From NCBI GenBank assembly GCA_017642935.1, contig JAEPOK010000002.1, forward strand, positions 682,001-746,000: a stretch of 64,000 nucleotides of DNA, given 5' to 3'. The stretch's first letter is position 1, and each line of letters opens with the position of its first letter. The notes beneath the pieces were generated by a model that was not told where the DNA came from, made no database searches, and was given only the letters and a program-made list of their open reading frames with translations. Below are positions 1-64,000 of this stretch, one piece after another. Position numbers and translations under genes: made by a program. The stretch comes from Hyphomicrobiales bacterium. Lineage in GTDB: Bacteria > Pseudomonadota > Alphaproteobacteria > Rhizobiales > MH13.

Positions 1-1
1 G

Positions 2-178
2 GCTTCACTGGACGGTCACCTGTCGAATGAAGATGAAGTGGAACGCTCAGGGTCGTCGGTTTATGTGCCGCAGGACGCTGAACTCGACACCCAGCTTCAG
101 TACGCGCTCAGCCTGTTGCGCGGTGAAGAAGTGCATGCTGCGTTTCCGCCTGATCCGGATGCGCCGCTTCCTAACTAA
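2..178 (+). CDS. ctpA: C-terminal end of S41 carboxyl-terminal processing protease (partial)
   Basis: Only the last 58 codons are present; the gene enters from the left edge and stops with TAA. The tail has the form SLDGHLSNEDE, then YVPQDAELDTQLQYALSLLRG, which resembles the C-terminal extension of rhizobial CtpA proteases as I recall it. These periplasmic serine proteases trim or regulate cell-wall hydrolases. No catalytic residue lies in the visible part, so the call rests on the tail and on the gene order: a YibQ-type deacetylase and rppH follow, as is usual for ctpA in this order. Confidence 0.75.
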   Translation, partial: ASLDGHLSNEDEVERSGSSVYVPQDAELDTQLQYALSLLRGEEVHAAFPPDPDAPLPN

Positions 179-216
179 CGCTCACTGAGGCGTTACCAGG
201 GCCTTTAAGTCCTTGG

Positions 217-231
217 TTAACTGACGCTTAA
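217..231. promoter_or_regulatory. Perfect CtrA-type box TTAA-N7-TTAA
   Basis: TTAA at 217-220 and TTAA at 228-231 are separated by exactly seven bases (CTGACGC). This is the full-site consensus for the cell-cycle regulator CtrA. It lies 70 bases before the deacetylase gene. Its last base overlaps the first base of the terminator stem, so it may act on a start site very close to the terminator, or be fortuitous. Confidence 0.5.
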
Positions 232-264
232 AGCCCTCGCTCTACAAAGAGCGAGGGCTTTTTC
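231..264 (+). terminator. Rho-independent terminator after ctpA
   Basis: A perfect 12-bp stem (231-242 pairing with 249-260, core GCCCTCGCTC/GAGCGAGGGC) closes a 6-base loop TACAAA and runs into a T tract. It sits about 50 bases after the ctpA stop codon. It separates ctpA from the deacetylase gene, which therefore probably has its own promoter. Confidence 0.9.
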
Positions 265-300
265 TGTTGGACCTCAGATTGTCAGGTAGGCGTCGCGTTT

Positions 301-1563
301 ATGACCACAGATGTAGAAAATGATCTGCATACGCCGTTGATGCCGCGGGCGCGTTTCGGCGAGAACTGGCCGGTTTGGCGCGCCAAGATCATCTGGGCGG
401 CCGGATGGTTCACGCGTGTGGGTGGCGCGGTGCTCGGTCTTGTGCTGCTTCTGCTCACCGGATGGATTTTTCTGACCGACACGCCGTTGGGTGGCGAGCC
501 GCAAACCCAAAGTCAAATCCAAATAGCCGGCAGTCCCAATGCACCGGCAAGCCAGCGTGCCGGGGACCAGACACCGGGCATGGGAGAAACAGGCGAGGGG
601 CTGGCGCAGCCGTTGCCAAGCCAGCCGGAACCCATTGCCGGTGGCCCACGCGTTCTGCAGGTGCCGCAGGCCGATGGTTTGGACACCAGCGCGCAGGACG
701 CGTCTGAGTTGCCGCCGATCAATTCGGCGGCCAATGCGCCGCGCTTCGACGCCCGTGGTGGACTGCCAGCCGTTGCCAATCCAAGCCTGGTGGAGCGGTT
801 CGACTCCAGCAGCTTCGTGCCCTCGCTCGGCAGCAATGGCGAACGGGCGTTGGATGCCTATGCCCGCCCGCTTGAAGCCGGCACAATCATGCCAGGCCAG
901 CCGCGCATCGCGCTGATTGTCGGTGGACTTGGCATTTCGCAGACGTCCACCCAGGAAGTGCTCAACAGCCTGCCAGGCGCCACCACCCTGTCTTTTGCGC
1001 CCTATGGTAGTTCGCTGACCCGCTGGGCGAGCCGTGCCCGTCAGGACGGCCATGAATACCTGATCGAAGTGCCGATGGAGCCGTTCGATTATCCCAACAA
1101 TGATCCTGGTCCGCACACGCTTCAGGTCGGTTTGACCGAGCAGGCCAATCTTGAACGCTTGCACTGGGCGCTGTCGCGCCTGCCGACGCCGATTGGTTTC
1201 ATGAACTATATGGGCGGGCGGTTTGCCTCCGAGGAAGCAGCTCTTGCACCGATCATCGATGATGCGGTCGGCCGCGGGCTGATGGTGATCGATGATGGCC
1301 GTTCGGCGCGCAGCCGCGTGACGGCGGTTGCCGGTGAAAACACACCGGTTTTGCGGGCCGATGTTGTGATCGATGCGCGCGCCGATCAGCAATCGATCAA
1401 CAACCGGCTGGCGCAACTGGAAGCGATTGCCCGCGAGCGCGGGTCTGCGGTTGGTGTCGCAACCGCGTTACCTTTGACCATTACCACGCTGGAGGAATGG
1501 ACCGCGAGCCTTGCCTCCAAGGGCATTGCGCTTGTACCGGTGTCCAGCATCGTTCGTTTCTAG
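301..1563 (+). CDS. Divergent polysaccharide deacetylase (YibQ/DUF610 family)
   Basis: The product is 420 residues. A short cytoplasmic N-terminus is followed by one membrane segment (about residues 40-60), a proline/glutamine-rich linker to about residue 195, and then the deacetylase-like domain beginning PRIALIVGGLGIS. Motifs include IEVPMEPFDYP, GFMNYMGGRF, and MVIDDGRSARS, which match the divergent deacetylase family. The protein is probably anchored in the inner membrane with the domain in the periplasm. Enzymatic activity has not been established for most members. It lies between ctpA and rppH, its usual place in Rhizobiales. I see no strong ribosome site before the ATG at 301, so the exact start is open. 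Confidence 0.88.
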   Translation: MTTDVENDLHTPLMPRARFGENWPVWRAKIIWAAGWFTRVGGAVLGLVLLLLTGWIFLTDTPLGGEPQTQSQIQIAGSPNAPASQRAGDQTPGMGETGEGLAQPLPSQPEPIAGGPRVLQVPQADGLDTSAQDASELPPINSAANAPRFDARGGLPAVANPSLVERFDSSSFVPSLGSNGERALDAYARPLEAGTIMPGQPRIALIVGGLGISQTSTQEVLNSLPGATTLSFAPYGSSLTRWASRARQDGHEYLIEVPMEPFDYPNNDPGPHTLQVGLTEQANLERLHWALSRLPTPIGFMNYMGGRFASEEAALAPIIDDAVGRGLMVIDDGRSARSRVTAVAGENTPVLRADVVIDARADQQSINNRLAQLEAIARERGSAVGVATALPLTITTLEEWTASLASKGIALVPVSSIVRF

Positions 1564-1566
1564 AGC

Positions 1567-1667
1567 GTTTCCAGCAAAAGTGGACACCGGTTTTGCGTCC
1601 GGAAACGTGACAAAAGCAGAACTTAGAGCAGTGCGAGTGAATCGGAGATCACGAAAACTGCTCTAAG
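1567..1667. repeat. Dispersed hairpin repeat, copy 1, plus adjacent inverted repeat
   Basis: Two structures fill the gap before rppH. The first folds TTTCC (1568-1572) and GCAAAA (1574-1579) against TTTTGC (1591-1596) and GGAAA (1601-1605). The core CAGCAAAAGTGG...CCGG.TTTT recurs in inverted orientation at 52205-52251 with different outer arms. The second is a perfect 10-bp inverted repeat CTTAGAGCAG (1622-1631) / CTGCTCTAAG (1658-1667). Sequences of this type are common intergenic repeats in Rhizobiales as I recall; no function is implied. Confidence 0.7.
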
Positions 1668-1690
1668 ACCGTACCGGTCAGGACTCATTC

Positions 1691-2230
1691 ATGAGCAAAA
1701 AACGCCCCGATCTGACGCCCGAGCAGAAGGCGGCCCTGCCCTATCGGCCATGCGTGGGCGCGATCGTCGTCAACAGGGACGGGCTGGTCTGGGTCGGGCG
1801 GCGGTTGCCGAACGAGGAATACACCGGCGATGCCCGCCTTTGGCAGTTTCCGCAGGGCGGGATCGATGAAGGAGAGGACGCGGAAAAAGCCGCGCGTCGT
1901 GAGCTCTATGAGGAAACGTCGATCCGCTCGGTTTCGCTGATCACCGCCGTGGATGGTTGGCTGACTTACGACTTGCCGGAGCATTTGGTTGGGGTTGCGT
2001 TGAAGGGCAAATATCGCGGCCAGAAGCAGCGATGGTTTCTTTATGGCTTTGAGGGCGAAGAAACGGAAATCAATGTCGCCGCGCCGCCGGACGGTCACGA
2101 TGCGGAGTTCGATGAGTGGGCCTGGATGGCCATTGAGGACGTTCCGGCCAAGGCGGTCGCTTTCAAGGTCGACCTTTATCGGACCCTGATTGCGCATCTG
2201 CGCGGCGAAACAGCGATCCGCTTTTCCTGA
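1691..2230 (+). CDS. rppH: RNA pyrophosphohydrolase RppH (Nudix)
   Basis: The 179-residue product carries a complete Nudix box: GGIDEGE, then seven residues, then RELYEET. The N-terminal PYRPCVGAIVVNRDGLVWVG, the QFPQGG motif and the later QKQRWFLYGF segment are typical of RppH. RppH removes pyrophosphate from 5'-triphosphorylated RNA in the cytoplasm and so starts RNase E-dependent decay; the family also hydrolyses dinucleoside polyphosphates. The gene follows the deacetylase gene in the usual rhizobial order. A hairpin with a T tract follows the stop codon. Confidence 0.95.
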   Translation: MSKKRPDLTPEQKAALPYRPCVGAIVVNRDGLVWVGRRLPNEEYTGDARLWQFPQGGIDEGEDAEKAARRELYEETSIRSVSLITAVDGWLTYDLPEHLVGVALKGKYRGQKQRWFLYGFEGEETEINVAAPPDGHDAEFDEWAWMAIEDVPAKAVAFKVDLYRTLIAHLRGETAIRFS

Positions 2231-2235
2231 CTTTT

Positions 2236-2259
2236 GTCGCGCGGTTTGTCGCGACTTTT
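2236..2259 (+). terminator. Probable terminator after rppH
   Basis: GTCGCG (2236-2241) pairs with CGCGAC (2250-2255) across an 8-base loop and is followed by TTTT. It starts six bases after the rppH stop and lies between convergent genes. The stem is short, hence the moderate score. Confidence 0.5.
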
Positions 2260-2345
2260 GGCAGAATTCGATCAGGTATTCTGGTTTTTGTTCCAGACGA
2301 ACGGGCCGTTTGTCGCGACTGACTTAACTTTGTTCTGGTTGATTT

Positions 2346-3257
2346 TTAGGTCGTGCGGTCGCGCAGGCTGGTCGCCAGAAAGCTCAAATGCGATGCGCGT
2401 TCGCCATAGGGCGCCAAGGTCGCCAGTGCGTCGTTGAGCGTGGCATCGAGGGTGGCTTTGGCTTTCTCCGCCCCGAGCAGGCCTGGCCAGGTCGTCTTGC
2501 CGGCGTCTTCGTCCTTACCGGTGCGTTTGCCCGCCTCATCTGAGGTGGCGGTGATGTCGAGCAGATCATCAGAGATCTGGAACGCCAGACCCAGCGATTG
2601 ACCGAACTGGGAGACGCGCTGACGCTCCTCTTCGGGGGCCAGGGCAAGGTGCGCGCCGAGGGTACAGGCGACCTCTATTAGGGCGCCGGTTTTCATCGCT
2701 TGCATGGCGGCCAGAGCAAATGTGTCTTTGATTTCGGTGGCTTGGCCAAACCGACCTTCGGCGGCCAGGTCCAGCATCTGACCGCCCACCATGCCATCGG
2801 CGCCGCAGGCGCGGGCGAGATCGCGGAGCATCATCGGCGTTTTGGGATGACCGCTGGTGGCCACCAGTTCAAACGCCAGGGCCTGCAACGCATCGCCGGC
2901 CAGAATGGCCGTTGCCTCGTCAAAAGCCTTGTGGACGGTGGGTTTGCCGCGCCGCAGATCATCATCATCCATGGGGGGTAGGTCGTCATGGATGAGCGAA
3001 TAGGTGTGGATGCATTCAATGGCCATCGCGACCTGTGGCGCGCCTGGCGGAAGCTGTGTTTTGGCGTGCGTGCCGGCGGCCAAAAGGTGCGTGGTTTCAA
3101 GCACCAAGACCGGTCGCAGGCGCTTGCCGCCAGCCAGGACGGCGTGACGCATGGCGGCGACCAATCGGTCTGGCGCCTTGAGCTCGGCCAGAAGCTGGTC
3201 CATATCGCGCGTGATGCTGGCGGCAAGGTTGGCCAGATGCGCTTTCGGGTCTGACAT
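2346..3257 (-). CDS. ispA: Short-chain polyprenyl (farnesyl/geranylgeranyl) diphosphate synthase
   Basis: The product is 303 residues. It has the first aspartate-rich motif inside HDDLPPMDDDDLRRGKPT and the second in FQISDDLLDIT, plus GGKRLRPVLV near residue 45. This is the complete set for an all-trans prenyl transferase that condenses isopentenyl diphosphate with allylic diphosphates for quinone, carotenoid or undecaprenol precursors. Residues before the first motif suggest an FPP/GGPP-type enzyme, but chain length cannot be read with certainty. The gene is divergent from mtgA, with 51 bases between the start codons. Confidence 0.9.
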   Translation of the reverse strand: MSDPKAHLANLAASITRDMDQLLAELKAPDRLVAAMRHAVLAGGKRLRPVLVLETTHLLAAGTHAKTQLPPGAPQVAMAIECIHTYSLIHDDLPPMDDDDLRRGKPTVHKAFDEATAILAGDALQALAFELVATSGHPKTPMMLRDLARACGADGMVGGQMLDLAAEGRFGQATEIKDTFALAAMQAMKTGALIEVACTLGAHLALAPEEERQRVSQFGQSLGLAFQISDDLLDITATSDEAGKRTGKDEDAGKTTWPGLLGAEKAKATLDATLNDALATLAPYGERASHLSFLATSLRDRTT

Positions 3258-3308
3258 GGTTCGGGCCGCTTTCTTTTCACGCTCTTGGAACAGGGTTGGG
3301 CGTAGCCA

Positions 3309-4073
3309 ATGGGGCGGTCGGAAACAAGGGCTGGCAAGACGCCAAAGCGCAAACGGCGCTCACCCGGTAAGTGGTGGCGGATGCCGCGATTGCGCTCGGT
3401 TGTCCTCAGGTGTCTGGCACTGTTTGCGATCCTTGCCGTTGGCCTGCCCATCCATTTGACGCTGCTCTACACCGTGCTGCCGCCGGTCTCGACGCTGATG
3501 GTGCGGGACGTTGTTCTGCTGCGCGGTTATGAGCGCGATTGGATCGCGATGGACGATGTGGCGGCGGTGCTTGAAAACTCCATCATCGCATCCGAAGACC
3601 AGACGTTCTGCGCCCACAATGGCGTTGCCTGGCGCGATCTGCGCGACCAGTTCGACCGCTGGCGGGCCGGCGAAGAGGCGCGCGGTGCCTCGACACTCTC
3701 CATGCAGGTGGCACGTAATCTGTTCCTCTGGCAGGGGCGGTCGGCCTTCCGCAAAGGGCTGGAAGTGCCGCTGGCCTTGCTGCTCGACACGGTCTGGTCG
3801 AAGCGGCGGATGATGGAGGTCTACATCAACATCGCCGAACTTGGCCCGCAGCTTTATGGCTTTGAAGCCGCCGCACAGCGCGCCTTTGACCGGTCAGCTG
3901 CCGATCTAACACGTCGTCAAGCGGCGCTCCTGGTCGCAACTTTGCCGTTGCCGTCGCAACGCGATGCCGCCAACCCAACCAGTCGCCAGCTCTGGTTGGC
4001 CGATGTGATTGCATCACGGGCGCAGCGTATAGGTGGCTATATCGGATGCCTGGCACCGCCGGAGGTCGGTTAA
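3309..4073 (+). CDS. mtgA: Monofunctional peptidoglycan glycosyltransferase MtgA
   Basis: The 254-residue product is a GT51 family protein without a transpeptidase domain. A basic N-terminus leads into one membrane anchor (about residues 30-55). The catalytic domain shows IIASEDQTFCAHNGV with the catalytic glutamate, then GASTLSMQVARNLFLW and SKRRMMEVYINIAELGP, all hallmarks of GT51. It polymerises lipid II into glycan strands on the outer face of the inner membrane. A start at the downstream ATG (about residue 25) is also possible. The gene precedes rpmF, as in many Rhizobiales. Confidence 0.95.
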   Translation: MGRSETRAGKTPKRKRRSPGKWWRMPRLRSVVLRCLALFAILAVGLPIHLTLLYTVLPPVSTLMVRDVVLLRGYERDWIAMDDVAAVLENSIIASEDQTFCAHNGVAWRDLRDQFDRWRAGEEARGASTLSMQVARNLFLWQGRSAFRKGLEVPLALLLDTVWSKRRMMEVYINIAELGPQLYGFEAAAQRAFDRSAADLTRRQAALLVATLPLPSQRDAANPTSRQLWLADVIASRAQRIGGYIGCLAPPEVG

Positions 4074-4241
4074 ACCTACCAAAAACCGCGCAAAATCGCG
4101 CTCAAGGGGCTTTGCAGAATGGCCATGTGTCTGTATAGAGCAGCCTTCCGAATTTGACGGGTCGCGACGCCCGCGCCTATCGGCGCGCCGCAATCACTCG
4201 TATCCGTTGACCGACACGCCAGCCATTTTGGAGTTACGACA

Positions 4242-4424
4242 ATGGCCGTTCCAAAGAGAAAAGTCAGCCGCATGAAGCGCGGTTTCCGCCGCTCGGCCGA
4301 TGGCCTGGCAGCACCGACATATGTTGAAGACAAGGATTCCGGCGAGCTGCGTCGCCCGCATCATGTGGATTTGAAGTCCGGCATGTATCGCGGTCGCCAG
4401 GTGTTGGAGCCGAAAGACGAGTAG
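4242..4424 (+). CDS. rpmF: 50S ribosomal protein L32
   Basis: This 60-residue protein begins [20 protein letters not shown] and continues with the conserved [17 protein letters not shown] of alphaproteobacterial L32. The length is normal for the family. L32 is a small component of the large ribosomal subunit. The gene has a 168-base leader after mtgA and is followed directly by a strong terminator, so it is probably expressed from its own promoter. Confidence 0.98.
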
Positions 4425-4456
4425 TCGTCTTTTCGACATGTCTTTTATGTTCTTGA

Positions 4457-4490
4457 AAAAGGCCGGTCTGATGATCGGCCTTTTCTTTTT
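4457..4490 (+). terminator. Rho-independent terminator after rpmF
   Basis: AAAAGGCCG (4457-4465) pairs with CGGCCTTTT (4476-4484), and the stem extends inward through one G-U pair to a TGAT loop. A TTTTCTTTTT tract follows. It lies about 30 bases after the rpmF stop codon. Confidence 0.92.
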
Positions 4491-4516
4491 AACGTTCTGA
4501 TTTTGATGAGCCTGTC

Positions 4517-4933
4517 ATGCGCTACCTCTTCGCCCTTCCGCTGACCATCATCCCTCTTGGCCTCTACATCGTGTTGGCGATGGGGCCGAGCGGCGTTTTC
4601 GTTTTCGACCGCGAGCTGTTCAGCCAGGCGATGATCTCCGGTGGGACGGTCTCGCTGACCCAGGGAGACGGCCTTATGGCGTTTGGTGTCGCGATCCTGT
4701 TTTTGGAGGTTGTCAAAGCCACGCGCATTGGCTTTGCGCCGGTGCTCGACCATGTGCTCTCGGTGCTGATCGTGATGGTCTATGTGATCATTTTCATCGT
4801 CTGGGCACCGGCCTCGACGGCGTTGTTCGCGCTGCTCACGCTGATCGCGCTTGTTGATGTCCTGGCAGGGCTATGGATCAGCCTCAACGTCGCCCGCCGC
4901 GATGTGGCAATCTCGCCAGGCGGGTCGTTCTAG
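4517..4933 (+). CDS. Small four-helix integral membrane protein, unknown function
   Basis: The 138-residue product is very hydrophobic, with about four membrane segments (roughly residues 5-25, 50-68, 78-98 and 102-122) and a short polar tail DVAISPGGSF. I recognise no catalytic motif. Related small membrane proteins occur beside rpmF in Rhizobiales in my recollection, so it is probably a conserved gene rather than chance. It begins 27 bases after the rpmF terminator, so it must have its own promoter or depend on readthrough. Confidence 0.75.
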   Translation: MRYLFALPLTIIPLGLYIVLAMGPSGVFVFDRELFSQAMISGGTVSLTQGDGLMAFGVAILFLEVVKATRIGFAPVLDHVLSVLIVMVYVIIFIVWAPASTALFALLTLIALVDVLAGLWISLNVARRDVAISPGGSF

Positions 4934-5264
4934 GGTCTTGTTAGAAGGACCGATTTGCGGACTCGTCGACCGACGTACGATTTGTCACCAACGTCTGAAA
5001 TGTGCGGAAAGCGGTCCTTCGCTACGACGTTTGCCAAGGTCGGCAGTGCATATTTTTCGACAAGGGAAAGATTGGCCGTCAACTTCTCAAAAGGCCAGGG
5101 AGTGCGCGTCCTCTATCTCAGCCATATGAACCAGGCAAATCCGCAGTTCAGAAGTTGAGGGACTGTTTCAAACGCCACGCCGAGCGCGGGACCGAGACGC
5201 TTTCCCAACCTTAGATCATAGGGGTAGAACCAGCCAGAGTGTTGCAAAGCTAAAACAGTGCGCG

Positions 5265-5281
5265 TGCACAATGGTTGTGCA
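5265..5281. promoter_or_regulatory. Perfect 17-base dyad, possible operator
   Basis: TGCACAA (5265-5271), three bases, then TTGTGCA (5275-5281). It lies 15 bases upstream of a possible -35 element. The same TTGTGCA half-site, in the opposite arrangement, flanks the proposed PhaR operator at 12203-12224. The binding protein is unknown. Confidence 0.5.
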
Positions 5282-5295
5282 TTGGAAGCGGGGTA

Positions 5296-5324
5296 TTGAC
5301 TCGGGGGATGCCAACATATTGATA
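5296..5324 (+). promoter_or_regulatory. Possible sigma-70-type promoter of the barrel operon
   Basis: TTGACT at 5296-5301 is a good -35 element. After 17 bases comes TTGATA (5319-5324), a weak -10 element; other hexamers in this A+T-rich stretch could serve instead. The reading frame at 5357 starts about 30 bases further on. Confidence 0.35.
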
Positions 5325-5356
5325 ACTCTTAATATCTGGTAAATCGTTGTGATCAT

Positions 5357-6247
5357 ATGTTCAGAAAAATTTCGCTCGTCGTATGTATCTTCTTTGCCGC
5401 GCTAACTTGGCCAGCGTTGCATGCCTATTCGAATGATGAATTGAGCGATTGGGACCCTGCAGCCTGGCTGGCCAGGACAAGCGGCGAGATTAATTTCGAT
5501 AATGGCGAGTTCAGCGGCACACTTAACACCATTCAGCCGTTGTTCTTATCAGCTGACGGTCGCCACACCGGGTTTGTGCAAGGGCGGATTAACTATGATA
5601 ACGGCCGCCAGGATTGGACGGCTAATGGCGGCATCGGCTACCGTTTCCTTTTCCCGGGTGATCAATGGATGCTTGGCGCCAATGCCTGGCTAGACCATAC
5701 TTTTGAGCATGACCACTGGCGTCTGGGCATTGGCGGGGAACTCTTCGGCCCGCATCTCACGGCCCGCGCCAACTACTATCAGGGCCTGACCGGCTGGCAA
5801 ACTGTATCCGCCACGACCACAACTCGTGTTGAGCAGAAAGTCGTTGATGGCTTTGATGGTAGCCTGGAGGCGCCGTTGCCTCATCTGCCTTGGGCGCGGC
5901 TGTCTTTGGGCGGCTATTATTGGGATTTCGAATCTATCGACGAAGAGGCGGGTGTGCGCGCTCAGCTGCAGATGAACCTAACGCCAAGCCTTACTGTTCG
6001 CGGGGGCATGGACCTTAGCGACGACGACGAACGCTATTTTGTCCAGGCACGCCTGTTTCTTGGTCAGCCAGCCCATGTGGCGTTCAATGCATTGGATGAT
6101 GGTATCTCTGATGTAGCGTTTGTTCCACGGCCCGTTATCAGTCAACGTCTGGCCCCTGTCGAACGTACCCAAACTGTCGTGGTTGAGCAGCGTACAATTT
6201 CGACGACAGGAATAAGCGGCGGTGTCCGTATTGGGGGGTCCATCTAA
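5357..6247 (+). CDS. Stand-alone inverse-autotransporter (intimin/invasin-type) beta-barrel protein
   Basis: The 296-residue product has a signal peptide (residues 1-23, ending LHA). A barrel domain follows with the inverse-autotransporter signatures GGIGYRFLFP (about 91-100), MLGANAWLDHT (105-115), HWRLGIGGELFG (120-131) and ARANYYQGLTGW (136-147). The end of the domain contains FVPRPVISQRL, like the barrel-to-plug transition of intimin. Only about 50 residues follow, so there are no Ig-like passenger repeats and no LysM domain. In intimin and invasin the same chain carries the exposed passenger; here the next gene starts inside this stop codon (TAATG). The ribosome site before the ATG is weak. 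Codon use and composition differ somewhat from the flanking core genes. Confidence 0.75.
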   Translation: MFRKISLVVCIFFAALTWPALHAYSNDELSDWDPAAWLARTSGEINFDNGEFSGTLNTIQPLFLSADGRHTGFVQGRINYDNGRQDWTANGGIGYRFLFPGDQWMLGANAWLDHTFEHDHWRLGIGGELFGPHLTARANYYQGLTGWQTVSATTTTRVEQKVVDGFDGSLEAPLPHLPWARLSLGGYYWDFESIDEEAGVRAQLQMNLTPSLTVRGGMDLSDDDERYFVQARLFLGQPAHVAFNALDDGISDVAFVPRPVISQRLAPVERTQTVVVEQRTISTTGISGGVRIGGSI

Positions 6248-6936
6248 TGTATAGCGCCTGCAAACGAAATGCAGTTGCCCTTGCCGCGGGCCTTGTTTCT
6301 TCCACGACCCTGATTGGGCCAGCCTTCGGAGGAGCAATCACTGATGGTTCTGGGGTCGTGACTCCGACCGTCTTTGAAGTGGAGGTTCAACGCGTGCAGA
6401 TTTGCGGTGGCGGAAGCTGCGTTTCGCTTGGAGATGATGAGAAAACGTTCGATATTGCTGCCTTTGCTGGAAGCTCCGACGAATTCGCACCAGCTAATGC
6501 CGCAACAATACCATCAGGGACATATGATGAGGTGAGTGTTGAGATCAACAATGTAATCACCTTGGAGGCACAGAGAGACGGGGTGACTTTTTCTTGCCGG
6601 ACTTCAAATACACTAGGCGGCGGTCGAGGTCCGCTCGAAATATCTGGTCAGTCGGTGTATGAGGTTGAAGAATTGCAAAACCTTGAGCCTATCCATTTAG
6701 CAGCTGGTGTGATCGGTCAGGTGATCAACCCGACGAATCCTCGTATCGTAGTGGATAGCGATAGTTTTAATGTCGTCATCACGCAAAGCATCGCCCCAAT
6801 CGTAGTGGTAGATGGCGGAACAACCCCACAAATCACCATACTCTTCAGCCTCAACGGCGCTGTTCACGTGGAGTATGATGGCTCGAATTGCATTTTCAGT
6901 GTGCAGCCTTTCGGCATTACGATTGTCCAAGGCTAA
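6247..6936 (+). CDS. Secreted beta-rich protein coupled to the barrel gene, unknown
   Basis: The 229-residue product has a signal peptide (about residues 1-29, ending FGG or later). The mature part is acidic, rich in Val, Ile, Gly and Asn, and probably beta-sandwich. The segment IPSGTYDEVSVEINNV vaguely resembles the DUF4382 type of secreted domain, but I cannot assign it. Three cysteines lie near the start of the mature part and in SNCIFSV near the end, so disulfides are possible. Its ATG shares one base with the stop codon of the barrel gene, which argues for coupled translation and a shared job at the cell surface. Confidence 0.7.
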   Translation: MYSACKRNAVALAAGLVSSTTLIGPAFGGAITDGSGVVTPTVFEVEVQRVQICGGGSCVSLGDDEKTFDIAAFAGSSDEFAPANAATIPSGTYDEVSVEINNVITLEAQRDGVTFSCRTSNTLGGGRGPLEISGQSVYEVEELQNLEPIHLAAGVIGQVINPTNPRIVVDSDSFNVVITQSIAPIVVVDGGTTPQITILFSLNGAVHVEYDGSNCIFSVQPFGITIVQG

Positions 6937-7010
6937 ATTCTCATGGGCCATTAGCGTCGCAGTTTTGCTTTTGATACCTGCTGCTCAGATTTAGAAAGTC
7001 TATCGCAGTA

Positions 7011-8441
7011 TCAGTATTGAACCGTTTGGTGCGATGAAAAAACTCCGCTTGGATCAACTCGGCGCTTAATGGAACGCAGTCGATCCAAATTGTGACTCCA
7101 ATAGGCGTCTTCGAAATTGGCGATGCTGCGATCACGATAATTGGTGTAACCGCGCGAAATGCCATATTGCCATAACCGTTCACCCAGGCGGTAAAAGTCT
7201 GAATTGTCGGGGTCTAGGTGGCGTTCTTCCAGTGAGCTGCTACTGCATGACATGACAAAAGCACCTCGTCTGTAGGGAAAGGCTGTTTCGGTTTCGGATA
7301 AATCGGCAATGGCACCCCCCATTGCTTCCAGGGACAGGACAGGATCTCCGTAGGGGCCTTGCACAGCAAACGCTGTGTCCAGGATGTCGGTCAATTCGGA
7401 GATGCTCAGACTGGCGTCAAGCACCGTGCTGTGGGACGTCAAGTAGCGGTGAAGGCCACGCGTTAGCACGGTAGCGACCATCACATATTCAAACGTTCCT
7501 GATGTGATCATTTCATCGGTCACCTCAAACGAGATATCTGCGACTGTCTTCAAATCTTTCAAAAGCACGTCGCGTGGTTCGCTCGACAGGCCCGTTATGG
7601 TCACCGCTACCTGATGTTGGTCCCTTATCGTCAAGAACAGCTGGCTAGAGGTTGAGCGGCTTGCTTGGCTACTCCATTGCATCCACCGTTCGGTGAGCGC
7701 TGCCGCATTATCTGGCGAGGCAACCGTTTGAAGACGCATAGAATGCGTGGTGCCAACCGGTTGAAGCTCAATCTCGAAACTAGTGAGTACGCCCAGCCCC
7801 CCTCCGCCACCTCGACATGCCCAGAAGACGTCGGGGTTTTCAACTGCAGAACACGTTAGAAGCGACCCATCTGCCGTCACCATCGTCGCCGATTTCAGGT
7901 GGTCGCAGAGCAACCCGTTGGCGCGCGCCAGATAGCCCAATCCACCGCCAAGAATGTGACCGCCTAGGCCCACATCTCCACACCAACCAGCTGACGGTGC
8001 CAAACTGTGGGCAAAGCCGGCCCTATAAAGAGAGGCAAGCCAGGCACCCGGTTGAGCAGTTAGGCGACGGGAAGTCGGATCCAACGAAACGCCGTACAAT
8101 TCTCGTAGGTCGATTACCAAGTCCGGGTGACTGCTCGTTGCACCAAAGCAATGCCCACCGCTACGTATGGCAAAACGCACATCTTTCTCGCGGGCCCAGC
8201 GCACGGTTTCGACCACACCTTGTGTTGTTGAGCACATCGCCCGCAAATGTGGCTCGACCGCATAGGATAAATTGTACTGGTAAGAAAGTTGCTCCGCCTC
8301 CTCTGTGCCGGCTTCTACAAAGCGGACGCCATTGCTAGGCAGGGCTATGGCCGATCGCATGAAGCCGGGTATACTCAGTGTTGAGGACATGGACGCAAGT
8401 CCGCCGACGACGGCACGGCGCGTTGGCTGGCGCTTTTTCAA
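7011..8441 (-). CDS. Tat-exported FAD-linked oxidase of the berberine-bridge type
   Basis: The product (476 residues from the start chosen) has a PCMH-type FAD domain and a C-terminal BBE domain. RSGGHCFGATS carries the histidine for covalent FAD attachment. GWCGDVGLGGHILGGGLG carries a cysteine in the position used for the second link, so bicovalent flavin is likely. The end, NYRDRSIANFEDAYW followed by RVDPSGVF, is the BBE signature. I start at the TTG at 8441: AGGAGAG precedes it by about six bases and it yields KKRQPTRRAVVGG, a twin-arginine signal. A longer frame reaches a TTG at 8480 without a ribosome site. The substrate, probably an alcohol or sugar, is unknown. Confidence 0.85.
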   Translation of the reverse strand: MKKRQPTRRAVVGGLASMSSTLSIPGFMRSAIALPSNGVRFVEAGTEEAEQLSYQYNLSYAVEPHLRAMCSTTQGVVETVRWAREKDVRFAIRSGGHCFGATSSHPDLVIDLRELYGVSLDPTSRRLTAQPGAWLASLYRAGFAHSLAPSAGWCGDVGLGGHILGGGLGYLARANGLLCDHLKSATMVTADGSLLTCSAVENPDVFWACRGGGGGLGVLTSFEIELQPVGTTHSMRLQTVASPDNAAALTERWMQWSSQASRSTSSQLFLTIRDQHQVAVTITGLSSEPRDVLLKDLKTVADISFEVTDEMITSGTFEYVMVATVLTRGLHRYLTSHSTVLDASLSISELTDILDTAFAVQGPYGDPVLSLEAMGGAIADLSETETAFPYRRGAFVMSCSSSSLEERHLDPDNSDFYRLGERLWQYGISRGYTNYRDRSIANFEDAYWSHNLDRLRSIKRRVDPSGVFSSHQTVQY

Positions 8442-8691
8442 ATTGTCTCTCCTCTGATCCTTTGGTTGTGCCGCAAACAACGTTCAATTGAACCTTTGGT
8501 ACTGAAAGGAAATTCTGATTGATCATTGGCATAGACGTCGGCTTTGGGCCGAAAGCGCCATTTCGGACAACTGGATCAAAGGTCATCGTTGGGCTCAAAG
8601 CCAACTTAGATTGTGGTTGTCGTGGCCCCCGGGGCGCAACCCTTTCAGTCCACTCTTCTGGACGTCGCACTGGACCAGCGGCCCAACCGCC

Positions 8692-9120
8692 TCAGTCGAT
8701 GACTCCCACTTTTCCGATGGCTGCGATGCCAGCCAAGGCTGCAATTTCGTCATTGTCGGACGTGTCGCCGGTGACGCCGACCGCGCCGAGCAGCGTGCCA
8801 TCCTCTTGCCTGATCAAAACGCCGCCGGGCACCGGCACGATCTTGCCGCCGGAAACATTCGATAGGCCTTCCAAAAAGTGCGGACGGCCTTCAGCCTGAG
8901 CGTTCAACCAACGCGATCCTTTGCCGACGGCCAGCGCGCCATAAGCTTTGCCCTTGGCGATCTCAAAGCGCATCATCGAGGCGCCGTCGGCACGCTGAAA
9001 CGCTTGCACATGTCCACCGGCATCAAGAACGCAGACGGCAAGGGGTTGAAAACCTTGGGTCGCGCCCTCCGCCATAGCGGCGGCGATAAGCGTGTTGGCT
9101 TGGTCCAGGGTCAGCGGCAT
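8692..9120 (-). CDS. GlcG/HbpS family heme-binding-like protein
   Basis: The 142-residue product matches the GlcG/PduO-C fold family: LTLDQANTLIAAAM at the start, AVCVLDAGGHVQAFQRADGA in the middle and IPVPGG-like KIVPVPGGVLI followed by GAVGVTGDTSDNDE at the end. Members bind heme or a cofactor or serve as accessory proteins of metabolic operons; the exact role is seldom known. It is divergent from the gamma-glutamyltransferase gene, with 131 bases between. The 250 bases between it and the FAD oxidase gene hold no gene I can support. Confidence 0.85.
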   Translation of the reverse strand: MPLTLDQANTLIAAAMAEGATQGFQPLAVCVLDAGGHVQAFQRADGASMMRFEIAKGKAYGALAVGKGSRWLNAQAEGRPHFLEGLSNVSGGKIVPVPGGVLIRQEDGTLLGAVGVTGDTSDNDEIAALAGIAAIGKVGVID

Positions 9121-9251
9121 TGCGAATTCTCTCTTAAGGGGTTTTCCGGAGGGCGATGTGTGCTAGGCGCGTAGCGCGCGTTTTGCTGACGCGCAAGCAC
9201 ATGCGTTTTAATGGGCCGTTCCGCGCGGTCCGCCGACCTCAAGGACCTGCC

Positions 9252-10856
9252 ATGCCCTCAATGACCCGCGATTTTCAAGCCCCTGGACGGTCTCCGGCTC
9301 GCGGCATGCGGATGATGGCGGCGACCTCGCACCCGGCGGCCACGACAACGGCGCTCAACGTCATGGACAAGGGCGGCAACGCGGTTGATGCCGCGCTGGC
9401 GGCAGCGGCGGTGCTGTCGGTGGTCGAGCCGCAGATGACGGGGATCGGCGGGGACTGCTTTGCCATCATCGCCCAGCCCGATGGCTCCCTGCATGGAGTC
9501 AATGGCTCGGGCCGGGCGCCGGCCATGCTGTCAGCGGACATGCTGCGCGCCGAAGGGCACACCTTTGTGCCGCCAACCAGCGCGCACGCCATCACCGTGC
9601 CCGGTGCGCTGCGTGGTTTTGAATATATGGCCAGCCATTTTGGCACCAAGCGGTTTCGCGAGCTGCTGGAGCCGGCGATCAAACTGGCACGCGATGGTTG
9701 GATTGTCGCCGATCGCGTGGCGCACGACATGGCGCACCCCAAAGACCCGCGCGATGTCGATCAGGACCCTGTGCTAACCCGTGTTTTTCGTCCGCAAGGC
9801 CGGGTGCCGGTGGCAGGCGATCGGCTTGTCTGGCCGCAACTTGCCAAGACGTTGGAGGAAATACAGCGCGGTGGTGTGGATGCGTTTTACACCGGCGAGA
9901 TTGCCCGCGATATCGTTGCGCATGTGCGCGAGCGTGGTGGGGTGATGACTTTGTCGGATCTGGCCAATTGCAAGGCCGATGCGGTGACGCCGATCCAAGC
10001 CGATTATCGCGGGCTCACCATTGCTGAACTGCCGCCGAACGGGCAGGGCGTGACGGCGCTGATCACGCTGAAAATCCTGGAGCGCTTCGACATCAAGGCG
10101 ATGGACGCCAATGGTGTTGATCGCATGCATCTGGAGCTGGAAGCCGCACGCGCCGCCTATAGCTTGCGCGATGCATTGGTTGGCGATCCGGACACGACCG
10201 TCGATCCCTATCGCCTCATCGATGAGGCCGTGATCGATCACTTGGTGGAGCAAATCGATCTCAGTCAGCGCGCTGAAGGTCTGACGCTGCCGGACATTCC
10301 CAATTCCGATACGGTCTATCTCTGCGTTGCCGACGAAGAAGGGCGCATGGTGTCGCTCATTTATTCGATCTACGATGATTTCGGTGCGCTGACCGCGACC
10401 GAAGCAACGGGCATCGTCTTGCAAAATCGCGGGGCATGTTTCTCGCTGGAAGAGGGCCACCCCAACGAGCTGGCCGGCGGCAAACGTCCGATGCACACGA
10501 TCATCCCGGCGATGGCGCTGAAAGATGGCGTGCCGGTGATGGCGTTCGGGGTGATGGGCGGTGCCTATCAACCCTTGGGCCACGCGCATGTGATCTCCAA
10601 CATGGTCGATTATGGCATGGACGTTCAAACAGCGTTGGATGCGCCGCGGACTTTCTGGGATGTCGGAACCAAGCAGCCGATCGTCGAGCATCCCTTGGGC
10701 GATGCAATGGTCGATGCACTTAATGCGCGCGGCCACCAGGCAGGCTTTGCCAAGCGAGCTATCGGCGGCGGTCAGGCAATCTGGCGCGACCCGGGCATGG
10801 GGGCTTTCACCGGTGGGTCCGACCCGCGCAAAGATGGCTGCGCAGCTGGGATTTAG
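9252..10856 (+). CDS. ggt: Gamma-glutamyltransferase family protein (YwrD-like)
   Basis: The product is 534 residues from the ATG at 9252, which has AAGGA six bases upstream; an in-frame ATG at 9156 has no ribosome site. NVMDKGGNAVDAALAAAAVL and PQMTGIGGDCF belong to the large subunit. The autoprocessing threonine is probably Thr 354 in SDTVYLCVADEEG, which starts the small subunit; GGKRPMHTIIPAM and FGVMGGAYQPLGH follow. The family cleaves or transfers gamma-glutamyl groups, for example from glutathione. No signal peptide is visible, so it may be cytoplasmic, as for YwrD-type members. Substrate is not certain. Confidence 0.88.
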   Translation: MPSMTRDFQAPGRSPARGMRMMAATSHPAATTTALNVMDKGGNAVDAALAAAAVLSVVEPQMTGIGGDCFAIIAQPDGSLHGVNGSGRAPAMLSADMLRAEGHTFVPPTSAHAITVPGALRGFEYMASHFGTKRFRELLEPAIKLARDGWIVADRVAHDMAHPKDPRDVDQDPVLTRVFRPQGRVPVAGDRLVWPQLAKTLEEIQRGGVDAFYTGEIARDIVAHVRERGGVMTLSDLANCKADAVTPIQADYRGLTIAELPPNGQGVTALITLKILERFDIKAMDANGVDRMHLELEAARAAYSLRDALVGDPDTTVDPYRLIDEAVIDHLVEQIDLSQRAEGLTLPDIPNSDTVYLCVADEEGRMVSLIYSIYDDFGALTATEATGIVLQNRGACFSLEEGHPNELAGGKRPMHTIIPAMALKDGVPVMAFGVMGGAYQPLGHAHVISNMVDYGMDVQTALDAPRTFWDVGTKQPIVEHPLGDAMVDALNARGHQAGFAKRAIGGGQAIWRDPGMGAFTGGSDPRKDGCAAGI

Positions 10857-10886
10857 CGGTCGCTGATCTGTCTCCAACCCTTTGCG

Positions 10887-10972
10887 TCATCCCGGCCTTG
10901 TGCCGGGACCCATGGCAAAAGAGTGCAGTAGCGCGCCTAGGATTGGATTCCGGTCACAAGCACAGGAATGAC
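10887..10972. repeat. GTCAT...ATGAC palindromic intergenic element, copy 1
   Basis: GTCATCCCGGC begins a hairpin (CCCGGC 10891-10896 with GCCGGG 10902-10907). The element ends in GGAATGAC at about 10972, giving inverted ends GTCAT/ATGAC. Related elements are at 14480, 40431 and 55075. It lies just after ggt. Confidence 0.75.
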
Positions 10973-10985
10973 GGCAGTCTGCACT

Positions 10986-11366
10986 TTAGGCTGTGCGGGA
11001 GAAGCCGAGGGTCGCGGTTGGCGCCAGGCCTTCGGCTGTCGAGGCGTAATGCGCGGCTGACCGCATGGCTGGGTGCGTTGGCAGCACCAGAACGCCGTCG
11101 TCCATGCCTTCGTGCGAGGCGAGCATCTGCGCGGCGATACCAAGGCGCAGGGCCGCGGCGTTGGCCATGGATTCTGATGAGCGGCGTTCGGTGCGCGGCG
11201 CAGCGCGGCGAACCCGCTCCACGCGAAAAGTCTGCGTTCCATCCTCGCGGCGCGCATCATGAGCATCAGCGGCGCTATGGCGCTGCGTGCTTTGAATGCC
11301 GATCTGCCGGGCGGTTGGAACGATCACCGTTTTGCCTCTGATTGGCCCGCCTGGCGCTTGTTTCAC
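10986..11366 (-). CDS. Conserved-looking 126-residue protein with an upstream CtrA box
   Basis: I do not recognise the family. The frame is credible because codon use is that of the neighbours, with G/C-rich third positions throughout. The protein is basic in its first half (ARREDGTQTFRVERVRR) and ends in an Ala-rich helical segment NAAALRLGIAAQMLASHEG. No membrane segment or signal peptide is present. The start is a GTG at 11366 with only a weak ribosome site. A perfect TTAA-N7-TTAA box lies 26-41 bases upstream, which suggests cell-cycle control by CtrA and supports the gene being real. Confidence 0.6.
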   Translation of the reverse strand: MKQAPGGPIRGKTVIVPTARQIGIQSTQRHSAADAHDARREDGTQTFRVERVRRAAPRTERRSSESMANAAALRLGIAAQMLASHEGMDDGVLVLPTHPAMRSAAHYASTAEGLAPTATLGFSRTA

Positions 11367-11392
11367 TCTGAAACCTGGCTCGGTTGGGGCCG

Positions 11393-11407
11393 TTAACGTT
11401 TTGTTAA
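11393..11407. promoter_or_regulatory. Perfect CtrA-type box TTAA-N7-TTAA
   Basis: TTAA (11393-11396), CGTTTTG, TTAA (11404-11407). It is 26 bases upstream of the GTG start of the 126-residue protein on the minus strand, a plausible position for overlapping the -35 region of a promoter with a short leader. Confidence 0.65.
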
Positions 11408-11439
11408 ACTATCAGATGGGGACGGCGCGCAAAAGTGCA

Positions 11440-11467
11440 ATCACGCCGCACGGTTAAGCGGCGTGAT
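11440..11467 (-). terminator. Strong hairpin after phaR, probable terminator
   Basis: ATCACGCCGC (11440-11449) and GCGGCGTGAT (11458-11467) form a perfect 10-bp stem with an 8-base loop. On the minus strand it lies about 60 bases after the phaR stop codon and is followed within a few bases by TTTT. The T tract is short and displaced, hence the moderate score. Confidence 0.55.
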
Positions 11468-11529
11468 GAAGCAGAATGGTGAAGGCAAGTGGTAAACGGC
11501 TGGCCGTCATAGCAGACGACTTCGGTGCG

Positions 11530-12147
11530 CTACTTGTCGCTGATTTCGTCGAGCTTGGACTGCATTGCGGTCAGCTGGGCGCGCAACTCATCAATCGAGC
11601 TGTCACTTTGCTTTGGGGCTTGGTCTTCCTCAGATGCGGTGCTGGCACCGGAGAACGGTACGAACATGGTCATCGCTGTCGACATGGCGTTCTGAAACAG
11701 CTCCATGTTGCGGCGGGTCTGTTCCTGCATGGCGCCGCTCATCGCGCCGACGGCACCCAGCGGGCTGGCGCCGAAATTGTTGGCCATCTTTTCGCGGATC
11801 GAATCCTGGTCGGCGACAAAGGCGTTGATGGAGTGTTCCAGATAGCTCGGCACCACGGCCTGCATGCTGTCATCGTAAAAGCGGATCAGCTGACGCAGCA
11901 CCGTGATCGGCAGCAGGTTGGTGCCTTTGTTTTCCTGCTCGAAAATGATTTGCGTCAGCACCGAGCGCGTCAAATCCTCGCCGGACTTGGCGTCCTGGAC
12001 CAGAAAATCCTCGCCGCCTTTGACCATCTCGGCCAGATCATCCAGCGTGACGTAGGTGGACGTGCCGGTGTTGTAGAGGCGGCGGTTGGCGTATTTCTTG
12101 ATGATGGTGGCGGGTTCACCCGCATCCGTATCGGAAGGCATGGCCAT
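11530..12147 (-). CDS. phaR: Polyhydroxyalkanoate synthesis regulator PhaR
   Basis: The 205-residue product starts near the conserved PhaR domain IIKKYANRRLYNTGTSTYVTL, followed by a second conserved block around RSVLTQIIFEQENKG and LRQLIRFYDDSMQ. The C-terminus is a Gln/Glu-rich helix (LRAQLTAMQSKLDEIS). PhaR represses phasin and PHB-metabolism genes and is released by binding nascent PHB granules; in rhizobia the homologue AniA/PhaR also redirects carbon flow. AGGAGAG precedes the ATG at 12147. It is divergent from phaA, and the shared region holds a strong TGC-rich palindrome, so autoregulation is likely. Confidence 0.95.
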   Translation of the reverse strand: MAMPSDTDAGEPATIIKKYANRRLYNTGTSTYVTLDDLAEMVKGGEDFLVQDAKSGEDLTRSVLTQIIFEQENKGTNLLPITVLRQLIRFYDDSMQAVVPSYLEHSINAFVADQDSIREKMANNFGASPLGAVGAMSGAMQEQTRRNMELFQNAMSTAMTMFVPFSGASTASEEDQAPKQSDSSIDELRAQLTAMQSKLDEISDK

Positions 12148-12455
12148 CGATCGCTCTCCTATAGCTGGCGTCCTTTACGCCGCCGGGCGTTTGGCGCCGG
12201 CTTTGTGCATTGCACAGTGCACAATGCCCTAAGATATGACGCACTCTTTTGCAAAGCACAACCGGAGGCGATCGCCCATTCGCCTTGCGTCGCAATGCTT
12301 GACGCGGATCAAGGATGACCAGTGCCTTTTGAACAATTGAACCGGCCTAGGTCCTTGTGTTTCATTGGGTCTATCGATTTGGCCATTTTCGGCTTTTCGC
12401 CTTCATCATCATGGCCCGCACGCAGGTGCAGCAAGGGTCTACCGGGAGAGACTTC
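12148..12455. other. 308-base divergent promoter region phaR/phaA
   Basis: No gene is present. The phaA frame can be read upstream to 12357, but the ribosome site and homology favour the ATG at 12456. The region contains the TGC-rich palindrome at 12203-12224 and a related TTTTGCAAAGCACAA stretch at 12248-12262. Confidence 0.7.
12203..12224. promoter_or_regulatory. Proposed PhaR operator between phaR and phaA
   Basis: TTGTGCA (12203-12209) and TGCACAA (12218-12224) are inverted arms around the core. Inside is the perfect palindrome TGCATTGCA (12206-12214), of the form TGCRNYGCA, overlapping a second palindrome TGCAC-A-GTGCA (12211-12221). PhaR proteins are known to bind TGC-rich sites; the assignment here is inference from sequence and position. 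Confidence 0.6.
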
Positions 12456-13628
12456 ATGACTTCAGTGGTTATTGCATCGGCGGCACGGACTGCCGTTGGA
12501 TCCTTCAATGGTGCCTTCGGAACCGTGCCAGCGCATCAGCTTGGCGCAACCGCCATCTCCGGCGCGCTGGAGCGCGCGGGTGTCGATCCGGGTGACGTCG
12601 ATGAAGTGATCATGGGCCAGATCCTCTCCGCCGGCGAAGGGCAGAACCCCGCCCGCCAGGCAGCGATGGCCGCGGGCATTCCGCAGGAGGCGACAGCCTG
12701 GGGTCTCAACCAGCTCTGCGGCTCGGGCCTACGCGCCGTGGCGCTGGGCATGCAGCAGATCATGTCCGGCGATGCCGACATCATCGTGGCCGGTGGTCAG
12801 GAGTCGATGTCGATGGCCCCGCACGCCATGCATCTGCGCGGTGGCGTGAAGATGGGCGACGGCAAGATGGTCGATACCATGATGTACGACGCGCTGACCG
12901 ATGCGTTTCACAAATATCTGATGGGCACGACGGCCGAGAACGTTGCCAAGCAATGGCAGTTGACGCGCGATGAGCAGGACGAATTTGCCGTCAACTCGCA
13001 GAACAAGGCCGAAGCGGCGCAGAAGGCTGGCAAGTTCAAGGACGAAATCGTCGCGCACACCATCAAAGGTCGTAAGGGCGACACGGTGGTGGACGAGGAT
13101 GAGTACATCAAGCACGGCGTGACAGTGGAAGGCATTTCCAAGCTGCGCCCGGCCTTCGACAAAGAAGGCACGGTGACGGCCGCCAATGCGTCGGGCATCA
13201 ATGATGGCGGCGCGGCAACCGTGCTGATGAGTGAAGCCGAAGCGGAAAAACGCGGCATCACGCCGATGGCGCGGATCGCTTCTTGGGCAACGGCAGGTGT
13301 CGATCCGGCGATCATGGGCACCGGTCCAATCCCGGCCTCGCGCAAAGCGTTGGAGAAAGCCGGATGGAAGGTTGAGGACCTTGATCTGGTCGAAGCCAAT
13401 GAGGCTTTCGCTGCCCAAGCTTGCGCCGTGAACAAGGACATGGGCTGGGATTCCTCCATCGTGAACGTCAATGGCGGCGCGATTGCCATCGGTCACCCGG
13501 TGGGTGCATCTGGCGCGCGCGTGCTCAACACGCTGCTCTTTGAGATGCAGAAGCGTGACGCCAAAAAGGGCCTCGCCACACTGTGCATCGGCGGCGGCAT
13601 GGGCGTTGCCCTGTGTGTGGAACGCTAA
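12456..13628 (+). CDS. phaA: Acetyl-CoA acetyltransferase (beta-ketothiolase)
   Basis: The product is 390 residues from the ATG at 12456 (GGGAGAG about six bases upstream). It is a complete biosynthetic thiolase: the nucleophilic cysteine in [15 protein letters not shown], the [14 protein letters not shown] block, the NEAFAAQA block, the histidine in [11 protein letters not shown] and the second cysteine in CIGGGMG. It condenses two acetyl-CoA to acetoacetyl-CoA, the first step to PHB and to the ethylmalonyl-CoA pathway. phaB follows 99 bases later on the same strand, so the two are probably an operon. Confidence 0.97.
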
Positions 13629-13727
13629 GACGGTCTCTCCCCATCACATCTAAAGGCCGGGCGTCCACGCGCCGCGAAGAGCGCTCGTCCGGCCCTTCTT
13701 TTTCCATTCAATCTTGAGGAAACATCC

Positions 13728-14453
13728 ATGGCCAGAGTGGCACTTGTTACAGGCGGTTCGCGCGGTATCGGCGAAGCGATTTCAAAGGCATTGAAGGCAG
13801 AGGGCTGCACCGTCGCCGCCACCTATGCCGGCAATGACGAAAAGGCAGCGGCCTTCACTGAAGAAACCGGCATTAAAACCTACAAATGGAACGTTGCCGA
13901 TTATGACGCTTCCGCCGCTGGTATTGCCAAGGTGGAAGAAGAAAACGGCCCGATCGACATCGTCGTTGCCAATGCCGGCATCACCCGCGACGCGCCTTTT
14001 CATCGGATGACGCCTGACCAGTGGAACGAAGTGATTGGCACCAATTTGACCGGCGTGTTCAACACCATCCATCCGGTGTGGCCAGGCATGCGCGAGCGCA
14101 AATTTGGCCGCGTGATCGTGATTTCGTCGATCAACGGACAAAAGGGTCAGTTCGGCCAGGTGAACTATGCCGCCACGAAGGCTGGTGACCTTGGCATTAT
14201 CAAATCGCTGGCCCAGGAAGGCGCGCGCGCGGGCATCACCGCCAATGCCGTTTGCCCTGGCTACATCGGCACGGAAATGGTGCGGGCGATCCCGGAGAAC
14301 GTGCTGAACGAAAAGATCATTCCGCAGATCCCGGTTGGTCGCCTTGGCGAACCAGAAGAGATTGCGCGCTGCGTGACGTTCCTGGCGTCAGACGATGCGG
14401 GCTTCATCTCCGGCTCGACGATCTCGGCCAACGGCGCGCAGTTCTTCGTTTAG
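13728..14453 (+). CDS. phaB: Acetoacetyl-CoA reductase (NADPH)
   Basis: The 241-residue product is a classical short-chain dehydrogenase. TGGSRGIGEAI is the cofactor loop, NAGITRD the NAG motif, and the Ser-Tyr-Lys set lies in VISSINGQKGQFGQ with NYAATKAG. The PGYIGTEMV segment and the C-terminus match PhaB. It reduces acetoacetyl-CoA to (R)-3-hydroxybutyryl-CoA. It lies downstream of phaA, with GAGGAAA before the ATG. Confidence 0.96.
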   Translation: MARVALVTGGSRGIGEAISKALKAEGCTVAATYAGNDEKAAAFTEETGIKTYKWNVADYDASAAGIAKVEEENGPIDIVVANAGITRDAPFHRMTPDQWNEVIGTNLTGVFNTIHPVWPGMRERKFGRVIVISSINGQKGQFGQVNYAATKAGDLGIIKSLAQEGARAGITANAVCPGYIGTEMVRAIPENVLNEKIIPQIPVGRLGEPEEIARCVTFLASDDAGFISGSTISANGAQFFV

Positions 14454-14479
14454 AGCGATCGCTCTACAAACCATCGCGC

Positions 14480-14506
14480 GTCATCCCGGCTTTGAGCCGG
14501 GGTGAC
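14480..14506. repeat. GTCAT...TGAC palindromic element, copy 2 (compact)
   Basis: GTCATCCCGGC (14480-14490), loop TTTGA, GCCGGGGTGAC (14496-14506). This is a compact form of the same intergenic family. It begins 27 bases after phaB and could also act as a transcription end. Confidence 0.75.
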
Positions 14507-14612
14507 GTACGAAGTGTGTTGCGTGCTGTTCTCCACGTGTCACTTGGTTGACGGGCGTTAACGACTTGCCGCCCTCTGCGGTGTCATCCTTTTAACGTGC
14601 ACCTGCTAAACC

Positions 14613-15659
14613 ATGCGCAGACACCCACCGCGCATGAGGGCCGTTTTGGCCGACCTTTCCACGTCTGATAGGGCTTTGAATCCCGTTTCCTTCCTGCGGG
14701 CCCGCGCTGCGGGCTGGCGTTGGCGCGATGAGGCGGTGGGCGTGGTCATGGTTGGATTTGCCGGCCTAGTGATGGTCGCCGCGCTGCCGCATCTTCTGCC
14801 CGGCACACCTTTGGTCCATCTCGATCAAGGGCGGCTGCATGCGGGCGTTGGCTTCATCGCCTGTGCGCTGGTTTTGTTCCTGCTTCAGGCGCCGGTGCGA
14901 GCTTTGGTGAGCGCCGTGACGGGGTCGGTGATGCTGGCAAGTATCGCACTTTTTGCCATAAGCAGCTTGGCACCGATGGCGCCCGATCGACGCCCCGACC
15001 TTTCGATGATCTCTTTCAACGTTCTTGGCTTCAATCCGCGCGGCGCCGATCTGGCGGTTTTTCTCGCGAGCGAGGCCCCTGATGTTGCCGTGATCCTCGA
15101 GGCGCCCGCGCTGCACGATGATCTCGACACCATGAACGCGGCCTTTCCTTACAATGCTGGATGTGGACTGGGTTCGCGGTGCGACCTTGCGGTGTTTTCT
15201 CAACATCCGCTCCGCGAGGTGGAAATCATTCCGTTTTTCACCATCCATGGCCGGTTGCTTCGCGCCGTCATCGACATGGATGGCCAAGATGTCACGCTGC
15301 TCGCGGCGCACCTCACCAAGCCCTATCACGGCAACTGGCACGATCAGCAGATGGACCGGTTGGTGGAGGTTTTGGACGGCGTCGAGGGGCCGGTGGTGCT
15401 CGCTGGTGATTTCAACAGCCAAGCCTTTGTGCGGGCCTTTCGTACCCACCTGATCGGTGAGGCCGATATGCGTTTGGCGTCGCGATTGCAACCGACCTGG
15501 CCGGCGCTCGACGCGCTGCCGTTATCGATGGCAGGCTTTGCGATCGACCATGTGCTTGTACGTGGGGAGATTGCACCCGTCGCGGTCGAGCTGATCGAAG
15601 ACCCGATCGGCTCCAACCATCGCGGGCTCCTGTCGACCTTCGATCTGGATGGGCGCTAG
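14613..15659 (+). CDS. Membrane-anchored endonuclease/exonuclease/phosphatase family protein
   Basis: The 348-residue product has about three membrane helices in its first 125 residues, then an EEP-fold hydrolase domain. Motifs are MISFNVLGFN (metal-binding Asn), VILEAP (metal-binding Glu), LLAAHLTKP, VVLAGDFNSQ and the final AIDHVLV with GSNHRGL. The catalytic set is complete. Such proteins are phosphodiesterases or phosphatases of unknown substrate; the domain is probably periplasmic. It stands alone downstream of phaAB. Confidence 0.85.
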   Translation: MRRHPPRMRAVLADLSTSDRALNPVSFLRARAAGWRWRDEAVGVVMVGFAGLVMVAALPHLLPGTPLVHLDQGRLHAGVGFIACALVLFLLQAPVRALVSAVTGSVMLASIALFAISSLAPMAPDRRPDLSMISFNVLGFNPRGADLAVFLASEAPDVAVILEAPALHDDLDTMNAAFPYNAGCGLGSRCDLAVFSQHPLREVEIIPFFTIHGRLLRAVIDMDGQDVTLLAAHLTKPYHGNWHDQQMDRLVEVLDGVEGPVVLAGDFNSQAFVRAFRTHLIGEADMRLASRLQPTWPALDALPLSMAGFAIDHVLVRGEIAPVAVELIEDPIGSNHRGLLSTFDLDGR

Positions 15660-15723
15660 AGCGATTGGGCCAGAGGCTCAGGGCGACAGGCAAAGACCAG
15701 TTGGTTCGCTCATATTGGCTGAA

Positions 15724-15803
15724 CGCACGCTCTGGTCCTTCGACCAACCGCTTAGCGCCTTATTTTCCGCACGCTCTGGTCCTTCGGACCAACCGCTTAA
15801 CGT
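15724..15803. repeat. Two tandem copies of a short hairpin repeat (GGTCC-TTC-GGACC type)
   Basis: CGCACGCTCTGGTCCTTC starts one unit at 15724 and another at 15768. Unit 2 forms GGTCC (15778-15782) / GGACC (15786-15790) with a TTC loop; unit 1 lacks one G. Both end in CCAACCGCTTA. A related tandem array at 26689-26769 has GGGCC/GGCCC arms. The region lies between convergent genes. Confidence 0.7.
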
Positions 15804-17125
15804 TCGGGGACCACGTCCAATTCAGCTTTTTTCGGTTCGGCATCGTCGCCGGCCAAATCGTCCGACATAAGCCGCGATAATAGCTGATCCACATCCGCGT
15901 CGGCTTCGACGTCTGCCATCAGCGGCACATCAATCGGCGCGGCCGTGACAGCCGGATCAACAGCGGTGACGTCGGCTTCCTTGGTCTCGGCATCATTGTC
16001 GCCGTCTTTGGCCTCATCACCTCCTGTAAGATCAGCGAACAGCGCATCGATGGAGCTGTCCTCTTCGACGGGAACGGCGGCACCGTTGGACTTAGGCGTT
16101 GTGTCGTCTGTGCTCTCCGGTGCATCGGCGACCAGTTCTGCGGCGAGTTCCGCCTCAAGCTCCGCATCGAGATCGGTGCCGAGATCTTCGGAAAGACTGA
16201 CGGCCAGATCATCACTCAGCGAAGCCGCGATGGCATCTTCCAGACCAACATCAATGGCCGGCGCGTCGGTGCTGTCCACCTTGCTATCGTCGGCCTTGTC
16301 AGCAGAGGCTTCGGCTTTTTCGTCGGTTTCTGGTTTTGTGTCGGCTTCGGCCTCTGTTTCATCGGAGGCAATCAGCGCAGCGGCTCCAGCACCGGCAGTA
16401 GCGCCCGCGACCAGGATCGGGCCGGTTTTCGGATCAGGCCAGGCATCGCCCTCTTTGCGGTCGCTGTCGGGTTTATGTTGCTCGGGATGATCCACATGCG
16501 GCTTGTCGTCTTCGGATTTCGTGTCCGATTTGGCATCAACAGGCTTTTCGTCGGTTTTGTCGTCAACCTTGTCCTGAGCCTTCTCGGTGCGGCTGACAAA
16601 GGGAGCGCGCGGGGCGAGCGGCTCGAGCGGTTTGCGCTCGCGCGGCGTGTAGCTCGGCGCTGGAGCGATGCTCGCACTGCGGTCGATCTCAAAATCGTCC
16701 AGATCGATGAGACCGTCAGCCAGCGCCTCAAGCGCAGAGGAAATCGTCGAATGGTCTACCACCGACACCATCATCAGCCGTTCGCGCGCCAGACGCGCAA
16801 GCGCGGTATAATCGGTGGAGCCGCCAAGCAGGATCGCTTCTTCATAGGTCGCGTCGCTCGCAGAAAATTCATAGAGATCGAAGCTCATGCGGATCAGCGT
16901 CTCGTCGGGTCCATTGGTCTCGACGATCTCAAAACCGGCCTCGCGATAGGCGGTGCGGCGGTAGCTCGATACGCGGTTGGAGCAATAGGCGCGCATAACC
17001 GCGATCTGGCGGGTCAGCCCATGCATGGTGTGAGACAGTTCGCCGATCAGAGCGGCGGGATTGGCCTGACCTTTGGCCAGCGCTTCAAAGCCTTGGACGT
17101 CGACAAGCAACAAGCTGGTCATCAT
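15797..17125 (-). CDS. NYN/LabA-like domain protein with long acidic tail
   Basis: The product is 442 residues. The first 140 or so residues look like a divergent NYN (PIN-like) domain: LLLVDVQGFEAL at the start, SFDLYEFSAS and ILLGGSTDYTALARLAR, where acidic residues fall in the places that bind metal in NYN nucleases. From about residue 150 the chain is low-complexity and very rich in Asp, Glu, Lys and Ala, broken by one short hydrophobic stretch GPILVAGATAGAGAAALIAS near residue 235. The tail may be disordered and bind basic or RNA-binding partners. Nuclease activity is not established. Its stop codon is within the second hairpin repeat. Confidence 0.65.
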   Translation of the reverse strand: MMTSLLLVDVQGFEALAKGQANPAALIGELSHTMHGLTRQIAVMRAYCSNRVSSYRRTAYREAGFEIVETNGPDETLIRMSFDLYEFSASDATYEEAILLGGSTDYTALARLARERLMMVSVVDHSTISSALEALADGLIDLDDFEIDRSASIAPAPSYTPRERKPLEPLAPRAPFVSRTEKAQDKVDDKTDEKPVDAKSDTKSEDDKPHVDHPEQHKPDSDRKEGDAWPDPKTGPILVAGATAGAGAAALIASDETEAEADTKPETDEKAEASADKADDSKVDSTDAPAIDVGLEDAIAASLSDDLAVSLSEDLGTDLDAELEAELAAELVADAPESTDDTTPKSNGAAVPVEEDSSIDALFADLTGGDEAKDGDNDAETKEADVTAVDPAVTAAPIDVPLMADVEADADVDQLLSRLMSDDLAGDDAEPKKAELDVVPER

Positions 17126-17302
17126 GGTGGTCGGCCCTCTTCAAGATTGGTGCAATGACGTGGTGCCTGCGGAGGTATGGCACAGCCGTGCCGGCGACAA
17201 GCACAACCCGATCAGGCAGTTAACTCGTGATTTCGATGGTATCGCCCCACCATCTGAGTCTAGGAGGGGCACAGAAGACGGCAAAAATGAGATTGGTAAG
17301 AT

Positions 17303-18217
17303 TTGACGTTGGGTGAATTTGACGGTGGCAAGGCGCGGCGACGGGCGACGCTGATCGGTTTTGGCGCGGTGGCGATGTGGGCGACGCTCGGCCTCTTCAC
17401 CGCGATGACCGGGGAAAACGCGGCGTCCGATGGGGCGTCGGTGCCACCTTTTCTGCTGAATGCCTTGTGTTTTGGGCTCGCTGGCGTGCTCGCGCTGATC
17501 GTCTTGTGGCGTCAAGGTCGGTTACGCGATGTGACCGCGACGACGCCGGCTGCGCTGTCGCTGACGGTTGCCGGGCTGTTTGGCTATCACGCGCTTTACT
17601 TCACTGCCCTACGCAATGCGCCGGCGGTGGAGGCCAACCTTATCAACTATCTCTGGCCGCTACTGATTGTGCTTTTCTCCGGTCTGCTGCCCGGCGAGCG
17701 GCTGCGCTGGTTCCACGGTCTTGGCGCCGTGATCGGTTTTGCCGGCGCTGGTCTGCTCATTTGGGCGCAGGGCGTCAGTTTCGATGCCCGCTTCGCGCTT
17801 GGCTACGGCGCAGCTATCGGTTCAGCGCTCGCCTGGTCGAGCTATTCGGTGCTTTCGCGGCTCTTCCCAGATGTGCCGACCGGCGCGGTTGCCGGGGCGT
17901 GCATCCTAACCTCGCTTCTCTCAGTCATGTGCCACTTGTTCTTTGAGACAACGGTCTGGCCGGCGACATTGACCAACTGGGTCGGTGTGGTCGCGCTTGG
18001 CCTGTTCCCGGTCGGCGCTGCGTTCTTCGTCTGGGACATCGGCATGAAGCGCGGCGACATTCAGGTGCTTGGCGCGGCGGCTTACGCGACCCCGATCCTT
18101 TCCACGCTGCTTTTGATCGCCTTCGGGTTCGGCGCACTGACCTGGCCCGTCGTCATCGCCTGCCTGCTGGTGACGCTCGGCGCGATGATCGCTGCCAAAG
18201 ACATGCTGTTACGATGA
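17303..18217 (+). CDS. EamA-family (DMT) exporter, YddG-like
   Basis: The 304-residue product has ten predicted membrane helices in two EamA halves. NYLWPLLIVLFSG in the first half and AWSSYSVLSRLF in the second recall the YddG group of aromatic amino acid exporters; substrate is not certain. The frame opens at a TTG at 17303 with another TTG at 17309, and I see no strong ribosome site, so the start is tentative. Its end overlaps the convergent DUF985 gene by nine bases. Confidence 0.85.
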   Translation: MTLGEFDGGKARRRATLIGFGAVAMWATLGLFTAMTGENAASDGASVPPFLLNALCFGLAGVLALIVLWRQGRLRDVTATTPAALSLTVAGLFGYHALYFTALRNAPAVEANLINYLWPLLIVLFSGLLPGERLRWFHGLGAVIGFAGAGLLIWAQGVSFDARFALGYGAAIGSALAWSSYSVLSRLFPDVPTGAVAGACILTSLLSVMCHLFFETTVWPATLTNWVGVVALGLFPVGAAFFVWDIGMKRGDIQVLGAAAYATPILSTLLLIAFGFGALTWPVVIACLLVTLGAMIAAKDMLLR

Positions 18218-18646
18218 CGGCGAGCGCGGGGTTGGGCGCCAATCGGGTGATGCCATTTCAAATCCATCGAAGGTGAAGCCCGGCGCTACGGTGCAGCCGA
18301 CAAGCGTCCATTCGCCAAGGCTTTCGGCCGTCTGCCACCAATCGGCGGGCACTACGATCTGAGGGCGTTCGCCCAGCGCCAGGTTTGGGCCAAGCCGGTG
18401 AGCCTCGGCATCGTGAGCGTTGGGGGATAGTGTCAGCGCCAGCGGGCTGCCAGCGTACCAGTGCCAGATCTCGGCAGCATCCACCTTATGCCACGCGGAG
18501 CAGTCGCCGATGCCCAGCGCGTAGTAGATCGCCGTGCCAACCGAGCGTCCGTCTTCTTCGCGCGGGTCGCGAAAGGTTTCCTTGTAGTAGCCGCCTTCGG
18601 GATGCGGCTGCAGATCAAGCGCCGCGACAATCTCCTCGAATGTCAT
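18209..18646 (-). CDS. Cupin-like DUF985 family protein
   Basis: The 145-residue product begins MTFEEIVAALDLQPHPEGG and contains YYKETFRDPR, AIYYALGIGDCSAWHKVD, AEIWHWYAGSPL and the final VGCTVAPGFTFDGFEMA, the pattern of the DUF985 cupin family. Function is unknown; some relatives bind sugars or metals. The ATG overlaps the stop of the LysE-type gene (ATGA), so translation is probably coupled in the gloB-lysE-DUF985 unit. A longer in-frame extension to 19006 overlaps the exporter gene and is not credible. Confidence 0.88.
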   Translation of the reverse strand: MTFEEIVAALDLQPHPEGGYYKETFRDPREEDGRSVGTAIYYALGIGDCSAWHKVDAAEIWHWYAGSPLALTLSPNAHDAEAHRLGPNLALGERPQIVVPADWWQTAESLGEWTLVGCTVAPGFTFDGFEMASPDWRPTPRSPSS

Positions 18647-19254
18647 CGTTCGGCCAGCGCCAAGCGCAAGCCAAGCAGCCCGAAGGTTGCGGCAAAGGAT
18701 CGGCGTAACCACACCATGACCGATGGCTTGGAAACGACGTAGTCGCGCGCAAGAGCCGCGCAGGCGCCGTAACCGACGAAAACGATGAAGGTGAGCGCCA
18801 TGAAGGTAAGGCCAAGCATCACCATGGTGAGCGTTGTGTTGGCGGCAGCTGCCGGCACAAATTGCGGCAAGAACGCCAGGAAGAACAGCGAAAGCTTGGG
18901 GTTGAGCACATTGAGAAACACGCCATCGCGCGCCGTTTGAAACGCACTTAATGGTCGGCGATCTTCCGACACGTCCAAAGCGCCACCTTCCCTCAGAATG
19001 TTCCATGCCATGTAGAACAGGTAAGCGACACCGGCATATTTGATCACTTGAAAAGCGAGCGCGGAGGTGTGGAACAGAGCGGCCAAACCGACAATGCTGG
19101 CAATCATGGCCGGGACGATGCCCAGCGTACAGCCGACCGCCGCCGCAATACTGGCGCGGAACCCGCGACCGAGGCCAATGGCCAACGTGTAGAGCACGCC
19201 TGTGCCCGGCAGGAGCACGACGACGAGGGATGTGATCAGAAACTCGATGCTCAA
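18643..19254 (-). CDS. LysE/RhtB-family amino acid exporter
   Basis: The 203-residue product has six predicted membrane helices with the family signatures LLPGTGVLYTLAIGLGRG near the N-terminus, KYAGVAYLFYMAWNIL and FLNVLNPKLSLFFLAFLPQF. It probably exports an amino acid or derivative such as homoserine lactone or threonine; the substrate cannot be read. It starts 12 bases after gloB and overlaps the DUF985 gene, so the three genes form an operon. Confidence 0.92.
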   Translation of the reverse strand: MSIEFLITSLVVVLLPGTGVLYTLAIGLGRGFRASIAAAVGCTLGIVPAMIASIVGLAALFHTSALAFQVIKYAGVAYLFYMAWNILREGGALDVSEDRRPLSAFQTARDGVFLNVLNPKLSLFFLAFLPQFVPAAAANTTLTMVMLGLTFMALTFIVFVGYGACAALARDYVVSKPSVMVWLRRSFAATFGLLGLRLALAER

Positions 19255-19266
19255 AATTTGGTTTCC

Positions 19267-19992
19267 TTAGAAGCTATCTTTGGCGGCACGCAGCCGTGCA
19301 AAATCGGCGGCGTCCTTGGCGCGCAGAAACGGGTTGAAGGCCAGTTCGGTTTTCAGTTTGGTGGGCACGGTTGGCATGCCAGCGGCGCGCAAGCCTTCGA
19401 TCTGGCGGGCATGGTCTGCAAGGGTGGAGCTGTCGGGGTCCATCGCGACGGCAAATCGGGCGTTGGTCAGTGTGTACTCATGGCCGCAATAGATCTGCGT
19501 TTCCGGATCAAGCGCGGCCAGCTTTTGCAGGCTGGTGTGGAACTGCTCGGGCGTGCCTTCGGACATCCGCCCACAGCCCATCGCGAACAGGGTGTCGGCG
19601 ACGAAGGCCACCTTCTCCTCGCGTGACACATAGGCGATATGGCCAACCGTATGGCCAGGCGTATCGATGATCTCGAATGCTGTTTCGCCCAACATCACCG
19701 TGTCGCCTGGGTTCACTTGCCGGTCGAGACGCGGCAGGCGATGCGCATCGGCGGCATTGCCGATCACCTCGACATCGAAGCTAGAGCGGATGCCGCCGAC
19801 CCCATCAATATGGTCGTAATGATGGTGGGTGATGAAGATATGGGTCGGTATCCAACCGGTCTCTTCAATCGCCTCGCGCGTTGCCATCTCTTCCGGGACA
19901 TCGATCAGCGCGACCTTGCCGGACGCCTCATCGCGCACCAAAACGCCGTAATTGTCGGCGCGGCAGGCGTAAAGGTGGCAACTGACGGGCAT
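19267..19992 (-). CDS. gloB: Hydroxyacylglutathione hydrolase (glyoxalase II)
   Basis: The 241-residue product is a metallo-beta-lactamase-fold enzyme with THHHYDHIDG as binuclear metal site, DTPGHTVGHIAY, VADTLFAMGCGRMSEG and YCGHEYT, followed by the glyoxalase II C-terminal region with NPFLRAKD. It hydrolyses S-lactoylglutathione to lactate and glutathione in the cytoplasm. It is divergent from the methyltransferase gene with 55 bases between, a common rhizobial arrangement. It leads the lysE-DUF985 operon. Confidence 0.95.
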   Translation of the reverse strand: MPVSCHLYACRADNYGVLVRDEASGKVALIDVPEEMATREAIEETGWIPTHIFITHHHYDHIDGVGGIRSSFDVEVIGNAADAHRLPRLDRQVNPGDTVMLGETAFEIIDTPGHTVGHIAYVSREEKVAFVADTLFAMGCGRMSEGTPEQFHTSLQKLAALDPETQIYCGHEYTLTNARFAVAMDPDSSTLADHARQIEGLRAAGMPTVPTKLKTELAFNPFLRAKDAADFARLRAAKDSF

Positions 19993-20047
19993 GCGTTAAG
20001 CTCGTTGGTTATGGTCGCCTTAGCAGGTTCGCGGTAGAACGGCGCAC

Positions 20048-20776
20048 ATGCAAGTTGATATTATCGATCTGCGCGATTTTTACACCAGCCCACTCGGTCT
20101 GCGCACGCGTGGTTTTTTGCGCGTCGCGCTGCGCCGCCACCTTCCCGACGCCAAGGGGCTGGACGTGGCCGGTATCGGTTTTTCCAATCCCTATCTTGGC
20201 CAGTTTCGCGGCGAGGCCGAACGGTTGATGAGCTTTATGCCGGGCGTTCAGGGCTGTGTGAATTGGCCATCGAGCGGGCCGAATGCTTCGGTCTTGGTTG
20301 ACGAGGATGCACTGCCGCTGGCCAATGCCACGCTTGATCGCGTGTTTCTGATCCATGCGCTGGAGTTCTCGCCCCACCCGCGCCAATTGATGGAAGAAGT
20401 TTGGCGGGTGCTTGCGCCGGGCGGGCGGATGATCGCCGTGGTGCCCAATCGGCGTGGGCTGCTGGCGCGGGTGGATTCTACGCCCTTTGGCCATGGCCGT
20501 CCCTTTTCCAAGGGTCAGATGATCCGATTGTGCCGCGATACGCAGTTTTCGCCGACGGCCTGGTCCGAAGCCCTGCACTTCTTTCCGTTTCAAAACCGAC
20601 TGGCGCTGCGCACGGCAAGCTTCTTTGAACGCATGGGCAAAAGCGTTGTCTCACCGCTGGGCGGGGTCATCATCTTGGAGGCGACCAAGCACATGTTCCG
20701 CGGTTTGCCGGTGACCGAAGGCGCGAAAGTGCGCGCCAAACCTGTGCTCGTACCGGTGGGCGCCGTGCCGAACTGA
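20048..20776 (+). CDS. Class I SAM-dependent methyltransferase
   Basis: The 242-residue product has a class I methyltransferase core: GLDVAGIGFSNPYLGQF corresponds to motif I, LPLANATLDRVFLIHALEF to motifs II-III and LAPGGRMIAVVPNRRG to the post-III region. Target is unknown. Homologues stand divergently beside gloB in Rhizobiales in my recollection. No membrane segment is present. Confidence 0.88.
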   Translation: MQVDIIDLRDFYTSPLGLRTRGFLRVALRRHLPDAKGLDVAGIGFSNPYLGQFRGEAERLMSFMPGVQGCVNWPSSGPNASVLVDEDALPLANATLDRVFLIHALEFSPHPRQLMEEVWRVLAPGGRMIAVVPNRRGLLARVDSTPFGHGRPFSKGQMIRLCRDTQFSPTAWSEALHFFPFQNRLALRTASFFERMGKSVVSPLGGVIILEATKHMFRGLPVTEGAKVRAKPVLVPVGAVPN

Positions 20777-20938
20777 GGCGGTTTGCGCCAATTCGATGGC
20801 ATTTTAAACAACCTCTCAATGGTTCGGCATTGATAGGTCTAAGAAGATGCTTCGTGTTTGATCGTTTTAATCAGTTCGAGATTGAACGAAATTACGATCA
20901 CCCTTCTGTTCCTTTTCTCTTTGTCGGAGGAATGATGT

Positions 20939-21487
20939 ATGAAGGGCATTGTTTTTACTGAATTTCTTGAGATGGTGGATGACAGTTTTGGTTACGAAAC
21001 CACCGAGGCGATCATCAAAAAAGCCGACCTGCCATCCGGCGGCGTTTACACCGGTATCGGGACCTATTCTCATTCGGAGATGATCGCGCTGGTCAAAGGG
21101 CTGAGTGCGGAAACGCACGTCAAAGTCCAAGTGCTGGTCCAGACGTTCGGTGAACATATGCTCGGCCGGTTTGTCGACTTGTTTCCCGACTTCTTTTCAA
21201 CGGTGCCGGATGTTCTCTCGTTCCTGGAGAATGTCGACGGCTACATCCACGGCGAAGTGCGCAAGCTTTATCCCAACGCAACGCTTCCCGAGATCGCGAC
21301 GCGCCGTTTGGACGATGGCCAGTTTGAACTCATCTACAAGTCTCCCCGGCACCTGGGCGACTTCGCCGAAGGGTTGATCGCTGGAGCGATCCGTCATTTC
21401 GGCGAGCCGTTCGCCGTGCAGCGCACCGATCTTCCCAATGAAGGCCAGCGGCAATGCGTGAAGTTCATGCTCGCTCCACGACCCTAG
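20939..21487 (+). CDS. H-NOX heme nitric-oxide/oxygen sensor
   Basis: The 182-residue product is a complete stand-alone H-NOX. MKGIVFTEFLEMVDDSFG is the N-terminal signature. His104 in GYIHGEVRKLYPNA is the proximal heme ligand, and Tyr133-Ser135-Arg137 in IYKSPR form the YxSxR motif that holds the heme propionates. Such cytosolic proteins bind NO at sub-nanomolar levels and signal to partner kinases or cyclic-di-GMP enzymes. CGGAGG precedes the ATG. The next gene overlaps it by 34 bases and encodes a degenerate HD-GYP protein, so a cyclic-di-GMP-type output is likely. Confidence 0.95.
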   Translation: MKGIVFTEFLEMVDDSFGYETTEAIIKKADLPSGGVYTGIGTYSHSEMIALVKGLSAETHVKVQVLVQTFGEHMLGRFVDLFPDFFSTVPDVLSFLENVDGYIHGEVRKLYPNATLPEIATRRLDDGQFELIYKSPRHLGDFAEGLIAGAIRHFGEPFAVQRTDLPNEGQRQCVKFMLAPRP

Positions 21488-22380
21488 AGGCCGAACCGGA
21501 CCCTCGTATCGCCGCGCTGGAACGCCGCGTCGAACGCGAACGGGCCGCGCGCAAGGCTGCCGAGGCGGTGATCGAGGAAAAGAGCCGCGAGCTTTTCGAC
21601 CTTGCCAAGGAACTCGAGCTTCAGCTGTCAGGTAGCGTCAAGGTTCTGGCGGATGTGCTTGCCATGGCGCGGCCGGAGCTCTTTCAGCAGGCCGGCAAAG
21701 TCCAGCGCTGGGCGCGCCGCATTGCGCCGCATCTGGAGATAAAACGCGTTTGGGAGCTTGATCTGGCGGCTATGCTTTATCCGCTTGGTATGCTGTCGCT
21801 GCCGGATAATCTGACCAGCAAGAAGGTTCTCGGCGAGCCGCTGACCCAAGACGAGCATGACATGATCGCCGAAAGCGTTCAGGTCGCGCATGGGCTCATT
21901 AATACTATTCCAAAGATGCAGGCCGTGGCCGAAACGGTGCTCTACTGCAATCGCGGGTTTGATGGCAGCGGCTATCCGCCCGATGGACCCAAGGGCAAGG
22001 ACATCCCCAAAAGCGCCCGTATCCTGAAGGTGCTGATCGATTTGGCTGATGTTGCAACGGGCACGGACAAAAAGCGGGATTTCCAGCCGCTTCTCGACAA
22101 GCGCTATCTGTACGATGTCGACATATTGAAGGTGGCGTACAAGAGCCTCAACATCAGCCCGCAGCAACAGGCGTTTGAAGGCCAGTATATGAGCGTCCAA
22201 CCGGGGCAATTGATCCCTGGCGACATCATTCGCGCCGATATTGTTGATGCCAACAATCAGCTGCTTCTGGCGGCGGGAAGCGTCCTGTCCGACATCACCA
22301 TTCGCAGGCTCTTTGCGCTTTACGCATCACGGCGGATCGATGGCGCGGTCAACATCGCGCGTGTCACGTCTGACAAGTAG
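21454..22380 (+). CDS. Degenerate HD-GYP domain protein, H-NOX partner
   Basis: The 308-residue product has an N-terminal coiled coil (about residues 18-58) and an HD-GYP-like domain. The GYP part is kept (GFDGSGYPPDGPKG, residues 168-181). The metal-binding HD is replaced by YP (109-110) in AAMLYPLGMLSLPD, and the usual HHE before DGSGYP reads CNR (165-167). Phosphodiesterase activity is therefore unlikely; a binding or allosteric role is more plausible, as described for the Shewanella H-NOX effector HnoD. It overlaps the H-NOX gene by 34 bases, so a start a little further in cannot be excluded. Confidence 0.8.
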   Translation: MREVHARSTTLEAEPDPRIAALERRVERERAARKAAEAVIEEKSRELFDLAKELELQLSGSVKVLADVLAMARPELFQQAGKVQRWARRIAPHLEIKRVWELDLAAMLYPLGMLSLPDNLTSKKVLGEPLTQDEHDMIAESVQVAHGLINTIPKMQAVAETVLYCNRGFDGSGYPPDGPKGKDIPKSARILKVLIDLADVATGTDKKRDFQPLLDKRYLYDVDILKVAYKSLNISPQQQAFEGQYMSVQPGQLIPGDIIRADIVDANNQLLLAAGSVLSDITIRRLFALYASRRIDGAVNIARVTSDK

Positions 22381-22454
22381 AGCGCTTTGCTGGTTGCCGG
22401 TGTGATGCGACCGGCGCGCTGATCCTGGAAGAATTTGGAGGAACATCCTTACCC

Positions 22455-22546
22455 AGTCGGCAAGAATTGTCGTTTGGGTTATTTGCTGGTGCGGCTACTA
22501 TCAATTCTGACCCAAGAAGTCGTAAAGTAAATTCATTCTGCCGACT
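22455..22546. promoter_or_regulatory. Separated imperfect inverted repeat before the LuxR-type genes
   Basis: AGTCGGCAAGAAT (22455-22467) and ATTCTGCCGACT (22535-22546) are inverted copies differing by one extra A. They bracket most of the region between the HD-GYP gene and the first LuxR-type gene. Spacing would suit DNA looping or two half-operators. The binding factor is unknown. Confidence 0.4.
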
Positions 22547-22573
22547 AGTTTGTTGTCGTCGGGGAGTGAATGT

Positions 22574-22825
22574 GTGTCCGATGAATCCCGCCCAAGACTG
22601 ACGCTACGTGAGCGTGAAATCATGGCGCTCATCGCGACCGGTTTGAACAGCCGCGCCATCGCGCGCCATCTGGGCATTGCCTATTTCACGGTGCGCAAAC
22701 ACCGCTCGAACATCTTGCCCAAGCTTGATCTGCACGATGCGGCAGAGCTGCAGGCCTTTGCGGCGCGGCATTTTCTAGAAGACGCGCCATCCGTCCCAAA
22801 GTCGGCGTTGCTTTGGGTGGTTTGA
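22574..22825 (+). CDS. Mini LuxR-type HTH regulator 1
   Basis: The product is 83 residues from a GTG at 22574 with GGGGAG about eight bases upstream. It is almost only a LuxR/FixJ-type helix-turn-helix: LTLREREIMALIATGLNSRAIA, then HLGIAYFTVRKHRSNILPKL. There is no receiver or ligand domain. A Pro/Ser-rich tail follows. Its end overlaps the next LuxR-type frame by 13 bases in another frame, so coupled translation or a past frameshift in a two-HTH protein are both possible. Confidence 0.75.
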   Translation: MSDESRPRLTLREREIMALIATGLNSRAIARHLGIAYFTVRKHRSNILPKLDLHDAAELQAFAARHFLEDAPSVPKSALLWVV

Positions 22826-23034
22826 CCGACCGGCAGCACGTGATCGCTCGGCTGGTCGCGCAGGGCAAGACCTCCAAACATATCGCCCGTGACCTTGGGA
22901 TCAGTCCGCTGACGGTGCGGACGCATCGGCGCAACCTGTTCAAGGTGCTTGGCGTCCATTCGGTGGCTGAGTTGGTTCAGGTGGTGGAGAGCATTGAGCG
23001 CCAGCGGCCACGGCCCGATACCCTAACCGAGTAA
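22813..23034 (+). CDS. Mini LuxR-type HTH regulator 2
   Basis: The 73-residue product is again just a LuxR-type HTH: LTDRQHVIARLVAQGKTSKHIA followed by RDLGISPLTVRTHRRNLFKVLGV. The first usable start is the TTG at 22813 (or TTG at 22822) inside the end of regulator 1, in the +2 frame relative to it. It ends 72 bases before a gene with a very strong ribosome site. The two HTH units are clearly related but not close copies. Confidence 0.7.
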   Translation: MGGLTDRQHVIARLVAQGKTSKHIARDLGISPLTVRTHRRNLFKVLGVHSVAELVQVVESIERQRPRPDTLTE

Positions 23035-23106
23035 TATCGGCAAAGGTTACACTAATACATCCTTAGGTTGTGATTGTCTTATCACACAAACCATAGGAGG
23101 CCGATC

Positions 23107-24099
23107 ATGGCTAGCGAACAAATCATCGTCTACATCGACACCAATCAGTTGGCTGCGCAGAAAGCCAACAATTACAGCTTGTATTTGGCCAAGAAGGTCA
23201 ACGGCAACTACACCGTTGTCTGGCAGTCCAAAGGACCGCTGGCGACGGTCACCAACCCTGCTGTCTACGAGTACAAGAACACCTTCAACATCACCATTCC
23301 CTCCTATCAGGTGAACTACGGCACGGTGACCGACCAGCAGGGCGCCATCTCGTTTTCCGCCGGCGGCAAGGCGGTCAACATTGACGAGGGGCAGACTGTG
23401 GAACTGAACAGTCAGGGCATTTTTGCCTCGCCGACCAACACCGGCACGACCGGTGTGATCACCATCAACAACCAGTTGCAGGGTAACCCCAACGCGATCC
23501 TCAACGACAATGAAGGCAACACGATTTACGTCAATGATTACAGTGGGATGGATGTTGGCCAATCCACGTTGACGCCAATCGACGAGTATCAGATCTGGTT
23601 TGACTCCTATCAGAATACCGGCACGATCATTGCCCACAATGTCTCCAATGCTGGGACTGTCACCTTCTCCGGCGGCGTTGCCAGCCAGACCATCAGCTAC
23701 ACCAGCGAAGGCCAATGGGTGGCCGGCGATCTGCCCAGCAGTTCTGATGTCGACCTTTCGGCAGTGGGGGCGGCGACGAACACACTTGCTGTGCAAGTTG
23801 TGGCGTTGTTCAGCAAAGCGCTGACCGCCGGCGCGGTGACGTTCCTGCTCAGCAAGTTGATCGATAAGTTCGCCGACAATCTGCGGCCGACCACCATCAC
23901 CGCAGGGGCTGGCAATGCGACGCTTAAGTTCGAGTTTGCGAACGGGCCGGACGGTGATGCGCAGGTTACGTCGATGGACTCGTACGAAGACGCGGTCAAC
24001 GATGCACTCAAAGCGCTCCGCAATGAGAAAAACTCACCCATCGCCAACGAAAAGTGGGGGATCAGCGAGCCGGACGTCGCCGTGTTTTACGGCAACTGA
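23107..24099 (+). CDS. Uncharacterised beta-rich protein with a perfect ribosome site
   Basis: I do not recognise this 330-residue protein. AGGAGG precedes the ATG by six bases and codon choice is strongly biased (mostly AAC, AAG, ACC, ATC), so it is probably abundant. There is no signal peptide. Residues 1-215 are rich in Asn, Thr, Gly, Tyr and Val and probably beta-sheet. Residues 219-254 are long and hydrophobic (AVQVVALFSKALTAGAVTFL), like a membrane-active hairpin. A polar, partly helical tail follows. A surface, inclusion or membrane-active role is possible, but none is shown. The LuxR-type genes upstream may control it. Confidence 0.75.
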   Translation: MASEQIIVYIDTNQLAAQKANNYSLYLAKKVNGNYTVVWQSKGPLATVTNPAVYEYKNTFNITIPSYQVNYGTVTDQQGAISFSAGGKAVNIDEGQTVELNSQGIFASPTNTGTTGVITINNQLQGNPNAILNDNEGNTIYVNDYSGMDVGQSTLTPIDEYQIWFDSYQNTGTIIAHNVSNAGTVTFSGGVASQTISYTSEGQWVAGDLPSSSDVDLSAVGAATNTLAVQVVALFSKALTAGAVTFLLSKLIDKFADNLRPTTITAGAGNATLKFEFANGPDGDAQVTSMDSYEDAVNDALKALRNEKNSPIANEKWGISEPDVAVFYGN

Positions 24100-24123
24100 T
24101 GTGATGCCTCAGGCATGAGAACG

Positions 24124-24171
24124 CCGCCCTGTGTTTTAGCCAATGATTGGCTGAAGCCTGGGGCGGTTTTT
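24124..24171 (+). terminator. Terminator after the uncharacterised protein gene
   Basis: CCGCCC (24124-24129) pairs with GGGCGG (24161-24166), followed by TTTTT. A second hairpin AGCCAA-TGA-TTGGCT (24138-24152) is nested in the loop. It starts 25 bases after the stop codon. The following 220 bases up to 24389 show no further gene. Confidence 0.75.
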
Positions 24172-24389
24172 CGATGGATCGAAGTGTGGTGCTGCGGTTT
24201 GAAGACATCAATAGCGGTTCGGAGCGCTAGTTCGACTTTCAAAACGTGCACGGCCAATAACCAGTCGGAGCGCCGGGTGGACCTTTCCAGTTGTCACGGA
24301 CACATGCTGGAAGAGCTTATGTGAACTATTTGGTATCGCCGACCAGCAATGCGAGCTAGCTTACCGCTAGGGCAACCAGGGGTAATGAC

Positions 24390-24968
24390 ATGCTAGAAGC
24401 AGGCGCAAAGGTGACCAATCAGCGGTCTGGAACACAGTTCGAACTACTTCAGATCGACCCTGCTGGTTTCGTCATGCGGTACACCATGAACGATAAAACG
24501 CTGGTTCCAGATTTTGCCGAGCACTTTCATGTTGGCTGGCATGAGGACTTCAAAGTGCTTTCCGGTGAAGGCACTTATGTTTTGGGTGGAGAAGAGGGCC
24601 GCGTTAAAGCCGGTGAGACTGTCTCAATGCCGGAGCAGGTGAAACACATTCACCCGATGAACGCGCTTGCTGAACCGATGATTATGGAGCAGCACACCAA
24701 GGTTACCGGTCATGGCCCCAATGCGGTTCAAGATACGCTTGGATTCCTGTTCACGATGTTTGAGTGGGAAGCTGAGGGCAAGATTGCGCTTGATAGGCTG
24801 GGGCTGCCAAAAAACCCAATGAAGTTCGCCGCAGCTGGGCGCATCTTGGGCAACGCGGGCAGCTATGACGCGCGGCTTCCCAAGGGCGCAGCAGATTTCG
24901 CTGGCGCTACGTTTGGACGGCTGGCTGAAATGATGGGGATCTCTGTCATTGACCCAAAGTGGCGTTGA
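24390..24968 (+). CDS. Cupin-domain protein
   Basis: The 192-residue product has a cupin core: HFHVGWHEDFKVLSGEGTYVLG gives motif 1 with its histidines and glutamate region, and VSMPEQVKHIHPMNA gives motif 2. A C-terminal helical region follows (LGFLFTMFEWEAEGK to the end). Cupins bind a metal and act as enzymes or ligand sensors; this one cannot be placed further. It stands alone, convergent with the downstream DMT transporter gene. Confidence 0.8.
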   Translation: MLEAGAKVTNQRSGTQFELLQIDPAGFVMRYTMNDKTLVPDFAEHFHVGWHEDFKVLSGEGTYVLGGEEGRVKAGETVSMPEQVKHIHPMNALAEPMIMEQHTKVTGHGPNAVQDTLGFLFTMFEWEAEGKIALDRLGLPKNPMKFAAAGRILGNAGSYDARLPKGAADFAGATFGRLAEMMGISVIDPKWR

Positions 24969-25058
24969 AGCGATTCATGCTGGCGTGACCTAGAGCTACG
25001 CTTTTCGAGTGGTTTCAACGAGAGCTTTTCCGCTAAGCCATTACCCCCAATGCACCCG

Positions 25059-26003
25059 CTAAATGCTCTTCACCACGCGTAGTTTCCGTTCACGATAGAG
25101 CGTGAAGAGGCCGGCGCCGATGACCAGTGTCGCGCCGAGGATCATCCAGATGTCGGGTACTTCGCCAAAGAAGACATAAGCCAGGATCAGCGCCGCCACC
25201 AAACGCGTGTAGCGATAGGGCGCGACGACGGACAGTTCGCCCATGCGGGTCGAAAGCGTGATGGCGTAATAGGCTGCCATGCCGAAAAACCCACCGCCGA
25301 TGATGTAGGCCCAAGCGGCAGGCGCGATCTGCGTGAACAGCGGCTCGCCCTCCATGATTGCGTGCATGGCAAGTCCGGTGGGGATCAGCAGCGCGGCCAC
25401 CATGGTGACAATCGAGAAGGTGGAAAAGCGCGCCTGCATCCGTCGGGCGGCCAGATCACGGATCGCAAGGCCAGCCACGGCGAGCAGCGCCCAGATCGTG
25501 TTGATATCATAGCCGGCGGTGCCCGGGCGGATGATGATCATGACGCCGGCAAAGCCAACCAGAATCGCGCTCCAGCGCCGCCAACCGACCGCCTCGCCCA
25601 GCACCAAAGCCGCGCCCAGCGTGACCACCAATGGCAGCACCTGCAGGATCGCCGCCACATTGGAGAGCGGCATCAGGGTGAGCGCCGTCACGATGGCGCC
25701 GGCTGCCAGCAAGTCGCCAAAGGTGCGCCAGACGATGGCTTTGTCGCCTGCCATGCCGCGCAGGAGCGTTGGTGTCATGCGGTTGCCTTCGCGCCACATC
25801 AGCGCGCCATAGACGAGGACGCCAAGCACGCCCTTGATGATCAAGATTTCGCCTGGCGAGGCAGAGCTTGCGCCTAGATTTCCGGCTGCTTTGATGGCCG
25901 CGTCGTCAAAGGCGAACAAAACCATGGAGAACGCCATCAAGATGATGGCTTTGATGTTGTCGCCGGATTGATCGGGTTGGGTCGGATTGGGGGTGTTGGT
26001 CAC
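25059..26003 (-). CDS. EamA-family (DMT) transporter
   Basis: The product is 314 residues from a GTG at 26003. It has ten predicted helices in two EamA halves; LPLVVTLGAALVLGEAVGWRRW and PYRYTRLVAALILAYVFFGEV are typical EamA end-of-half motifs. The GTG lies two bases after the metW stop with GAGG just before it, so translation is probably coupled to metW. The longer frame to 26075 would overlap metW. The substrate is unknown. Confidence 0.88.
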   Translation of the reverse strand: MTNTPNPTQPDQSGDNIKAIILMAFSMVLFAFDDAAIKAAGNLGASSASPGEILIIKGVLGVLVYGALMWREGNRMTPTLLRGMAGDKAIVWRTFGDLLAAGAIVTALTLMPLSNVAAILQVLPLVVTLGAALVLGEAVGWRRWSAILVGFAGVMIIIRPGTAGYDINTIWALLAVAGLAIRDLAARRMQARFSTFSIVTMVAALLIPTGLAMHAIMEGEPLFTQIAPAAWAYIIGGGFFGMAAYYAITLSTRMGELSVVAPYRYTRLVAALILAYVFFGEVPDIWMILGATLVIGAGLFTLYRERKLRVVKSI

Positions 26004-26005
26004 CC

Positions 26006-26632
26006 TCAAGGCGCTTTCTGATCGGCGGTCAGAACGAAGATGCCCTGCGCGCCGATCAGATTCCACACCGCCCAAGGGGCGTTTAAGGTGAGCCTCTGGC
26101 CCTGTGTATTCAGCGCTGCGGAGTCTTCGATGGTCGCGTTCACTTCATCGGCCAGATTGAGAAAGTCGCGCAGCGTGCAGAAATGGATGTTCGGCGTGTC
26201 GTACCAGGAGTAGGGCAGCGATTTCGTGACTGGCATGCGGCCCTGCACAAGCAGATGCAGACGGGCGCGCCAATTGCCGAAATTGGGGATGGTCACGATC
26301 ACCCGTTTGCCGATACGCAGCAGTTCTTCCAGCACCTTTTTGGGCGCCTGGGTGGCCTGCAAGGTCTGGGATAGGATGACCACATCAAAGGAGCGGTCCG
26401 GATAGGTCGCAAGGTCAGTGTCGGCATCGCCTTGCACAACTGACAGTCCGCGCGCCACGGCCTCGTTCACCCCATCCTGGGAGAGTTCCAGACCACGGCC
26501 ATCGACTTGCTTTTTCTCTTCCAGAAGCGCGAGCAGCGTGCCGTCGCCGCAGCCAACGTCGAGCACCCGCGCGCCCTGCGGCACGAAGTCGGCGATGATG
26601 GCATAGTCAACGCGGCTGTCAGGCACACTCAT
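26006..26632 (-). CDS. metW: Methionine biosynthesis protein MetW
   Basis: The 208-residue product begins MSVPDSRVDYAIIADFVPQG and carries the methyltransferase motif VLDVGCGDGTLLALL. The block NFGNWRARLHLLVQGRMP followed by YSWYDTPNIHFCTLRDF is specific to MetW. MetW works with MetX in making O-acyl-homoserine and methionine; it binds MetX in some proteobacteria. The ATG at 26632 is chosen because homology begins there; the frame upstream runs through the tandem repeat. metX lies 148 bases upstream on the same strand. Confidence 0.95.
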   Translation of the reverse strand: MSVPDSRVDYAIIADFVPQGARVLDVGCGDGTLLALLEEKKQVDGRGLELSQDGVNEAVARGLSVVQGDADTDLATYPDRSFDVVILSQTLQATQAPKKVLEELLRIGKRVIVTIPNFGNWRARLHLLVQGRMPVTKSLPYSWYDTPNIHFCTLRDFLNLADEVNATIEDSAALNTQGQRLTLNAPWAVWNLIGAQGIFVLTADQKAP

Positions 26633-26688
26633 GATTGACGCTCTGGGCCTCCATGCGCTCGTTCCGCAGGAACGGAGCATTCTAAAAC

Positions 26689-26769
26689 GGCCCAACCAGA
26701 CTTTGATCTTGGCTCTGGGCCTTTGGCCCAACCAGATTTTGATCTTGGCTCTGAGCCTCCGGCCCAACC
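26689..26769. repeat. 36-bp tandem repeat (2.25 copies) forming hairpins, between metX and metW
   Basis: Units run 26689-26724 and 26725-26760, with a third cut short at 26769. Two units agree at 32 of 36 positions (GGCCCAACCAGA.TTTGATC and so on). The junction folds GGGCC (26717-26721) / GGCCC (26725-26729) with a TTT loop. This is the same hairpin family as at 15724-15803 but with a G/C pair exchanged for T/A. It separates metX from metW. Confidence 0.8.
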
Positions 26770-26780
26770 GCGCTTGGCGC

Positions 26781-27935
26781 TCATGTTGGCAGCCCTCTCT
26801 GTTTGGCCACACTGGATAGAAACGCCCGCACGGTGGCGAACAGCTCCGGTTCCTCAAGAAGAAACGCGTCATGGCCGCGGTCGGTCTCGATCTCGACGAA
26901 CGAAACCTTGGCCGTGGTGGCGTTGAGCGCGTGCACGATGGCGCGGCTTTCTGTGGTTGGAAACAGCCAATCGGAGGTGAAGGAGATCACGCAGAACCGC
27001 GTGTGGGCGCCAGCAAACGCGTTGGCGAGCACGCCTTCATGGTCGGCGGCCAGATCGAAATAGTCCATCGCGCGCGTGACATAGAGGTAGGAGTTGGCGT
27101 CAAACCGGTCGACGAAGGTCATGCCCTGGTGGCGCAGATAGCTTTCGATCTGAAAGTCAGCATCGAAACCAAAGGAGATGTTCGAGCGATCTTGCAGCGC
27201 GCGACCGAATTTGCCGTGCAACGCTTCGTCCGACATGTAGGTGATGTGGGCGCCCATGCGCGCGACAGCCAGGCCCTTGGTCGGACGCGTGCCAAGGCTT
27301 GCATATTTGCCGCCATGCCAATCCGGATCGGCCATCACGGCCTGCCTGCCAACCTCATGGAAAGCGATGTTCTGGCTGGAATGTTTGGCCGCGGTGGCAA
27401 TCGGAATGGCGCTGACGACGCGGTCGGGGTAGCGCGCTGCCCATTGCAGCACCTGCATGCCACCCATGGAGCCACCGACAACGGAAAGAAGCTTGTCGAT
27501 GCCCAGATGATCGATGAGCTTGGCCTGCGCATCGACCATGTCGGTGATCGTGACCAGCGGGAAGGAGAGCCCATAAATCTCGCCGGTGTCTGGGTGGGGC
27601 GAGCCGGGACCGGTGGACCCCATGCAGCCGCCGAGTACATTGGCGCAGATCAGGAAATAGCGATCGGTATCGAGCGGTTTGCCGGGGCCGGCCAACGTTT
27701 CCCACCAGCCGCCCTTGCCGGTCACCGGGTGGGTGCCGAGCATGTACTGATCACCGGTCAGCGCGTGGCAGACGAGGATGGCGTTGGATTTGTCGGCGTT
27801 CAGCGTGCCGTAGGTCGTGTAGGCGATCTGGCAGCGCTCCAACCTCTCGCCGGAAGCCAGCACAAAGGGTTCGGCAACCTCAAACAAGGTGCCGGACGGG
27901 TTGGCGCTGACAGGGGCGGTCGGTGAGGCAGTCAT
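26781..27935 (-). CDS. metX: Homoserine O-acetyltransferase MetX
   Basis: The 384-residue product is an alpha/beta-hydrolase. [14 protein letters not shown] is the N-terminal motif, and the nucleophilic serine lies in [15 protein letters not shown]. The acid and histidine of the triad are in FTSDWLFPT and [10 protein letters not shown]. It transfers acetyl (or succinyl) to homoserine for methionine synthesis; which acyl group is used cannot be read reliably here. metW follows downstream, as usual in alphaproteobacteria. Confidence 0.95.
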
Positions 27936-28081
27936 CTCATGCTGTGTTGGTGGAGAAAGCTGGAGCGCTGTTCCCTAAACCCTTTGCTCGTCGCAGAAAA
28001 GGGCGGCAGACGCGATCCTGATCCGCGTTTGACGCACGCCATCGGTTGGCGATTCACGCGTGGCACAGTAAAGGGGAGGCG

Positions 28082-28900
28082 ATGCAGGACCCTTCCGCCC
28101 AAAAACGCAATGATGCGCGCCCGACCTCGCTTGCCGAGGTGCGCGAAGAAATCGACCGGATCGATGCGGCGATGCACGCTTTGCTGATCGAGCGCAGCGC
28201 GGTGATTTCCGATCTGATTGCCATCAAGAAAGTGCAGCCGGTGCAGGCGGGCGATGATCCCGCGCGGCGAACCTCGGCGTTTCGCCCGGCGCGCGAAGCG
28301 TCCATGATGCGCGAGATTGTGGAGCGTCACAGTGGTTTGTTGCCGCTCGACACCGTGGAAAGCATCTGGCGGGTGATCATCTCCACCTTCACCTACGTCC
28401 AAGCGCCTTATGATGTGATTTACGCCCGGTCGGGCGATGGGCTTTCGATGCGCGACGTTGCCCGTTTTCATTTTGGCTACACGGTGCCCGTCGTGGCCGT
28501 AGATGAGCCAGCTGAAGTGCTCGGCTCCGTCGGTACGCGCGGCGATGCGCTGGGGGTGATCCCGCTGGCAAGCAATGGTGCCTGGTGGCAGGCGCTGGAA
28601 GCGTCCGATGCGCCCAATGTGATTGCCCGTCTGCCCTTTGTGGAGCGACCCGATCATCCCGCCGGCATGCCATGTCTGGTTGTGGCCAACGCGCCGATTG
28701 ACCGCGAAGTGATGGCGGCGACCGTGTTGTCGGTGACTTTCGAGGCGGACACCGACTTGCCGCCTGGCGTCGACGTGCTTGCCCAATCGCACGACCGTGC
28801 CTTGGTCAGTGCAGCGACCAGCGAGGCCTTGTCGGCGGTTCAAGAACTTGACGCTACGGCGGTCATTGTTGGCAGCCATGCACCGGTGTTTCGCCCTTAG
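28082..28900 (+). CDS. Chorismate mutase family protein with a C-terminal extension
   Basis: The product is 272 residues from the ATG at 28082, preceded by AGGGGAGG. The first 110 or so residues are an AroQ-type chorismate mutase: [38 protein letters not shown] and [12 protein letters not shown]. The remaining 160 residues (from about [11 protein letters not shown]) are not a prephenate dehydratase domain that I recognise. It converts chorismate to prephenate. hisC and tyrA follow on the same strand, so the unit serves aromatic amino acid synthesis, chiefly tyrosine. Confidence 0.87.
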
Positions 28901-28980
28901 GGGTTGCAGGCTGCCATGGACAAGGCGCGCGTTCCGGGGCAAAAGCGCGGCTTCCGATTTTACCGTTTGTCTGGTGCGTA

Positions 28981-30108
28981 ATGTCCACTGAAAGCCCGAA
29001 CCGGGCCACGCCTTCTTTTCCCCAGCCCCGCAAGGGCGTTCTTGATATCGCAGCTTATGTTCCCGGCCGTGCCAAAGCGGTGCCAGGCGTCAAGCTCTAC
29101 AAGCTTTCCTCCAACGAGACGCCACTCGGGCCGAGCCCGAAGGCGGTCGAGGCCTTTCACGGCGTGGCCGATGATTTGGCAAGCTATCCCGACGGGTCGG
29201 CCTTGGAGCTGCGCGAGGCCATTGCCAAACGCCACGGCATTGCCGCTGACCGCATCGTCTGTGGCAATGGATCGGACGAACTGCTCGCGCTGCTGGCCCA
29301 GACCTATCTTTCGCCGGGCGATGAGGCGGTGTTTTCCGAGCACGGTTTTCTGGTCTACCCGATTGCCACCAAGGCAACAGGCGCGACACCGGTGGACGTC
29401 AAAGACACCGATCTGACTGCCGATGTGGACGCGTTTCTGGCAGCCGTCACCGAGCGCACGAAAATCGTCTTTCTGGCGAACCCGAACAATCCGACCGGCA
29501 CTTATGTGCCGTTCTCCGAGGTTCGGCGCTTGCATGCGGGTCTGCCTGCCCATGTGCTGTTGGTCCTGGATGCGGCCTATGCGGAGTATGTGCGCCGCAA
29601 TGATTATGAGAGCGGCATGGAGCTTGCCGCGACCGCGCCGAACGTGGTGATGACGCGCACGTTTTCGAAGATCTATGGTCTCGCCAAGCTGCGCATTGGC
29701 TGGATGTACGGCCCGGCCCATGTGATCGATGCCGTGAACCGTGTGCGTGGGCCGTTCAACATGACCGGCCCAGCTATTGCCGCTGGAGCAGCGGCGATGG
29801 GCGATATCGGTTTCATCGAGAAGGCCGTGGCGCACAATGATCGCTGGTTGCCGGAGCTGACCGAAGCGTTGGAGAAAATCGGGCTTGAGGTGACGCCGAG
29901 CGTCGGTAATTTCCTGTTGGTGCATTTCCCCCAAGCACCCGGCAAGACCGCGGATGATGCCGATGCGTTTCTGGTCAAGCGCGGCTTGGTGGCCCGCAAA
30001 GTGGGCGCCTACAAATTGCCAAACGCGCTGCGGATCACCATCGGATCGGACGAGGCCAATACGCTTCTGATTGAGACAATGACGCAGTTTATGGCCCAAG
30101 CGTCGTGA
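28981..30108 (+). CDS. hisC: Histidinol-phosphate / aromatic aminotransferase
   Basis: The 375-residue product is a class I/II PLP aminotransferase of the HisC group. [14 protein letters not shown] is the N-terminal signature, [14 protein letters not shown] the cofactor-binding loop, [10 protein letters not shown] and LDAAYAEYV the conserved Asn and Asp-Tyr, and [15 protein letters not shown] carries the Schiff-base lysine. Its place between chorismate mutase and tyrA suggests it also, or mainly, transaminates prephenate or 4-hydroxyphenylpyruvate. Its stop overlaps the GTG start of tyrA. Confidence 0.92.
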
Positions 30109-31070
30109 CCGTGACATCGCCCACCAGGTTGCCTTACGCGCGCGTGGCGATCCTTGGCGCAGGCCTTATCGGCACGTCGCTGGCGCACGCGATCCGCGCG
30201 CGGGACCCAGAATGCCTGATCAGTTTCGCCGACAGCAATCCTGACACCATCACCGCGCTTGGCGAGCTTTTTCCCGACTGCGTGGCAAGCACTGATCCTG
30301 CCAAGGCGGTGCGCGATGCCGACCTGGTGATGCTCTGCGTGCCCGTTGGCGCGGTCGGCATTGTCAGCGGTCAGATTGCGGCGCATGTGAAACCCGGTGT
30401 CACGGTCAGCGATGTCGGTTCGGTCAAGCGCAGCGTCATGGAAGCGATGCGCGAGGCGTTCGGACCCGACGTTCACGTGATTGCCGGCCATCCGGTGGCC
30501 GGTAGCGAGCAATCAGGACCGCGGGCCGGTTTCGCTGAGCTGTTTGAGAACCGCTATGTGATCCTGACGCCCGGCGAAGAGTTCGACATTGAAGCGCTAC
30601 AGAACCTGACGCGGTTCTGGCGGCGGCTTGGCGCGATGGTCGAAGTGATGGACGCCGAGCATCATGATCTGGTTCTGGCAATCACCTCGCACCTGCCGCA
30701 CCTCATCGCCTACACGATTGTCGGCACCGCTGATGATCTGGAAAGCGTCACTAAGCAGGAAGTGATGAAATATTCCGCCGGTGGCTTTCGGGATTTCACG
30801 CGCATCGCGGCCTCTGACCCGGTGATGTGGCGAGACGTGTTCCTCAACAACAAGCAGGCGGTGCTCGAAGTTCTTGGGCGGTTTTCTGAGGATTTGTCGG
30901 CGCTTCAGCGTGCCATCCGCTGGGAAGATGGCGAAAAGCTTGAAGCCTGGTTCGATCGAACGCGCGCCATCCGCCAAGGGATTGTCGAACTTGGTCAGGA
31001 CACCGATGAGGTTGATTTCGGCCGCCGTTCGCGCGCCGAGCCGATGCCCAAGCCCTATGGCGGCGATTAG
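30105..31070 (+). CDS. tyrA: Prephenate/cyclohexadienyl (arogenate) dehydrogenase
   Basis: The 321-residue product opens with a Rossmann motif [19 protein letters not shown] and has [25 protein letters not shown] and [13 protein letters not shown], the hallmarks of the TyrA family. It lacks a chorismate mutase domain, which is supplied by the gene at 28082. It oxidatively decarboxylates prephenate or arogenate toward tyrosine with NAD(P)+. The GTG start overlaps the hisC stop by four bases (GTGA), so the two are coupled. Confidence 0.95.
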
Positions 31071-31076
31071 GCCGGT

Positions 31077-32114
31077 CTAGAACTGTAGCGGCGGCAGCAC
31101 GCCGAGCGGCACGGGACCGATGCTGACGGCGTTGCGGCTGACGCGCAGCGGCAGCTCCGTCATGGTCATATCGGCGTGTTGCACCCGGCGACCGAACAGC
31201 GTCGCGCCGGCGGTGATGGCGGCGGCGCCATTGGAACTGTCGATCCCGATCAGATCGACCAACGCTGCGACATCATTTGTGGCGATGGTTCCATCAAAAT
31301 CGATCAATCCATCAATGCCGAGTGTCGCATTGCCGTCCAGATTGATGCCATGCTCGTCAAGACGCACACGCCAGGCCAGGGGCGTGACCGCGCCCGACCG
31401 TGCCACCCAGTTGCGGATGCCGTCCTGCAAGGAGCGCGCGCGCACATTGGCAAGTTCCTCAAGGGTCGCGGTGAATGAGGTGTCGATGCGGTCCACGCCG
31501 CCTAGAAACAGGCTTTCCAGACCGAACAACACCAGGGCGACTTCCAGATCGGCATCGCCATTTGCTTGCGAGGCGTTTTCTGGTTGGCGCACATGCATTT
31601 CGGCCTGCTCGCCTGAGGCGATGGCCTGTGGCGCGCCTTGCAGCGAGATAGCGAAGGGGTCGAGAACGGCGGACAAACGTTCCAGCTCTAGCGATGTGGT
31701 CATGCGGATGCTGGCGCGCAAAAGGTCGGAGGAAATGTCGGCATCGAACCCGTTGGCGGACACGCTGCGGAACGGTCCGGTCCATTCGGCAATGGCGAAC
31801 AGCGGGTTCCAGATCGGCGAAAGGGTGTTGAAGGCACCGCCTGAGATCTCCGCCCCGTTGGCAAGGGTGACCGACAGGCTGGAACAACGCCATTCGAACC
31901 GGGCGGGAAAGCCGGCCAGTTCCTCCTCTGCGCAGGCCAAGGTCACGCCGTCGCGCGCAAGCGCGGCACGACCTTCATTGATGGCACCGCGATAGATGTG
32001 CGCACCGATAAACCAAGCTGCGACGATCAGAACGATAACGGTGACGACCACAAGGGCCAGCCATTTGATCTTGCGACCGAAGGAACCTGCGCTGGCGGAC
32101 GAAGAGGCGCTCAT
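31077..32114 (-). CDS. DUF2125 domain protein, membrane-anchored
   Basis: The product is 345 residues from the ATG at 32114, with AAGGA seven bases upstream. A short Ser-rich N-terminus is followed by one membrane segment (LALVVVTVIVLIVAAWFIG), and the rest is probably periplasmic. GAINEGRAALARDGVTLAC and GFPARFEWRCSSLSV match DUF2125, a periplasmic family resembling lipid-transfer or AsmA-like beta folds. Function is unknown. It is convergent with tyrA and divergent from the ChaC-like gene. Confidence 0.87.
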   Translation of the reverse strand: MSASSSASAGSFGRKIKWLALVVVTVIVLIVAAWFIGAHIYRGAINEGRAALARDGVTLACAEEELAGFPARFEWRCSSLSVTLANGAEISGGAFNTLSPIWNPLFAIAEWTGPFRSVSANGFDADISSDLLRASIRMTTSLELERLSAVLDPFAISLQGAPQAIASGEQAEMHVRQPENASQANGDADLEVALVLFGLESLFLGGVDRIDTSFTATLEELANVRARSLQDGIRNWVARSGAVTPLAWRVRLDEHGINLDGNATLGIDGLIDFDGTIATNDVAALVDLIGIDSSNGAAAITAGATLFGRRVQHADMTMTELPLRVSRNAVSIGPVPLGVLPPLQF

Positions 32115-32209
32115 GGAGCTATCCTTGGTTGAAGCGATGGTTGGTCCTTCCACCACGGCCAGCGCTTGGTTACAAGCGCCTGATCAATAGGGCGCATGAC
32201 GAGGTAGCG

Positions 32210-32749
32210 GTGAACGATCTTTGGGTTTTTGGATATGGATCGCTGATCTGGCGGCCGGGCTTTACGCACCGTGCGGCCTATCCGGCCCGCTTGTTCGGAT
32301 TTCACCGCTCGCTGTGTGTCTACAGCCATGTTCATCGCGGCACGCCGGAACGGCCCGGCTTGGTGATGGGGCTCGATCGCGGTGGATCGTGTCAGGGCGT
32401 CGCCTACCATGTCGATGCGGCCCATGCCGATGAGGTCCTGCGCTATTTGCGCGAGCGCGAGCAGGCGACGATGGTTTATCAGGAGCGTGTTCAACCGGTG
32501 CATCTGCTTGAGCGCTCCAAGGATGCGCCGCAGCGTGTGTTGGCGCTGACCTATTGTGTCGACCGGCTGCATCAACAATATGCCGGAGCTCTGTCGCGCG
32601 AGGATCAGCTTTCCATCGTGCGCGGTGGTGTCGGTCAGTCGGGCAAAAACCCGGAATATGTCATTGAGACGTCGGCGGCGTTGGAGCGGCTGGGTGTCCA
32701 TGATGCGACCCTGCACTGGCTGGCAACGCGGCTTGCCGACGAAGCCTGA
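32210..32749 (+). CDS. ChaC-like gamma-glutamylcyclotransferase
   Basis: The product is 179 residues from a GTG at 32210, preceded by GAGG. WVFGYGSLIWRPGF is the substrate-binding signature, and the conserved glutamate is in LRYLREREQ. The family cleaves gamma-glutamyl from glutathione to give 5-oxoproline and Cys-Gly. A frame reaching back to 32129 would overlap the divergent DUF2125 start and is less likely. Its stop is one base from that of the convergent acyltransferase gene. Confidence 0.9.
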   Translation: MNDLWVFGYGSLIWRPGFTHRAAYPARLFGFHRSLCVYSHVHRGTPERPGLVMGLDRGGSCQGVAYHVDAAHADEVLRYLREREQATMVYQERVQPVHLLERSKDAPQRVLALTYCVDRLHQQYAGALSREDQLSIVRGGVGQSGKNPEYVIETSAALERLGVHDATLHWLATRLADEA

Positions 32750-32750
32750 G

Positions 32751-33506
32751 TTAGCTCGGCAGCGCGGGATTGGATCGGCGTTCCTCGGAAACCAGCTTGT
32801 CTGACTCCGATTCGATCACCTCTTGAAGCTCTGCGCGCATGGCTTTGGTATCGCCTCCGGCAGGGATTGCCGACAGCAGCGAGATCACCAGCGTACCGGG
32901 AAACCGCTTGCCTTGTCGGCGTGGCCAGAAGAGCCCTGAGTTGAGGCCAGCGGGCACCATCGGCACCTCCAACTGCTTGTACATATGGGCGACGCCGGAC
33001 TTGTAGTCGGGCTCGGCACCAACCGCCTGACGTGTGCCTTCGGGGAAGATGATCAGCTGGCGGTTCTGCTCAACGGCCTTTTTGGCATCCTTGGTCATGG
33101 TGCGCAGCGCCTGTGCACTCTTGGAGCGTTCCACCGAAATCATCCCGGCTTTTGCGCAGTACCAGCCAAACAGGGGAATGCGCATCAGTTCCTGTTTCAA
33201 AATGTAAGCCGGGTCATCCAGGTAGGGCAGCAGGCCGAAGGTCTCCCAGGTCGACTGGTGCTTGCAGGCGATAATGCAGCCTTGCATGGAGCCATCATCG
33301 TTGCGCGGAACATTCTCCAACCCGCGGATCTCCCATTTGATGCCTGCCGTCAGGCGCGTCAGCCACATGGTCGATTTCGCCCAGCCTTTCATGGCGCTGA
33401 TCGTCCAGTTACGCGGGCCAAGCAGGATCGGTGAGCAGATCACCATCCAGAGGATCACATTGAGGTAGAAGGCGGCATTGGCCGCGATGGCGCGAAGCTT
33501 CGGCAT
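32751..33506 (-). CDS. plsC: 1-acylglycerol-3-phosphate acyltransferase family protein (PlsC-like)
   Basis: The 251-residue product has an N-terminal membrane segment and the acyltransferase motifs: CKHQSTWETFG, where the usual HX4D reads HX4E, YILKQELMRIPLFGWY, and IIFPEGTRQAVGAEP. It transfers fatty acyl groups to lysophosphatidate in phospholipid synthesis at the inner membrane. The HX4E form is common in alphaproteobacterial relatives as far as I recall. It ends the ftsE-ftsX-ydcF-plsC run. Confidence 0.9.
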   Translation of the reverse strand: MPKLRAIAANAAFYLNVILWMVICSPILLGPRNWTISAMKGWAKSTMWLTRLTAGIKWEIRGLENVPRNDDGSMQGCIIACKHQSTWETFGLLPYLDDPAYILKQELMRIPLFGWYCAKAGMISVERSKSAQALRTMTKDAKKAVEQNRQLIIFPEGTRQAVGAEPDYKSGVAHMYKQLEVPMVPAGLNSGLFWPRRQGKRFPGTLVISLLSAIPAGGDTKAMRAELQEVIESESDKLVSEERRSNPALPS

Positions 33507-33551
33507 GACGGGTCCGGCAAACCAGGTGGGCGATTGGCCCGCCTTATCGGC

Positions 33552-34256
33552 CTATCCGGTGGTTCCCACAAGGTGGCGCACGCGCGACAATTGCAGTTTC
33601 ATGAACTCGCGTGCCAACAGCCCCACCGGCCAGGACATGTCGGACTCGGCAACGGCTGTGCGTTCATCGCCTTCCGGAACGATCGGGAAGGGGATCAGCT
33701 CGACGCCCGGCAACAAGCGTGCGATCTCGCTGGTCGTGCGCGGGATATGATAGGCGCTGGTGACGACGAGCAACGAGGAAAACCCCTGCTCCTGCGCCCA
33801 GCGCGCTGTTTCACGGGCATTGCCTGCGGTGTCGAGCGCATCGTGATCAAGATCGACGCAGCAATCGAACAAGGCCGGATCGGCCTGCGTGCGGGTGACG
33901 AGCGAGCGAGCGGTCGTGCGATCATGAACGCCGGAGATCAGCAGTCGTTGGGCGGCGCCGTCGCTCAAGAGTTGCAACGCGACCTCGATCCTGTCGGCGC
34001 CACCGGTGACGACCACAATGCCATCGGCGGCAGCGGGGTTTGGCGCCGAAAGCGCGTCGACCTGGCTGACGAAATCGGCGAACGCCACAAAGGCGAAAAC
34101 CGCCAATCCACCGAGCAGTGCAGTCGCGCCGAGACGTGATGCGATGGTCCGTTTTCGACGCCGAGGTTCAGGCGTGGCAAGGCCGGAGCCATCGATGGCT
34201 TGCTCTTTCGGCTGCTTTGGTGCCTGCGTCGACATGGTTGCGGAATCAACGTTCAC
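33552..34256 (-). CDS. YdcF/DUF218 family protein
   Basis: The 234-residue product has a membrane anchor at about residues 43-62 and a DUF218 domain: IVVVTGGADRIEVALQLL, RLLISGVHD, TAGNARETARWAQEQG and LLVVTSAYHIPRT. Members such as ElyC/SanA affect envelope polysaccharide or lipid-carrier use; the activity is not known. The frame starts at a GTG at 34256; an ATG seven codons further in is equally possible, as neither has a good ribosome site. It lies between ftsX and plsC. Confidence 0.88.
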   Translation of the reverse strand: MNVDSATMSTQAPKQPKEQAIDGSGLATPEPRRRKRTIASRLGATALLGGLAVFAFVAFADFVSQVDALSAPNPAAADGIVVVTGGADRIEVALQLLSDGAAQRLLISGVHDRTTARSLVTRTQADPALFDCCVDLDHDALDTAGNARETARWAQEQGFSSLLVVTSAYHIPRTTSEIARLLPGVELIPFPIVPEGDERTAVAESDMSWPVGLLAREFMKLQLSRVRHLVGTTG

Positions 34257-34419
34257 GGGAGATGTCCAATTTCACCCTGCATCATCGGTGCGTCAAATGC
34301 GGCAGATCAACTAACCATACGTTGCGGTCAAACTATGGTGCCGACGTGACACGTGTTTGGCGTGTTCTTGGCATGCGTCTGCCGTGAAGCGGTTCAGCGC
34401 GTGGGCGATGGTGGCCCGC

Positions 34420-35400
34420 CTATCTCTCACGCAGAAACCGGCTAACCGTGATGCGCGAGGTGGCGGCGGTGAGAAAGGCGATAAGGAACACCACCAGCGC
34501 GCAGCCGGCATAACCATAAAGCCCAAGCGCCGGTGAACCGATCAGCGCTTCGACCTGCGCCGCGTCGGCCGCGCCGCGCCGCGCCATGACCCAGACTTGG
34601 AAAAACAGAAAGAGGAGGATCGCGCTGACGCCGCCGATCAGCCCGCCGCGCATACCGAGCATCAGGAAGTGGCGCTGAAACTGACCGGCGATGAAGGTGT
34701 GGCTCGCGCCGACAAAATGCAGAACTTCGACCACATCCTTGTTGCCGGCCATGGCCGCGCGGGTGGCGAAAATCACGCAGAGAATCGTGGCCGACAGAAC
34801 AAGCACCAGAACCCCAAGACCGCCAAGCACCATGGCGCCAGCCATACGGGCGAGTTGATCGGTCCAGACGCGGTGATCATCGACGGTCGCGCCCGGCACT
34901 TCTTGATCAAGTGCAGCTTGGAGAGTGGTGAGGTTGAGCGCGCTGGCATCCGTGACGCGCATCGCGACGAGGCGCGGAATGGGAAGCTCTTCCAAGGCCG
35001 CTTCTGACCCAAGAACGCCAAGCCAGGGTTCAAGCAGCGCTTGCGTCTCGGCCTCGCTGATAACGGACACAGTGCCGATGCCAGGTGATACGCGGGCAAG
35101 GTCGGCGGCGCGTTCCAGGCGCTCTTCCATCGTCGCCGGATCGATTGCGGAAACTTCGATGGTCAGTTCGCGGCCAATGTCGGCGCTCCACTCGCTGGCG
35201 GCGCGATCAACCAGGGTGACAGCCCCGACAGACAGGCAGGCAAGGCACCCCATGATCGCGATCACCAGCATGAGCGCGGAGCCGGCAATGGAGCGCTCGG
35301 GCACAATGGGTTCAGGCTTAGACGTGTCGCGCAGCGGCTTGTCCGCCCCGGCGCTATCGCGGTTTGAGCCCTTGGCGCTCGCCCTTTCCGGTCTCAGCAT
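34420..35400 (-). CDS. ftsX: Cell division protein FtsX
   Basis: The 326-residue product has four membrane segments: one after the polar N-terminus (about residues 40-60), then three in the last third. The periplasmic loop between the first two includes ITVEVS-like LTIEVSAIDPATMEERLE. The C-terminal half, LGVLVLVLSATILCVIFATR to the end, is the MacB/FtsX permease region. With FtsE it forms an ABC-like complex that links the Z ring to peptidoglycan hydrolases. It starts 12 bases after ftsE. Confidence 0.92.
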   Translation of the reverse strand: MLRPERASAKGSNRDSAGADKPLRDTSKPEPIVPERSIAGSALMLVIAIMGCLACLSVGAVTLVDRAASEWSADIGRELTIEVSAIDPATMEERLERAADLARVSPGIGTVSVISEAETQALLEPWLGVLGSEAALEELPIPRLVAMRVTDASALNLTTLQAALDQEVPGATVDDHRVWTDQLARMAGAMVLGGLGVLVLVLSATILCVIFATRAAMAGNKDVVEVLHFVGASHTFIAGQFQRHFLMLGMRGGLIGGVSAILLFLFFQVWVMARRGAADAAQVEALIGSPALGLYGYAGCALVVFLIAFLTAATSRITVSRFLRER

Positions 35401-35412
35401 GATTGGCCACCC

Positions 35413-36072
35413 TCAATCATAGATCTGTACCTGACCATCATGGAGGACAAGGCGCCGCGCCTGGTGCTGCTGCATCAGCAGAACATCGTGGGTGGCAATC
35501 ACAATCGAGGTGCCGAGCTTGTTGAGTTCCACAAACAGGCGCAGCAGTCGGCGGCCAAGCTGCGGATCGACATTACCGGTCGGCTCATCGGCAAGCAGCA
35601 GGTCGGGCTGGCCGATAACGGCGCGGGCGATGGCCGCGCGCTGTTTTTCCCCGCCCGAGAGCACCGGCGGCATGGCGTACATGCGCTCGCCCAAACCGAC
35701 CCAGCCAAGAAGCTCGCGCACATCGGCGCCATAGCTTGATTCCTCCTTGCCCTGAACGCGCAAGGGCAGGGCGACATTTTCAAACGTCGTCAAATGATCG
35801 AGCAGGCGGAAATCCTGAAACACCACACCGATGCGTTGGCGCAGCGCAGGGATGTCACGGGCGCTAGCACGTGCGGTGTTCTTGCCAAAAGCAGAAACCA
35901 CGCCGCGAGTTGGGCGCATGGCCAGCGACATCAGTTTTAACATGCTGGTTTTGCCAGCACCCGACGGGCCGGTCAGGTATTGGAAACTGCGCGGCTCAAT
36001 GCCGAAGGAGAGATCGGAGAGAACCTCCGGGCCTCCATCGTAGCGTAGGCCTACATTTTCCATCGTCAGCAC
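35413..36072 (-). CDS. ftsE: Cell division ATP-binding protein FtsE
   Basis: The product is 219 residues from a GTG at 36072, which has AGGAG nine bases upstream and gives the normal FtsE length. Walker A is GPSGAGKTS, the Q-loop is VVFQDFRLLDHLTTFENVA, the signature is LSGGEKQRAAIARA, and Walker B is LLLADEPTGNVD followed by the switch histidine in IATHD. A longer frame to 36144 lacks a ribosome site. The CtrA box at 36154-36168 lies about 80 bases upstream. Confidence 0.95.
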   Translation of the reverse strand: MLTMENVGLRYDGGPEVLSDLSFGIEPRSFQYLTGPSGAGKTSMLKLMSLAMRPTRGVVSAFGKNTARASARDIPALRQRIGVVFQDFRLLDHLTTFENVALPLRVQGKEESSYGADVRELLGWVGLGERMYAMPPVLSGGEKQRAAIARAVIGQPDLLLADEPTGNVDPQLGRRLLRLFVELNKLGTSIVIATHDVLLMQQHQARRLVLHDGQVQIYD

Positions 36073-36153
36073 GGTTGATTGCTCCTGCTCACACGGCGTT
36101 TTGACTGGACGCGTGCGCGACTTTTTGTGTGATACCACTCGCACGCTTCATGG

Positions 36154-36168
36154 TTAACAGCCCTTTAA
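36154..36168. promoter_or_regulatory. Perfect CtrA-type box TTAA-N7-TTAA between ftsE and the zinc-ribbon gene
   Basis: TTAA (36154-36157), CAGCCCT, TTAA (36165-36168). It lies between divergent genes, 82 bases from the ftsE start and 68 bases from the zinc-ribbon gene start, so it could serve either or both. Confidence 0.65.
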
Positions 36169-36235
36169 CGCTCGCGCGTTACCTGTTGTGGACCGGCCGT
36201 TGCACGGCTGTTGGCTGGATAGAGATGGTCCGCGC

Positions 36236-37102
36236 GTGAAAATTGTCTGCCCCAACTGTTCGTCGGACTACACCGTTGCCGACGATATGCTTGGCCCCAA
36301 TGGGCGCAAGGTGAAGTGCGCCTCGTGCCAAAAGGTGTGGCTGGCCACGCCGGTCGAAGACGCACCTGTGGCCACCAACGATGCCTTTGTCGAGGCTGAT
36401 GATGTCGATAAAGCGATGGCGGACACCGAGGATGTGTTTGCCAATGCCGACGCGTCAGATGCGGATGACGCCTCTGGTTTCGACGGGGACATGGAAGGCT
36501 GGGGCGATGCGGTTGTTTCCGGCGATGATGGTGACCTTTCCTCCGGACCGGTCGATGCGGGCGTTGCCGCGCCGCGCGCAGGTAGGTTTCGCAAGGTTCG
36601 GCTGAAAGGCCAGCGCATTGGGCCCTCAGCGATTGAACGCATTCTGCGTCAAGCCGCCAAGGTCGCGGCGCCGATTGGTGTTGCCTTTGGTCTGTCCGGT
36701 TTGATCATCGCCGTGCCGCAGCGCGATGCGGTGGTTCGCCTGGTCCCCGATCTTGCGCCGCTTTATGAGATGGTCGGGCTTGATGTGAATGTGCGCGGCA
36801 TCGAGTTCTCACCGTTTACCGCCGAGCGGGCTCTGGTCGCCGGGCTGACGGTGTTGCGCATTGAAGGCACGATGACGAACGCTGATGATGAGACGCGCGC
36901 GGTTGCGCCGCTGCGGCTGGCATTGCTGGCTGAAACCGGCGCTGAGCTTTTCGTCTGGCGTATCGATCCACCAACCACCGACCTGCTGCCAGAACAGAGC
37001 GTGCCGGTCTTCAGCGAGCTGACTGCGCCGCCGGAAACGGTCGCCAGTGTGTCGGTGCGCTTCCTGCAGGATGGCGAGCGATTGCCCGGGCAGGTATTCT
37101 GA
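36236..37102 (+). CDS. MJ0042-type zinc-ribbon membrane protein
   Basis: The product is 288 residues from a GTG at 36236. It begins KIVCPNCSSDYTVADDML and continues GRKVKCASCQKVWLA, a CxxC...CxxC zinc ribbon of the MJ0042 type. An acidic linker (about residues 45-120), a membrane segment (AAPIGVAFGLSGLIIAVP, about 140-160) and a periplasmic DUF3426-like domain follow. Function is unknown. It is divergent from ftsE, a common rhizobial arrangement, and cpdR-like follows. A CtrA-type box lies upstream. Confidence 0.85.
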   Translation: MKIVCPNCSSDYTVADDMLGPNGRKVKCASCQKVWLATPVEDAPVATNDAFVEADDVDKAMADTEDVFANADASDADDASGFDGDMEGWGDAVVSGDDGDLSSGPVDAGVAAPRAGRFRKVRLKGQRIGPSAIERILRQAAKVAAPIGVAFGLSGLIIAVPQRDAVVRLVPDLAPLYEMVGLDVNVRGIEFSPFTAERALVAGLTVLRIEGTMTNADDETRAVAPLRLALLAETGAELFVWRIDPPTTDLLPEQSVPVFSELTAPPETVASVSVRFLQDGERLPGQVF

Positions 37103-37224
37103 TCTCCCGAATTTCGGCGCCGCGCCTGTGGACCAATGGGCCTATCTAGCCGTCCGTTCACCCCGTGTTAAACTGAACAGAATCACGTTTTGGGTTTCCC
37201 GACGAAACACAGGATGGCGTCGCG

Positions 37225-37599
37225 ATGGCACGGCTGTTGGTTGCAGAAGACGATGAAGCGGTTCGCGCCTTCCTGGAGAAGGCGTTCGAGCTGGATGGCC
37301 ATGAGGTTTCGACGGCCGAAGATGGCGCCATGGCGCTGGAGGTTCTGGCTGCCGAAGAGGGCGCCTTCGACCTGCTTCTCACCGATATTCAGATGCCAGT
37401 GATGGATGGGATCGCGCTGGCGCTATCGACCGTGCGCGATTATCCCGGTGTGCCGATCCTCTTGATGACCGGCTATGCCAATCAGCGCGAGCGCGCGCAC
37501 GGGCTGGAATCGCTGGTCGAAGACGTGATCATGAAGCCGTTTTCGTTAGCCGATATCCGTGATGCGGTTGGCGGCGTTTTGGACAAACGCGCGGCTTAA
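37225..37599 (+). CDS. cpdR: CpdR-like single-domain response regulator
   Basis: The 124-residue product is a bare receiver domain. ARLLVAEDDEAVRAFLEKAF carries the acidic pair, LLLTDIQMPVMDGIALA carries the phosphorylated Asp54, LMTGYA the conserved Thr, and MKPFSLADI the lysine. In Caulobacter and rhizobia CpdR delivers ClpXP to the pole and governs degradation of CtrA. The identification as CpdR rather than another single-domain receiver rests on the KPF-LxDI end, length and neighbourhood. CtrA-type boxes elsewhere in the window fit. Confidence 0.75.
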   Translation: MARLLVAEDDEAVRAFLEKAFELDGHEVSTAEDGAMALEVLAAEEGAFDLLLTDIQMPVMDGIALALSTVRDYPGVPILLMTGYANQRERAHGLESLVEDVIMKPFSLADIRDAVGGVLDKRAA

Positions 37600-37759
37600 T
37601 CGCACTGCATTGTCATCTCTGCGCCTGTCACAGAGATCCATGCCGCTTTCTGAACGGGCCAACGTCCCGCCTATCGAACCTTCATAGGAATGGATCCCCG
37701 CCATGGAAGCGAGACCCGCGGCTCGCGGACCGGCGAGGCTGACGGGCGGAGATGCGGCC

Positions 37760-40342
37760 TTAAAACCGGTCGATCAGCCGGTCGAGATAGTCGCGTTCGA
37801 CCTGCGGGCGGACTTGCTCGCCAAGGCGGCGTTGGATTTCGTTCAAGATGTCACGGGCGCGCTGGATATCGCTTTCTTCAGGAATGCGGACGGTGCCATC
37901 GGCGCGTTGCCCACCGGTTTCCCGCTGTGGACGGCCGAGCGGATCGGTGCCGCGCTGGCCATCGCCGCCTGGTCCAAACGTGATCCGTGGCAAACCTTGG
38001 CCAGGACCTGGGCTCTGGCCTGGCCCTTGCGCTTGTCCTTCGCCGCCTTGGCCTTGACCTTCAGCCAGCTGCTCCATCATGTCCTGCGCGCCTTGACGAA
38101 GAGCTTCCAGGGCGCGCCCTTGGTCGCCGAGTGCGGTGGTCGCATCGCCCTCACCGAGCCGCTCGCCGGCGCCTTCCATGGCATCGCCCGCTTCGCCAAA
38201 CTGCTCCGGATCAAGTCCAAGATCACGCAGCTCGTCCATCAGGGCACGTAGCCGCTCTTCCAGTGCCTGCTGCTCCTGCGAAAGACCTTGAAGCGGATCG
38301 TTGTCTGGCGTGCTGTTCTGATTGCCGTCGGGCCGCTCGGCCTGATCATTTTCGCTGCCGGGTGGCGTGAACTCGCGTGGTGGACGCACCTGCTGGCGGT
38401 CGGCCTCTGAGGAAAAGGGAAAGGTTTCATCCAGCAAGCGTTGCTGCTCGCGGGTAATCGCCTGGAGCTCTTGAACGGATTCGCGCAGTTGCTGCTCCTG
38501 CGGCGTTGGCTCGCGCTGTTCCATCGCCTGGGCGCCACGCAACTGGTCGAGTTGTTCGCGCAACTGTTCCAGCAACTCGCGGGCGGCTTCCGACGCACCG
38601 AGTTCAGCCAAGTTTTGGATCTGGTCCATCATGTCCTGCATGGCCAGCGGATTAAGATTGGCCATCGGCATGTCTTGCGGCATCTGCGCCATGTCCTGGT
38701 TCTGCAAGCGCTCGGCCAGCGCCTGCATATACTCCTGGAAGGCTTGGCGCAGCTCATCCATCAGCGTGGCGATTTCTTCATCGCTGGCGCCATTCTCCAG
38801 AGCGTCGGCCAGATTCTCCTCGGCCTCGCGCAGCCGTTCGGCGGCAAGCGACAGGTCGCCATCTTCGACTTGCAGGGCCAATTGCCAGAGCATATCAACC
38901 ACGGCGAGCAGACCGTCTTCGGTATCGGCCAAGCGCAGGCGTTGCGTTGTGACGGTTAGGGCCAGAAAGGTCGAAAGCTCGCCTTCCATGAAATCTTCCG
39001 GCGCCAGTGCCAGACCCTCCAGCGCGGTCAGGACAGCTGGGCGCGTGCGGGTATCGACGGCAAGCAGGCGCCGTTGCTCGACCAAGGCGCGCGCCAGGGG
39101 TTCGCGGAACGGGCGCTCGGGCACGCGCACGGTGATCGTGTCGCTGGTAGCTTCTTGACTAGCGCCATCGGTGGCGACCAGCGTCATATCGACCTCAAGC
39201 CCGGCCCAGGGATGGGCGGAGAGGTCACGGGTTGTTTCGACCGTGTCGCTGGAGCCTGATGGCGGCAGGATCAGATCGATGCGCGGGGCGGTGATCAACG
39301 GCGTGGCGTCGGCGAAGCGCTCATCGGCCGGTTCGACATCGGCATGGGCGCTTTCGACCGCATAATCATCTTCGGCCTGATAGAAAATCTCGATGGCCCC
39401 AACCGCTGTGGCCTGCGGTTCGCCGGCGAAACGGATCGTCGGCGGTGTATCGGGCGTGATGAGTATCGGCAGTTCGATCACACCTTGGCGTGAGGCCAGC
39501 CCTAGCGTCACATCGTCGGTCAGATTAGCCTCAAGACCACCAGCATCTTCCGTTGACGTTAGCGTAATATCTCCTGAACCTGTCATCGGCGTCAGTGTTG
39601 CGGTGATCGCTTCGGGTTCGCTGAGCAGGATGGTCAAACGGCTGCCCGTCGGCAACATGGCACCGGCAGGGCGTTCCTGATCCTCCTGGAATGTGGCGGC
39701 CGCTAGCAATGTACGTGGCGGCAGACCGGTATAGGCCGGAGGGGTCGCCCATACGTCGATGCGCACGGGGATGGTCGGCGCCGATTGCGGTGGCGCGAAA
39801 GCCTGGACAATGCGATCGGTGCGCTGAGGCCCGGCGACAAAGAACGCAACCACCAGCACCAGAAGAACCGGTGCGCGGAGCGCCCAACGGTCGAGCAATT
39901 CGGTGCGTGGCGCGGGCAACCCAGCGGCTAGGCGTTTAACCCTGTCTGCCATGTGCGCTTGGTGGGCTCTCCAAAGCGCCCGGCCCTGCGGGCTTCGCGT
40001 ATCAAACGGCGTATCTTCCAGCGCCGATAGCGGGCGGCCTTGGAGGCCGGAGGCCGCTTCGACGCGCGCGACACCTTGCTCACGCGGGACCCTTGGCGTG
40101 CGCCCCGCCCAAACAAGACTGGCAAGGAAGGCTACGGCAAGGATGCCAAGCAGGGCGAACCGGATGATGTCGGGCATCACCGGCCAAAGGCCAAGCCAGG
40201 ACAGGCTAAGAAAGATGCCGAGCACCGATCCGGCCACCACCAGACGTGGCCAAAGACGCTCGATGAACGCGAAAAACATCGCCCGCCGGGTGGCGCGGGT
40301 GATGCGTTTGGAGAGCGGTGACAGGGGTTCGGTGTCTGGCAC
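37760..40342 (-). CDS. TIGR02302 (DUF4175) family large membrane protein
   Basis: The 860-residue product starts with two or three membrane helices (about residues 34-80 and 155-170), then an extracytoplasmic Ig-like region. The C-terminal third is Gln- and Glu-rich helix (QNQDMAQMPQDMPMANLNPL, LLEQLREQLDQLRGA) with a Gly/Gln-rich stretch GEGQAQGPGQSPGPGQG before the end. This is the TIGR02302/DUF4175 pattern, typical of alphaproteobacteria. Function is unknown; an envelope role is likely. It is upstream of no obvious partner and follows lysA in the opposite direction of travel. Confidence 0.92.
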   Translation of the reverse strand: MPDTEPLSPLSKRITRATRRAMFFAFIERLWPRLVVAGSVLGIFLSLSWLGLWPVMPDIIRFALLGILAVAFLASLVWAGRTPRVPREQGVARVEAASGLQGRPLSALEDTPFDTRSPQGRALWRAHQAHMADRVKRLAAGLPAPRTELLDRWALRAPVLLVLVVAFFVAGPQRTDRIVQAFAPPQSAPTIPVRIDVWATPPAYTGLPPRTLLAAATFQEDQERPAGAMLPTGSRLTILLSEPEAITATLTPMTGSGDITLTSTEDAGGLEANLTDDVTLGLASRQGVIELPILITPDTPPTIRFAGEPQATAVGAIEIFYQAEDDYAVESAHADVEPADERFADATPLITAPRIDLILPPSGSSDTVETTRDLSAHPWAGLEVDMTLVATDGASQEATSDTITVRVPERPFREPLARALVEQRRLLAVDTRTRPAVLTALEGLALAPEDFMEGELSTFLALTVTTQRLRLADTEDGLLAVVDMLWQLALQVEDGDLSLAAERLREAEENLADALENGASDEEIATLMDELRQAFQEYMQALAERLQNQDMAQMPQDMPMANLNPLAMQDMMDQIQNLAELGASEAARELLEQLREQLDQLRGAQAMEQREPTPQEQQLRESVQELQAITREQQRLLDETFPFSSEADRQQVRPPREFTPPGSENDQAERPDGNQNSTPDNDPLQGLSQEQQALEERLRALMDELRDLGLDPEQFGEAGDAMEGAGERLGEGDATTALGDQGRALEALRQGAQDMMEQLAEGQGQGGEGQAQGPGQSPGPGQGLPRITFGPGGDGQRGTDPLGRPQRETGGQRADGTVRIPEESDIQRARDILNEIQRRLGEQVRPQVERDYLDRLIDRF

Positions 40343-40430
40343 GGAATCCGGTTCTTAAGCGGTCGATCTCAATGGAGTGTGGCGCGCAGGTGTGGTGAAG
40401 GCAAGGCAGCCACAGCGTGATGACAAAGAT

Positions 40431-40509
40431 GTCATCCCGGGGGCCAAAGGTTATCCGGGAACGGCCGAATTCCCGTCCCCTGCAGATCCCGGGTCAAGAC
40501 CGGGATGAC
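40431..40509. repeat. GTCATCCCGG...CCGGGATGAC element, copy 3
   Basis: Perfect 10-base inverted ends GTCATCCCGG (40431-40440) and CCGGGATGAC (40500-40509) enclose about 60 bases with further C/G-rich pairings. It lies between the lysA stop and the TIGR02302 start on the minus strand and may also end lysA transcripts. Confidence 0.85.
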
Positions 40510-40524
40510 AGCATCTGTGAGCGC

Positions 40525-41796
40525 CTATTGCCCAAACCAACTGGGGCGGGAATCAAGGCCGATGAGTTCGTCCATTGAGGTGCGTGGGCGGACGACGTGG
40601 AACTGATCGCCATTGACCATCACTTCGGGCACCAAAAGGCGCGAATTGTAGGTGCCGGCCTGCACCGCGCCATAAGCGCCGGCGGAGAAAACCGCGATCA
40701 AATCATCCTCTTTGACCGGTGGAAAGGAGCGATCCTTGGCGATGTAATCGCCGGTCTCGCACACCGGTCCAACGAGATCGACAACCGGCCATAGCTCGTC
40801 CGTGGTCGGTTCCACCACCGGGCGGATCGTGTGGTGGGCATCGTAGAGCGTTGGGCGGATGAGATCGTTCATCGCCGCATCGATGATCACAAATGTCTTA
40901 CCCTCAGCGGGCTTCACATACTCCACCTTGGTGACCAGAATGCCTGCATTGCCGGCAATCAGGCGACCCGGCTCGAAGATGATCTCGCAGTCGAGCTGAT
41001 CGACGTGCTTTTTTACCACCGTCGCATAATCGTCCGGGTGCGGTGGCGGGTCATTGTCGTCAGTGTAGGGAATGCCGAGACCACCACCCAGATCAACATG
41101 GTGGATTGTGTGGCCATCGCCGCGCAGCGTTTCGATTAAGCCGCCGAGCTTGGCGAACGCCTGGTCGAACGGTTCCAGCTGCGTGATCTGCGAGCCGATA
41201 TGCATATCGATGCCGATCACCTGGATGCCGGGCAGGCTGGCGGCGCGGGCATAGGCGTCGCGGGCGCGCGCCCAAGGGATGCCGAACTTGTTTTCCGACA
41301 GGCCGGTGGTGATTTTGGCGTGTGTCTTGGCATCCACATCGGGGTTGATGCGCAAGCTCACCGGGGCGTCTTTGCCCATAGCGGTGGCGACGGCGGACAG
41401 GCGTTCTAGCTCCGGCTCGCTTTCCACGTTGAAGCAGAGGATGCCGGCGGCCAGCGCCTCTTCCATCTCAGCGCGGGTTTTGCCGACGCCGGAAAACATG
41501 ATCTTGTTTGACGGTACGCCAGCACGCATCGCCCGTTGCAGTTCACCGCCGGAGACAACGTCGGCGCCGGATCCTAGGCGCGCAAGCGTTTCCATCACCG
41601 CCTGGTTGGAGTTGGCCTTCAGCGCGTAGCATACCAGTACGGGTAGGTCGCCGAATGCGTCCGTGAACACTTGGTAGTGCCGTACTAAGGTGGCCGTCGA
41701 ATAGACATAAAACGGCGTGCCCACCTCTCGGGCGAGCGTTTCAACCGGCACGTCCTCGGCAAAGAGGCGGCCATTGCGGTAGCTGAAATGGTGCAT
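40525..41796 (-). CDS. lysA: Diaminopimelate decarboxylase
   Basis: The 423-residue product is a fold-III PLP enzyme. CYALKANSNQAV holds the PLP lysine, GADVVSGGELQRA, MHIGSQITQLEPF and HVDLGGGLGIPY the conserved strands, and GPVCETGDYIAKDR with FSAGAYGAVQAGTYNSR close the active site from the partner subunit. It makes L-lysine from meso-diaminopimelate. It starts three bases after a tiny lipoprotein gene that follows argH, the usual argH-lptM-lysA order. Confidence 0.96.
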   Translation of the reverse strand: MHHFSYRNGRLFAEDVPVETLAREVGTPFYVYSTATLVRHYQVFTDAFGDLPVLVCYALKANSNQAVMETLARLGSGADVVSGGELQRAMRAGVPSNKIMFSGVGKTRAEMEEALAAGILCFNVESEPELERLSAVATAMGKDAPVSLRINPDVDAKTHAKITTGLSENKFGIPWARARDAYARAASLPGIQVIGIDMHIGSQITQLEPFDQAFAKLGGLIETLRGDGHTIHHVDLGGGLGIPYTDDNDPPPHPDDYATVVKKHVDQLDCEIIFEPGRLIAGNAGILVTKVEYVKPAEGKTFVIIDAAMNDLIRPTLYDAHHTIRPVVEPTTDELWPVVDLVGPVCETGDYIAKDRSFPPVKEDDLIAVFSAGAYGAVQAGTYNSRLLVPEVMVNGDQFHVVRPRTSMDELIGLDSRPSWFGQ

Positions 41797-41799
41797 CGT

Positions 41800-41973
41800 T
41801 TAGAGCAGTAGCCCGTCGAGAATGAACGGACGATCCTCGACCGGTGCCGGCTCAATGGCCTCCGCACCTTCCGGTGCATTGGCGGCAGAGGGCGGCTCCA
41901 AGGGCCCGCGCACGCCACAGCCAGCCACGGTCAGGGCGAGCAAACTGGTCAGGATCAAAGTGCAAAGGCGCAT
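41800..41973 (-). CDS. lptM: Small lipoprotein, LptM-like
   Basis: This 57-residue frame starts at the ATG at 41973 and stops at 41800. It has a lipoprotein signal with lipobox VAGC at residues 16-19. The mature part begins CGVRGPLEPP, matching the CG.KGPL.PP signature of LptM (formerly YifL), and an acidic Pro-rich tail follows. LptM helps mature the LptD outer-membrane LPS translocon in enterobacteria. The position between argH and lysA is the classical one. Three bases separate it from lysA. Confidence 0.88.
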   Translation of the reverse strand: MRLCTLILTSLLALTVAGCGVRGPLEPPSAANAPEGAEAIEPAPVEDRPFILDGLLL

Positions 41974-42003
41974 GGTGCCAACCTCAATTGCAGTTCGTTC
42001 TAC

Positions 42004-43428
42004 CTACGCGGACTTATCCAAGTGTTTCAACCAGCGTCTTGCTTGTTTGCGCACATTCTGCGGGGCGGTCCCGCCATAGCTGAGGCGTGAACGCACGGAT
42101 TTATCGACCGAGAGCACCGAATAGACATCCTGGTTGATGCGCGGCTCAACGCTCTGCATCTCCTCAAGCGAGAGTTTGTGCAGGTCCACTTTGCGCTCGG
42201 CCGCCATGCCGACCAGCGTGCCGGTCACATGGTGGGCATCGCGGAAGGGCATGTTGAGCACCCGCACCAACCAATCGGCCAGGTCCGTGGCGGTGGCATA
42301 GCCGGAGCCGGCGGCCTTTTTCAGCGCTTTGGCGTTGGGCACCATGTCGGCCACCATGCCGGTGGTTGCCGCAATGGTAAGCTCCAGCGTTTCCAGCGCA
42401 TCGAAGATCGGCTCTTTGTCTTCCTGCATGTCTTTTGCATAGGCCATGGGCAGGCCCTTCATCACCGTCATCAGCGCTGTGAAGGCGCCCATCACGCGAC
42501 CGATCTTTGCGCGCACCAATTCAGCGGCATCGGGGTTCTTCTTCTGCGGCATGATGGATGAGCCGGTGGTCAGTGCATCGGAGAGGGTGATGAACTGAAA
42601 CTGGGCGGAGGACCAGATGACGATCTCTTCGGCAAAGCGCGAGAGATGCATCGACAGGATCGAGGCAGCGGCGAGGGTTTCCAGCGCGTAGTCGCGGTCA
42701 GAAACTGAATCCAGCGAGTTGGCGGTGGGCCGGTCAAAGCCAAGCGCCTCTGCCGTCATCCTCCGGTCGATCGGAAAGCTGGTGCCGGCCAGCGCTGCCG
42801 CACCAAGCGGGGACTCGTTCAAGCGTTTGCGCGCATCCTGGAACCGGCCCCGGTCGCGGGCGACCATCTCCACATAGGCAAGCAGATGGTGGCCGAACGT
42901 CACCGGCTGGGCCGACTGCAGATGGGTGAAGCCTGGCATCACTGTGCCCGCATACTCCAATGCTTTCTCAGCCAGCGCTTTTTGCAGGTCAGCCAGGGCC
43001 GCATCGATGCCATCAATGGCGGCGCGCACATAGAGTTTGGTGTCGGTCGCCACTTGGTCGTTGCGGGAGCGGGCCGTGTGCAAGCGCCCAGCGGCCTCGC
43101 CGATCAGTTCGCGCAGTCGGGCCTCGATGTTCATATGAATGTCTTCAAGACCACGCGAAAACGTGAAGTGACCGTGTTCGATCTCTTCGCCAATCTGGGA
43201 GAGCCCGTTGATGATCGCGTCGCGATCCTCGGTGGTTAGAATGCCGACCTCTGCGAGCATTGCGGCGTGCGCTTTGGAGCCTTGAATGTCCTGGGCGTAG
43301 AGCTTCTGGTCAAAGCCGATGGAGGCGTTGATGTCTTCCATGATGACGGCAGGGCCTGCGGCAAAGCGTCCGCCCCACATGGTGTTTTTGCCCGTGTCTT
43401 TGGCGTTGTCTTTGCCTGTATCACTCAT
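42004..43428 (-). CDS. argH: Argininosuccinate lyase
   Basis: The 474-residue product has the fumarase-superfamily signature [12 protein letters not shown], the N-terminal [26 protein letters not shown], the [12 protein letters not shown] block and [13 protein letters not shown]. It splits argininosuccinate to arginine and fumarate, the last step of arginine synthesis. The first 17 residues are polar and not conserved. It is divergent from tlpA, a familiar rhizobial arrangement, with 50 bases between. Confidence 0.96.
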
Positions 43429-43478
43429 GTGGCCCGTGTCGCCCGATCTGTTCTGCTGTCGCCCTAAAGGAAGCTGTT

Positions 43479-44162
43479 ATGTCGTCACCGCAAGACCCAA
43501 ACACTGCGTCCCCCAAGCGGGATGGGGGCAAGATCAGGCTCACGGTTTTGCTGTTGGTCGCCGCCGTGCTTGGCGTCGCGTCCGGTGGGATTGCGGTCTA
43601 TATCAACAATGATGCGCCTGCAAATGATGAAACGGCGGCTTCCTGCACGATCAGCGAGGAACGGCGCGCCGCTCTCGATGCCGCCGCGCGCGGCGAAGTC
43701 GCGGCCTTTGCGGTGGTCGATGATGCCCGCCCATCGCCGATGATGGCATTCCATGATGCTGAAGGCACGCCGCGGTCGATCGACGAGTGGCGTGGCGAAA
43801 CGGTGCTCTTCAACCTCTGGGCAACATGGTGTGCGCCCTGCCGCGAAGAAATGCCAGCGTTGGACCGTTTACAGGCCAACCTTGGCCGCGAGGATTTTGA
43901 GGTCGTGGCGGTCAGCATCGACACCAATGAAAGCGCTGATCCGCAAGGATTCTTGGAAGAGATCGAAGTCGGCGCCTTGGATTTTTACCAGGACGACACG
44001 GCCGATCTTTTTCAGAATCTGCGCGCTGAAGGGTTGGCGTTCGGCATGCCGACAACGCTTCTGATTGATGATGAAGGATGCTTGCTTGGGTTTATGGCCG
44101 GCCCCGCCCACTGGGACAGCGCCGATGCGGTGGCGCTGATCGACGCCGCGCGGGTGCCCTAA
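43479..44162 (+). CDS. tlpA: TlpA-type membrane-anchored thioredoxin
   Basis: The 227-residue product has an N-terminal membrane anchor (about residues 16-38) and a periplasmic thioredoxin fold with ATWCAPCREEMPAL as the redox site and a cis-proline in AFGMPTTLLID. TlpA reduces periplasmic partners such as ScoI and CuA in cytochrome oxidase assembly. It is divergent from argH as in other Rhizobiales. Its TAA overlaps the stop codon of the convergent gene. Confidence 0.92.
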   Translation: MSSPQDPNTASPKRDGGKIRLTVLLLVAAVLGVASGGIAVYINNDAPANDETAASCTISEERRAALDAAARGEVAAFAVVDDARPSPMMAFHDAEGTPRSIDEWRGETVLFNLWATWCAPCREEMPALDRLQANLGREDFEVVAVSIDTNESADPQGFLEEIEVGALDFYQDDTADLFQNLRAEGLAFGMPTTLLIDDEGCLLGFMAGPAHWDSADAVALIDAARVP

Positions 44163-44677
44163 ACGGCTTCGGCCGACGCTTTTTGCTGACGCTCGGCTTC
44201 GGCCTTCTTGCGGGCCGCACGTGAGGCATGAATGGCCTTGGTGGCGGCCTCCATGTCTTCTTCCATTTTCCGCTTTAGCCTGAGCTGCGCCTCGACGCGT
44301 TGCTCATAGGCCTTTTGCTCCATCTCTTTTTGATAGGGCGATTTCATGTTGGCGCGGGCGATGACATCGCGCAGGACCGAAAGAAGCGCGACCATGATAA
44401 AGGCGATGACGATGTGGGAAACGACTACGATCACCGTGTCGCCGGCATGGGCCAGCGTCGTGGAGACGAGCGCGCGCATGGGCGTGCAGGTCTCGGTGTT
44501 GAAGTTACTGGCGAAGAAACAGTGGCCGATGAGCGCATCACGCCACATGAACAGGAACACCAGCGGCGCCAGGATGACAGGCGCCAGGATGATGGCGCTC
44601 GCATAGGGGCGCACCATCGTCGCCAAGGCGCCGAAGATCATGCCGGACAGAATGCCAACAAGGATGATGCCGCTCAT
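44159..44677 (-). CDS. Membrane protein with C-terminal coiled coil, unknown function
   Basis: The 172-residue product has three hydrophobic segments (about residues 3-20, 28-44 and 80-102) and then a highly charged helix from residue 115 on (YQKEMEQKAYEQRVEAQLRL, then many Lys/Glu/Arg). I recognise no family. It starts 9 bases after a YjfB-like gene on the same strand, so the two probably share a transcript. Confidence 0.65.
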   Translation of the reverse strand: MSGIILVGILSGMIFGALATMVRPYASAIILAPVILAPLVFLFMWRDALIGHCFFASNFNTETCTPMRALVSTTLAHAGDTVIVVVSHIVIAFIMVALLSVLRDVIARANMKSPYQKEMEQKAYEQRVEAQLRLKRKMEEDMEAATKAIHASRAARKKAEAERQQKASAEAV

Positions 44678-44686
44678 GGGGTTGCC

Positions 44687-44908
44687 TCAGGCCTGACGAT
44701 CAACGCGCGTGCCGACGCCTGCAGCGGTCGGCGAGCTCACAGCCTGAGCATCGGCCAAGGCGGCCGAATTGGCCGTTGCCTGATCGATCATGGCGACCAG
44801 TTGCTGCGCGGCTTCCTGGTTCATTTTCATGACCTTCTGCGCAGCGGCGGCGCCGATCTGCGCCTGATTGTTGGCCATCGCCGAAGAGGCAATTGCGACT
44901 GGTTCCAC
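44687..44908 (-). CDS. YjfB-like putative motility protein
   Basis: The 73-residue product starts at a GTG with AGGAG about ten bases upstream. The N-terminal helix AIASSAMANNQAQIGAAAAQ, the central KVMKMNQEAAQQLVAMID and the end AGVGTRVDRQA resemble the YjfB family, whose members are described as putative motility proteins. The assignment is from pattern only. The small size and helix content leave other options open. Confidence 0.55.
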   Translation of the reverse strand: MEPVAIASSAMANNQAQIGAAAAQKVMKMNQEAAQQLVAMIDQATANSAALADAQAVSSPTAAGVGTRVDRQA

Positions 44909-45001
44909 GAGGGTAATCTCCTAAGCTTGGCGGGAGCTTAGGGGCAAATGCTTTCGGATCGGTTGATGGAAAGGGCGGTGTTGGACGTGTTCACAGCGTC
45001 A

Positions 45002-45020
45002 GGCCGGGTCAAGTCCGGCC
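45002..45020 (-). terminator. Hairpin after hbd, possible transcription end
   Basis: GGCCGG (45002-45007) and CCGGCC (45015-45020) form a 6-bp stem, 16 bases after the hbd stop codon on the minus strand. No T tract follows, so it may instead be a degenerate member of the GTCA.CCGG repeat family (GCGTCAGGCCGG). Confidence 0.4.
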
Positions 45021-45035
45021 ACGATTGCTCATAAC

Positions 45036-45914
45036 TTACCGCGTCGGCACCGGCGTTTCGCCGCGATAGTCGTAAAAGCCGCGGCCGGCCTTGCGGCCCA
45101 CCCAGCCGGCTTCGACATACTTCACCAGCAGCGGGCAGGGACGGTATTTGGTATCGGCCAAGCCGTCATAGAGCACCTGCATGACCGACAAACAGGTGTC
45201 CAGACCGATGAAATCGGCCAGCTGCAATGGGCCCATTGGGTGGTTGGCGCCGAGCTTCATGGCGGTGTCGATCGATTCCACCGAGCCAACACCCTCATAG
45301 AGCGTGTAGATCGCCTCATTGATCATCGGCAGAAGGATGCGGTTGACGATGAAGGCCGGGAAATCTTCGGCCACCGTGATCTGCTTGCCGATATTGGCAA
45401 CGAACCCGCGCGAGGCTTCATAGGTCTCGTCGTCGGTGGCGATGCCGCGCACCACTTCGACCAACTCCATCAGCGGCACCGGGTTCATGAAGTGAATGCC
45501 GATGAATTTTTCCGGCCGGTCGGTGGAGGCGGCCAGGCGGGTGATGGAAATGGAGGATGTGTTGGTGGCGAGGATGGAGTCCGATTTCACCACTGGCGCC
45601 AGTTGCGACAGAATTTTGCGCTTGATGGTTTCGTCTTCGGTGGCGGACTCAATCACCAGATCGCAGTCGGCCATGTTCTCATAACTGTCGGAGGCCTGGA
45701 TGCGGGCGAGCGCCGGTTTGATTTCGGCTTCCTTGATGATGTCCTTGGAGGCCTGGCGGTTCATGTTGCCGGAGATGGTGGCGAGGCCCTCTTCGACCTT
45801 GTCCATTGAAAGGTCCTGCAGAACCACATCCATGCCGGACAGCGCGCAGACATGGGCGATACCCGATCCCATCTGTCCGGCGCCTACAATGCCAACCTTT
45901 TGAATGCCACTCAT
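45036..45914 (-). CDS. hbd: 3-hydroxybutyryl-CoA dehydrogenase
   Basis: The 292-residue product has the NAD loop VGIVGAGQMGSGIAHVCAL, the LVIESATEDETIKRKI block, NTSSISITRLA, the catalytic histidine in IGIHFMNPVPLMELVEVV and the C-terminal LGANHPMGPLQLADFIGLD. It interconverts 3-hydroxybutyryl-CoA and acetoacetyl-CoA. It follows etfB-etfA on the same strand (57 bases after etfA), a conserved rhizobial order, and links to the PHB/EMC theme of the window. Confidence 0.94.
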   Translation of the reverse strand: MSGIQKVGIVGAGQMGSGIAHVCALSGMDVVLQDLSMDKVEEGLATISGNMNRQASKDIIKEAEIKPALARIQASDSYENMADCDLVIESATEDETIKRKILSQLAPVVKSDSILATNTSSISITRLAASTDRPEKFIGIHFMNPVPLMELVEVVRGIATDDETYEASRGFVANIGKQITVAEDFPAFIVNRILLPMINEAIYTLYEGVGSVESIDTAMKLGANHPMGPLQLADFIGLDTCLSVMQVLYDGLADTKYRPCPLLVKYVEAGWVGRKAGRGFYDYRGETPVPTR

Positions 45915-45970
45915 TGTTCGTTTGTTCTTTCTATCCGCAGCGCCAAGCTCAAAGAGCGTGCGCTACCTTT

Positions 45971-46912
45971 CTAGGATTCAACGGCTGATTTCAACTCTGG
46001 CAGGACGTCAAACAGGTCGGCGACCAGACCGTAATCGGCGACGTCGAAGATGGGGGCATCCTCATCCTTGTTGATGGCGACGATAACGCGGCTGTCTTTC
46101 ATGCCCGCCAAATGCTGGATCGCGCCGGAAATGCCGGCGGCGATGTAAAGGTCCGGGGCGACCACTTTGCCGGTCTGGCCAACCTGCCAATCATTGGGCG
46201 CGTAGCCGGCATCGACCGCCGCGCGTGAAGCGCCAACGGCGGCACCTAAGGCATCGGCAAGGGGCAGGATGACGCGCTCGAACTCTTCCTTCGAGCCAAG
46301 CGCCCGTCCGCCGGACAGGATGACTTTCGCGCTGGTGAGTTCCGGACGCTCGCTTTCGGCCATGTCGGCGGAAACAAAGCTGGAGACTGCCGGCAAATCT
46401 GGGATCGCGATGGCTTCAACCGAGGCTGACCCACCGCCGCTCGCCGCATCAAAGGCGGTGCCGCGCACAGTGATCACTTTCTTGGCGTCGCTGGATTTGA
46501 CCGTCTGGATGGCATTGCCTGCATAGATCGGACGCTGGAACGTGTCGGCGCTTTCCACCTTAATGATGTCGGAGAGTTGCATCACGTCGAGCAGCGCCGC
46601 CACCCGCGGCATGATGTTTTTGCCGGTGGTTGTGGCCGGTGCGACAAAGGCGTTGTAACCGTCAGCAAGCGAGAGAATGAGCGCGGCCATCGGTTCGGCG
46701 AGCGCATGTTCCAACGCCGGATCATCGGCGTGCAGCACTTTTTGGACGCCTTCCAGGGCGGCTGCCTCCGTTGCGACGGCCTCTGAACCGGAACCGGCCA
46801 CCAGCACATCGACCGGCGCACCCAGCTCTTTGGCGGCGGCGAGTGCCTTGGCCGTTTCGGCGGAAAGGGCGGCGTTGCCGTGATCGGCGATCAGGAGTGT
46901 GGTCATCGTCAT
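45971..46912 (-). CDS. etfA: Electron transfer flavoprotein alpha subunit
   Basis: The 313-residue product has the ETF-alpha FAD-binding C-terminal half: [32 protein letters not shown] and [20 protein letters not shown], followed by [20 protein letters not shown]. It pairs with EtfB to carry electrons from acyl-CoA dehydrogenases to ETF-ubiquinone oxidoreductase. The methylsuccinyl-CoA dehydrogenase at 52331 is a likely donor. It starts six bases after etfB. Confidence 0.97.
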
Positions 46913-46918
46913 GTCTTC

Positions 46919-47668
46919 CTAAAGAACGCCGGCTTCGGATTTGAGTTTTTCCACCAGTTCACCCACATCGGCGACCTTCACGCCTGCCTCGCGTTTGGCC
47001 GGGGCGGCGGTGGCGAGTACTTCCAAGTGTGGGGAAAAATCAACGCCGATGTCGTCTGGTGTTTTGGTATCAAGCGGTTTTTTCTTGGCCTTCATGATGT
47101 TGGGCAAGGACGCATAGCGCGGCTCATTGAGGCGCAAATCGGTGGTGATAATGGCGGGCAGCGCCAGCTTCACGGTTTCCAGGCCGCCATCAACCTCGCG
47201 AGTGACGGCGACGCTGTCACCGTCCAGCTCCACTTTGGAGGCGAAGGTGCCCTGGCCCCAGCCAAGAAGCGCGGCCAGCATCTGGCCGGTTTGGTTGCAA
47301 TCATCATCGATCGCCTGTTTGCCCATGATCACGAGATTGGGGTCTTCCTCAGCGATGATCGCTTTGAGTGCCTTGGCAACGGCCAGTGGCTCGGTGGTGT
47401 CGTCGGTTTTGACCAAGATCGCCCGGTCTGCACCCATGGCGAGCGCCGTGCGCAAGGTTTCCTGCGCCTTCTCAGGGCCTATGGAAACGGCGACGATCTC
47501 TTCGGCCTTGCCGGCCTCCTTCAGGCGCAGCGCCTCTTCGACGGCAATCTCGTCGAAGGGGTTCATCGACATTTTCACGTTGGCGAGGTTCACCCCCGAC
47601 CCGTCTTCCTTCACCGTGATGGTCACATTGTAGTCGACCACACGTTTGACCGGCACCAAGATCTTCAC
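46919..47668 (-). CDS. etfB: Electron transfer flavoprotein beta subunit
   Basis: The 249-residue product begins [15 protein letters not shown] and has [38 protein letters not shown] and [20 protein letters not shown], the EtfB signature with the AMP-binding region. It forms the heterodimer with EtfA. A palindrome TGCATCGCA lies 71 bases upstream of the start codon, matching the TGCRNYGCA pattern found upstream of the PHB and EMC genes. Confidence 0.97.
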
Positions 47669-47738
47669 GCAGACTTCCTATCGTTGCGGTTGGGCTGTAG
47701 CGGCGCTGGCGCGCATGGCCTGGGGTCAAGGCAGGTTG

Positions 47739-47747
47739 TGCATCGCA
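47739..47747. promoter_or_regulatory. Candidate PhaR site upstream of etfBA-hbd
   Basis: TGCATCGCA, within TTGTGCATCGCAGCAAAG, fits TGCRNYGCA and is followed by GCA. It lies 71 bases upstream of etfB and between the rhomboid gene and etfB. Assignment is inference from the shared motif. Confidence 0.45.
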
Positions 47748-47837
47748 GCAAAGCGCTGGCGGCAAGCTAGGGCTGGGCCATCATGCTGTCAACGATCCCA
47801 AAGTCGGCCTTTGAGTGGGCCTCGGGATCGACGCCGG

Positions 47838-48551
47838 TCATCGTTTCGCAGCGGCTGCTGGATCGGGCAGATCCTGATCGAACAGTTTGACGTCGCGATG
47901 CTTGAACAGCGGCGTTAGCGCCGCGCCGGCGACCAGGCCGCCAATATGGGCCCACCAGGCGGTGTTTGAGCCGTTCTCGCCGGACAGCACCATCAGAACG
48001 TTCCAGACCACATAGGCACCAAGCACGATCCAGGCCGGAAACTGGAAGGGGAACTTGATGAGTAGTGTCACCAGCACCCAGACCTTCACCCTCGGATGCA
48101 GCATCAAATAAGCGGCCACCACGCCTGATGTGGCGCCGGATGCACCGACCAGCGGGGCGCTCGGTTCAGGTGTCATCACGGCGTAGGCGAGGCCGCCGGC
48201 AATGCCGCAGAGAATAAAGAAGATCAGAAACTTGATGTGGCCCATCGCGTCTTCGACATTGTCGCCAAAGACCCAGAGGAACAGCATGTTGCCGGCAAGG
48301 TGCAGCCAGGAGCCGTGCAGAAAGGCGTAGCTGAGAAGCGTTGTCTCTTCTGGAATGAGAATGAGATCAGCCGGTCGGGCCTGCTCGGCAAACAGGGTCA
48401 CCGGGATCAGCGCCAACCGGTAATCGGGATAATCGACAACCGCGCCCTGGAAGACCAGAAACATCGCGACGTTCAGGACAATCAGCCCGACGGTCACCGC
48501 TTGAACGGTGATGCGTTTTTTCGGGTTGGAATCGAAGAACGGCAAAAACAT
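47838..48551 (-). CDS. Rhomboid family intramembrane serine protease
   Basis: The 237-residue product has six to seven helices. The catalytic serine is in VGASGATSGVVAAYL, the histidine in WWAHIGGLVAGAAL, and the HGSWLHLAGNMLFLWVFG block provides the conserved HxxxN. The active site is complete. Substrates are unknown. It lies between the adenosyltransferase and etfB on the same strand, the usual rhizobial order. The 170 bases between it and etfB hold no gene I can support. Confidence 0.95.
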   Translation of the reverse strand: MFLPFFDSNPKKRITVQAVTVGLIVLNVAMFLVFQGAVVDYPDYRLALIPVTLFAEQARPADLILIPEETTLLSYAFLHGSWLHLAGNMLFLWVFGDNVEDAMGHIKFLIFFILCGIAGGLAYAVMTPEPSAPLVGASGATSGVVAAYLMLHPRVKVWVLVTLLIKFPFQFPAWIVLGAYVVWNVLMVLSGENGSNTAWWAHIGGLVAGAALTPLFKHRDVKLFDQDLPDPAAAAKR

Positions 48552-48599
48552 AAGCGATGGCCCTGGTTTCCTGCCGCAACGGCATGAGCACCCTGGCTC

Positions 48600-49187
48600 T
48601 TAGCGGTTTTTGCCCGGCACCCACAAGACGTCGGCGGCGCCCTTGTCGTTTGTCCAGCGCGCAGCGACGAAGAGAAAATCCGACAGGCGGTTGAGATACC
48701 GTCGCACGGCATCGCTCACCATGCCCGGTTCCTGATCGGCGAGCTCCACCGACAGCCGCTCGGCGCGGCGCGACACGGTGCGGGCCACATGCAGAGCAGC
48801 GGCGGCGGGCGTGCCGCCCGGCAAGACGAAAGAATTGAGTGGCGAGAGGTCGGCGTTCAGCGTGTCGATTTCGCTTTCGAGCCGTTCCACTTGCGATGGA
48901 ACAACGCGCAGTGGTTCGTAGCCAAGGTCTTCCTCGGTCGGTGGGGTAGAGAGATCCGCGCCCAGATCGAACAGATCGTTTTGAATGCGCATCAGCATGG
49001 CATCGAGATCGGCGAGGGCAGGGTCGGCACCTGTGGATAGCCGTGCCATGCCGATGGCGGCATTGGTTTCGTCCACCGTGCCATAGGCTTCAACGCGCAG
49101 ATCGAACTTTTTGCGCCGCTCGCCCGAGCCGAGGCCTGTCGTGCCATCGTCGCCGGTTTTCGTGTAGATTTTTGTCAGAACGACCAT
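48600..49187 (-). CDS. PduO-type ATP:cob(I)alamin adenosyltransferase
   Basis: The 195-residue product has the PduO-type signatures TKIYTKTGDDGTTGLGSGER at the N-terminus, VEAYGTVDETNAAIG, FVLPGGTPAAAALHVARTV with RRAER, and YLNRLSDFLFVAAR. It makes adenosylcobalamin, the cofactor of ethylmalonyl-CoA mutase (57182) and methylmalonyl-CoA mutase. It starts upstream of the rhomboid gene. Confidence 0.96.
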   Translation of the reverse strand: MVVLTKIYTKTGDDGTTGLGSGERRKKFDLRVEAYGTVDETNAAIGMARLSTGADPALADLDAMLMRIQNDLFDLGADLSTPPTEEDLGYEPLRVVPSQVERLESEIDTLNADLSPLNSFVLPGGTPAAAALHVARTVSRRAERLSVELADQEPGMVSDAVRRYLNRLSDFLFVAARWTNDKGAADVLWVPGKNR

Positions 49188-49205
49188 GCGTGCCGCCGAA
49201 TCGGT

Positions 49206-49772
49206 TTAAAAGTTGAAACCGACTCTAGCGCCAAAATTGGTCATGCCGCGATTGAAATCGCACAGACCCGAATTTGAAGAATGGCTGACCGTCGCCATGA
49301 CGCTGACCTGTTCGGTCACCCGGTAGCCAAGTGTTCCGGACTCACGGAAAAGCAAATTGCAGCCAAGGTTCAACCGGTTGGGATCGGTGCCATCGGTATC
49401 GCCGTTATGAACCGTGCCGCCGAAGGCACCTTCAATGAAAAGCCGCTCTGTGACGTCGACGGTCAAAGCAAGCTGGGCATAGCCGAAATGTGTGTAACCT
49501 TCGGTGCTTATGGACGCCCCGACCAGGGGACGTACTGCGGCCAGGCGGTCAAAGATGGAGAACGTCCAGCCAACATTCGCAAGGGCCTCGACGTCCACAT
49601 CAAACCCCGTCTCGGGTCCGTCCGGCTCGCGGTACATGACGCCGACGCGCACTTCGTGCGACGCGGCGGTGGCGAAGCGTGTGTCGAAAGAGTCAGCATT
49701 GGCCGAGCCAAGCGTTGCCAAAAGGAAAGGCAACGCCAAAGCGGCAGCAGATAGATGGCGGAAGTGAATCAT
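49206..49772 (-). CDS. PagL-like outer-membrane lipid A 3-O-deacylase (acyloxyacyl hydrolase family)
   Basis: The 188-residue product has a signal peptide ending SANA and an eight-strand barrel pattern. The C-terminal part reads MATVSHSSNSGLCDFNRG then NFGARVGFNF, matching the PagL region where the His-x-Ser catalytic pair sits and ending in phenylalanine as outer-membrane proteins do. If active it would remove the 3-O acyl chain of lipid A. Two cysteines (GCNLLF and GLCDF) may form a disulfide. A near-CtrA box TTAC-N7-TTAA lies at 49794-49808 upstream. Confidence 0.72.
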   Translation of the reverse strand: MIHFRHLSAAALALPFLLATLGSANADSFDTRFATAASHEVRVGVMYREPDGPETGFDVDVEALANVGWTFSIFDRLAAVRPLVGASISTEGYTHFGYAQLALTVDVTERLFIEGAFGGTVHNGDTDGTDPNRLNLGCNLLFRESGTLGYRVTEQVSVMATVSHSSNSGLCDFNRGMTNFGARVGFNF

Positions 49773-49909
49773 AACGAGGCGCCCAGCAATTCGTTACCAT
49801 TGCGTTAAAGCTGACCGGCGCCGAACTCAACGTTGATCAGCGGTTTTGGGGCGTATCGATCGCTGGGTGTGACATTTCTGCACAGGTGTTTACGGTCGCG
49901 GGATTGTTC

Positions 49910-50104
49910 CTAACCGCGTGCGGCCAACCAGGCGACGACCATGATCAGGACGATGGCCAGAGCCTGTAGGATGACCCGCCAGCGCATCAATTGCTGTGAG
50001 CGGTTAGCGCTGCCGCCCTTCATCATATTGGCAAGGCCGAGCAGGAGGACCACGGCCACCGCGCCCAAGGCGAGAAATGAGATTATCTGGAAAAACGTGT
50101 TCAT
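49910..50104 (-). CDS. HIG1-type twin-transmembrane protein
   Basis: The 64-residue product has two helices: FLALGAVAVVLLLGLANMM and VILQALAIVLIMVVAWLAAR, joined by the polar loop KGGSANRSQQLMRWR. This is the HIG1 domain pattern, whose mitochondrial relatives assist respiratory supercomplexes and cytochrome oxidase. In Rhizobiales such a gene is commonly found near the cobalamin adenosyltransferase. Confidence 0.85.
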   Translation of the reverse strand: MNTFFQIISFLALGAVAVVLLLGLANMMKGGSANRSQQLMRWRVILQALAIVLIMVVAWLAARG

Positions 50105-50164
50105 GAGGCGTCTTACGGTTCAGGGCAGCGGCTGGGTCACTCAATGGCTGGCATTCTTTGCCGC

Positions 50165-50677
50165 TCAGTTGAGCAGCACATACGATCCGTTGAGCAAAGT
50201 GGCAAACGCGACCCAGGCGACGTAGGGCGCAAACAACCAAAACGAAAGGCGGTCGACCTGGCGCGCGAGCGCCATCCAGGTCAGGATGGCTGCTAACAGC
50301 CCAAGGATGACGACAAATCCGCCGATGATTGATTGCAACGCGAAAAAGACAATGGTCCAGCCGGCGTTGAAGAGCAGTTGCACACCATAGGCGACGCGCA
50401 ATCGGCGTGTTTGATCTGGCTTTGCTGCCGCGTCGGCGCGCCAACCGGCATAAGCCATCATCAGGTAAAGGATCGGCCAGACAACACCGAACGCCCAGGA
50501 TGGTGGTTGGAAAGACGGCTGATTGAGCGCTTGGTACCAGGCGCTGGTATCTGGGTCGCTGGCAAGGCTGCCGGTGAGCGATGCAGTGGCGGTGACTGCG
50601 ACATAGAGCGCAAGGAGGATCCAACTTGCGCCGGAGGTCGGCAGCGCCGATGGCGATACGGTTGATGGTGTGGCCAT
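50165..50677 (-). CDS. tspO: TspO/MBR family membrane protein
   Basis: The product is 170 residues from the ATG at 50677 (AAGGA about eight bases upstream). It has five helices and TspO motifs: WYQALNQPSFQPPSWAFGVV, WPILYLMMAYAGWR, LLFNAGWTIVFFAL, and the closing LLFAPYVAW-like LFAPYVAWVAFATLLN. TspO binds porphyrins and affects tetrapyrrole and stress responses in Rhodobacter. The frame extends to 50722 but without a ribosome site. Confidence 0.93.
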   Translation of the reverse strand: MATPSTVSPSALPTSGASWILLALYVAVTATASLTGSLASDPDTSAWYQALNQPSFQPPSWAFGVVWPILYLMMAYAGWRADAAAKPDQTRRLRVAYGVQLLFNAGWTIVFFALQSIIGGFVVILGLLAAILTWMALARQVDRLSFWLFAPYVAWVAFATLLNGSYVLLN

Positions 50678-50743
50678 GAATCTTCCTTCAAGCGAGAGCA
50701 ACTTCAGCAGACCGACGCGCAACTTGGCTTAGCGTTGCGCCGG

Positions 50744-51577
50744 CTATTTGTCGCGGGCGCGGGCGAGCATCGTCGCCTGCCAACGCGTCGGGGCCAGCCG
50801 TTTGACCAGTGCCATCAGATGCGTGGGTGTCGTGACCCGGTAGGTCGGTTTGGGGTTGGCGCTTTCCAGCGCCTTGATCAGCACCCGCGTCACTGCTTGC
50901 GGGCCCAACTCGAAGGCAGCTTTGTCGCGCGATGTCAGGCGTTTCAGCTGGGCCGCATAATCATCAGCATAAGCGGAAGTATCCGCATCAACGGTGCGCT
51001 GAAAAACCGCCAGCGCATTGGCGCGGAAGCGGCTGGTGATCGGGCCGGGTTGGATGGAGATCACCTTGATGCCGAAGCGGCTGACTTCGGAGCGCAGCGA
51101 GTCGGAGTAGCCTTCCAACGCAAATTTCGAGGCAACATACGGTCCGCGATACGGCGCAGCGATGAAACCCAGAACGCTGGAGCATTGGACAATGCGGCCT
51201 GATCCTTGAGCGCGCATCACCGGAAGCGCCAATTGGGTGAGCCGGTGGATGCCAAAAAAGTTAGCCTCGAACTGCGCGCGCATGTGCTCCGTCGATATGT
51301 CCTCAAGCGCGCCAACCTGGCCATAGGCGCCATTGTTGAACAGGGCATCGAGCCCGCCGCCGGTTTGCTCCAGCGTGGCTTCGAATGCGGCGGGGATGCT
51401 TGCCTCATCGGCATAGTCGAGCTGGACAGCATTGAGACCCTCGTCGCGCAGGCGGCTCACATCGCCCTCTTTACGCGCGGCGGCGATCACCTGCCAGCCG
51501 CGTTTGTGCAAGGCATGGGCGGCATGGTGGCCAATGCCGGACGAGGCACCTGTGATGAGAATGGAGCGTTGACTCAT
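50744..51577 (-). CDS. Short-chain dehydrogenase/reductase
   Basis: The 277-residue product has SILITGASSGIGHHAAHALH as cofactor loop, LFNNGAYGQ as the NAG-like motif, the catalytic Ser in VQCSSVLGF and Tyr-Lys in GPYVASKFALEGYSD. An Asp in QLDYADEAS follows. The group is the retinol-dehydrogenase-like SDRs; the substrate is unknown. It ends 66 bases before the tspO start and is preceded by the BLUF gene on the same strand. Confidence 0.92.
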   Translation of the reverse strand: MSQRSILITGASSGIGHHAAHALHKRGWQVIAAARKEGDVSRLRDEGLNAVQLDYADEASIPAAFEATLEQTGGGLDALFNNGAYGQVGALEDISTEHMRAQFEANFFGIHRLTQLALPVMRAQGSGRIVQCSSVLGFIAAPYRGPYVASKFALEGYSDSLRSEVSRFGIKVISIQPGPITSRFRANALAVFQRTVDADTSAYADDYAAQLKRLTSRDKAAFELGPQAVTRVLIKALESANPKPTYRVTTPTHLMALVKRLAPTRWQATMLARARDK

Positions 51578-51609
51578 GCGCTCGCCTTAGCCTGCTGGTG
51601 GCAAGCAGG

Positions 51610-52074
51610 CTAGGCGGCGAGCGTTTTGTCGCGGCGGTTGGAGCTGTCGAGCTTGGCACAGACCAGCGCGATCTGCTCGATCAGGTCCCCCAGCGCGTGC
51701 GGCGCCAACTGGTACGGGCAGAACTTGGGGCGCACTTTGTATTTGGAGAACACCGGGTTTGTCTCGCTGGCGATATCGAACGCGGCCAGCGAGGGCGAGG
51801 TGAATTGCCGGGTTACCAAAGGGCCTGCATGGACAAGGTTCACCTCATGATGACGCTGATCCTGAGCGATGCGATTGTAGGTATCACTCAACGGGCCGCG
51901 CGGTCCCTCCATCACCTGAATGAAGAAATCGTCGACATGGATGAGGCAGCCGGAGACGCCGTGCGGCCGGTTGTTCTTATCAGCCTGCTTGACGAGACTG
52001 CTGAGAAAGATGCGACGCTGCTCTCCGCGCATTTCTGGCGCGCGACTGATGTAAGTGATGGTGTAGAGCGGCAT
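51610..52074 (-). CDS. BLUF-domain blue-light sensor
   Basis: The 154-residue product is a short BLUF protein. Tyr8 in ITYISRA and Gln53 in DFFIQVMEG are the FAD-coupled photoswitch pair, Asn34/35 in KNNRPHGVSGCL the flavin-binding asparagine, and RIAQDQRHHEVNL the second conserved block. Only about 60 residues follow, without an output enzyme, so it probably works by binding a partner. The SDR gene follows after 32 bases and may be co-transcribed. Confidence 0.93.
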   Translation of the reverse strand: MPLYTITYISRAPEMRGEQRRIFLSSLVKQADKNNRPHGVSGCLIHVDDFFIQVMEGPRGPLSDTYNRIAQDQRHHEVNLVHAGPLVTRQFTSPSLAAFDIASETNPVFSKYKVRPKFCPYQLAPHALGDLIEQIALVCAKLDSSNRRDKTLAA

Positions 52075-52172
52075 GCTACCAACTTTCTGACAGATGGTGG
52101 CAGTTTCTCTACCTCAAGTTGCATTTGTGTTAAATACAATCCAATTTGACGCAACTGGATGTTTGCTTGGAT

Positions 52173-52352
52173 TTACGCTTCCAGCAAACACTTGATCTTT
52201 TTGCCCATGGCTCCGGGCGAAAAACCGGTTCCCACTTTTGCTGAGCCATGGGGTATCGCTCACGCCTCTAAGAGGCGTTTCGCGATCAACACTGTTTATG
52301 GCGTGATCGCCGGATCGCGTTTGTTGTCGCTTACGCTTCCAGCAAACGCTTG
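52173..52352. repeat. Hairpin repeat copy 2, flanked by a direct repeat of the mcd 3' end
   Basis: TTACGCTTCCAGCAAAC opens both 52173 and 52331; the 22-base copies differ at one base. The right copy is the end of mcd (last codons and stop). Between them are three inverted repeats: CCATGGCTC/GAGCCATGG (52205-52213, 52243-52251), ACGCCTCT/AGAGGCGT (52262-52269, 52271-52278) and CGCGATC/GATCGCG (52281-52287, 52313-52319). The first encloses, inverted, the core also seen at 1567-1605. Confidence 0.75.
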
Positions 52353-54007
52353 GCGATCACTTGTGCCTGTATTTCTGCGGCACCCTCAAAGATGTTGAGG
52401 ATGCGGGCATCGCAGAGCACACGGGAAATCGCATACTCAAGCGCGAAACCATTGCCGCCATGGATCTGTAGCGCATTGTCGGCATTCGCCCAGGCGATGC
52501 GGGCGCAGAGTAGCTTAGCCATCCCGGCTTCCACGTCGCAGCGGCGGCCTTCATCTTTCTCACGCGCGGAGAAATAGGTGAGCTGACGGCCGATCATGGT
52601 CTCAACGGCCATCATGGCTAGCTTGTCGGCGACGCGCGGGAAGTGGATCAGCGCTTTGCCGAACTGCACCCGCTCCTTGGCGTAACGCAGGCCAAGATCG
52701 AGCGCCGACTGAGCAACGCCAACGGCGCGGGCGGCGGTTTGAATGCGTGCCGACTCGAAGGTTTCCATCAGCTGTTTGAAACCATTGCCTTCGGTCTCAC
52801 CGAGCAGATTGGCGGCGGGCACCTCGAAACCATCGAAGGCGATCTCATACTCTTTCATGCCGCGATAGCCGAGCACTTCAATCTCGCCGCCGGATAGGTT
52901 CGGATGCGGAAAGGGGTCTTCATCGCTGCCGCGCGGTTTCTCCGCGATGAACATCGACAAGCCCTTGTAGCTCGGCTCATCAGGGTTGGTGCGGGCAAGC
53001 ACAGTCATGATGTCGGCGCGCACCGGATGGGTGATCCAGGTTTTGTTGCCGTTGATCGTGTAGGTGTCGCCGTCCAGCGTGGCACGGGTCTTCAGGGACG
53101 CAAGGTCTGACCCTGTGTTGGGTTCTGTGAAGACGGCGGTGGGGAGGATCTCGCCGGACGCGATCTGCGGCAGCCATTTTTCCTTCTGGGCATCCGTGCC
53201 ACCGCAAAGGATAAGCTCGGCTGCGATTTCCGAGCGCGTGCCCAGCGAACCGACACCGATATAGGCGCGCGATAGCTCTTCGGAGACCACGCACATCGCT
53301 TCCTTGCCGAGACCCAGGCCGCCATACTCTTCCGGGATTGTCAGGCCGAAGACGCCGAGCTCGGACATCTGTTCGATGATCTCCATCGGGATGTAGTCAT
53401 TGGCCAGATGCCATTCATGGGCGTGCGGCTCGACGGCATCGGCGGCGAAGCGGCGCATTTCGGAGCGGAACGCTTCCATCGTTTCGTCCAAGCCATCGGC
53501 GCCGACGGTCGCCGCGCCGCCATCATCCATCATGGTGGCGACCAAGGCCGCGCGCTTGTCGGTGCCGGAACCAAGAGCGATGAGGGCGCGCACCGATGGA
53601 TTGTCGGAAAAGGCGCGCGCCGTTTCCGGGGCCACGCCAAGGGCGGCAAGACGAACAATCTCGCCTTGGTTCATCGGAATGCCGCCCTCGATCTGGGCAA
53701 GATATTCGGCAAAGCCGATTTCGATGATTAGTGTTTCGGTTTCACCAAAAAGACCGTCGCCTTGCAGGCGCTGGGCGTAGGCGATGAGTTCACGCAGCGC
53801 TTCGCGATAGGTGGCCAGCCACGCAAGACCGTGTGCGGCGTGCTGATGCTGTTCGAGCAGCGCGCCTTTGACGCGGCCACCGTCCATGGTCAGAGAAGAG
53901 ACCGATTGCTTGGCGGCCTCATAGACCGCGTTCACCGCTTGAAGGGCCTCGGCTGCCAGGTCGAGACTGTTGGCATCGTCCAGCGTCAAATCTTCGGCCA
54001 AGCTCAT
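52331..54007 (-). CDS. mcd: (2S)-methylsuccinyl-CoA dehydrogenase
   Basis: The 558-residue product is an acyl-CoA dehydrogenase with an extra N-terminal domain of about 160 residues, the length that marks Mcd. The core has FGLTIPEEYGGLGLGKEAM, FTEPNTGSDLASLKTRA, NGNKTWITHPVRADIM, the catalytic-base region around MKEYEIAFDGFEVP and the closing QIHGGNGFALEYAISRVLCD. It oxidises methylsuccinyl-CoA to mesaconyl-CoA in the EMC pathway, passing electrons to ETF (etfAB at 45971-47668). Two TGCRNYGCA sites lie upstream. ccr and ecm are close by. Confidence 0.93.
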   Translation of the reverse strand: MSLAEDLTLDDANSLDLAAEALQAVNAVYEAAKQSVSSLTMDGGRVKGALLEQHQHAAHGLAWLATYREALRELIAYAQRLQGDGLFGETETLIIEIGFAEYLAQIEGGIPMNQGEIVRLAALGVAPETARAFSDNPSVRALIALGSGTDKRAALVATMMDDGGAATVGADGLDETMEAFRSEMRRFAADAVEPHAHEWHLANDYIPMEIIEQMSELGVFGLTIPEEYGGLGLGKEAMCVVSEELSRAYIGVGSLGTRSEIAAELILCGGTDAQKEKWLPQIASGEILPTAVFTEPNTGSDLASLKTRATLDGDTYTINGNKTWITHPVRADIMTVLARTNPDEPSYKGLSMFIAEKPRGSDEDPFPHPNLSGGEIEVLGYRGMKEYEIAFDGFEVPAANLLGETEGNGFKQLMETFESARIQTAARAVGVAQSALDLGLRYAKERVQFGKALIHFPRVADKLAMMAVETMIGRQLTYFSAREKDEGRRCDVEAGMAKLLCARIAWANADNALQIHGGNGFALEYAISRVLCDARILNIFEGAAEIQAQVIAKRLLEA

Positions 54008-54055
54008 GGTGATGTCCTCGCTTCTTGCCCGGATTGGCTTGCGTCAGGGTATTTG

Positions 54056-54088
54056 TGCGGCGCAAAATGATCAACAGTTTGCACTGCA
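54056..54088. promoter_or_regulatory. Two candidate PhaR sites upstream of mcd
   Basis: TGCGGCGCA (54056-54064) and TGCACTGCA (54080-54088, inside the perfect palindrome TTGCACTGCAA at 54079-54089) are 24 bases apart centre to centre. Both fit TGCRNYGCA and lie 49-81 bases upstream of the mcd start codon. Confidence 0.5.
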
Positions 54089-54141
54089 ACAACCCCGCCG
54101 ATGGGCCTAGTTGATTGACTGCGCAGGCGCGCTAGCAGCGC

Positions 54142-55017
54142 TCAGGACGGTTTTTTGTTGACCAGATAGACGCCAAACACGGTGATCACCATGCCAAGGA
54201 TCGCAATCGGCGCGAGGTTTTCGCCGAAGAGCAGCCAGGCTTCAATCGCGACCAGAGGTGGGATCAAATAGATCAACGTTGCCGCGCGCGAAACCGCACC
54301 GTGACGGATCAACAGCAACAACAGGCCGATGGCTGCCAGCGACAGGCCAATCACCGACCAGGCCATGATCAACAGGCTCTGCCCATTGATGGTGATGTGC
54401 ATCTCTTCCATCAGAAAGGCGAAGGGCAGGGTGGCGAGCGTTGCCCCGATATATTGCAGAAACGAGATGGCGCGCAGATCGCCGCCTTGCAAAAAGCGCT
54501 TCTGGTAAAGCGTGCCGAGGGTCACCGAAATCATCGCCACCACATTGATGACGATGAGCCAGGACGCGGCGGCGAATGATTCACCTTCAAGCGCGAAAAG
54601 GCGCGGCAGCAGCGCAACAACCAGGCCAGCAAAGCCAAGTACCAAGCCAAGCCATTGTTTTTTCGTAAGATGTTCGGCGAGCCAGGTGACGGCCAAAACG
54701 GCCGTCAGCAGCGGTTGCAGCGCGGCAATCAGGCCTGAGAGCGGCGTCGCCAGCCCCTCATCGATCACATACCAAACGCCGCCGAGATAGATCGCGTGCA
54801 AGAGAACGCCGGACGCCAGGCCGTGAGCCCAGAGATGTCGGTCGCTCGGCAGTTTCACATTGAAGGCGAGCATGATGAGGAAGAGCGCCAGAGCCGCCAG
54901 CGCATAGCGCGCCGCCAGGAAGGTGAGCGGATCGGCCAAGGGTGCCGCAGCGCGCGCGGTGATCCAACCCGTGGACCAGATGAGCACGAAAAGAACGGGC
55001 GCAAGGCGCAGCAGCAT
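54142..55017 (-). CDS. EamA-family (DMT) transporter
   Basis: The 291-residue product has ten predicted helices. LIWSTGWITARAAAPLADPL is the usual first helix of this group, LQPLLTAVLAVTWLAEHLTK ends the first half and YLIPPLVAIEAWLLFGENLAP the second. The substrate is unknown. It lies between ccr and mcd on the same strand, an arrangement I recall from other Rhizobiales, so it may export or import an intermediate of the pathway, but that is speculation. Confidence 0.88.
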   Translation of the reverse strand: MLLRLAPVLFVLIWSTGWITARAAAPLADPLTFLAARYALAALALFLIMLAFNVKLPSDRHLWAHGLASGVLLHAIYLGGVWYVIDEGLATPLSGLIAALQPLLTAVLAVTWLAEHLTKKQWLGLVLGFAGLVVALLPRLFALEGESFAAASWLIVINVVAMISVTLGTLYQKRFLQGGDLRAISFLQYIGATLATLPFAFLMEEMHITINGQSLLIMAWSVIGLSLAAIGLLLLLIRHGAVSRAATLIYLIPPLVAIEAWLLFGENLAPIAILGMVITVFGVYLVNKKPS

Positions 55018-55074
55018 GGAAGGCTTTCGGGGAAAGGGCGACGATGCTGCGGCTTACGCGCTCAGCGTTCCTTT

Positions 55075-55179
55075 GTCATCCCGGTCAAGCAGTCACCTTT
55101 GTTTGCGCGCGCCGGGATCGCCATTGCCAGAAACCGTTGGTTACGATCCCGGATAGCCCTTGTGGGCTTCCGGGATGAC
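55075..55179. repeat. GTCATCCCGG...CCGGGATGAC element, copy 4
   Basis: Perfect 10-base inverted ends GTCATCCCGG (55075-55084) and CCGGGATGAC (55170-55179) enclose 85 bases with internal CCGGGATCG and CGATCCCGG arms. It lies between ccr and the DMT gene, eight bases after the ccr stop on the minus strand. Confidence 0.85.
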
Positions 55180-55186
55180 ACTGTTT

Positions 55187-56455
55187 TTAACCCGCCGCGT
55201 CGAGCACATCCTCAAAGGTGCGCAGGCCGGGTTTTGGCGATCCTACCAAGCAAGCCATGTTGCCCGGCGCGTGCTGGTTTTTGTACATTTTGGTGTGCGC
55301 CTTGGGGATGTCGCGCCAGGCGAACACTTCCGACATGCAAGGGTCGATGCGGCGCTCAATCACCAGTTTATTGGCAGCTGCCGCCTGTTTCAGATGGGCG
55401 AAGTGAGAACCCTGCACACGCTTCTGGTGCATCCAAACATAACGCGCATCCATGGTGAGGTTGAAGCCGGTGGTGCCAGCGCAAATGACGATCATGCCGC
55501 CGCGTTTGCAAACAAAGGTGGACACAGGGAAGGTGCTCTCGCCGGGGTGTTCGAAGACGAAATCGACGTTCACGCCTTTGCCGGTGATGTCCCAGATCGC
55601 TTTGCCGAACTTGCGGACCTCAGAGAACCACGTGTCGTACTCGTCCGAGCCAACCTTCGGCAGTTGACCCCAACAGTTGAAGTCTTTGCGGTTGAGCACG
55701 CCCTTGGCGCCGAGCGACATGACGAAGTCGCGCTTGTCTTCATCGGAGATCACGCCGATGGCGTTGGCCCCAGCGGCAGCGCAAATCTGCGTGGCGAACA
55801 CGCCAAGGCCGCCTGAAGCACCCCAGACCAAAACATTGTCGCCCGGTCGCAGCACGTGCGGGCGGTGGCCGTAGAGCATGCGGTACGCGGTGGCGAGCGT
55901 CAGCGTGTAGCAGGAGGCTTCTTCCCAGGTCAGATGCTTGGGCCGCGCCATCAGCTGGCGAGCCTGCACGCGGGTGAACTGGGCGAAGGAGCCATCCATC
56001 GTCTCATAGCCCCAGATGCGCTGGGAGGGGGAGAACATGGGGTCGCCGCCATTGCACTCTTCGTCGTCGCCATCATCCTGATTGCAGTGGATGACGACTT
56101 CATCGCCGACTTTCCAACGCTTCACCTTGGAACCGACGGCCCACACGATGCCGGATGCATCCGATCCGTTGACGACATAGTCGTTCTTGATGAAATCGAA
56201 GGGCGAAATCGGCTCGCCAAGGCCGGCCCAGATGGCGTTGTAATTGACGCCGGCGGCCATGACGAAGACCAGCACTTCATCATCGCCAATCTCCCAAACC
56301 GGCACCACTTCCTGCTGCATGGCGACTTCCGGTTCGCCATGGCGTTCGCGGCGCACGGCCCAGGCATACATGTTAGCGGGGACGTGACCAAGCGGCGGGA
56401 TTTCGCCGATTTCGTACAAGTCTTTGATGTCACCGGAGGTTTCGGCAAGAGCCAT
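55187..56455 (-). CDS. ccr: Crotonyl-CoA carboxylase/reductase
   Basis: The 422-residue product is a medium-chain reductase. It has the long N-terminal Ccr region (IPPLGHVPANMYAWAVRRERHG, VLVFVMAAGVNYN), HCNQDDGDDEECNGGDPMFSPSQRI specific to Ccr (given here only in part), NVLVWGASGGLGVFATQICA as NADPH loop and GKGVNVDFVFEHPGE. It reductively carboxylates crotonyl-CoA to (2S)-ethylmalonyl-CoA, the committed step of the EMC pathway. It is divergent from the small membrane protein gene; a candidate PhaR site lies about 50 bases upstream. Confidence 0.96.
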   Translation of the reverse strand: MALAETSGDIKDLYEIGEIPPLGHVPANMYAWAVRRERHGEPEVAMQQEVVPVWEIGDDEVLVFVMAAGVNYNAIWAGLGEPISPFDFIKNDYVVNGSDASGIVWAVGSKVKRWKVGDEVVIHCNQDDGDDEECNGGDPMFSPSQRIWGYETMDGSFAQFTRVQARQLMARPKHLTWEEASCYTLTLATAYRMLYGHRPHVLRPGDNVLVWGASGGLGVFATQICAAAGANAIGVISDEDKRDFVMSLGAKGVLNRKDFNCWGQLPKVGSDEYDTWFSEVRKFGKAIWDITGKGVNVDFVFEHPGESTFPVSTFVCKRGGMIVICAGTTGFNLTMDARYVWMHQKRVQGSHFAHLKQAAAANKLVIERRIDPCMSEVFAWRDIPKAHTKMYKNQHAPGNMACLVGSPKPGLRTFEDVLDAAG

Positions 56456-56766
56456 GGCAGGGGCCTCTCAAGATCAGCTTTTGTGCAGCGAACTATGCAT
56501 TGCTGCGCTGCAAAAAACCATACGACCAATGTCCGTCAGGGATCGCAACCGACCTTTTACAAAGACAATCCCGGCTCGCTCAGAGACAGGTGTCCGCTTG
56601 GTTGGGATGAGGGCATTCTTGCGCTTTCAATTGGTAAACGCCGGTTAACCCTCTGCTCCGGCAAGGATAAACGGCCTGTTCATTGGCGGTTGGTATAACC
56701 ATTGCCGTAAGGGAACGTCTGGCGACGGAAGCGGACGGTTTCCCACACAGACAAGGATTTGGTGCT
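56456..56766. other. 311-base region between ccr and a small membrane protein gene
   Basis: No gene is supported. It contains a TGC-rich stretch near the ccr start (56481-56513) with the candidate PhaR site, and a near-CtrA sequence GTAA-N7-TTAA at 56634-56648 toward the membrane protein gene. Confidence 0.6.
56504..56512. promoter_or_regulatory. Candidate PhaR site upstream of ccr
   Basis: TGCGCTGCA fits TGCRNYGCA and lies 49 bases upstream of the ccr start codon. Read on the minus strand it is TGCAGCGCA followed by GCA. A near match TGCATTGCT overlaps its left side (56496-56504). Confidence 0.45.
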
Positions 56767-57072
56767 ATGGCCGCGATACTGCCGCCGTTTGTAATGGACA
56801 ATTTGTGGTTCATTTTTCTTATCGCCTCGGTTCTCACCTGGCCGATGGCCTGGCTTGCCGATGGCGCGTTCAGGGACAACGCCTTCGGGCTGATGGGCAA
56901 TTACATCCTGCTGATGATCGGATCGCTGGTCGGCGCGACATGGCTGATGCTCTATATCGGCTCGGCCACTCAGGTCATGAGCCAGCCGCATCTGCCGTTC
57001 TTCGCCGCCGTTGCTGGCGCGACGACACTGATCCTGGGTGCGTGCTTCTTGAAGCGTTTGGTGACGCGCTAG
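56767..57072 (+). CDS. Small three-helix membrane protein, unknown
   Basis: The product is 101 residues from the ATG at 56767, with AAGGA nine bases upstream. It has three helices: about residues 12-30 (LWFIFLIASVLTWPMAWLA), 42-65 and 76-95. No family is recognised. It lies between ccr and ecm, pointing toward ecm, with 109 bases between, so co-transcription with ecm is possible. Confidence 0.7.
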   Translation: MAAILPPFVMDNLWFIFLIASVLTWPMAWLADGAFRDNAFGLMGNYILLMIGSLVGATWLMLYIGSATQVMSQPHLPFFAAVAGATTLILGACFLKRLVTR

Positions 57073-57131
57073 CGTTGTGCGCCCAAAGGTGAGGTGACGC
57101 CGGTCCCTCTGCGCCCTATTGTGCCTTATGT

Positions 57132-57140
57132 TGCAGCGCA
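57132..57140. promoter_or_regulatory. Candidate PhaR site upstream of ecm
   Basis: TGCAGCGCA, within TTGCAGCGCACAC, fits TGCRNYGCA and lies 41 bases upstream of the ecm start codon at 57182. It would fall near the transcription start or early leader. Confidence 0.4.
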
Positions 57141-57181
57141 CACTTTGTATGGGGCGTTGCGAAACAAGAGGGCGCACCCTG

Positions 57182-59176
57182 ATGAGCGAGACCCCGACCG
57201 GCGATAAGCCCAAAGATCGGCCATGGATCTTCCGCACCTATGCCGGGCACTCCACGGCCAAAGACTCCAACGCGCTTTATAAGACCAATCTCGCCAAAGG
57301 GCAGACCGGCCTGTCGGTCGCCTTCGATCTGCCGACACAAACGGGCTACGACCCTGATCACGTGCTGGCTCGTGGCGAGGTGGGCAAGGTCGGTGTGCCG
57401 GTTGCCCATTTGGGCGATATGCGCACGCTGTTCGATGGCATTCCGCTCGATGCGATGAACACCTCGATGACGATCAATGCCACTGCGCCTTGGTTGCTCG
57501 CACTCTATGTGGCGGTCGCCGATGAGCAAGGGGCTGACCGGGCCAAGCTCGCCGGCACGACGCAGAACGACATCATCAAAGAATACCTTTCCCGCGGCAC
57601 CTATGTGTTCCCCCCCGAACCCTCGATGCGGCTCACTACCGATATGATCGGCTGGACGTACAAAAACACACCCAAATGGAACCCAATGAATGTCTGCTCC
57701 TACCATTTGCAGGAGGCAGGGGCGACGCCGGTGCAGGAGCTTTCCTTCGCGCTCGCCACGGCCATTGCGGTGCTCGACACCGTGAAAGCGCGCGGGATCA
57801 TTCCGGAAGAAGATTTTCCGAAAGCCGTTGGTCGCATTTCGTTCTTTGTGAATGCCGGCATGCGGTTCGTCACCGAGATGTGCAAAATGCGCGCGTTCGT
57901 CGATCTCTGGGACGAAATCTGCGAGCAGCGCTACGGTGTGGACGATCCAAGGTACCGCCGGTTCCGCTATGGCGTGCAGGTGAACTCGCTTGGGCTGACC
58001 GAGCCGCAGGCGGAAAACAACGTCTACCGTATCCTCATCCAGATGTTGGCCGTGGTGCTATCCAAAAAGGCTCGCGCCCGCGCTGTGCAGTTGCCGGCCT
58101 GGAATGAAGCGCTGGGCCTGCCGCGCCCTTGGGACCAGCAATGGTCGCTGCGCATGCAGCAGGTGATGGCGTTTGAGACCGATCTGCTGGAATTCGGTGA
58201 TCTCTTCGATGGTTCCAAAGAAGTGGATGCCAAGGTCGAGGCTCTGAAAGAGGAAGCGCGCGCCGAGCTGGCCCAGATCGAAGCAATGGGCGGGGCGATC
58301 GCCGCCATCGAGACAAGCTACATGAAGCAGCAGCTTGTATCCTCCAATACGGCCCGCCTGGAAGGTATCGAGAAGGGCGAGCAGACCGTAGTCGGCGTCA
58401 ATCGGTATGAGGAGAGCGAGGAATCGCCCCTCGGCACCGGCGAAGGCGCGATCATGGTTGTGCCCGATGGTGTGGAAGAAGACACCGTCGCCACGCTCAA
58501 GGCCTGGCGATCACAGCGTGATGACGCAGCGGTCGAAGCGGCCATCGCTGGCCTGAAGAATGCTGCTGAAGGCAATGCCAACATCATGGATGCGTCAGTG
58601 GAAGCTGCCAAAGCATGCGTCACCACAGGTGAATGGGGCGCGGCTTTGCGCTCGGTCTATGGCGAATACCGCGCGCCAACGGGTGTTGGCAAAGCCGCGC
58701 GCGCTGACGTCGATGATCTCGCCGAAGTGCGCGCTGATGTTGATGCGGTGTCGGCCAAAATGGGTCGGCGCCTCAAAATGCTGGTCGGAAAGCCGGGCCT
58801 GGACGGCCATTCCAATGGCGCGGAACAGATCGCCGTGCGGGCCCGCGATTGCGGTATGGAAGTGGTCTATGAAGGCATTCGTCTGACGCCAGCGGAGATT
58901 GTCAACGCGGCGATTGAGGAGGACGTGCACATTGTCGGCCTCTCGATCCTCTCCGGCAGCCATGTGGCGCTCTTGAAAGATGTGATGGACCGGCTGCGCA
59001 AAGAAGGGGCCGATGATATTCCTGTGGTCGTGGGTGGCATCATCCCGCCGGAGGATGAAACGGCGCTCAAAGCCATGGGCGTTGCTGCGGTCTACACGCC
59101 CAAAGACTTCAAAGTGAACACGATCATGGCCGATATTGTACGCATCGTCGCCGAAACGGCAGATAAGGCTGCCTAA
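57182..59176 (+). CDS. ecm: Ethylmalonyl-CoA mutase
   Basis: The product is 664 residues from the ATG at 57182. A frame extending to 57119 has no support. PWIFRTYAGHSTAKDSNALY and VAFDLPTQTGYDPDH open the TIM-barrel domain; NPMNVCSYHLQEAGATPVQE is conserved in this mutase group. The C-terminal B12 domain has LVGKPGLDGHSNGAEQIAVR with the DxHxxG cobalt-ligand histidine, and GLSILSGSHVALL. Length and single-chain form fit Ecm rather than two-subunit methylmalonyl-CoA mutases. It converts ethylmalonyl-CoA to methylsuccinyl-CoA, between Ccr and Mcd. Confidence 0.93.
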   Translation: MSETPTGDKPKDRPWIFRTYAGHSTAKDSNALYKTNLAKGQTGLSVAFDLPTQTGYDPDHVLARGEVGKVGVPVAHLGDMRTLFDGIPLDAMNTSMTINATAPWLLALYVAVADEQGADRAKLAGTTQNDIIKEYLSRGTYVFPPEPSMRLTTDMIGWTYKNTPKWNPMNVCSYHLQEAGATPVQELSFALATAIAVLDTVKARGIIPEEDFPKAVGRISFFVNAGMRFVTEMCKMRAFVDLWDEICEQRYGVDDPRYRRFRYGVQVNSLGLTEPQAENNVYRILIQMLAVVLSKKARARAVQLPAWNEALGLPRPWDQQWSLRMQQVMAFETDLLEFGDLFDGSKEVDAKVEALKEEARAELAQIEAMGGAIAAIETSYMKQQLVSSNTARLEGIEKGEQTVVGVNRYEESEESPLGTGEGAIMVVPDGVEEDTVATLKAWRSQRDDAAVEAAIAGLKNAAEGNANIMDASVEAAKACVTTGEWGAALRSVYGEYRAPTGVGKAARADVDDLAEVRADVDAVSAKMGRRLKMLVGKPGLDGHSNGAEQIAVRARDCGMEVVYEGIRLTPAEIVNAAIEEDVHIVGLSILSGSHVALLKDVMDRLRKEGADDIPVVVGGIIPPEDETALKAMGVAAVYTPKDFKVNTIMADIVRIVAETADKAA

Positions 59177-59294
59177 GTCTTCAGCAAAATCTGCAGACCG
59201 TTCAAATTGTCATAACCGCGATAACCGCGCCTTAGCGGAGCCGATGGCATGGCTAATCCAGATCGAAATGGCCAGATTTGGATGAGGTTTGCCG

Positions 59295-59756
59295 ATGGTT
59301 CGACCAGAGTATCTCATGGCAGGGGCCGCTCTAGCTGCCGCGCTGGCGATGGGCACTGCCCAGGCCGCACACGCGTCCCAATCAGCCGCCGACAGCCCAG
59401 CCTATGAGGCGGCCATCAACGAGCTGCGTGTCATGCACCAATCCTGCGCCGCAATGGGCGGTACAATGGTCTATGATGATGGCCATCTGGTTGAGGTAAC
59501 CTTCACCGATGATGGCATCGCCGACTATGTCCTGATCGCTGAAAAGGCCTATTGCGATGGCGCGGCGAGTCTGTTCTGCGGCTCCGGCGGCTGCGCTGTC
59601 ACGGCCTTTGCCAGCAACAAGGGCGGCGTGGTCGTTGGCCCTTACACCTTGCATAATCCAGCGCCCGAAGCGGCAGCGCTTACCCACACCTGCCGCAGCG
59701 GTGGCCAAGGAGCGCTGACCTTTGCCGATGGCGATTTCCGATTGACTGGCTGCTAA
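59295..59756 (+). CDS. Secreted small Cys-rich protein, unknown
   Basis: The product is 153 residues from the ATG at 59295 (GAGG seven bases upstream). A signal peptide (GAALAAALAMGTAQAAHA) is followed by a mature domain with six cysteines (HQSCAAM, KAYCDG, SLFCGSGGCAVTAF, THTCRSGG and the final TGC), so it is probably disulfide-bonded in the periplasm or outside. I do not recognise the family. Its stop overlaps that of the convergent methyltransferase gene. Confidence 0.72.
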   Translation: MVRPEYLMAGAALAAALAMGTAQAAHASQSAADSPAYEAAINELRVMHQSCAAMGGTMVYDDGHLVEVTFTDDGIADYVLIAEKAYCDGAASLFCGSGGCAVTAFASNKGGVVVGPYTLHNPAPEAAALTHTCRSGGQGALTFADGDFRLTGC

Positions 59757-60397
59757 CGCGCGCCGGTCTTCTCCAGCACGACCACGCGACAGGTCTGGCC
59801 GATGCGGCCAAAATGGGTCGCCTTGGAGTGCATACACACTGTGATGAGGCCGTCGGCCACCATTTGGTCGATGGCCTCCTCGAAGTTCAGCTTTTCCCAC
59901 GCCGCGTCATAGACATTTAGCGCGAAGAGCCCGCCCGGCTTGATCACATCGAGCACGGGTCGTAGCGCCTCCGGTCCCACATGGCCAAGCGTGTAAAGAC
60001 CGCTTGAAACAGCCGCATCATAGTGACCGGCCAGAAAGGGCAATGGTTTGGTGGCGTCTGCGGTTTGCAGCGTCTGGTAGAGCCGGGTCTTACCCGCCTC
60101 GGCCAACATCTTTGCCGAAAGATCGAACCCGTCGAGCTTCGCCTTTGGCAGCCGTGTGAGCACCGCTTTAGCGGTCAGACCGGTGCCGCATCCCGCATCC
60201 AGCAGAGTTGGGCTTTCCAGCTTCAAATGGTTGCACAGCGCATCAGCGACCAGCTCCGGCGCACGGTAACCGAGCGCGCCGACCAACCCGTTATAGGTGC
60301 CAGGCAGGCGATTGTAGAGCAGCGCGAAGGCCTGAACGACCGCGTCAAAGGGTTTCGCCTTGCGCGGCGAGGTCGATGGGGAGGAGGGACCTGGCAT
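59753..60397 (-). CDS. Class I SAM-dependent methyltransferase
   Basis: The 214-residue product has LLDAGCGTGLTAKAVL as motif I, LDGFDLSAKMLAEAG as motif II, YDAAVSSGLYTLGHVG and IKPGGLFALNVYDAAW. It belongs to the Williams-Beuren-type methyltransferase group by general pattern. The target is unknown. It is a single gene, convergent with the secreted Cys-rich protein gene. Confidence 0.87.
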   Translation of the reverse strand: MPGPSSPSTSPRKAKPFDAVVQAFALLYNRLPGTYNGLVGALGYRAPELVADALCNHLKLESPTLLDAGCGTGLTAKAVLTRLPKAKLDGFDLSAKMLAEAGKTRLYQTLQTADATKPLPFLAGHYDAAVSSGLYTLGHVGPEALRPVLDVIKPGGLFALNVYDAAWEKLNFEEAIDQMVADGLITVCMHSKATHFGRIGQTCRVVVLEKTGAR

Positions 60398-60482
60398 GGC
60401 CCATCCTTTCCCATTCTTCCGCTTAGGTCAAAACGCTCGTCGCGCTTTGCGCGATAGGCCGCACCTGCTTACGTTGGCGTCA

Positions 60483-60854
60483 TCACATGGAATAGAAGAA
60501 CTCTTCACGGACGATCTTCCCATCCTTGACCGTGTAGATAGCCACCTCGTCCATGGGGAAGCTCTCGCCGGATTCTTTCACGATGGCCTCGCCCTTGAAC
60601 AACAGCGCGAACTTGTCCGGCTGGTGCGGGTAGGGGCCAAGCACCTCCATGGATTTCACCTCCATGGTGTTGTTCCAATAATCGTGCTTGCCGCGAATGG
60701 CCTCCAAGCCCTCGAAAACCTGCGGACCGCCGCCTGGCTGGGCCAGCGCTTCGACCGAAACGGCGTCCTCGGCATAAAGCGTGCTGAGGCCTTCTTCGTC
60801 GGTCCCGTTGCGGCAATGGCCGGCCAGAGCGTCGGCGATCTCTTGCAATGTCAT
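60483..60854 (-). CDS. SnoaL/NTF2-like small protein
   Basis: The product is 123 residues from the ATG at 60854, preceded by GGGGAGAG. MTLQEIADALAGHCRNG, the LYAEDAVSVEALAQPGGGPQ block, IRGKHDYWNN and the final YTVKDGKIVREEFFYSM give the NTF2-like fold of SnoaL-type proteins. Most have unknown substrates. A longer frame to 61370 overlaps the AEC transporter and is not credible. Confidence 0.88.
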   Translation of the reverse strand: MTLQEIADALAGHCRNGTDEEGLSTLYAEDAVSVEALAQPGGGPQVFEGLEAIRGKHDYWNNTMEVKSMEVLGPYPHQPDKFALLFKGEAIVKESGESFPMDEVAIYTVKDGKIVREEFFYSM

Positions 60855-60971
60855 GGTTTCTCTCCCCGATGGATGCAGATAGCGGCCGCAGCATGCCACA
60901 GGCAGGCGCGTTGTCACTGCACAGACGCGTGAGCGCTTGCGCCTCCTGACAGGTGGTGCCACAGGAAGGCC

Positions 60972-61916
60972 ATGTCGCTTCTTGCCATTGTTCTCCCCGT
61001 TTTCGGCCTGATTGCCATCGGTTTTACCGCCGCACGCACCGGGCTCATCAAGGACCATGTCGGCGACGGGCTTTCTGACTTTGTTTTCACCGTCGCCGTC
61101 CCCTGTCTTCTGTTCAAGACGCTGGCGAGGGCCGACGTTCCTGAAGCCTCGCCTTGGGCCTATTGGGCGGTCTATTTCGCGGCCGTGATCGTTGTTTGGG
61201 CGAGCGCCCATCTTGTAGTGACGCGCGGGTTCGGACGCGACAAACCAACCGGCACGGTGGCCGGCTTCTCCGCCGCGCAGGCGAACACCGTTCTCATCGG
61301 CATCCCGCTGATTCTCACCACCTATGGCGATGCCGGGCGGGTGCCGATCTTCTTGCTGATCGCGATCCATCTGCCGATCATGATGAGTGCGGCCACTTTG
61401 TCGATTGAACTAGGCGGGTCCGAGCGCGGTAATTTTGGTGAGACCGTTCGCAAGCTTGCTATCTCCATCTTCACCCATCCGATCATCATCGGCATTCTGC
61501 TGGGGTTGGCGTGGCGCTTCACCGGCTGGACCATTCCGCCGATACCGTTCCAGATCTTGGATATGCTGGGGTCAACCGCCGTGCCCTGCGCGCTGTTCTC
61601 CGCTGGGATGGCACTCAAACGTTATGGATTGGCCGGTGATCTGCGCATCACGCTGACGGTGAGTTTCCTGAAGCTCATCGTTCAGCCGGGCCTGGTGTTC
61701 CTGTTTGGCGCTTTTGTGTTGCAGTTGCCGCAGATTTGGCTCGGCGCGGCAGTGCTCTTTGCGGCCTGCCCGTCAGGGATCAACGCCTATCTGCTCGCCA
61801 ATCGCTACGGCACGGGCGTGCGCATCGCGTCCTCGTCCATTGCATTATCGACGGCGCTTGCCATCGTTTCGGTGACCGGTTGGCTCTGGGTGCTGACCAG
61901 TTTTGCGCCGGTTTGA
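60972..61916 (+). CDS. AEC (auxin efflux carrier) family transporter
   Basis: The 314-residue product has ten helices. LLAIVLPVFGLIAIGFTAAR at the start, VGDGLSDFVFTVAVPCLLFK, AQANTVLIGIPLILTTYG and the closing ACPSGINAYLLANRYG are AEC family features. The substrate, perhaps a dicarboxylate or malonate, is unknown. It is divergent from the SnoaL-like gene with 117 bases between. Confidence 0.93.
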   Translation: MSLLAIVLPVFGLIAIGFTAARTGLIKDHVGDGLSDFVFTVAVPCLLFKTLARADVPEASPWAYWAVYFAAVIVVWASAHLVVTRGFGRDKPTGTVAGFSAAQANTVLIGIPLILTTYGDAGRVPIFLLIAIHLPIMMSAATLSIELGGSERGNFGETVRKLAISIFTHPIIIGILLGLAWRFTGWTIPPIPFQILDMLGSTAVPCALFSAGMALKRYGLAGDLRITLTVSFLKLIVQPGLVFLFGAFVLQLPQIWLGAAVLFAACPSGINAYLLANRYGTGVRIASSSIALSTALAIVSVTGWLWVLTSFAPV

Positions 61917-62000
61917 TAGGTTCCGGTCGCGCAGTCGTGATTGGTCGCTTTGACTGCGCGCTCTATCTCCTTTCCTCCAAGAAGAACGGGAGGAAAGACC

Positions 62001-62444
62001 ATGCACATGAAACATGCCTTGCGAATGGGTGCCCTGGCTGGTGCGCTTGCCTGCACATCGATTGCAGCGAGTGCGATGGATCATTTGACGCCTGCGCCGG
62101 ACGGGGCTGAGGTTTATTTTATCGCGCCAGAGGGCGGTGCGACCGTGTCCAATCCAGTGAGGGTTCAGTTCGGTCTGCGCGGCATGGGCGTTGCGCCAGC
62201 AGGCGTTGAGCAGATGAACACCGGCCACCATCACCTGCTGATCAATATGCCGCTCGACCAGGTGGATTTGGAAGCAGCGCTGCCGAACGATGATAATCAT
62301 CGTCACTTTGGCGGCGGTCAGACAGAAGTAACGCTGGAGCTGCCTACAGGCACGCACACCATGCAGTTGCTGGTCGGCGACCACAACCACATCCCGCACG
62401 ATCCGCCGATCGTGTCCGACGTGATCACTGTGACGGTGGAGTAG
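62001..62444 (+). CDS. DUF4399 domain secreted protein
   Basis: The product is 147 residues from the ATG at 62001 with GGAGG seven bases upstream. A signal peptide (LRMGALAGALACTSIAASA) precedes the DUF4399 domain: VYFIAPEGGATVSNPVRVQF, GHHHLLINMPLD, DDNHRHFGGGQTEVTLELP and LLVGDHNHIPHDPPI. The many conserved histidines suggest metal binding in the periplasm. It overlaps the end of the convergent gluQRS by 20 bases. Confidence 0.9.
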   Translation: MHMKHALRMGALAGALACTSIAASAMDHLTPAPDGAEVYFIAPEGGATVSNPVRVQFGLRGMGVAPAGVEQMNTGHHHLLINMPLDQVDLEAALPNDDNHRHFGGGQTEVTLELPTGTHTMQLLVGDHNHIPHDPPIVSDVITVTVE

Positions 62445-63303
62445 CCAGCAATTGGGCGATCAGCGCGTTGCGTTCGATGCCGGTACGCCTGACCGACCGC
62501 AAGCTTTTCGCGCCTTCGGATTTGGAAAGCTTGCGGCCATCCTCGCCCAGGATCAGCCGGTGATGATGGTAGATCGGCGCTGGTAGGCCGAGTAGCTCCT
62601 GAAGCAGGCGCTGCACGGACGTCGAGGGCTCAAGATCGAGGCCGCGCACCACATGGGTAACGCCCTGATCAGCATCATCGACGACAACGGCCAGGTGGTA
62701 GGTCGCCGGTCGGTCGCGCCCGCGCAGAAGGATATCGCCCCAAACCGACGGATCGGTCATGGTGGTGACCGGCGCGGAGGTCGGCGATGCAATGCGCTTT
62801 TCGGCGACTTTGCTGACACCGAGCTTCTCCAAAGCCGCCTGCATATCCAGGCGGATGGGCACGTCCCCGGGCATTTCATCGGGACGGTCGGCGCGGTCAC
62901 GGTCGCCGAAGGGGTAGTGCGGGCTGCCGTCCGGATCGCTGCCCCAAGCAATGCCTTCGGCCTTCAGCCCATCAAGCGCGCGGGCGATCTGTGTGCGTGA
63001 GGCCGGCGCTGGATAAGCAAGGCCTTCATCGTAAAGCGCGCCAAGGGCTGCTTCATAGGTGTCCAGATGCTCCGATTGCACCCGCACCGGCTCTTCCCAG
63101 GTGAGCCCGAGCCATTTCAGATCGTCCAAAATGGCCTCGACATACTGCGGACGGGCGCGCGAAAGATCCGTGTCTTCGATGCGAAGCAGTAGCCGTCCAC
63201 CAACCGCTTGCGCCCAACGCTGGCATTCAAGCGCACTTAACGCGTGCCCCAAATGCAGATAGCCATTGGGCGATGGCGCGAATCTCAAGACCGGCTGGCT
63301 CAT
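62425..63303 (-). CDS. gluQ: Glutamyl-Q tRNA(Asp) synthetase
   Basis: The product is 292 residues from the ATG at 63303. RFAPSPNGYLHLGHALSAL carries the HIGH-type motif, LLRIEDTDLSRARP follows, and GRKLSKSEGAKSL is the KMSKS-type motif. It has no anticodon-binding domain, which identifies GluQRS rather than GltX. It attaches glutamate to the queuosine of tRNA-Asp. Its start codon overlaps the start codon of the divergent glycosylase gene at CATG (63301-63304). Confidence 0.93.
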   Translation of the reverse strand: MSQPVLRFAPSPNGYLHLGHALSALECQRWAQAVGGRLLLRIEDTDLSRARPQYVEAILDDLKWLGLTWEEPVRVQSEHLDTYEAALGALYDEGLAYPAPASRTQIARALDGLKAEGIAWGSDPDGSPHYPFGDRDRADRPDEMPGDVPIRLDMQAALEKLGVSKVAEKRIASPTSAPVTTMTDPSVWGDILLRGRDRPATYHLAVVVDDADQGVTHVVRGLDLEPSTSVQRLLQELLGLPAPIYHHHRLILGEDGRKLSKSEGAKSLRSVRRTGIERNALIAQLLATPPSQ

Positions 63304-63946
63304 GTATCGATGCATAGAATGTGACGCGGATGTGGTCGAGGGCCTCATTTCCCTTAGGGCTGCCGACCCTGCACTTCATCTGGCCATGGACGCTGTCGAG
63401 CATGTGCCGCTGCGGCGCTCGACGCCAGATTTTGAAGGGTTGGCGCGGATCGTCATCGCGCAGCAGGTCTCGGTGGCAAGCGCCAAAGCGATCACCGCAC
63501 GCACCATCGATACGCTGGGTGCCCTGGAGGCGCGGCGGTTCTCTGAAGCCGATGACGAGGCGCTGAAAACATGCGGCCTTTCCCGGCCGAAACAACGCAC
63601 CTTGCGCGCCATTGCCGAGGCTTTGCCTGACGACCAGGCCTTCTCCCGGCTCAACGCGCTGGATGTGGCGGCGATTGAAGCGGAATTGGTGACCATCAAA
63701 GGGGTGGGTCCCTGGACCGCACAGATCTATGTGCTCTTCTGCGTCGGCCATGCCGACACCATGCCGGTGGGCGATCTGGCGCTGCAAAAAGCGGCCGCTT
63801 GGGCGCTGGGGCATGAGGAAAGATTGAGTGCCGAAGCTTTGGCGGAGCGCGCGGAGATTTGGTCGCCGTGGCGTGGCGTGGCGGCGCGGCTTTTGTGGTC
63901 GTATCACAGCGTTGTGCAGGACGGCCGCTCGGGAATCGCCATCTAA
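63302..63946 (+). CDS. DNA-3-methyladenine glycosylase, AlkA-like (HhH-GPD)
   Basis: The product is 214 residues from the ATG at 63302. LARIVIAQQVSVASAKAIT is the conserved N-terminal block, LKTCGLSRPKQRTLRAIAE and IKGVGPWTAQIYVLF give the helix-hairpin-helix, and the catalytic aspartate lies in MPVGDLALQKA. It removes alkylated purines from DNA. The beginning, DADVVEGLISLRAADP, matches the family from near the ATG, so the start is probably right although it overlaps the gluQ start. The final 54 bases of the window hold nothing recognisable. Confidence 0.92.
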   Translation: MYRCIECDADVVEGLISLRAADPALHLAMDAVEHVPLRRSTPDFEGLARIVIAQQVSVASAKAITARTIDTLGALEARRFSEADDEALKTCGLSRPKQRTLRAIAEALPDDQAFSRLNALDVAAIEAELVTIKGVGPWTAQIYVLFCVGHADTMPVGDLALQKAAAWALGHEERLSAEALAERAEIWSPWRGVAARLLWSYHSVVQDGRSGIAI

Positions 63947-64000
63947 AACAACTGCATCGGCTGCCCACAACCAGTTCTCGCATGCGGCCAAGTGTGGCTT

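Follow-up and report, generated by a model that had tools for sequence, protein, structure and literature searches.

Putative PhaR operators upstream of ethylmalonyl-CoA pathway genes in a Hyphomicrobiales bacterium

PHB and EMC genes and their candidate PhaR sites

The window analysed here, given as one strand, 5' to 3', is a stretch of 64,000 nt from a Hyphomicrobiales bacterium (GCA_017642935.1 JAEPOK010000002.1:682001-746000). It carries a phaR/phaA locus, an etfB-etfA-hbd unit and the ethylmalonyl-CoA (EMC) pathway genes mcd, ccr and ecm, which serve growth on acetate-like carbon. Bits and ranks in the list below refer to the PhaR matrix described later in this section.

11530-12147, minus strand: phaR, PHB-responsive transcriptional regulator, 205 aa (PF07879, PF05233, TIGR01848)
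12200-12220: weak candidate PhaR site GCTTTGTGCATTGCACAGTGC, some 60 bp before phaR, with phaA at a distance of about 250 bp
12286-12294: second TGCRNYGCA match in the phaR/phaA gap, in poor context and outside the best 40 matrix positions
12456-13628, plus strand: phaA, acetyl-CoA acetyltransferase (ORF with ATG at 12456; NCBIfam thiolase family match)
13728-14453, plus strand: phaB, acetoacetyl-CoA reductase (TIGR01829, 341.9 bits against a cut-off of 302.1)
45036-45914, minus strand: hbd (NCBIfam match, family level)
45971-46912, minus strand: etfA (NCBIfam match, family level)
46919-47668, minus strand: etfB (NCBIfam match, family level)
47733-47753: candidate PhaR site upstream of etfB, its centre about 75 bp before the start codon; 16.4 bits, fifth
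52331-54007, minus strand: mcd, methylsuccinyl-CoA dehydrogenase-like acyl-CoA dehydrogenase, 558 aa (Pfam acyl-CoA dehydrogenase domains)
54050-54070: candidate PhaR site TATTTGTGCGGCGCAAAATGA; 21.3 bits, the window's best, some 50 bp before mcd
54074-54094: second candidate PhaR site upstream of mcd; 16.5 bits, fourth in the window
55187-56455, minus strand: ccr, crotonyl-CoA carboxylase/reductase (TIGR01751 equivalog, 600 bits, above cut-off)
56498-56518: candidate PhaR site CATTGCTGCGCTGCAAAAAAC; 19.6 bits, third, some 54 bp before ccr
57126-57146: candidate PhaR site TTATGTTGCAGCGCACACTTT; 20.2 bits, second, some 45 bp before ecm
57182-59176, plus strand: ecm, 664 aa, ethylmalonyl-CoA mutase of the acyl-CoA mutase family (NCBIfam acyl-CoA mutase domains)

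The regulator passes the NCBIfam equivalog model TIGR01848 with 151.5 bits (cut-off 109.45), and its Pfam matches are to PF07879 (PHB_acc_N, DNA-binding) and PF05233 (PHB_acc). The DNA-binding domain spans residues 15-75 and the PHB accumulation domain residues 79-117; a search of solved structures with PhaR found no relatives. In the same gap between phaR and phaA, the sequence TTTTGCAAAG at 12244-12264 resembles TTTGCAAA, which we take to be a half-site of ScfR/RamB-type regulators.

Two of the EMC genes match at family level and owe their names to context: mcd to its 558-aa form and its neighbours ccr and ecm, and ecm, which is divergent from ccr, to its place beside that gene. The same-strand arrangement of etfB, etfA and hbd (45036-47668, minus strand) makes a single transcription unit probable. 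Beside this operon lies a cobalamin adenosyltransferase gene (48600-49187), which fits the B12-dependent Ecm step.

Six TGCRNYGCA palindromes had been noticed upstream of these genes in the initial annotation, and on re-checking the sequence all lie where it placed them (12206-12214, 47739-47747, 54056-54064, 54080-54088, 56504-56512 and 57132-57140). The phaR/phaA gap holds one more that it overlooked, TGCGTCGCA (12286-12294). The remaining seven matches in the window (at 2884, 21417, 21723, 29591, 30377, 32524 and 59445) all score below 10 bits with the PhaR matrix, and none of them lies upstream of acyl-CoA or PHB genes. As the initial annotation cautioned, such a degenerate 9-mer recurs by chance: the window holds 14 matches and shuffled sequence 15.2, which is no enrichment; the whole 3.74-Mb genome holds 484, or about 8.3 per 64 kb. 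Counts of the bare 9-mer are uninformative as evidence and were set aside. The signal beyond chance lies in the placement of the sites and in their 21-bp context.

The motif named in the initial annotation is the published PhaR consensus of B. diazoefficiens, TGCRNYGCASMA, which was derived from DNase I footprints and gel shifts (PMC6201568). The S. meliloti PhaR motif, WNWDDNYGCRNYGCRNHHWNW, has AT-rich arms, and sites and promoters assayed for PhaR binding are available for this species (Table 3 of PMC12542648). A symmetric 21-bp matrix was built from 27 S. meliloti sites whose promoters are bound by PhaR in EMSA; the window sequence was not used. The five highest matrix scores in the 64 kb fall at mcd (54050), ecm (57126), ccr (56498), mcd again (54074) and etfB (47733), where chance would give no more than 0.3 occurrences of each score in 64 kb. 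All five sites have the TGCRNYGCA core with AT-rich arms. Because the matrix is independent of the window, the selection bias of the first inspection is removed for all regions but phaR/phaA.

The phaR/phaA site is a different case. It scores 13.4 bits, a value expected 1.6 times in 64 kb, and takes rank 7 in the window, behind position 7024 near the end of an ORF (14.0 bits). Chance remains plausible for this site alone. The upstream alignment with a genome of the same genus (G003) does not show it conserved, and across the order 10 of 30 phaR upstream regions have a site of at least 15 bits. Autoregulation of phaR within the genus is doubtful.

Conservation and co-occurrence with PhaR

Within the genus, the ccr, ecm, mcd and etfB sites form conserved islands in diverged flanks. 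The block TTTTGC..GCACAA of the first mcd site is kept in 4/4 genus genomes, while the alignment does not conserve the second mcd site (54074-54094); the ecm site contains the conserved block ATGTTGCAGCGCACACT. The etfB site is likewise a conserved block, kept in 4/4 genomes (16.4, 18.5, 22.2 and 16.3 bits), and outside the genus it is patchy (9/30 in the order). A scan for sigma-70 promoters around the candidate sites recognised none. Adjoining the ccr site, a GGTCGTATGG-like block at 56515-56530 is conserved across the genus (orthologues L068-L070) and may be part of a promoter or another operator.

Conservation was followed further in 72 ccr loci from 34 families of the order (Hyphomicrobiales by named records), with up to 300 bp upstream of ccr. 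At the thresholds of 15 and 12 bits, both chosen after the window scan, 46/72 and 56/72 of these loci have a site. This is far denser than upstream of other predicted genes in the same loci, where 4/320 reach 15 bits, two of these four being etfB orthologues from the window's own genus. Shuffled ccr upstream regions have a site in a mean of 0.25 of 72 cases. For ecm and mcd, 30/59 and 9/30 upstream regions reach 15 bits; the ccr and ecm counts are not independent, as the two genes are often divergent with a common site. In two further sets from the class Alphaproteobacteria, 24/28 and 38/59 ccr loci have a site, in total 62/87 (about 70%). The motif is therefore conserved upstream of EMC orthologues in both the order and the class. 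The link is not universal, since about a third of the ccr loci with PhaR have no strong site.

The same picture is obtained without a matrix when every one of the 832 triplet palindromes (spacers of 0-12) is scored. TGC-N3-GCA ranks first of the 832 for ccr in the order (48/72 loci, 7.2 expected) and in the class (63/87, 8.7 expected). It is also first for ecm (44/59, 6.5 expected) and mcd (15/30, 3.1 expected), and second for etfB (14/30, 3.5 expected).

PhaR itself was found in 72/73 ccr genomes of the order set and in 76/80 of the class set. In the five ccr genomes where it was not found, the gene being possibly missing from the draft genome, the site is absent as well (0/5): the best ccr scores are 0.8 (G023), 4.4 (G127), 2.5 (G217), 1.6 (G474) and 0.3 bits (G495). 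Family mates of G474 retain sites of 18-22 bits. The association between the absence of the site and the absence of PhaR has a Fisher p of 0.003 at 15 bits, uncorrected for relatedness.

The whole genome was searched for PhaR sites of the same kind with a sequence-only covariance model. Among the matches, a double site precedes one phasin gene and a triple site precedes another, phasin-like gene. Sites also precede the genes for the PHB depolymerase PhaZ and 3-hydroxybutyrate dehydrogenase (TIGR01963), and one site lies 22 bp ahead of a PhaJ-like MaoC hydratase gene. The same list contains ccr, both mcd sites, ecm and phaR. The classical PhaR targets recovered in this way serve as internal positive controls, and most of the strong places in the genome would make sense as PhaR targets.

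Proposed regulation and its alternatives

It is very probable, given the above, that the palindromes are operators for the PhaR encoded at 11530-12147, which would coordinate the EMC and ETF genes with the PHB genes and would be released by PHB. The regulon joining PHB and EMC genes, as first proposed, is supported for ccr, ecm, mcd and etfB, whose sites take the top five matrix places and are conserved within the genus except for the second mcd site. The phaR/phaA site is the weak part of the proposal, with its low score and its lack of conservation among genus members.

PhaR is known to bind PHB and to act mostly as a repressor, and PHB titrates it (PMC12542648). By analogy, free PhaR would occupy the promoter-proximal sites and so keep ccr, ecm, mcd and etfBA-hbd repressed, and the same repression would cover genes at other places in the genome, namely those for phasins, PHB depolymerase and 3-hydroxybutyrate dehydrogenase. 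As PHB accumulates, the granule would titrate PhaR off the DNA, and its release would free the EMC pathway and the ETF along with the granule proteins and PHB-turnover enzymes. The PHB level would then report a surplus of acetyl-CoA and acetoacetyl-CoA and turn on the route by which this surplus is assimilated. One sensor would thus probably co-ordinate the storage and the use of two-carbon units.

Binding by this PhaR, repression in preference to activation, and release by PHB are all drawn from the known systems, and a site common to several genes points to a common regulator but does not tell whether it activates or represses. PhaR might bind and activate the EMC genes, or modulate them slightly, in which case PHB would lower EMC expression. 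Activation by PhaR does have precedents: S. meliloti PhaR activates some genes, and seven motif-bearing genes lie in activated modules (PMC12542648), while pdhA and pckA of B. diazoefficiens may be positively regulated (PMC6201568). The motif in S. meliloti is, however, enriched among PhaR-repressed genes, and the candidate sites described here lie 45-80 bp before start codons, a placement that fits repression and is the range of repressed phasin promoters (PMC12542648). We consider activation or slight modulation unlikely.

That a regulator other than PhaR, with a closely similar palindrome, controls the EMC genes is very unlikely. The motif is assigned to PhaR by sequence match, and the title of a cited reference reports a TetR-type activator, CcrR, on an EMC gene in Methylobacterium. 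However, the model that finds the EMC sites also recovers the classical PhaR targets of this genome, and all five PhaR-less ccr genomes lack the site. In Paracoccus denitrificans, RamB/ScfR couples acetate assimilation to a metabolic signal in which EMC intermediates are involved, which resembles the proposal made here; it differs in that the target of activation by RamB is the glyoxylate cycle, through two boxes set 18 bp apart, and in that two other ScfR-type proteins, Pden_1350 and Pden_4472, had no effect on a ccr reporter and are excluded for ccr in this species (PMC10370305). The two-box RamB/ScfR glyoxylate-shunt motif was also considered as a candidate for the sites themselves, and it mismatches a single TGC-N3-GCA palindrome. 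Finally, chance matches of a degenerate 9-mer, noticed since these regions were looked at first, are extremely improbable as a general account and already refuted in silico for ccr, ecm, mcd and etfB: even with the plain 9-mer unenriched, an independent matrix places those five sites at the top of 64 kb, and 64-71% of orthologous ccr upstream regions have a site against about 1% of controls.

PhaR as the regulator of the EMC genes can be compared with the regulons already described. The S. meliloti PhaR (AniA) regulon has the same motif with AT-rich arms, its direct targets include phasins and the PHB depolymerase, it extends to central carbon metabolism, and PHB releases PhaR. It differs in its carbon targets, which are pdh, bkd, ppdK, pyc, gltA and zwf-pgl-edd, and the terms crotonyl, ethylmalonyl and electron transfer flavoprotein are absent from the text of that paper (PMC12542648). 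In B. diazoefficiens, the footprint consensus is the motif that was named at the outset (PMC6201568). The targets there are phasins, phaZ, cyo, exo, ppc, pckA and pdhA, and the two papers do not mention EMC genes (PMC6201568, PMC10888616). In a literature search of open papers, PhaR sites at ccr, ecm or mcd were not reported anywhere, and the only ccr regulator encountered was in Methylobacterium. PhaR regulons that reach central metabolism are already known, while the EMC connection appears to be new, widely conserved and well supported in silico.

The conserved putative PhaR operator makes PhaR a candidate ccr regulator in most of the EMC-bearing Alphaproteobacteria examined. If this is true, PHB would be a signal deciding two-carbon assimilation and not a passive store. 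Deletions of phaR or phaC would then also alter EMC expression, which matters for engineering EMC-derived acids and PHB in one strain.

Methylotrophs and further PhaR-like sites

The presence of the ccr site differs between lineages. It is found in 8/10 loci of Roseibium, and in Methylobacteriaceae a strong ccr site is present in 2/23 loci and absent from 21/23 (L290-L359). PhaR has been proposed to act in acetyl-CoA flux partitioning in M. extorquens AM1, according to work cited in PMC6520949, and this is akin to the role suggested here. That paper does not describe an operator at EMC genes, and the Methylobacteriaceae loci likewise set this group apart.

When genomes are divided by formaldehyde-activating enzyme (TIGR03126), taken to mark one-carbon metabolism, a strong ccr site is present in 5/21 positive and 42/51 negative genomes (p 4e-6; family means p 0.014). 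Among the positives, genomes with a RuBisCO-family match have ccr site scores of 13.7-22.9 and those without have 4.6-14.0; this split was made post hoc, and some of the RuBisCO-family matches are probably RuBisCO-like proteins. Methylotrophs have mostly lost the ccr PhaR site, above all those with no RuBisCO-family protein. It is tempting to speculate that an EMC pathway feeding the serine cycle must run whatever the PHB level is, and that the operator then decays. PHB acting via PhaR could be an old EMC switch across Alphaproteobacteria, whose operators were repeatedly dropped by serine-cycle C1 lineages with a constitutive EMC pathway; we hold the case for this history to be evenly balanced. 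Repeated operator loss, if true, would explain why the link went unfound in Methylobacterium, the EMC model.

An orphan ParA-family ATPase gene (NF041546) is preceded, at a distance of about 38 bp, by the highest-scoring PhaR-like site in the genome (26.9 bits); this locus is C1:452590-453304 (L024:804-1519). Six of 11 other orthologues (L368-L379) keep a site of at least 17 bits, and the protein is a candidate ATPase for the positioning or segregation of PHB granules. An acetate--CoA ligase (ADP-forming)-like gene (L035) has two further sites, one on either side of its likely start, at C3:160086 (21.4 bits) and C3:160177 (19.0 bits); if they are operators, they would place acetate activation in the same regulon. 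A 22-bit site at C2:104877 (L027) lies close to where a sulfur transferase-like gene (TIGR01244, Blh phosphatase-domain) starts.

What the first reader, a model, noticed from the sequence alone, without database searches (positions are those of the whole stretch)
23107..24099. Unknown, probably abundant protein with beta-rich N-terminus and long hydrophobic segment
A perfect AGGAGG, biased codons and a strong terminator mark a highly expressed gene, yet I recognise no family. A beta-rich 215-residue region followed by a 36-residue hydrophobic stretch without a signal peptide is reminiscent of membrane-active or self-assembling proteins. Its location downstream of sensory and LuxR-type genes suggests conditional production.
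Basis: partly seen in the sequence, partly recalled or inferred. Interest (0 to 1): 0.6.

Follow-up and report, generated by a model that had tools for sequence, protein, structure and literature searches.

The report
Regulated signal-less protein of undescribed family
The gene makes a real, conserved protein belonging to a scattered bacterial protein family that none of the libraries searched here describes, it sits directly behind two small switch genes and was gained by this lineage as part of a small inserted block, and what it does is still unknown.

Summary
The ORF at 23107-24099 is a real gene with the AGGAGG and terminator as described. The 'biased codons' claim fails: its CAI of 0.647 ranks 21st of 60 window genes. 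No Pfam, NCBIfam, PHROG, PADLOC or PDB sequence match was found.

It is not an orphan. A full-length ortholog (51% identity over 327 aa, hydrophobic C-terminus included) lies in a Reyranella MAG, behind the same two overlapping GerE/LuxR-type HTH ORFs and before a hairpin terminator. Its first ~205 residues belong to a scattered bacterial domain family (Aminobacter, Sphingomonas, Rhizobium, Skermanella, Vibrio, Alicyclobacillus). A profile built only from distant subfamilies finds the window protein at E 2e-13, against 150 for the next window ORF. Members lack signal peptides, often occur as tandem pairs, and several follow an AraC- or LuxR-type regulator gene. The locus lies in a ~4.3-kb block missing from three congeners.

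Most likely it is a conditionally made cytoplasmic beta-protein that works like AidA/PixA inclusion proteins, with an added C-terminal module. Membership of PixA was tested and not met. Membrane insertion by the C-terminus is the main rival. Both AlphaFold models failed (pLDDT 41), so the fold is inferred, not shown.

The parts
23107..24099 (+). The gene: 330-aa protein, core beta-domain plus C-terminal module
   Evidence: ORF and translation; full-length ortholog 51% identical
23107..23721 (+). Core domain, residues 1-205, member of the undescribed family
   Evidence: 60.8% identical to the Reyranella ortholog in this part; profile from other subfamilies hits at 2.2e-13 to 2.5e-17
23722..24096 (+). 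C-terminal module, residues 206-330, found only in the window and Reyranella proteins
   Evidence: 37.3% identical to the ortholog; no other database match
23749..23862 (+). Hydrophobic to amphipathic segment, residues 215-252
   Evidence: Best 19-residue hydropathy 1.75 (window) and 1.62 (Reyranella)
23095..23100 (+). Shine-Dalgarno AGGAGG
   Evidence: Sequence
23066..23092 (+). Imperfect inverted repeat in the 72-bp gap before the gene; candidate operator or 5' UTR hairpin
   Evidence: Fold of 23035-23110, z -2.85; function not tested
24117..24172 (+). Intrinsic terminator
   Evidence: Hairpin -39.7 kcal/mol, z -5.87, followed by TTTTT
22550..22825 (+). First GerE/LuxR-type HTH ORF (91 aa, no sensor domain found)
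   Evidence: Pfam GerE 2.5e-14; 44% identical to the first ORF of the Reyranella locus
22822..23034 (+). Second GerE/LuxR-type HTH ORF (70 aa), start codon overlapping the previous stop (TTGA)
   Evidence: Pfam GerE 4.8e-16; 53% identical to the second ORF of the Reyranella locus, with the same overlap there (CTGA)
20779..25080 (.). Block of about 4.3 kb absent from three same-genus genomes, in which the flanking methyltransferase and EamA genes are adjacent
24390..24968 (+). Cupin-domain gene inside the same block, link to the module unknown
   Evidence: Pfam Cupin_2 3.1e-7
20939..22380 (+). H-NOX and HD-domain genes inside the same block; a separate locus in congener G002, not part of the conserved module

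Best explanation
A horizontally moving, regulator-plus-effector cassette. Two single-domain GerE/LuxR-type HTH proteins, made from overlapping ORFs, switch on (or off) the gene behind them. The product stays in the cytoplasm (no signal peptide) as a soluble acidic beta-sandwich-like protein that probably oligomerises and is released or acts in dealings with other organisms, in the way AidA/PixA inclusion proteins are thought to. In this lineage a C-terminal module with a hydrophobic helix has been added, which could anchor it to membranes or to its partner. Shown: gene reality, family, architecture, absence of signal peptide, conserved regulator pair, block absent from congeners. Inferred: regulation by the neighbours, fold, oligomerisation, and role.
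For: Conserved module LuxR-LuxR-gene-terminator in the window and in Reyranella. Other family members sit behind AraC-type genes in Aminobacter, Sphingomonas L030 and R. etli. Tandem pairs in six lineages: G100, G459, G483, G570, the f28 family and Skermanella. PixA genes show the same tandem, signal-less layout, and AidA/PixA genes are controlled by adjacent LuxR-type regulators in Ralstonia and Photorhabdus (PMC10143992) and by CepR in Burkholderia (PMC9060813). Patchy distribution (4 of 299 genomes in the phylum sample), plasmid carriage, and absence from congeners.
Against: No detectable homology to PixA: hhalign probability 0.4% with shallow profiles. No reliable structure. No expression data; codon usage does not indicate abundance. 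Some loci have no obvious regulator next door (G100 and f28; Vibrio). Only one full-length ortholog was found, in a MAG. The AidA/PixA mechanism is itself poorly understood.
Confidence: 0.35

Rival explanations
1. A membrane-active protein: the core domain binds a surface (lipid or glycan) and the C-terminal hydrophobic helix inserts into a target membrane, permeabilising competitor or predator cells after release by lysis.
For: Hydrophobic and amphipathic segment conserved in both full-length orthologs despite only 37% identity in that region; no signal peptide; mobile, regulator-linked gene.
Against: The segment is only moderately hydrophobic (1.75, with a lysine inside); family members without it exist in most lineages; no recognisable secretion genes next to it; no match to any pore-former family in Pfam.
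Confidence: 0.2
2. A lectin-like or other ligand-binding protein made in the cytoplasm and used for attachment or defence on lysis, with no membrane insertion.
For: Signal-less beta-proteins in tandem copies with variable fused modules resemble bacterial and fungal cytoplasmic lectins (own knowledge, not tested).
Against: No lectin family match; binding residues cannot be named; the only invariant residue in the 17-member alignment is one Trp.
Confidence: 0.15
3. An intracellular protein that acts on the host's own regulation, for example an acidic DNA-mimic such as proposed for Bnr1.
For: Net charge -16; several relatives are acidic; Bnr1 of the PixA family is proposed to be a DNA mimic (PMC9060813).
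Against: Charge is not conserved in the family (+8 to -19); the ortholog is -8.
Confidence: 0.07
4. A storage or structural inclusion protein with no partner organism.
For: Strong ribosome-binding site and terminator; signal-less protein.
Against: Codon usage is average; no proteomic data.
Confidence: 0.13

Closest known systems
AidA/PixA inclusion body proteins (Pfam PF12306; Xenorhabdus PixA, Burkholderia AidA and Bnr1, Ralstonia AidA1/AidA2)
   Same: Small signal-less beta-proteins, often tandem pairs, on plasmids or patchy, next to LuxR-type regulators
   Different: No sequence or profile similarity detected; core is about 205-230 aa against 167-193 aa for the PixA proteins read here; extra modules fused at either end
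Uncharacterised protein WP_157097251.1 of Aminobacter plasmids
   Same: Same core domain, 29-36% identical; regulator gene directly upstream
   Different: Has a 100-aa N-terminal module instead of the C-terminal hydrophobic one; regulator is AraC type, not LuxR type
Reyranella MAG protein L033:5995-6978 (unannotated)
   Same: Full-length ortholog, same two upstream LuxR-type ORFs and a downstream hairpin
   Different: Different gene further upstream; C-terminal half diverged to 37%
GerE/LuxR-type HTH-only regulators (Pfam PF00196)
   Same: Both small ORFs score well above the GerE cut-off
   Different: Two overlapping single-domain ORFs; no autoinducer or receiver domain found

Membership tests
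AidA/PixA (PF12306) | Sequence match to the PixA profile | tested here: not met
   No PixA match for the protein, 16 relatives or the family consensus, at E up to 1-10
AidA/PixA (PF12306) | Profile-profile similarity to PixA proteins | tested here: not met
   hhalign probability 0.4%, 17 columns aligned, against 9 PixA sequences; shallow profiles, so remote kinship is not excluded
AidA/PixA (PF12306) | Jelly-roll dimer as in PDB 4lzk | not testable with these tools
   Models of the window protein have pLDDT 41; structure search not run because it would be meaningless
AidA/PixA (PF12306) | Signal-less protein in tandem pairs, adjacent LuxR-type control | tested here: inconclusive
   No signal peptide and conserved LuxR-type neighbours here; a single copy in this genome, pairs in relatives
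Undescribed core-domain family (this report) | Significant profile match with relatives left out | tested here: met
   E 2.2e-13 with Reyranella, Aminobacter and Sphingomonas left out; next window ORF E 150 (Z 1e5)
Undescribed core-domain family (this report) | Core starts a few residues after the initiator Met with no leader; conserved Trp near residue 39 | tested here: met
   Alignment A6, N-terminal hydropathy
Pore-forming or cytolytic protein families | Match to a Pfam pore-former family | tested here: not met
GerE/LuxR-type regulators (for 22550-23034) | GerE HTH domain above cut-off | tested here: met
   53.1 and 58.6 bits against a cut-off of 23.5

The most novel reading that the evidence does not exclude
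A widespread, uncatalogued family of signal-less beta-domain effectors, typically with a regulator gene of their own, in which a core domain is fused to interchangeable modules; the window type carries a membrane-inserting C-terminus and is deployed against other organisms.
Probability: 0.15. Interest if true: 0.72.

Novelty: new variant of a known kind. Interest (0 to 1): 0.45.

Why it matters
It turns an apparent single-genome orphan into a family seen in at least two phyla, with a testable regulatory unit. If it works like AidA/PixA, it would add a second group, not recognisably related in sequence, to a poorly understood class of regulator-controlled inclusion proteins, and the conserved two-regulator unit gives an easy handle on when such proteins are made.

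Tried and rejected
Codon bias as a sign of abundance: rejected. Link to NO sensing: H-NOX and HD genes are not part of the conserved module. Phage origin: no match in phage records or viral contigs with the protein or with alignments of several subfamilies. Anti-phage defence: no PADLOC match. PixA membership; the first PixA genome search rang nowhere and so showed nothing. Collagen_bind, SpoVS and Ribosomal_S8e hits: below cut-off and judged to be chance. Class-wide single-sequence hits L003 and L004, and at least one weak hit that was opened (L009, flagellar basal-body rod genes by eye), are chance. AlphaFold alone and with 8 sequences: pLDDT 40.8 both times, so no fold search was run. C-terminal module alone: no relatives beyond Reyranella in plasmids or Pfam. 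Early leave-out tests printed nothing because of a file-reading error and were redone. Paper searches for the family by description found nothing.

Full report
The observation. The ORF at 23107-24099 on the + strand encodes 330 residues. A perfect AGGAGG stands six bases before the ATG, and a long GC-rich hairpin with a T-run follows the stop. These parts of the finding are correct. The codon claim is not: measured against this genome's own ribosomal and elongation-factor genes (located, fetched), the gene has a CAI of 0.647 and ranks 21st of 60 window genes, close to the window mean. Its GC content (56%) is a little below that of the window (60%).

No library match. Pfam, NCBIfam, PHROGs, PADLOC and PDB sequence searches give nothing above chance for the protein, for the 16 relatives aligned with it, or for the family consensus where that was tried. 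A one-sequence search of 61 related genomes finds only the gene itself.

A family nonetheless. A translated search of plasmids found Aminobacter proteins with 29% identity over residues 3-176. With an alignment of the two, a genome scan found Sphingomonas relatives and a Reyranella MAG protein that matches from end to end: 51% identity overall, 61% in the first 205 residues and 37% in the rest, with third codon positions more diverged than first and second (0.50 against 0.34). Further searches added relatives in other classes and in Rhizobium, Skermanella, Vibrio and a truncated Alicyclobacillus copy next to a TnpB gene. A profile built only from members outside the Reyranella, Aminobacter and Sphingomonas groups finds the window protein at E 2.2e-13, while the next best of the window's ORFs has E 150. 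The kinship is therefore real. In the phylum-wide sample 4 of 299 genomes, the window's own included, carry a member.

Architecture. The core is about 205-230 residues, in most members starts within a few residues of the initiator methionine, and no signal-peptide-like N-terminus was seen in any of the members examined. It occurs alone, often as tandem pairs, sometimes with a small 98-100-residue protein gene in front (G459 and G483). It also occurs with a 100-residue N-terminal module (Aminobacter, Sphingomonas), with a roughly 99-residue N-terminal module in R. etli, and, only in the window and Reyranella proteins, with a 125-residue C-terminal module that begins with the hydrophobic segment. 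That segment is moderate (best 19-mer 1.75) and ends in an amphipathic stretch.

Neighbours. Two small ORFs, 22550-22825 and 22822-23034, directly precede the gene. Each is little more than a GerE/LuxR HTH domain. In Reyranella the same two ORFs precede the ortholog, 44% and 53% identical position by position, and in both genomes the second overlaps the stop of the first (TTGA here, CTGA there). A hairpin followed by a T-run follows the ortholog too (z only -2.2). Relatives in Aminobacter, Sphingomonas L030 and R. etli sit behind AraC-type genes (the HTH of Sphingomonas L030 was read by eye). A regulator next door is thus a repeated feature, though not universal. The H-NOX and HD genes further upstream are not part of the unit.

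Mobility. In three same-genus genomes the gene before position 20776 and the gene after 25059 are neighbours with about 20 to 55 bp between the aligned parts. The window carries about 4.3 kb there: H-NOX, HD, the two HTH ORFs, this gene and a cupin gene. In congener G002 the H-NOX/HD pair is found on another contig. The simplest reading is that this genome gained the block. No insertion sequence was seen in it, and the repeats listed are weak.

Mechanism. The layout of signal-less beta-rich proteins, often paired and next to a LuxR-type regulator, matches what is reported for AidA/PixA inclusion proteins (PMC9060813; PMC10143992), and PixA loci fetched here show the same tandem pairs. Sequence and profile tests do not make it a PixA protein. 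I therefore propose that it works like them (confidence 0.35), with the C-terminal module as an added anchor, and keep membrane permeabilisation (0.20) as the main rival. The fold is not shown: both AlphaFold runs gave pLDDT 41.

Verdict. A real, undescribed family with a conserved regulatory unit; function unproven; interesting but not extraordinary. 'Undescribed' means absent from the libraries and open-access papers searched here.

Noticed in passing
window 20779-25080: A 4.3-kb block absent from three same-genus genomes; the H-NOX/HD pair inside it lies elsewhere in congener G002, so the block may be composite.
   Followed up: partly
L047:7158-7460 and L048:8675-8971: A small, 98-100-residue protein precedes the tandem core-domain genes in two genomes (G483, G459); the two copies resemble each other and the G459 copy has no Pfam match.
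   Followed up: partly
L055:4992-5700: Alicyclobacillus plasmid copy of the core domain is truncated and followed by an IS200/IS605 TnpB gene.
   Followed up: no
L052: Skermanella tandem pair lies among NRPS, phosphopantetheinyl transferase and peptidase-containing ABC exporter genes.
   Followed up: no
window 23066-23092: Imperfect inverted repeat between the second HTH ORF and the gene, possibly an operator.
   Followed up: no
window 24390-24968: Cupin-domain gene in the inserted block, downstream of the terminator.
   Followed up: no
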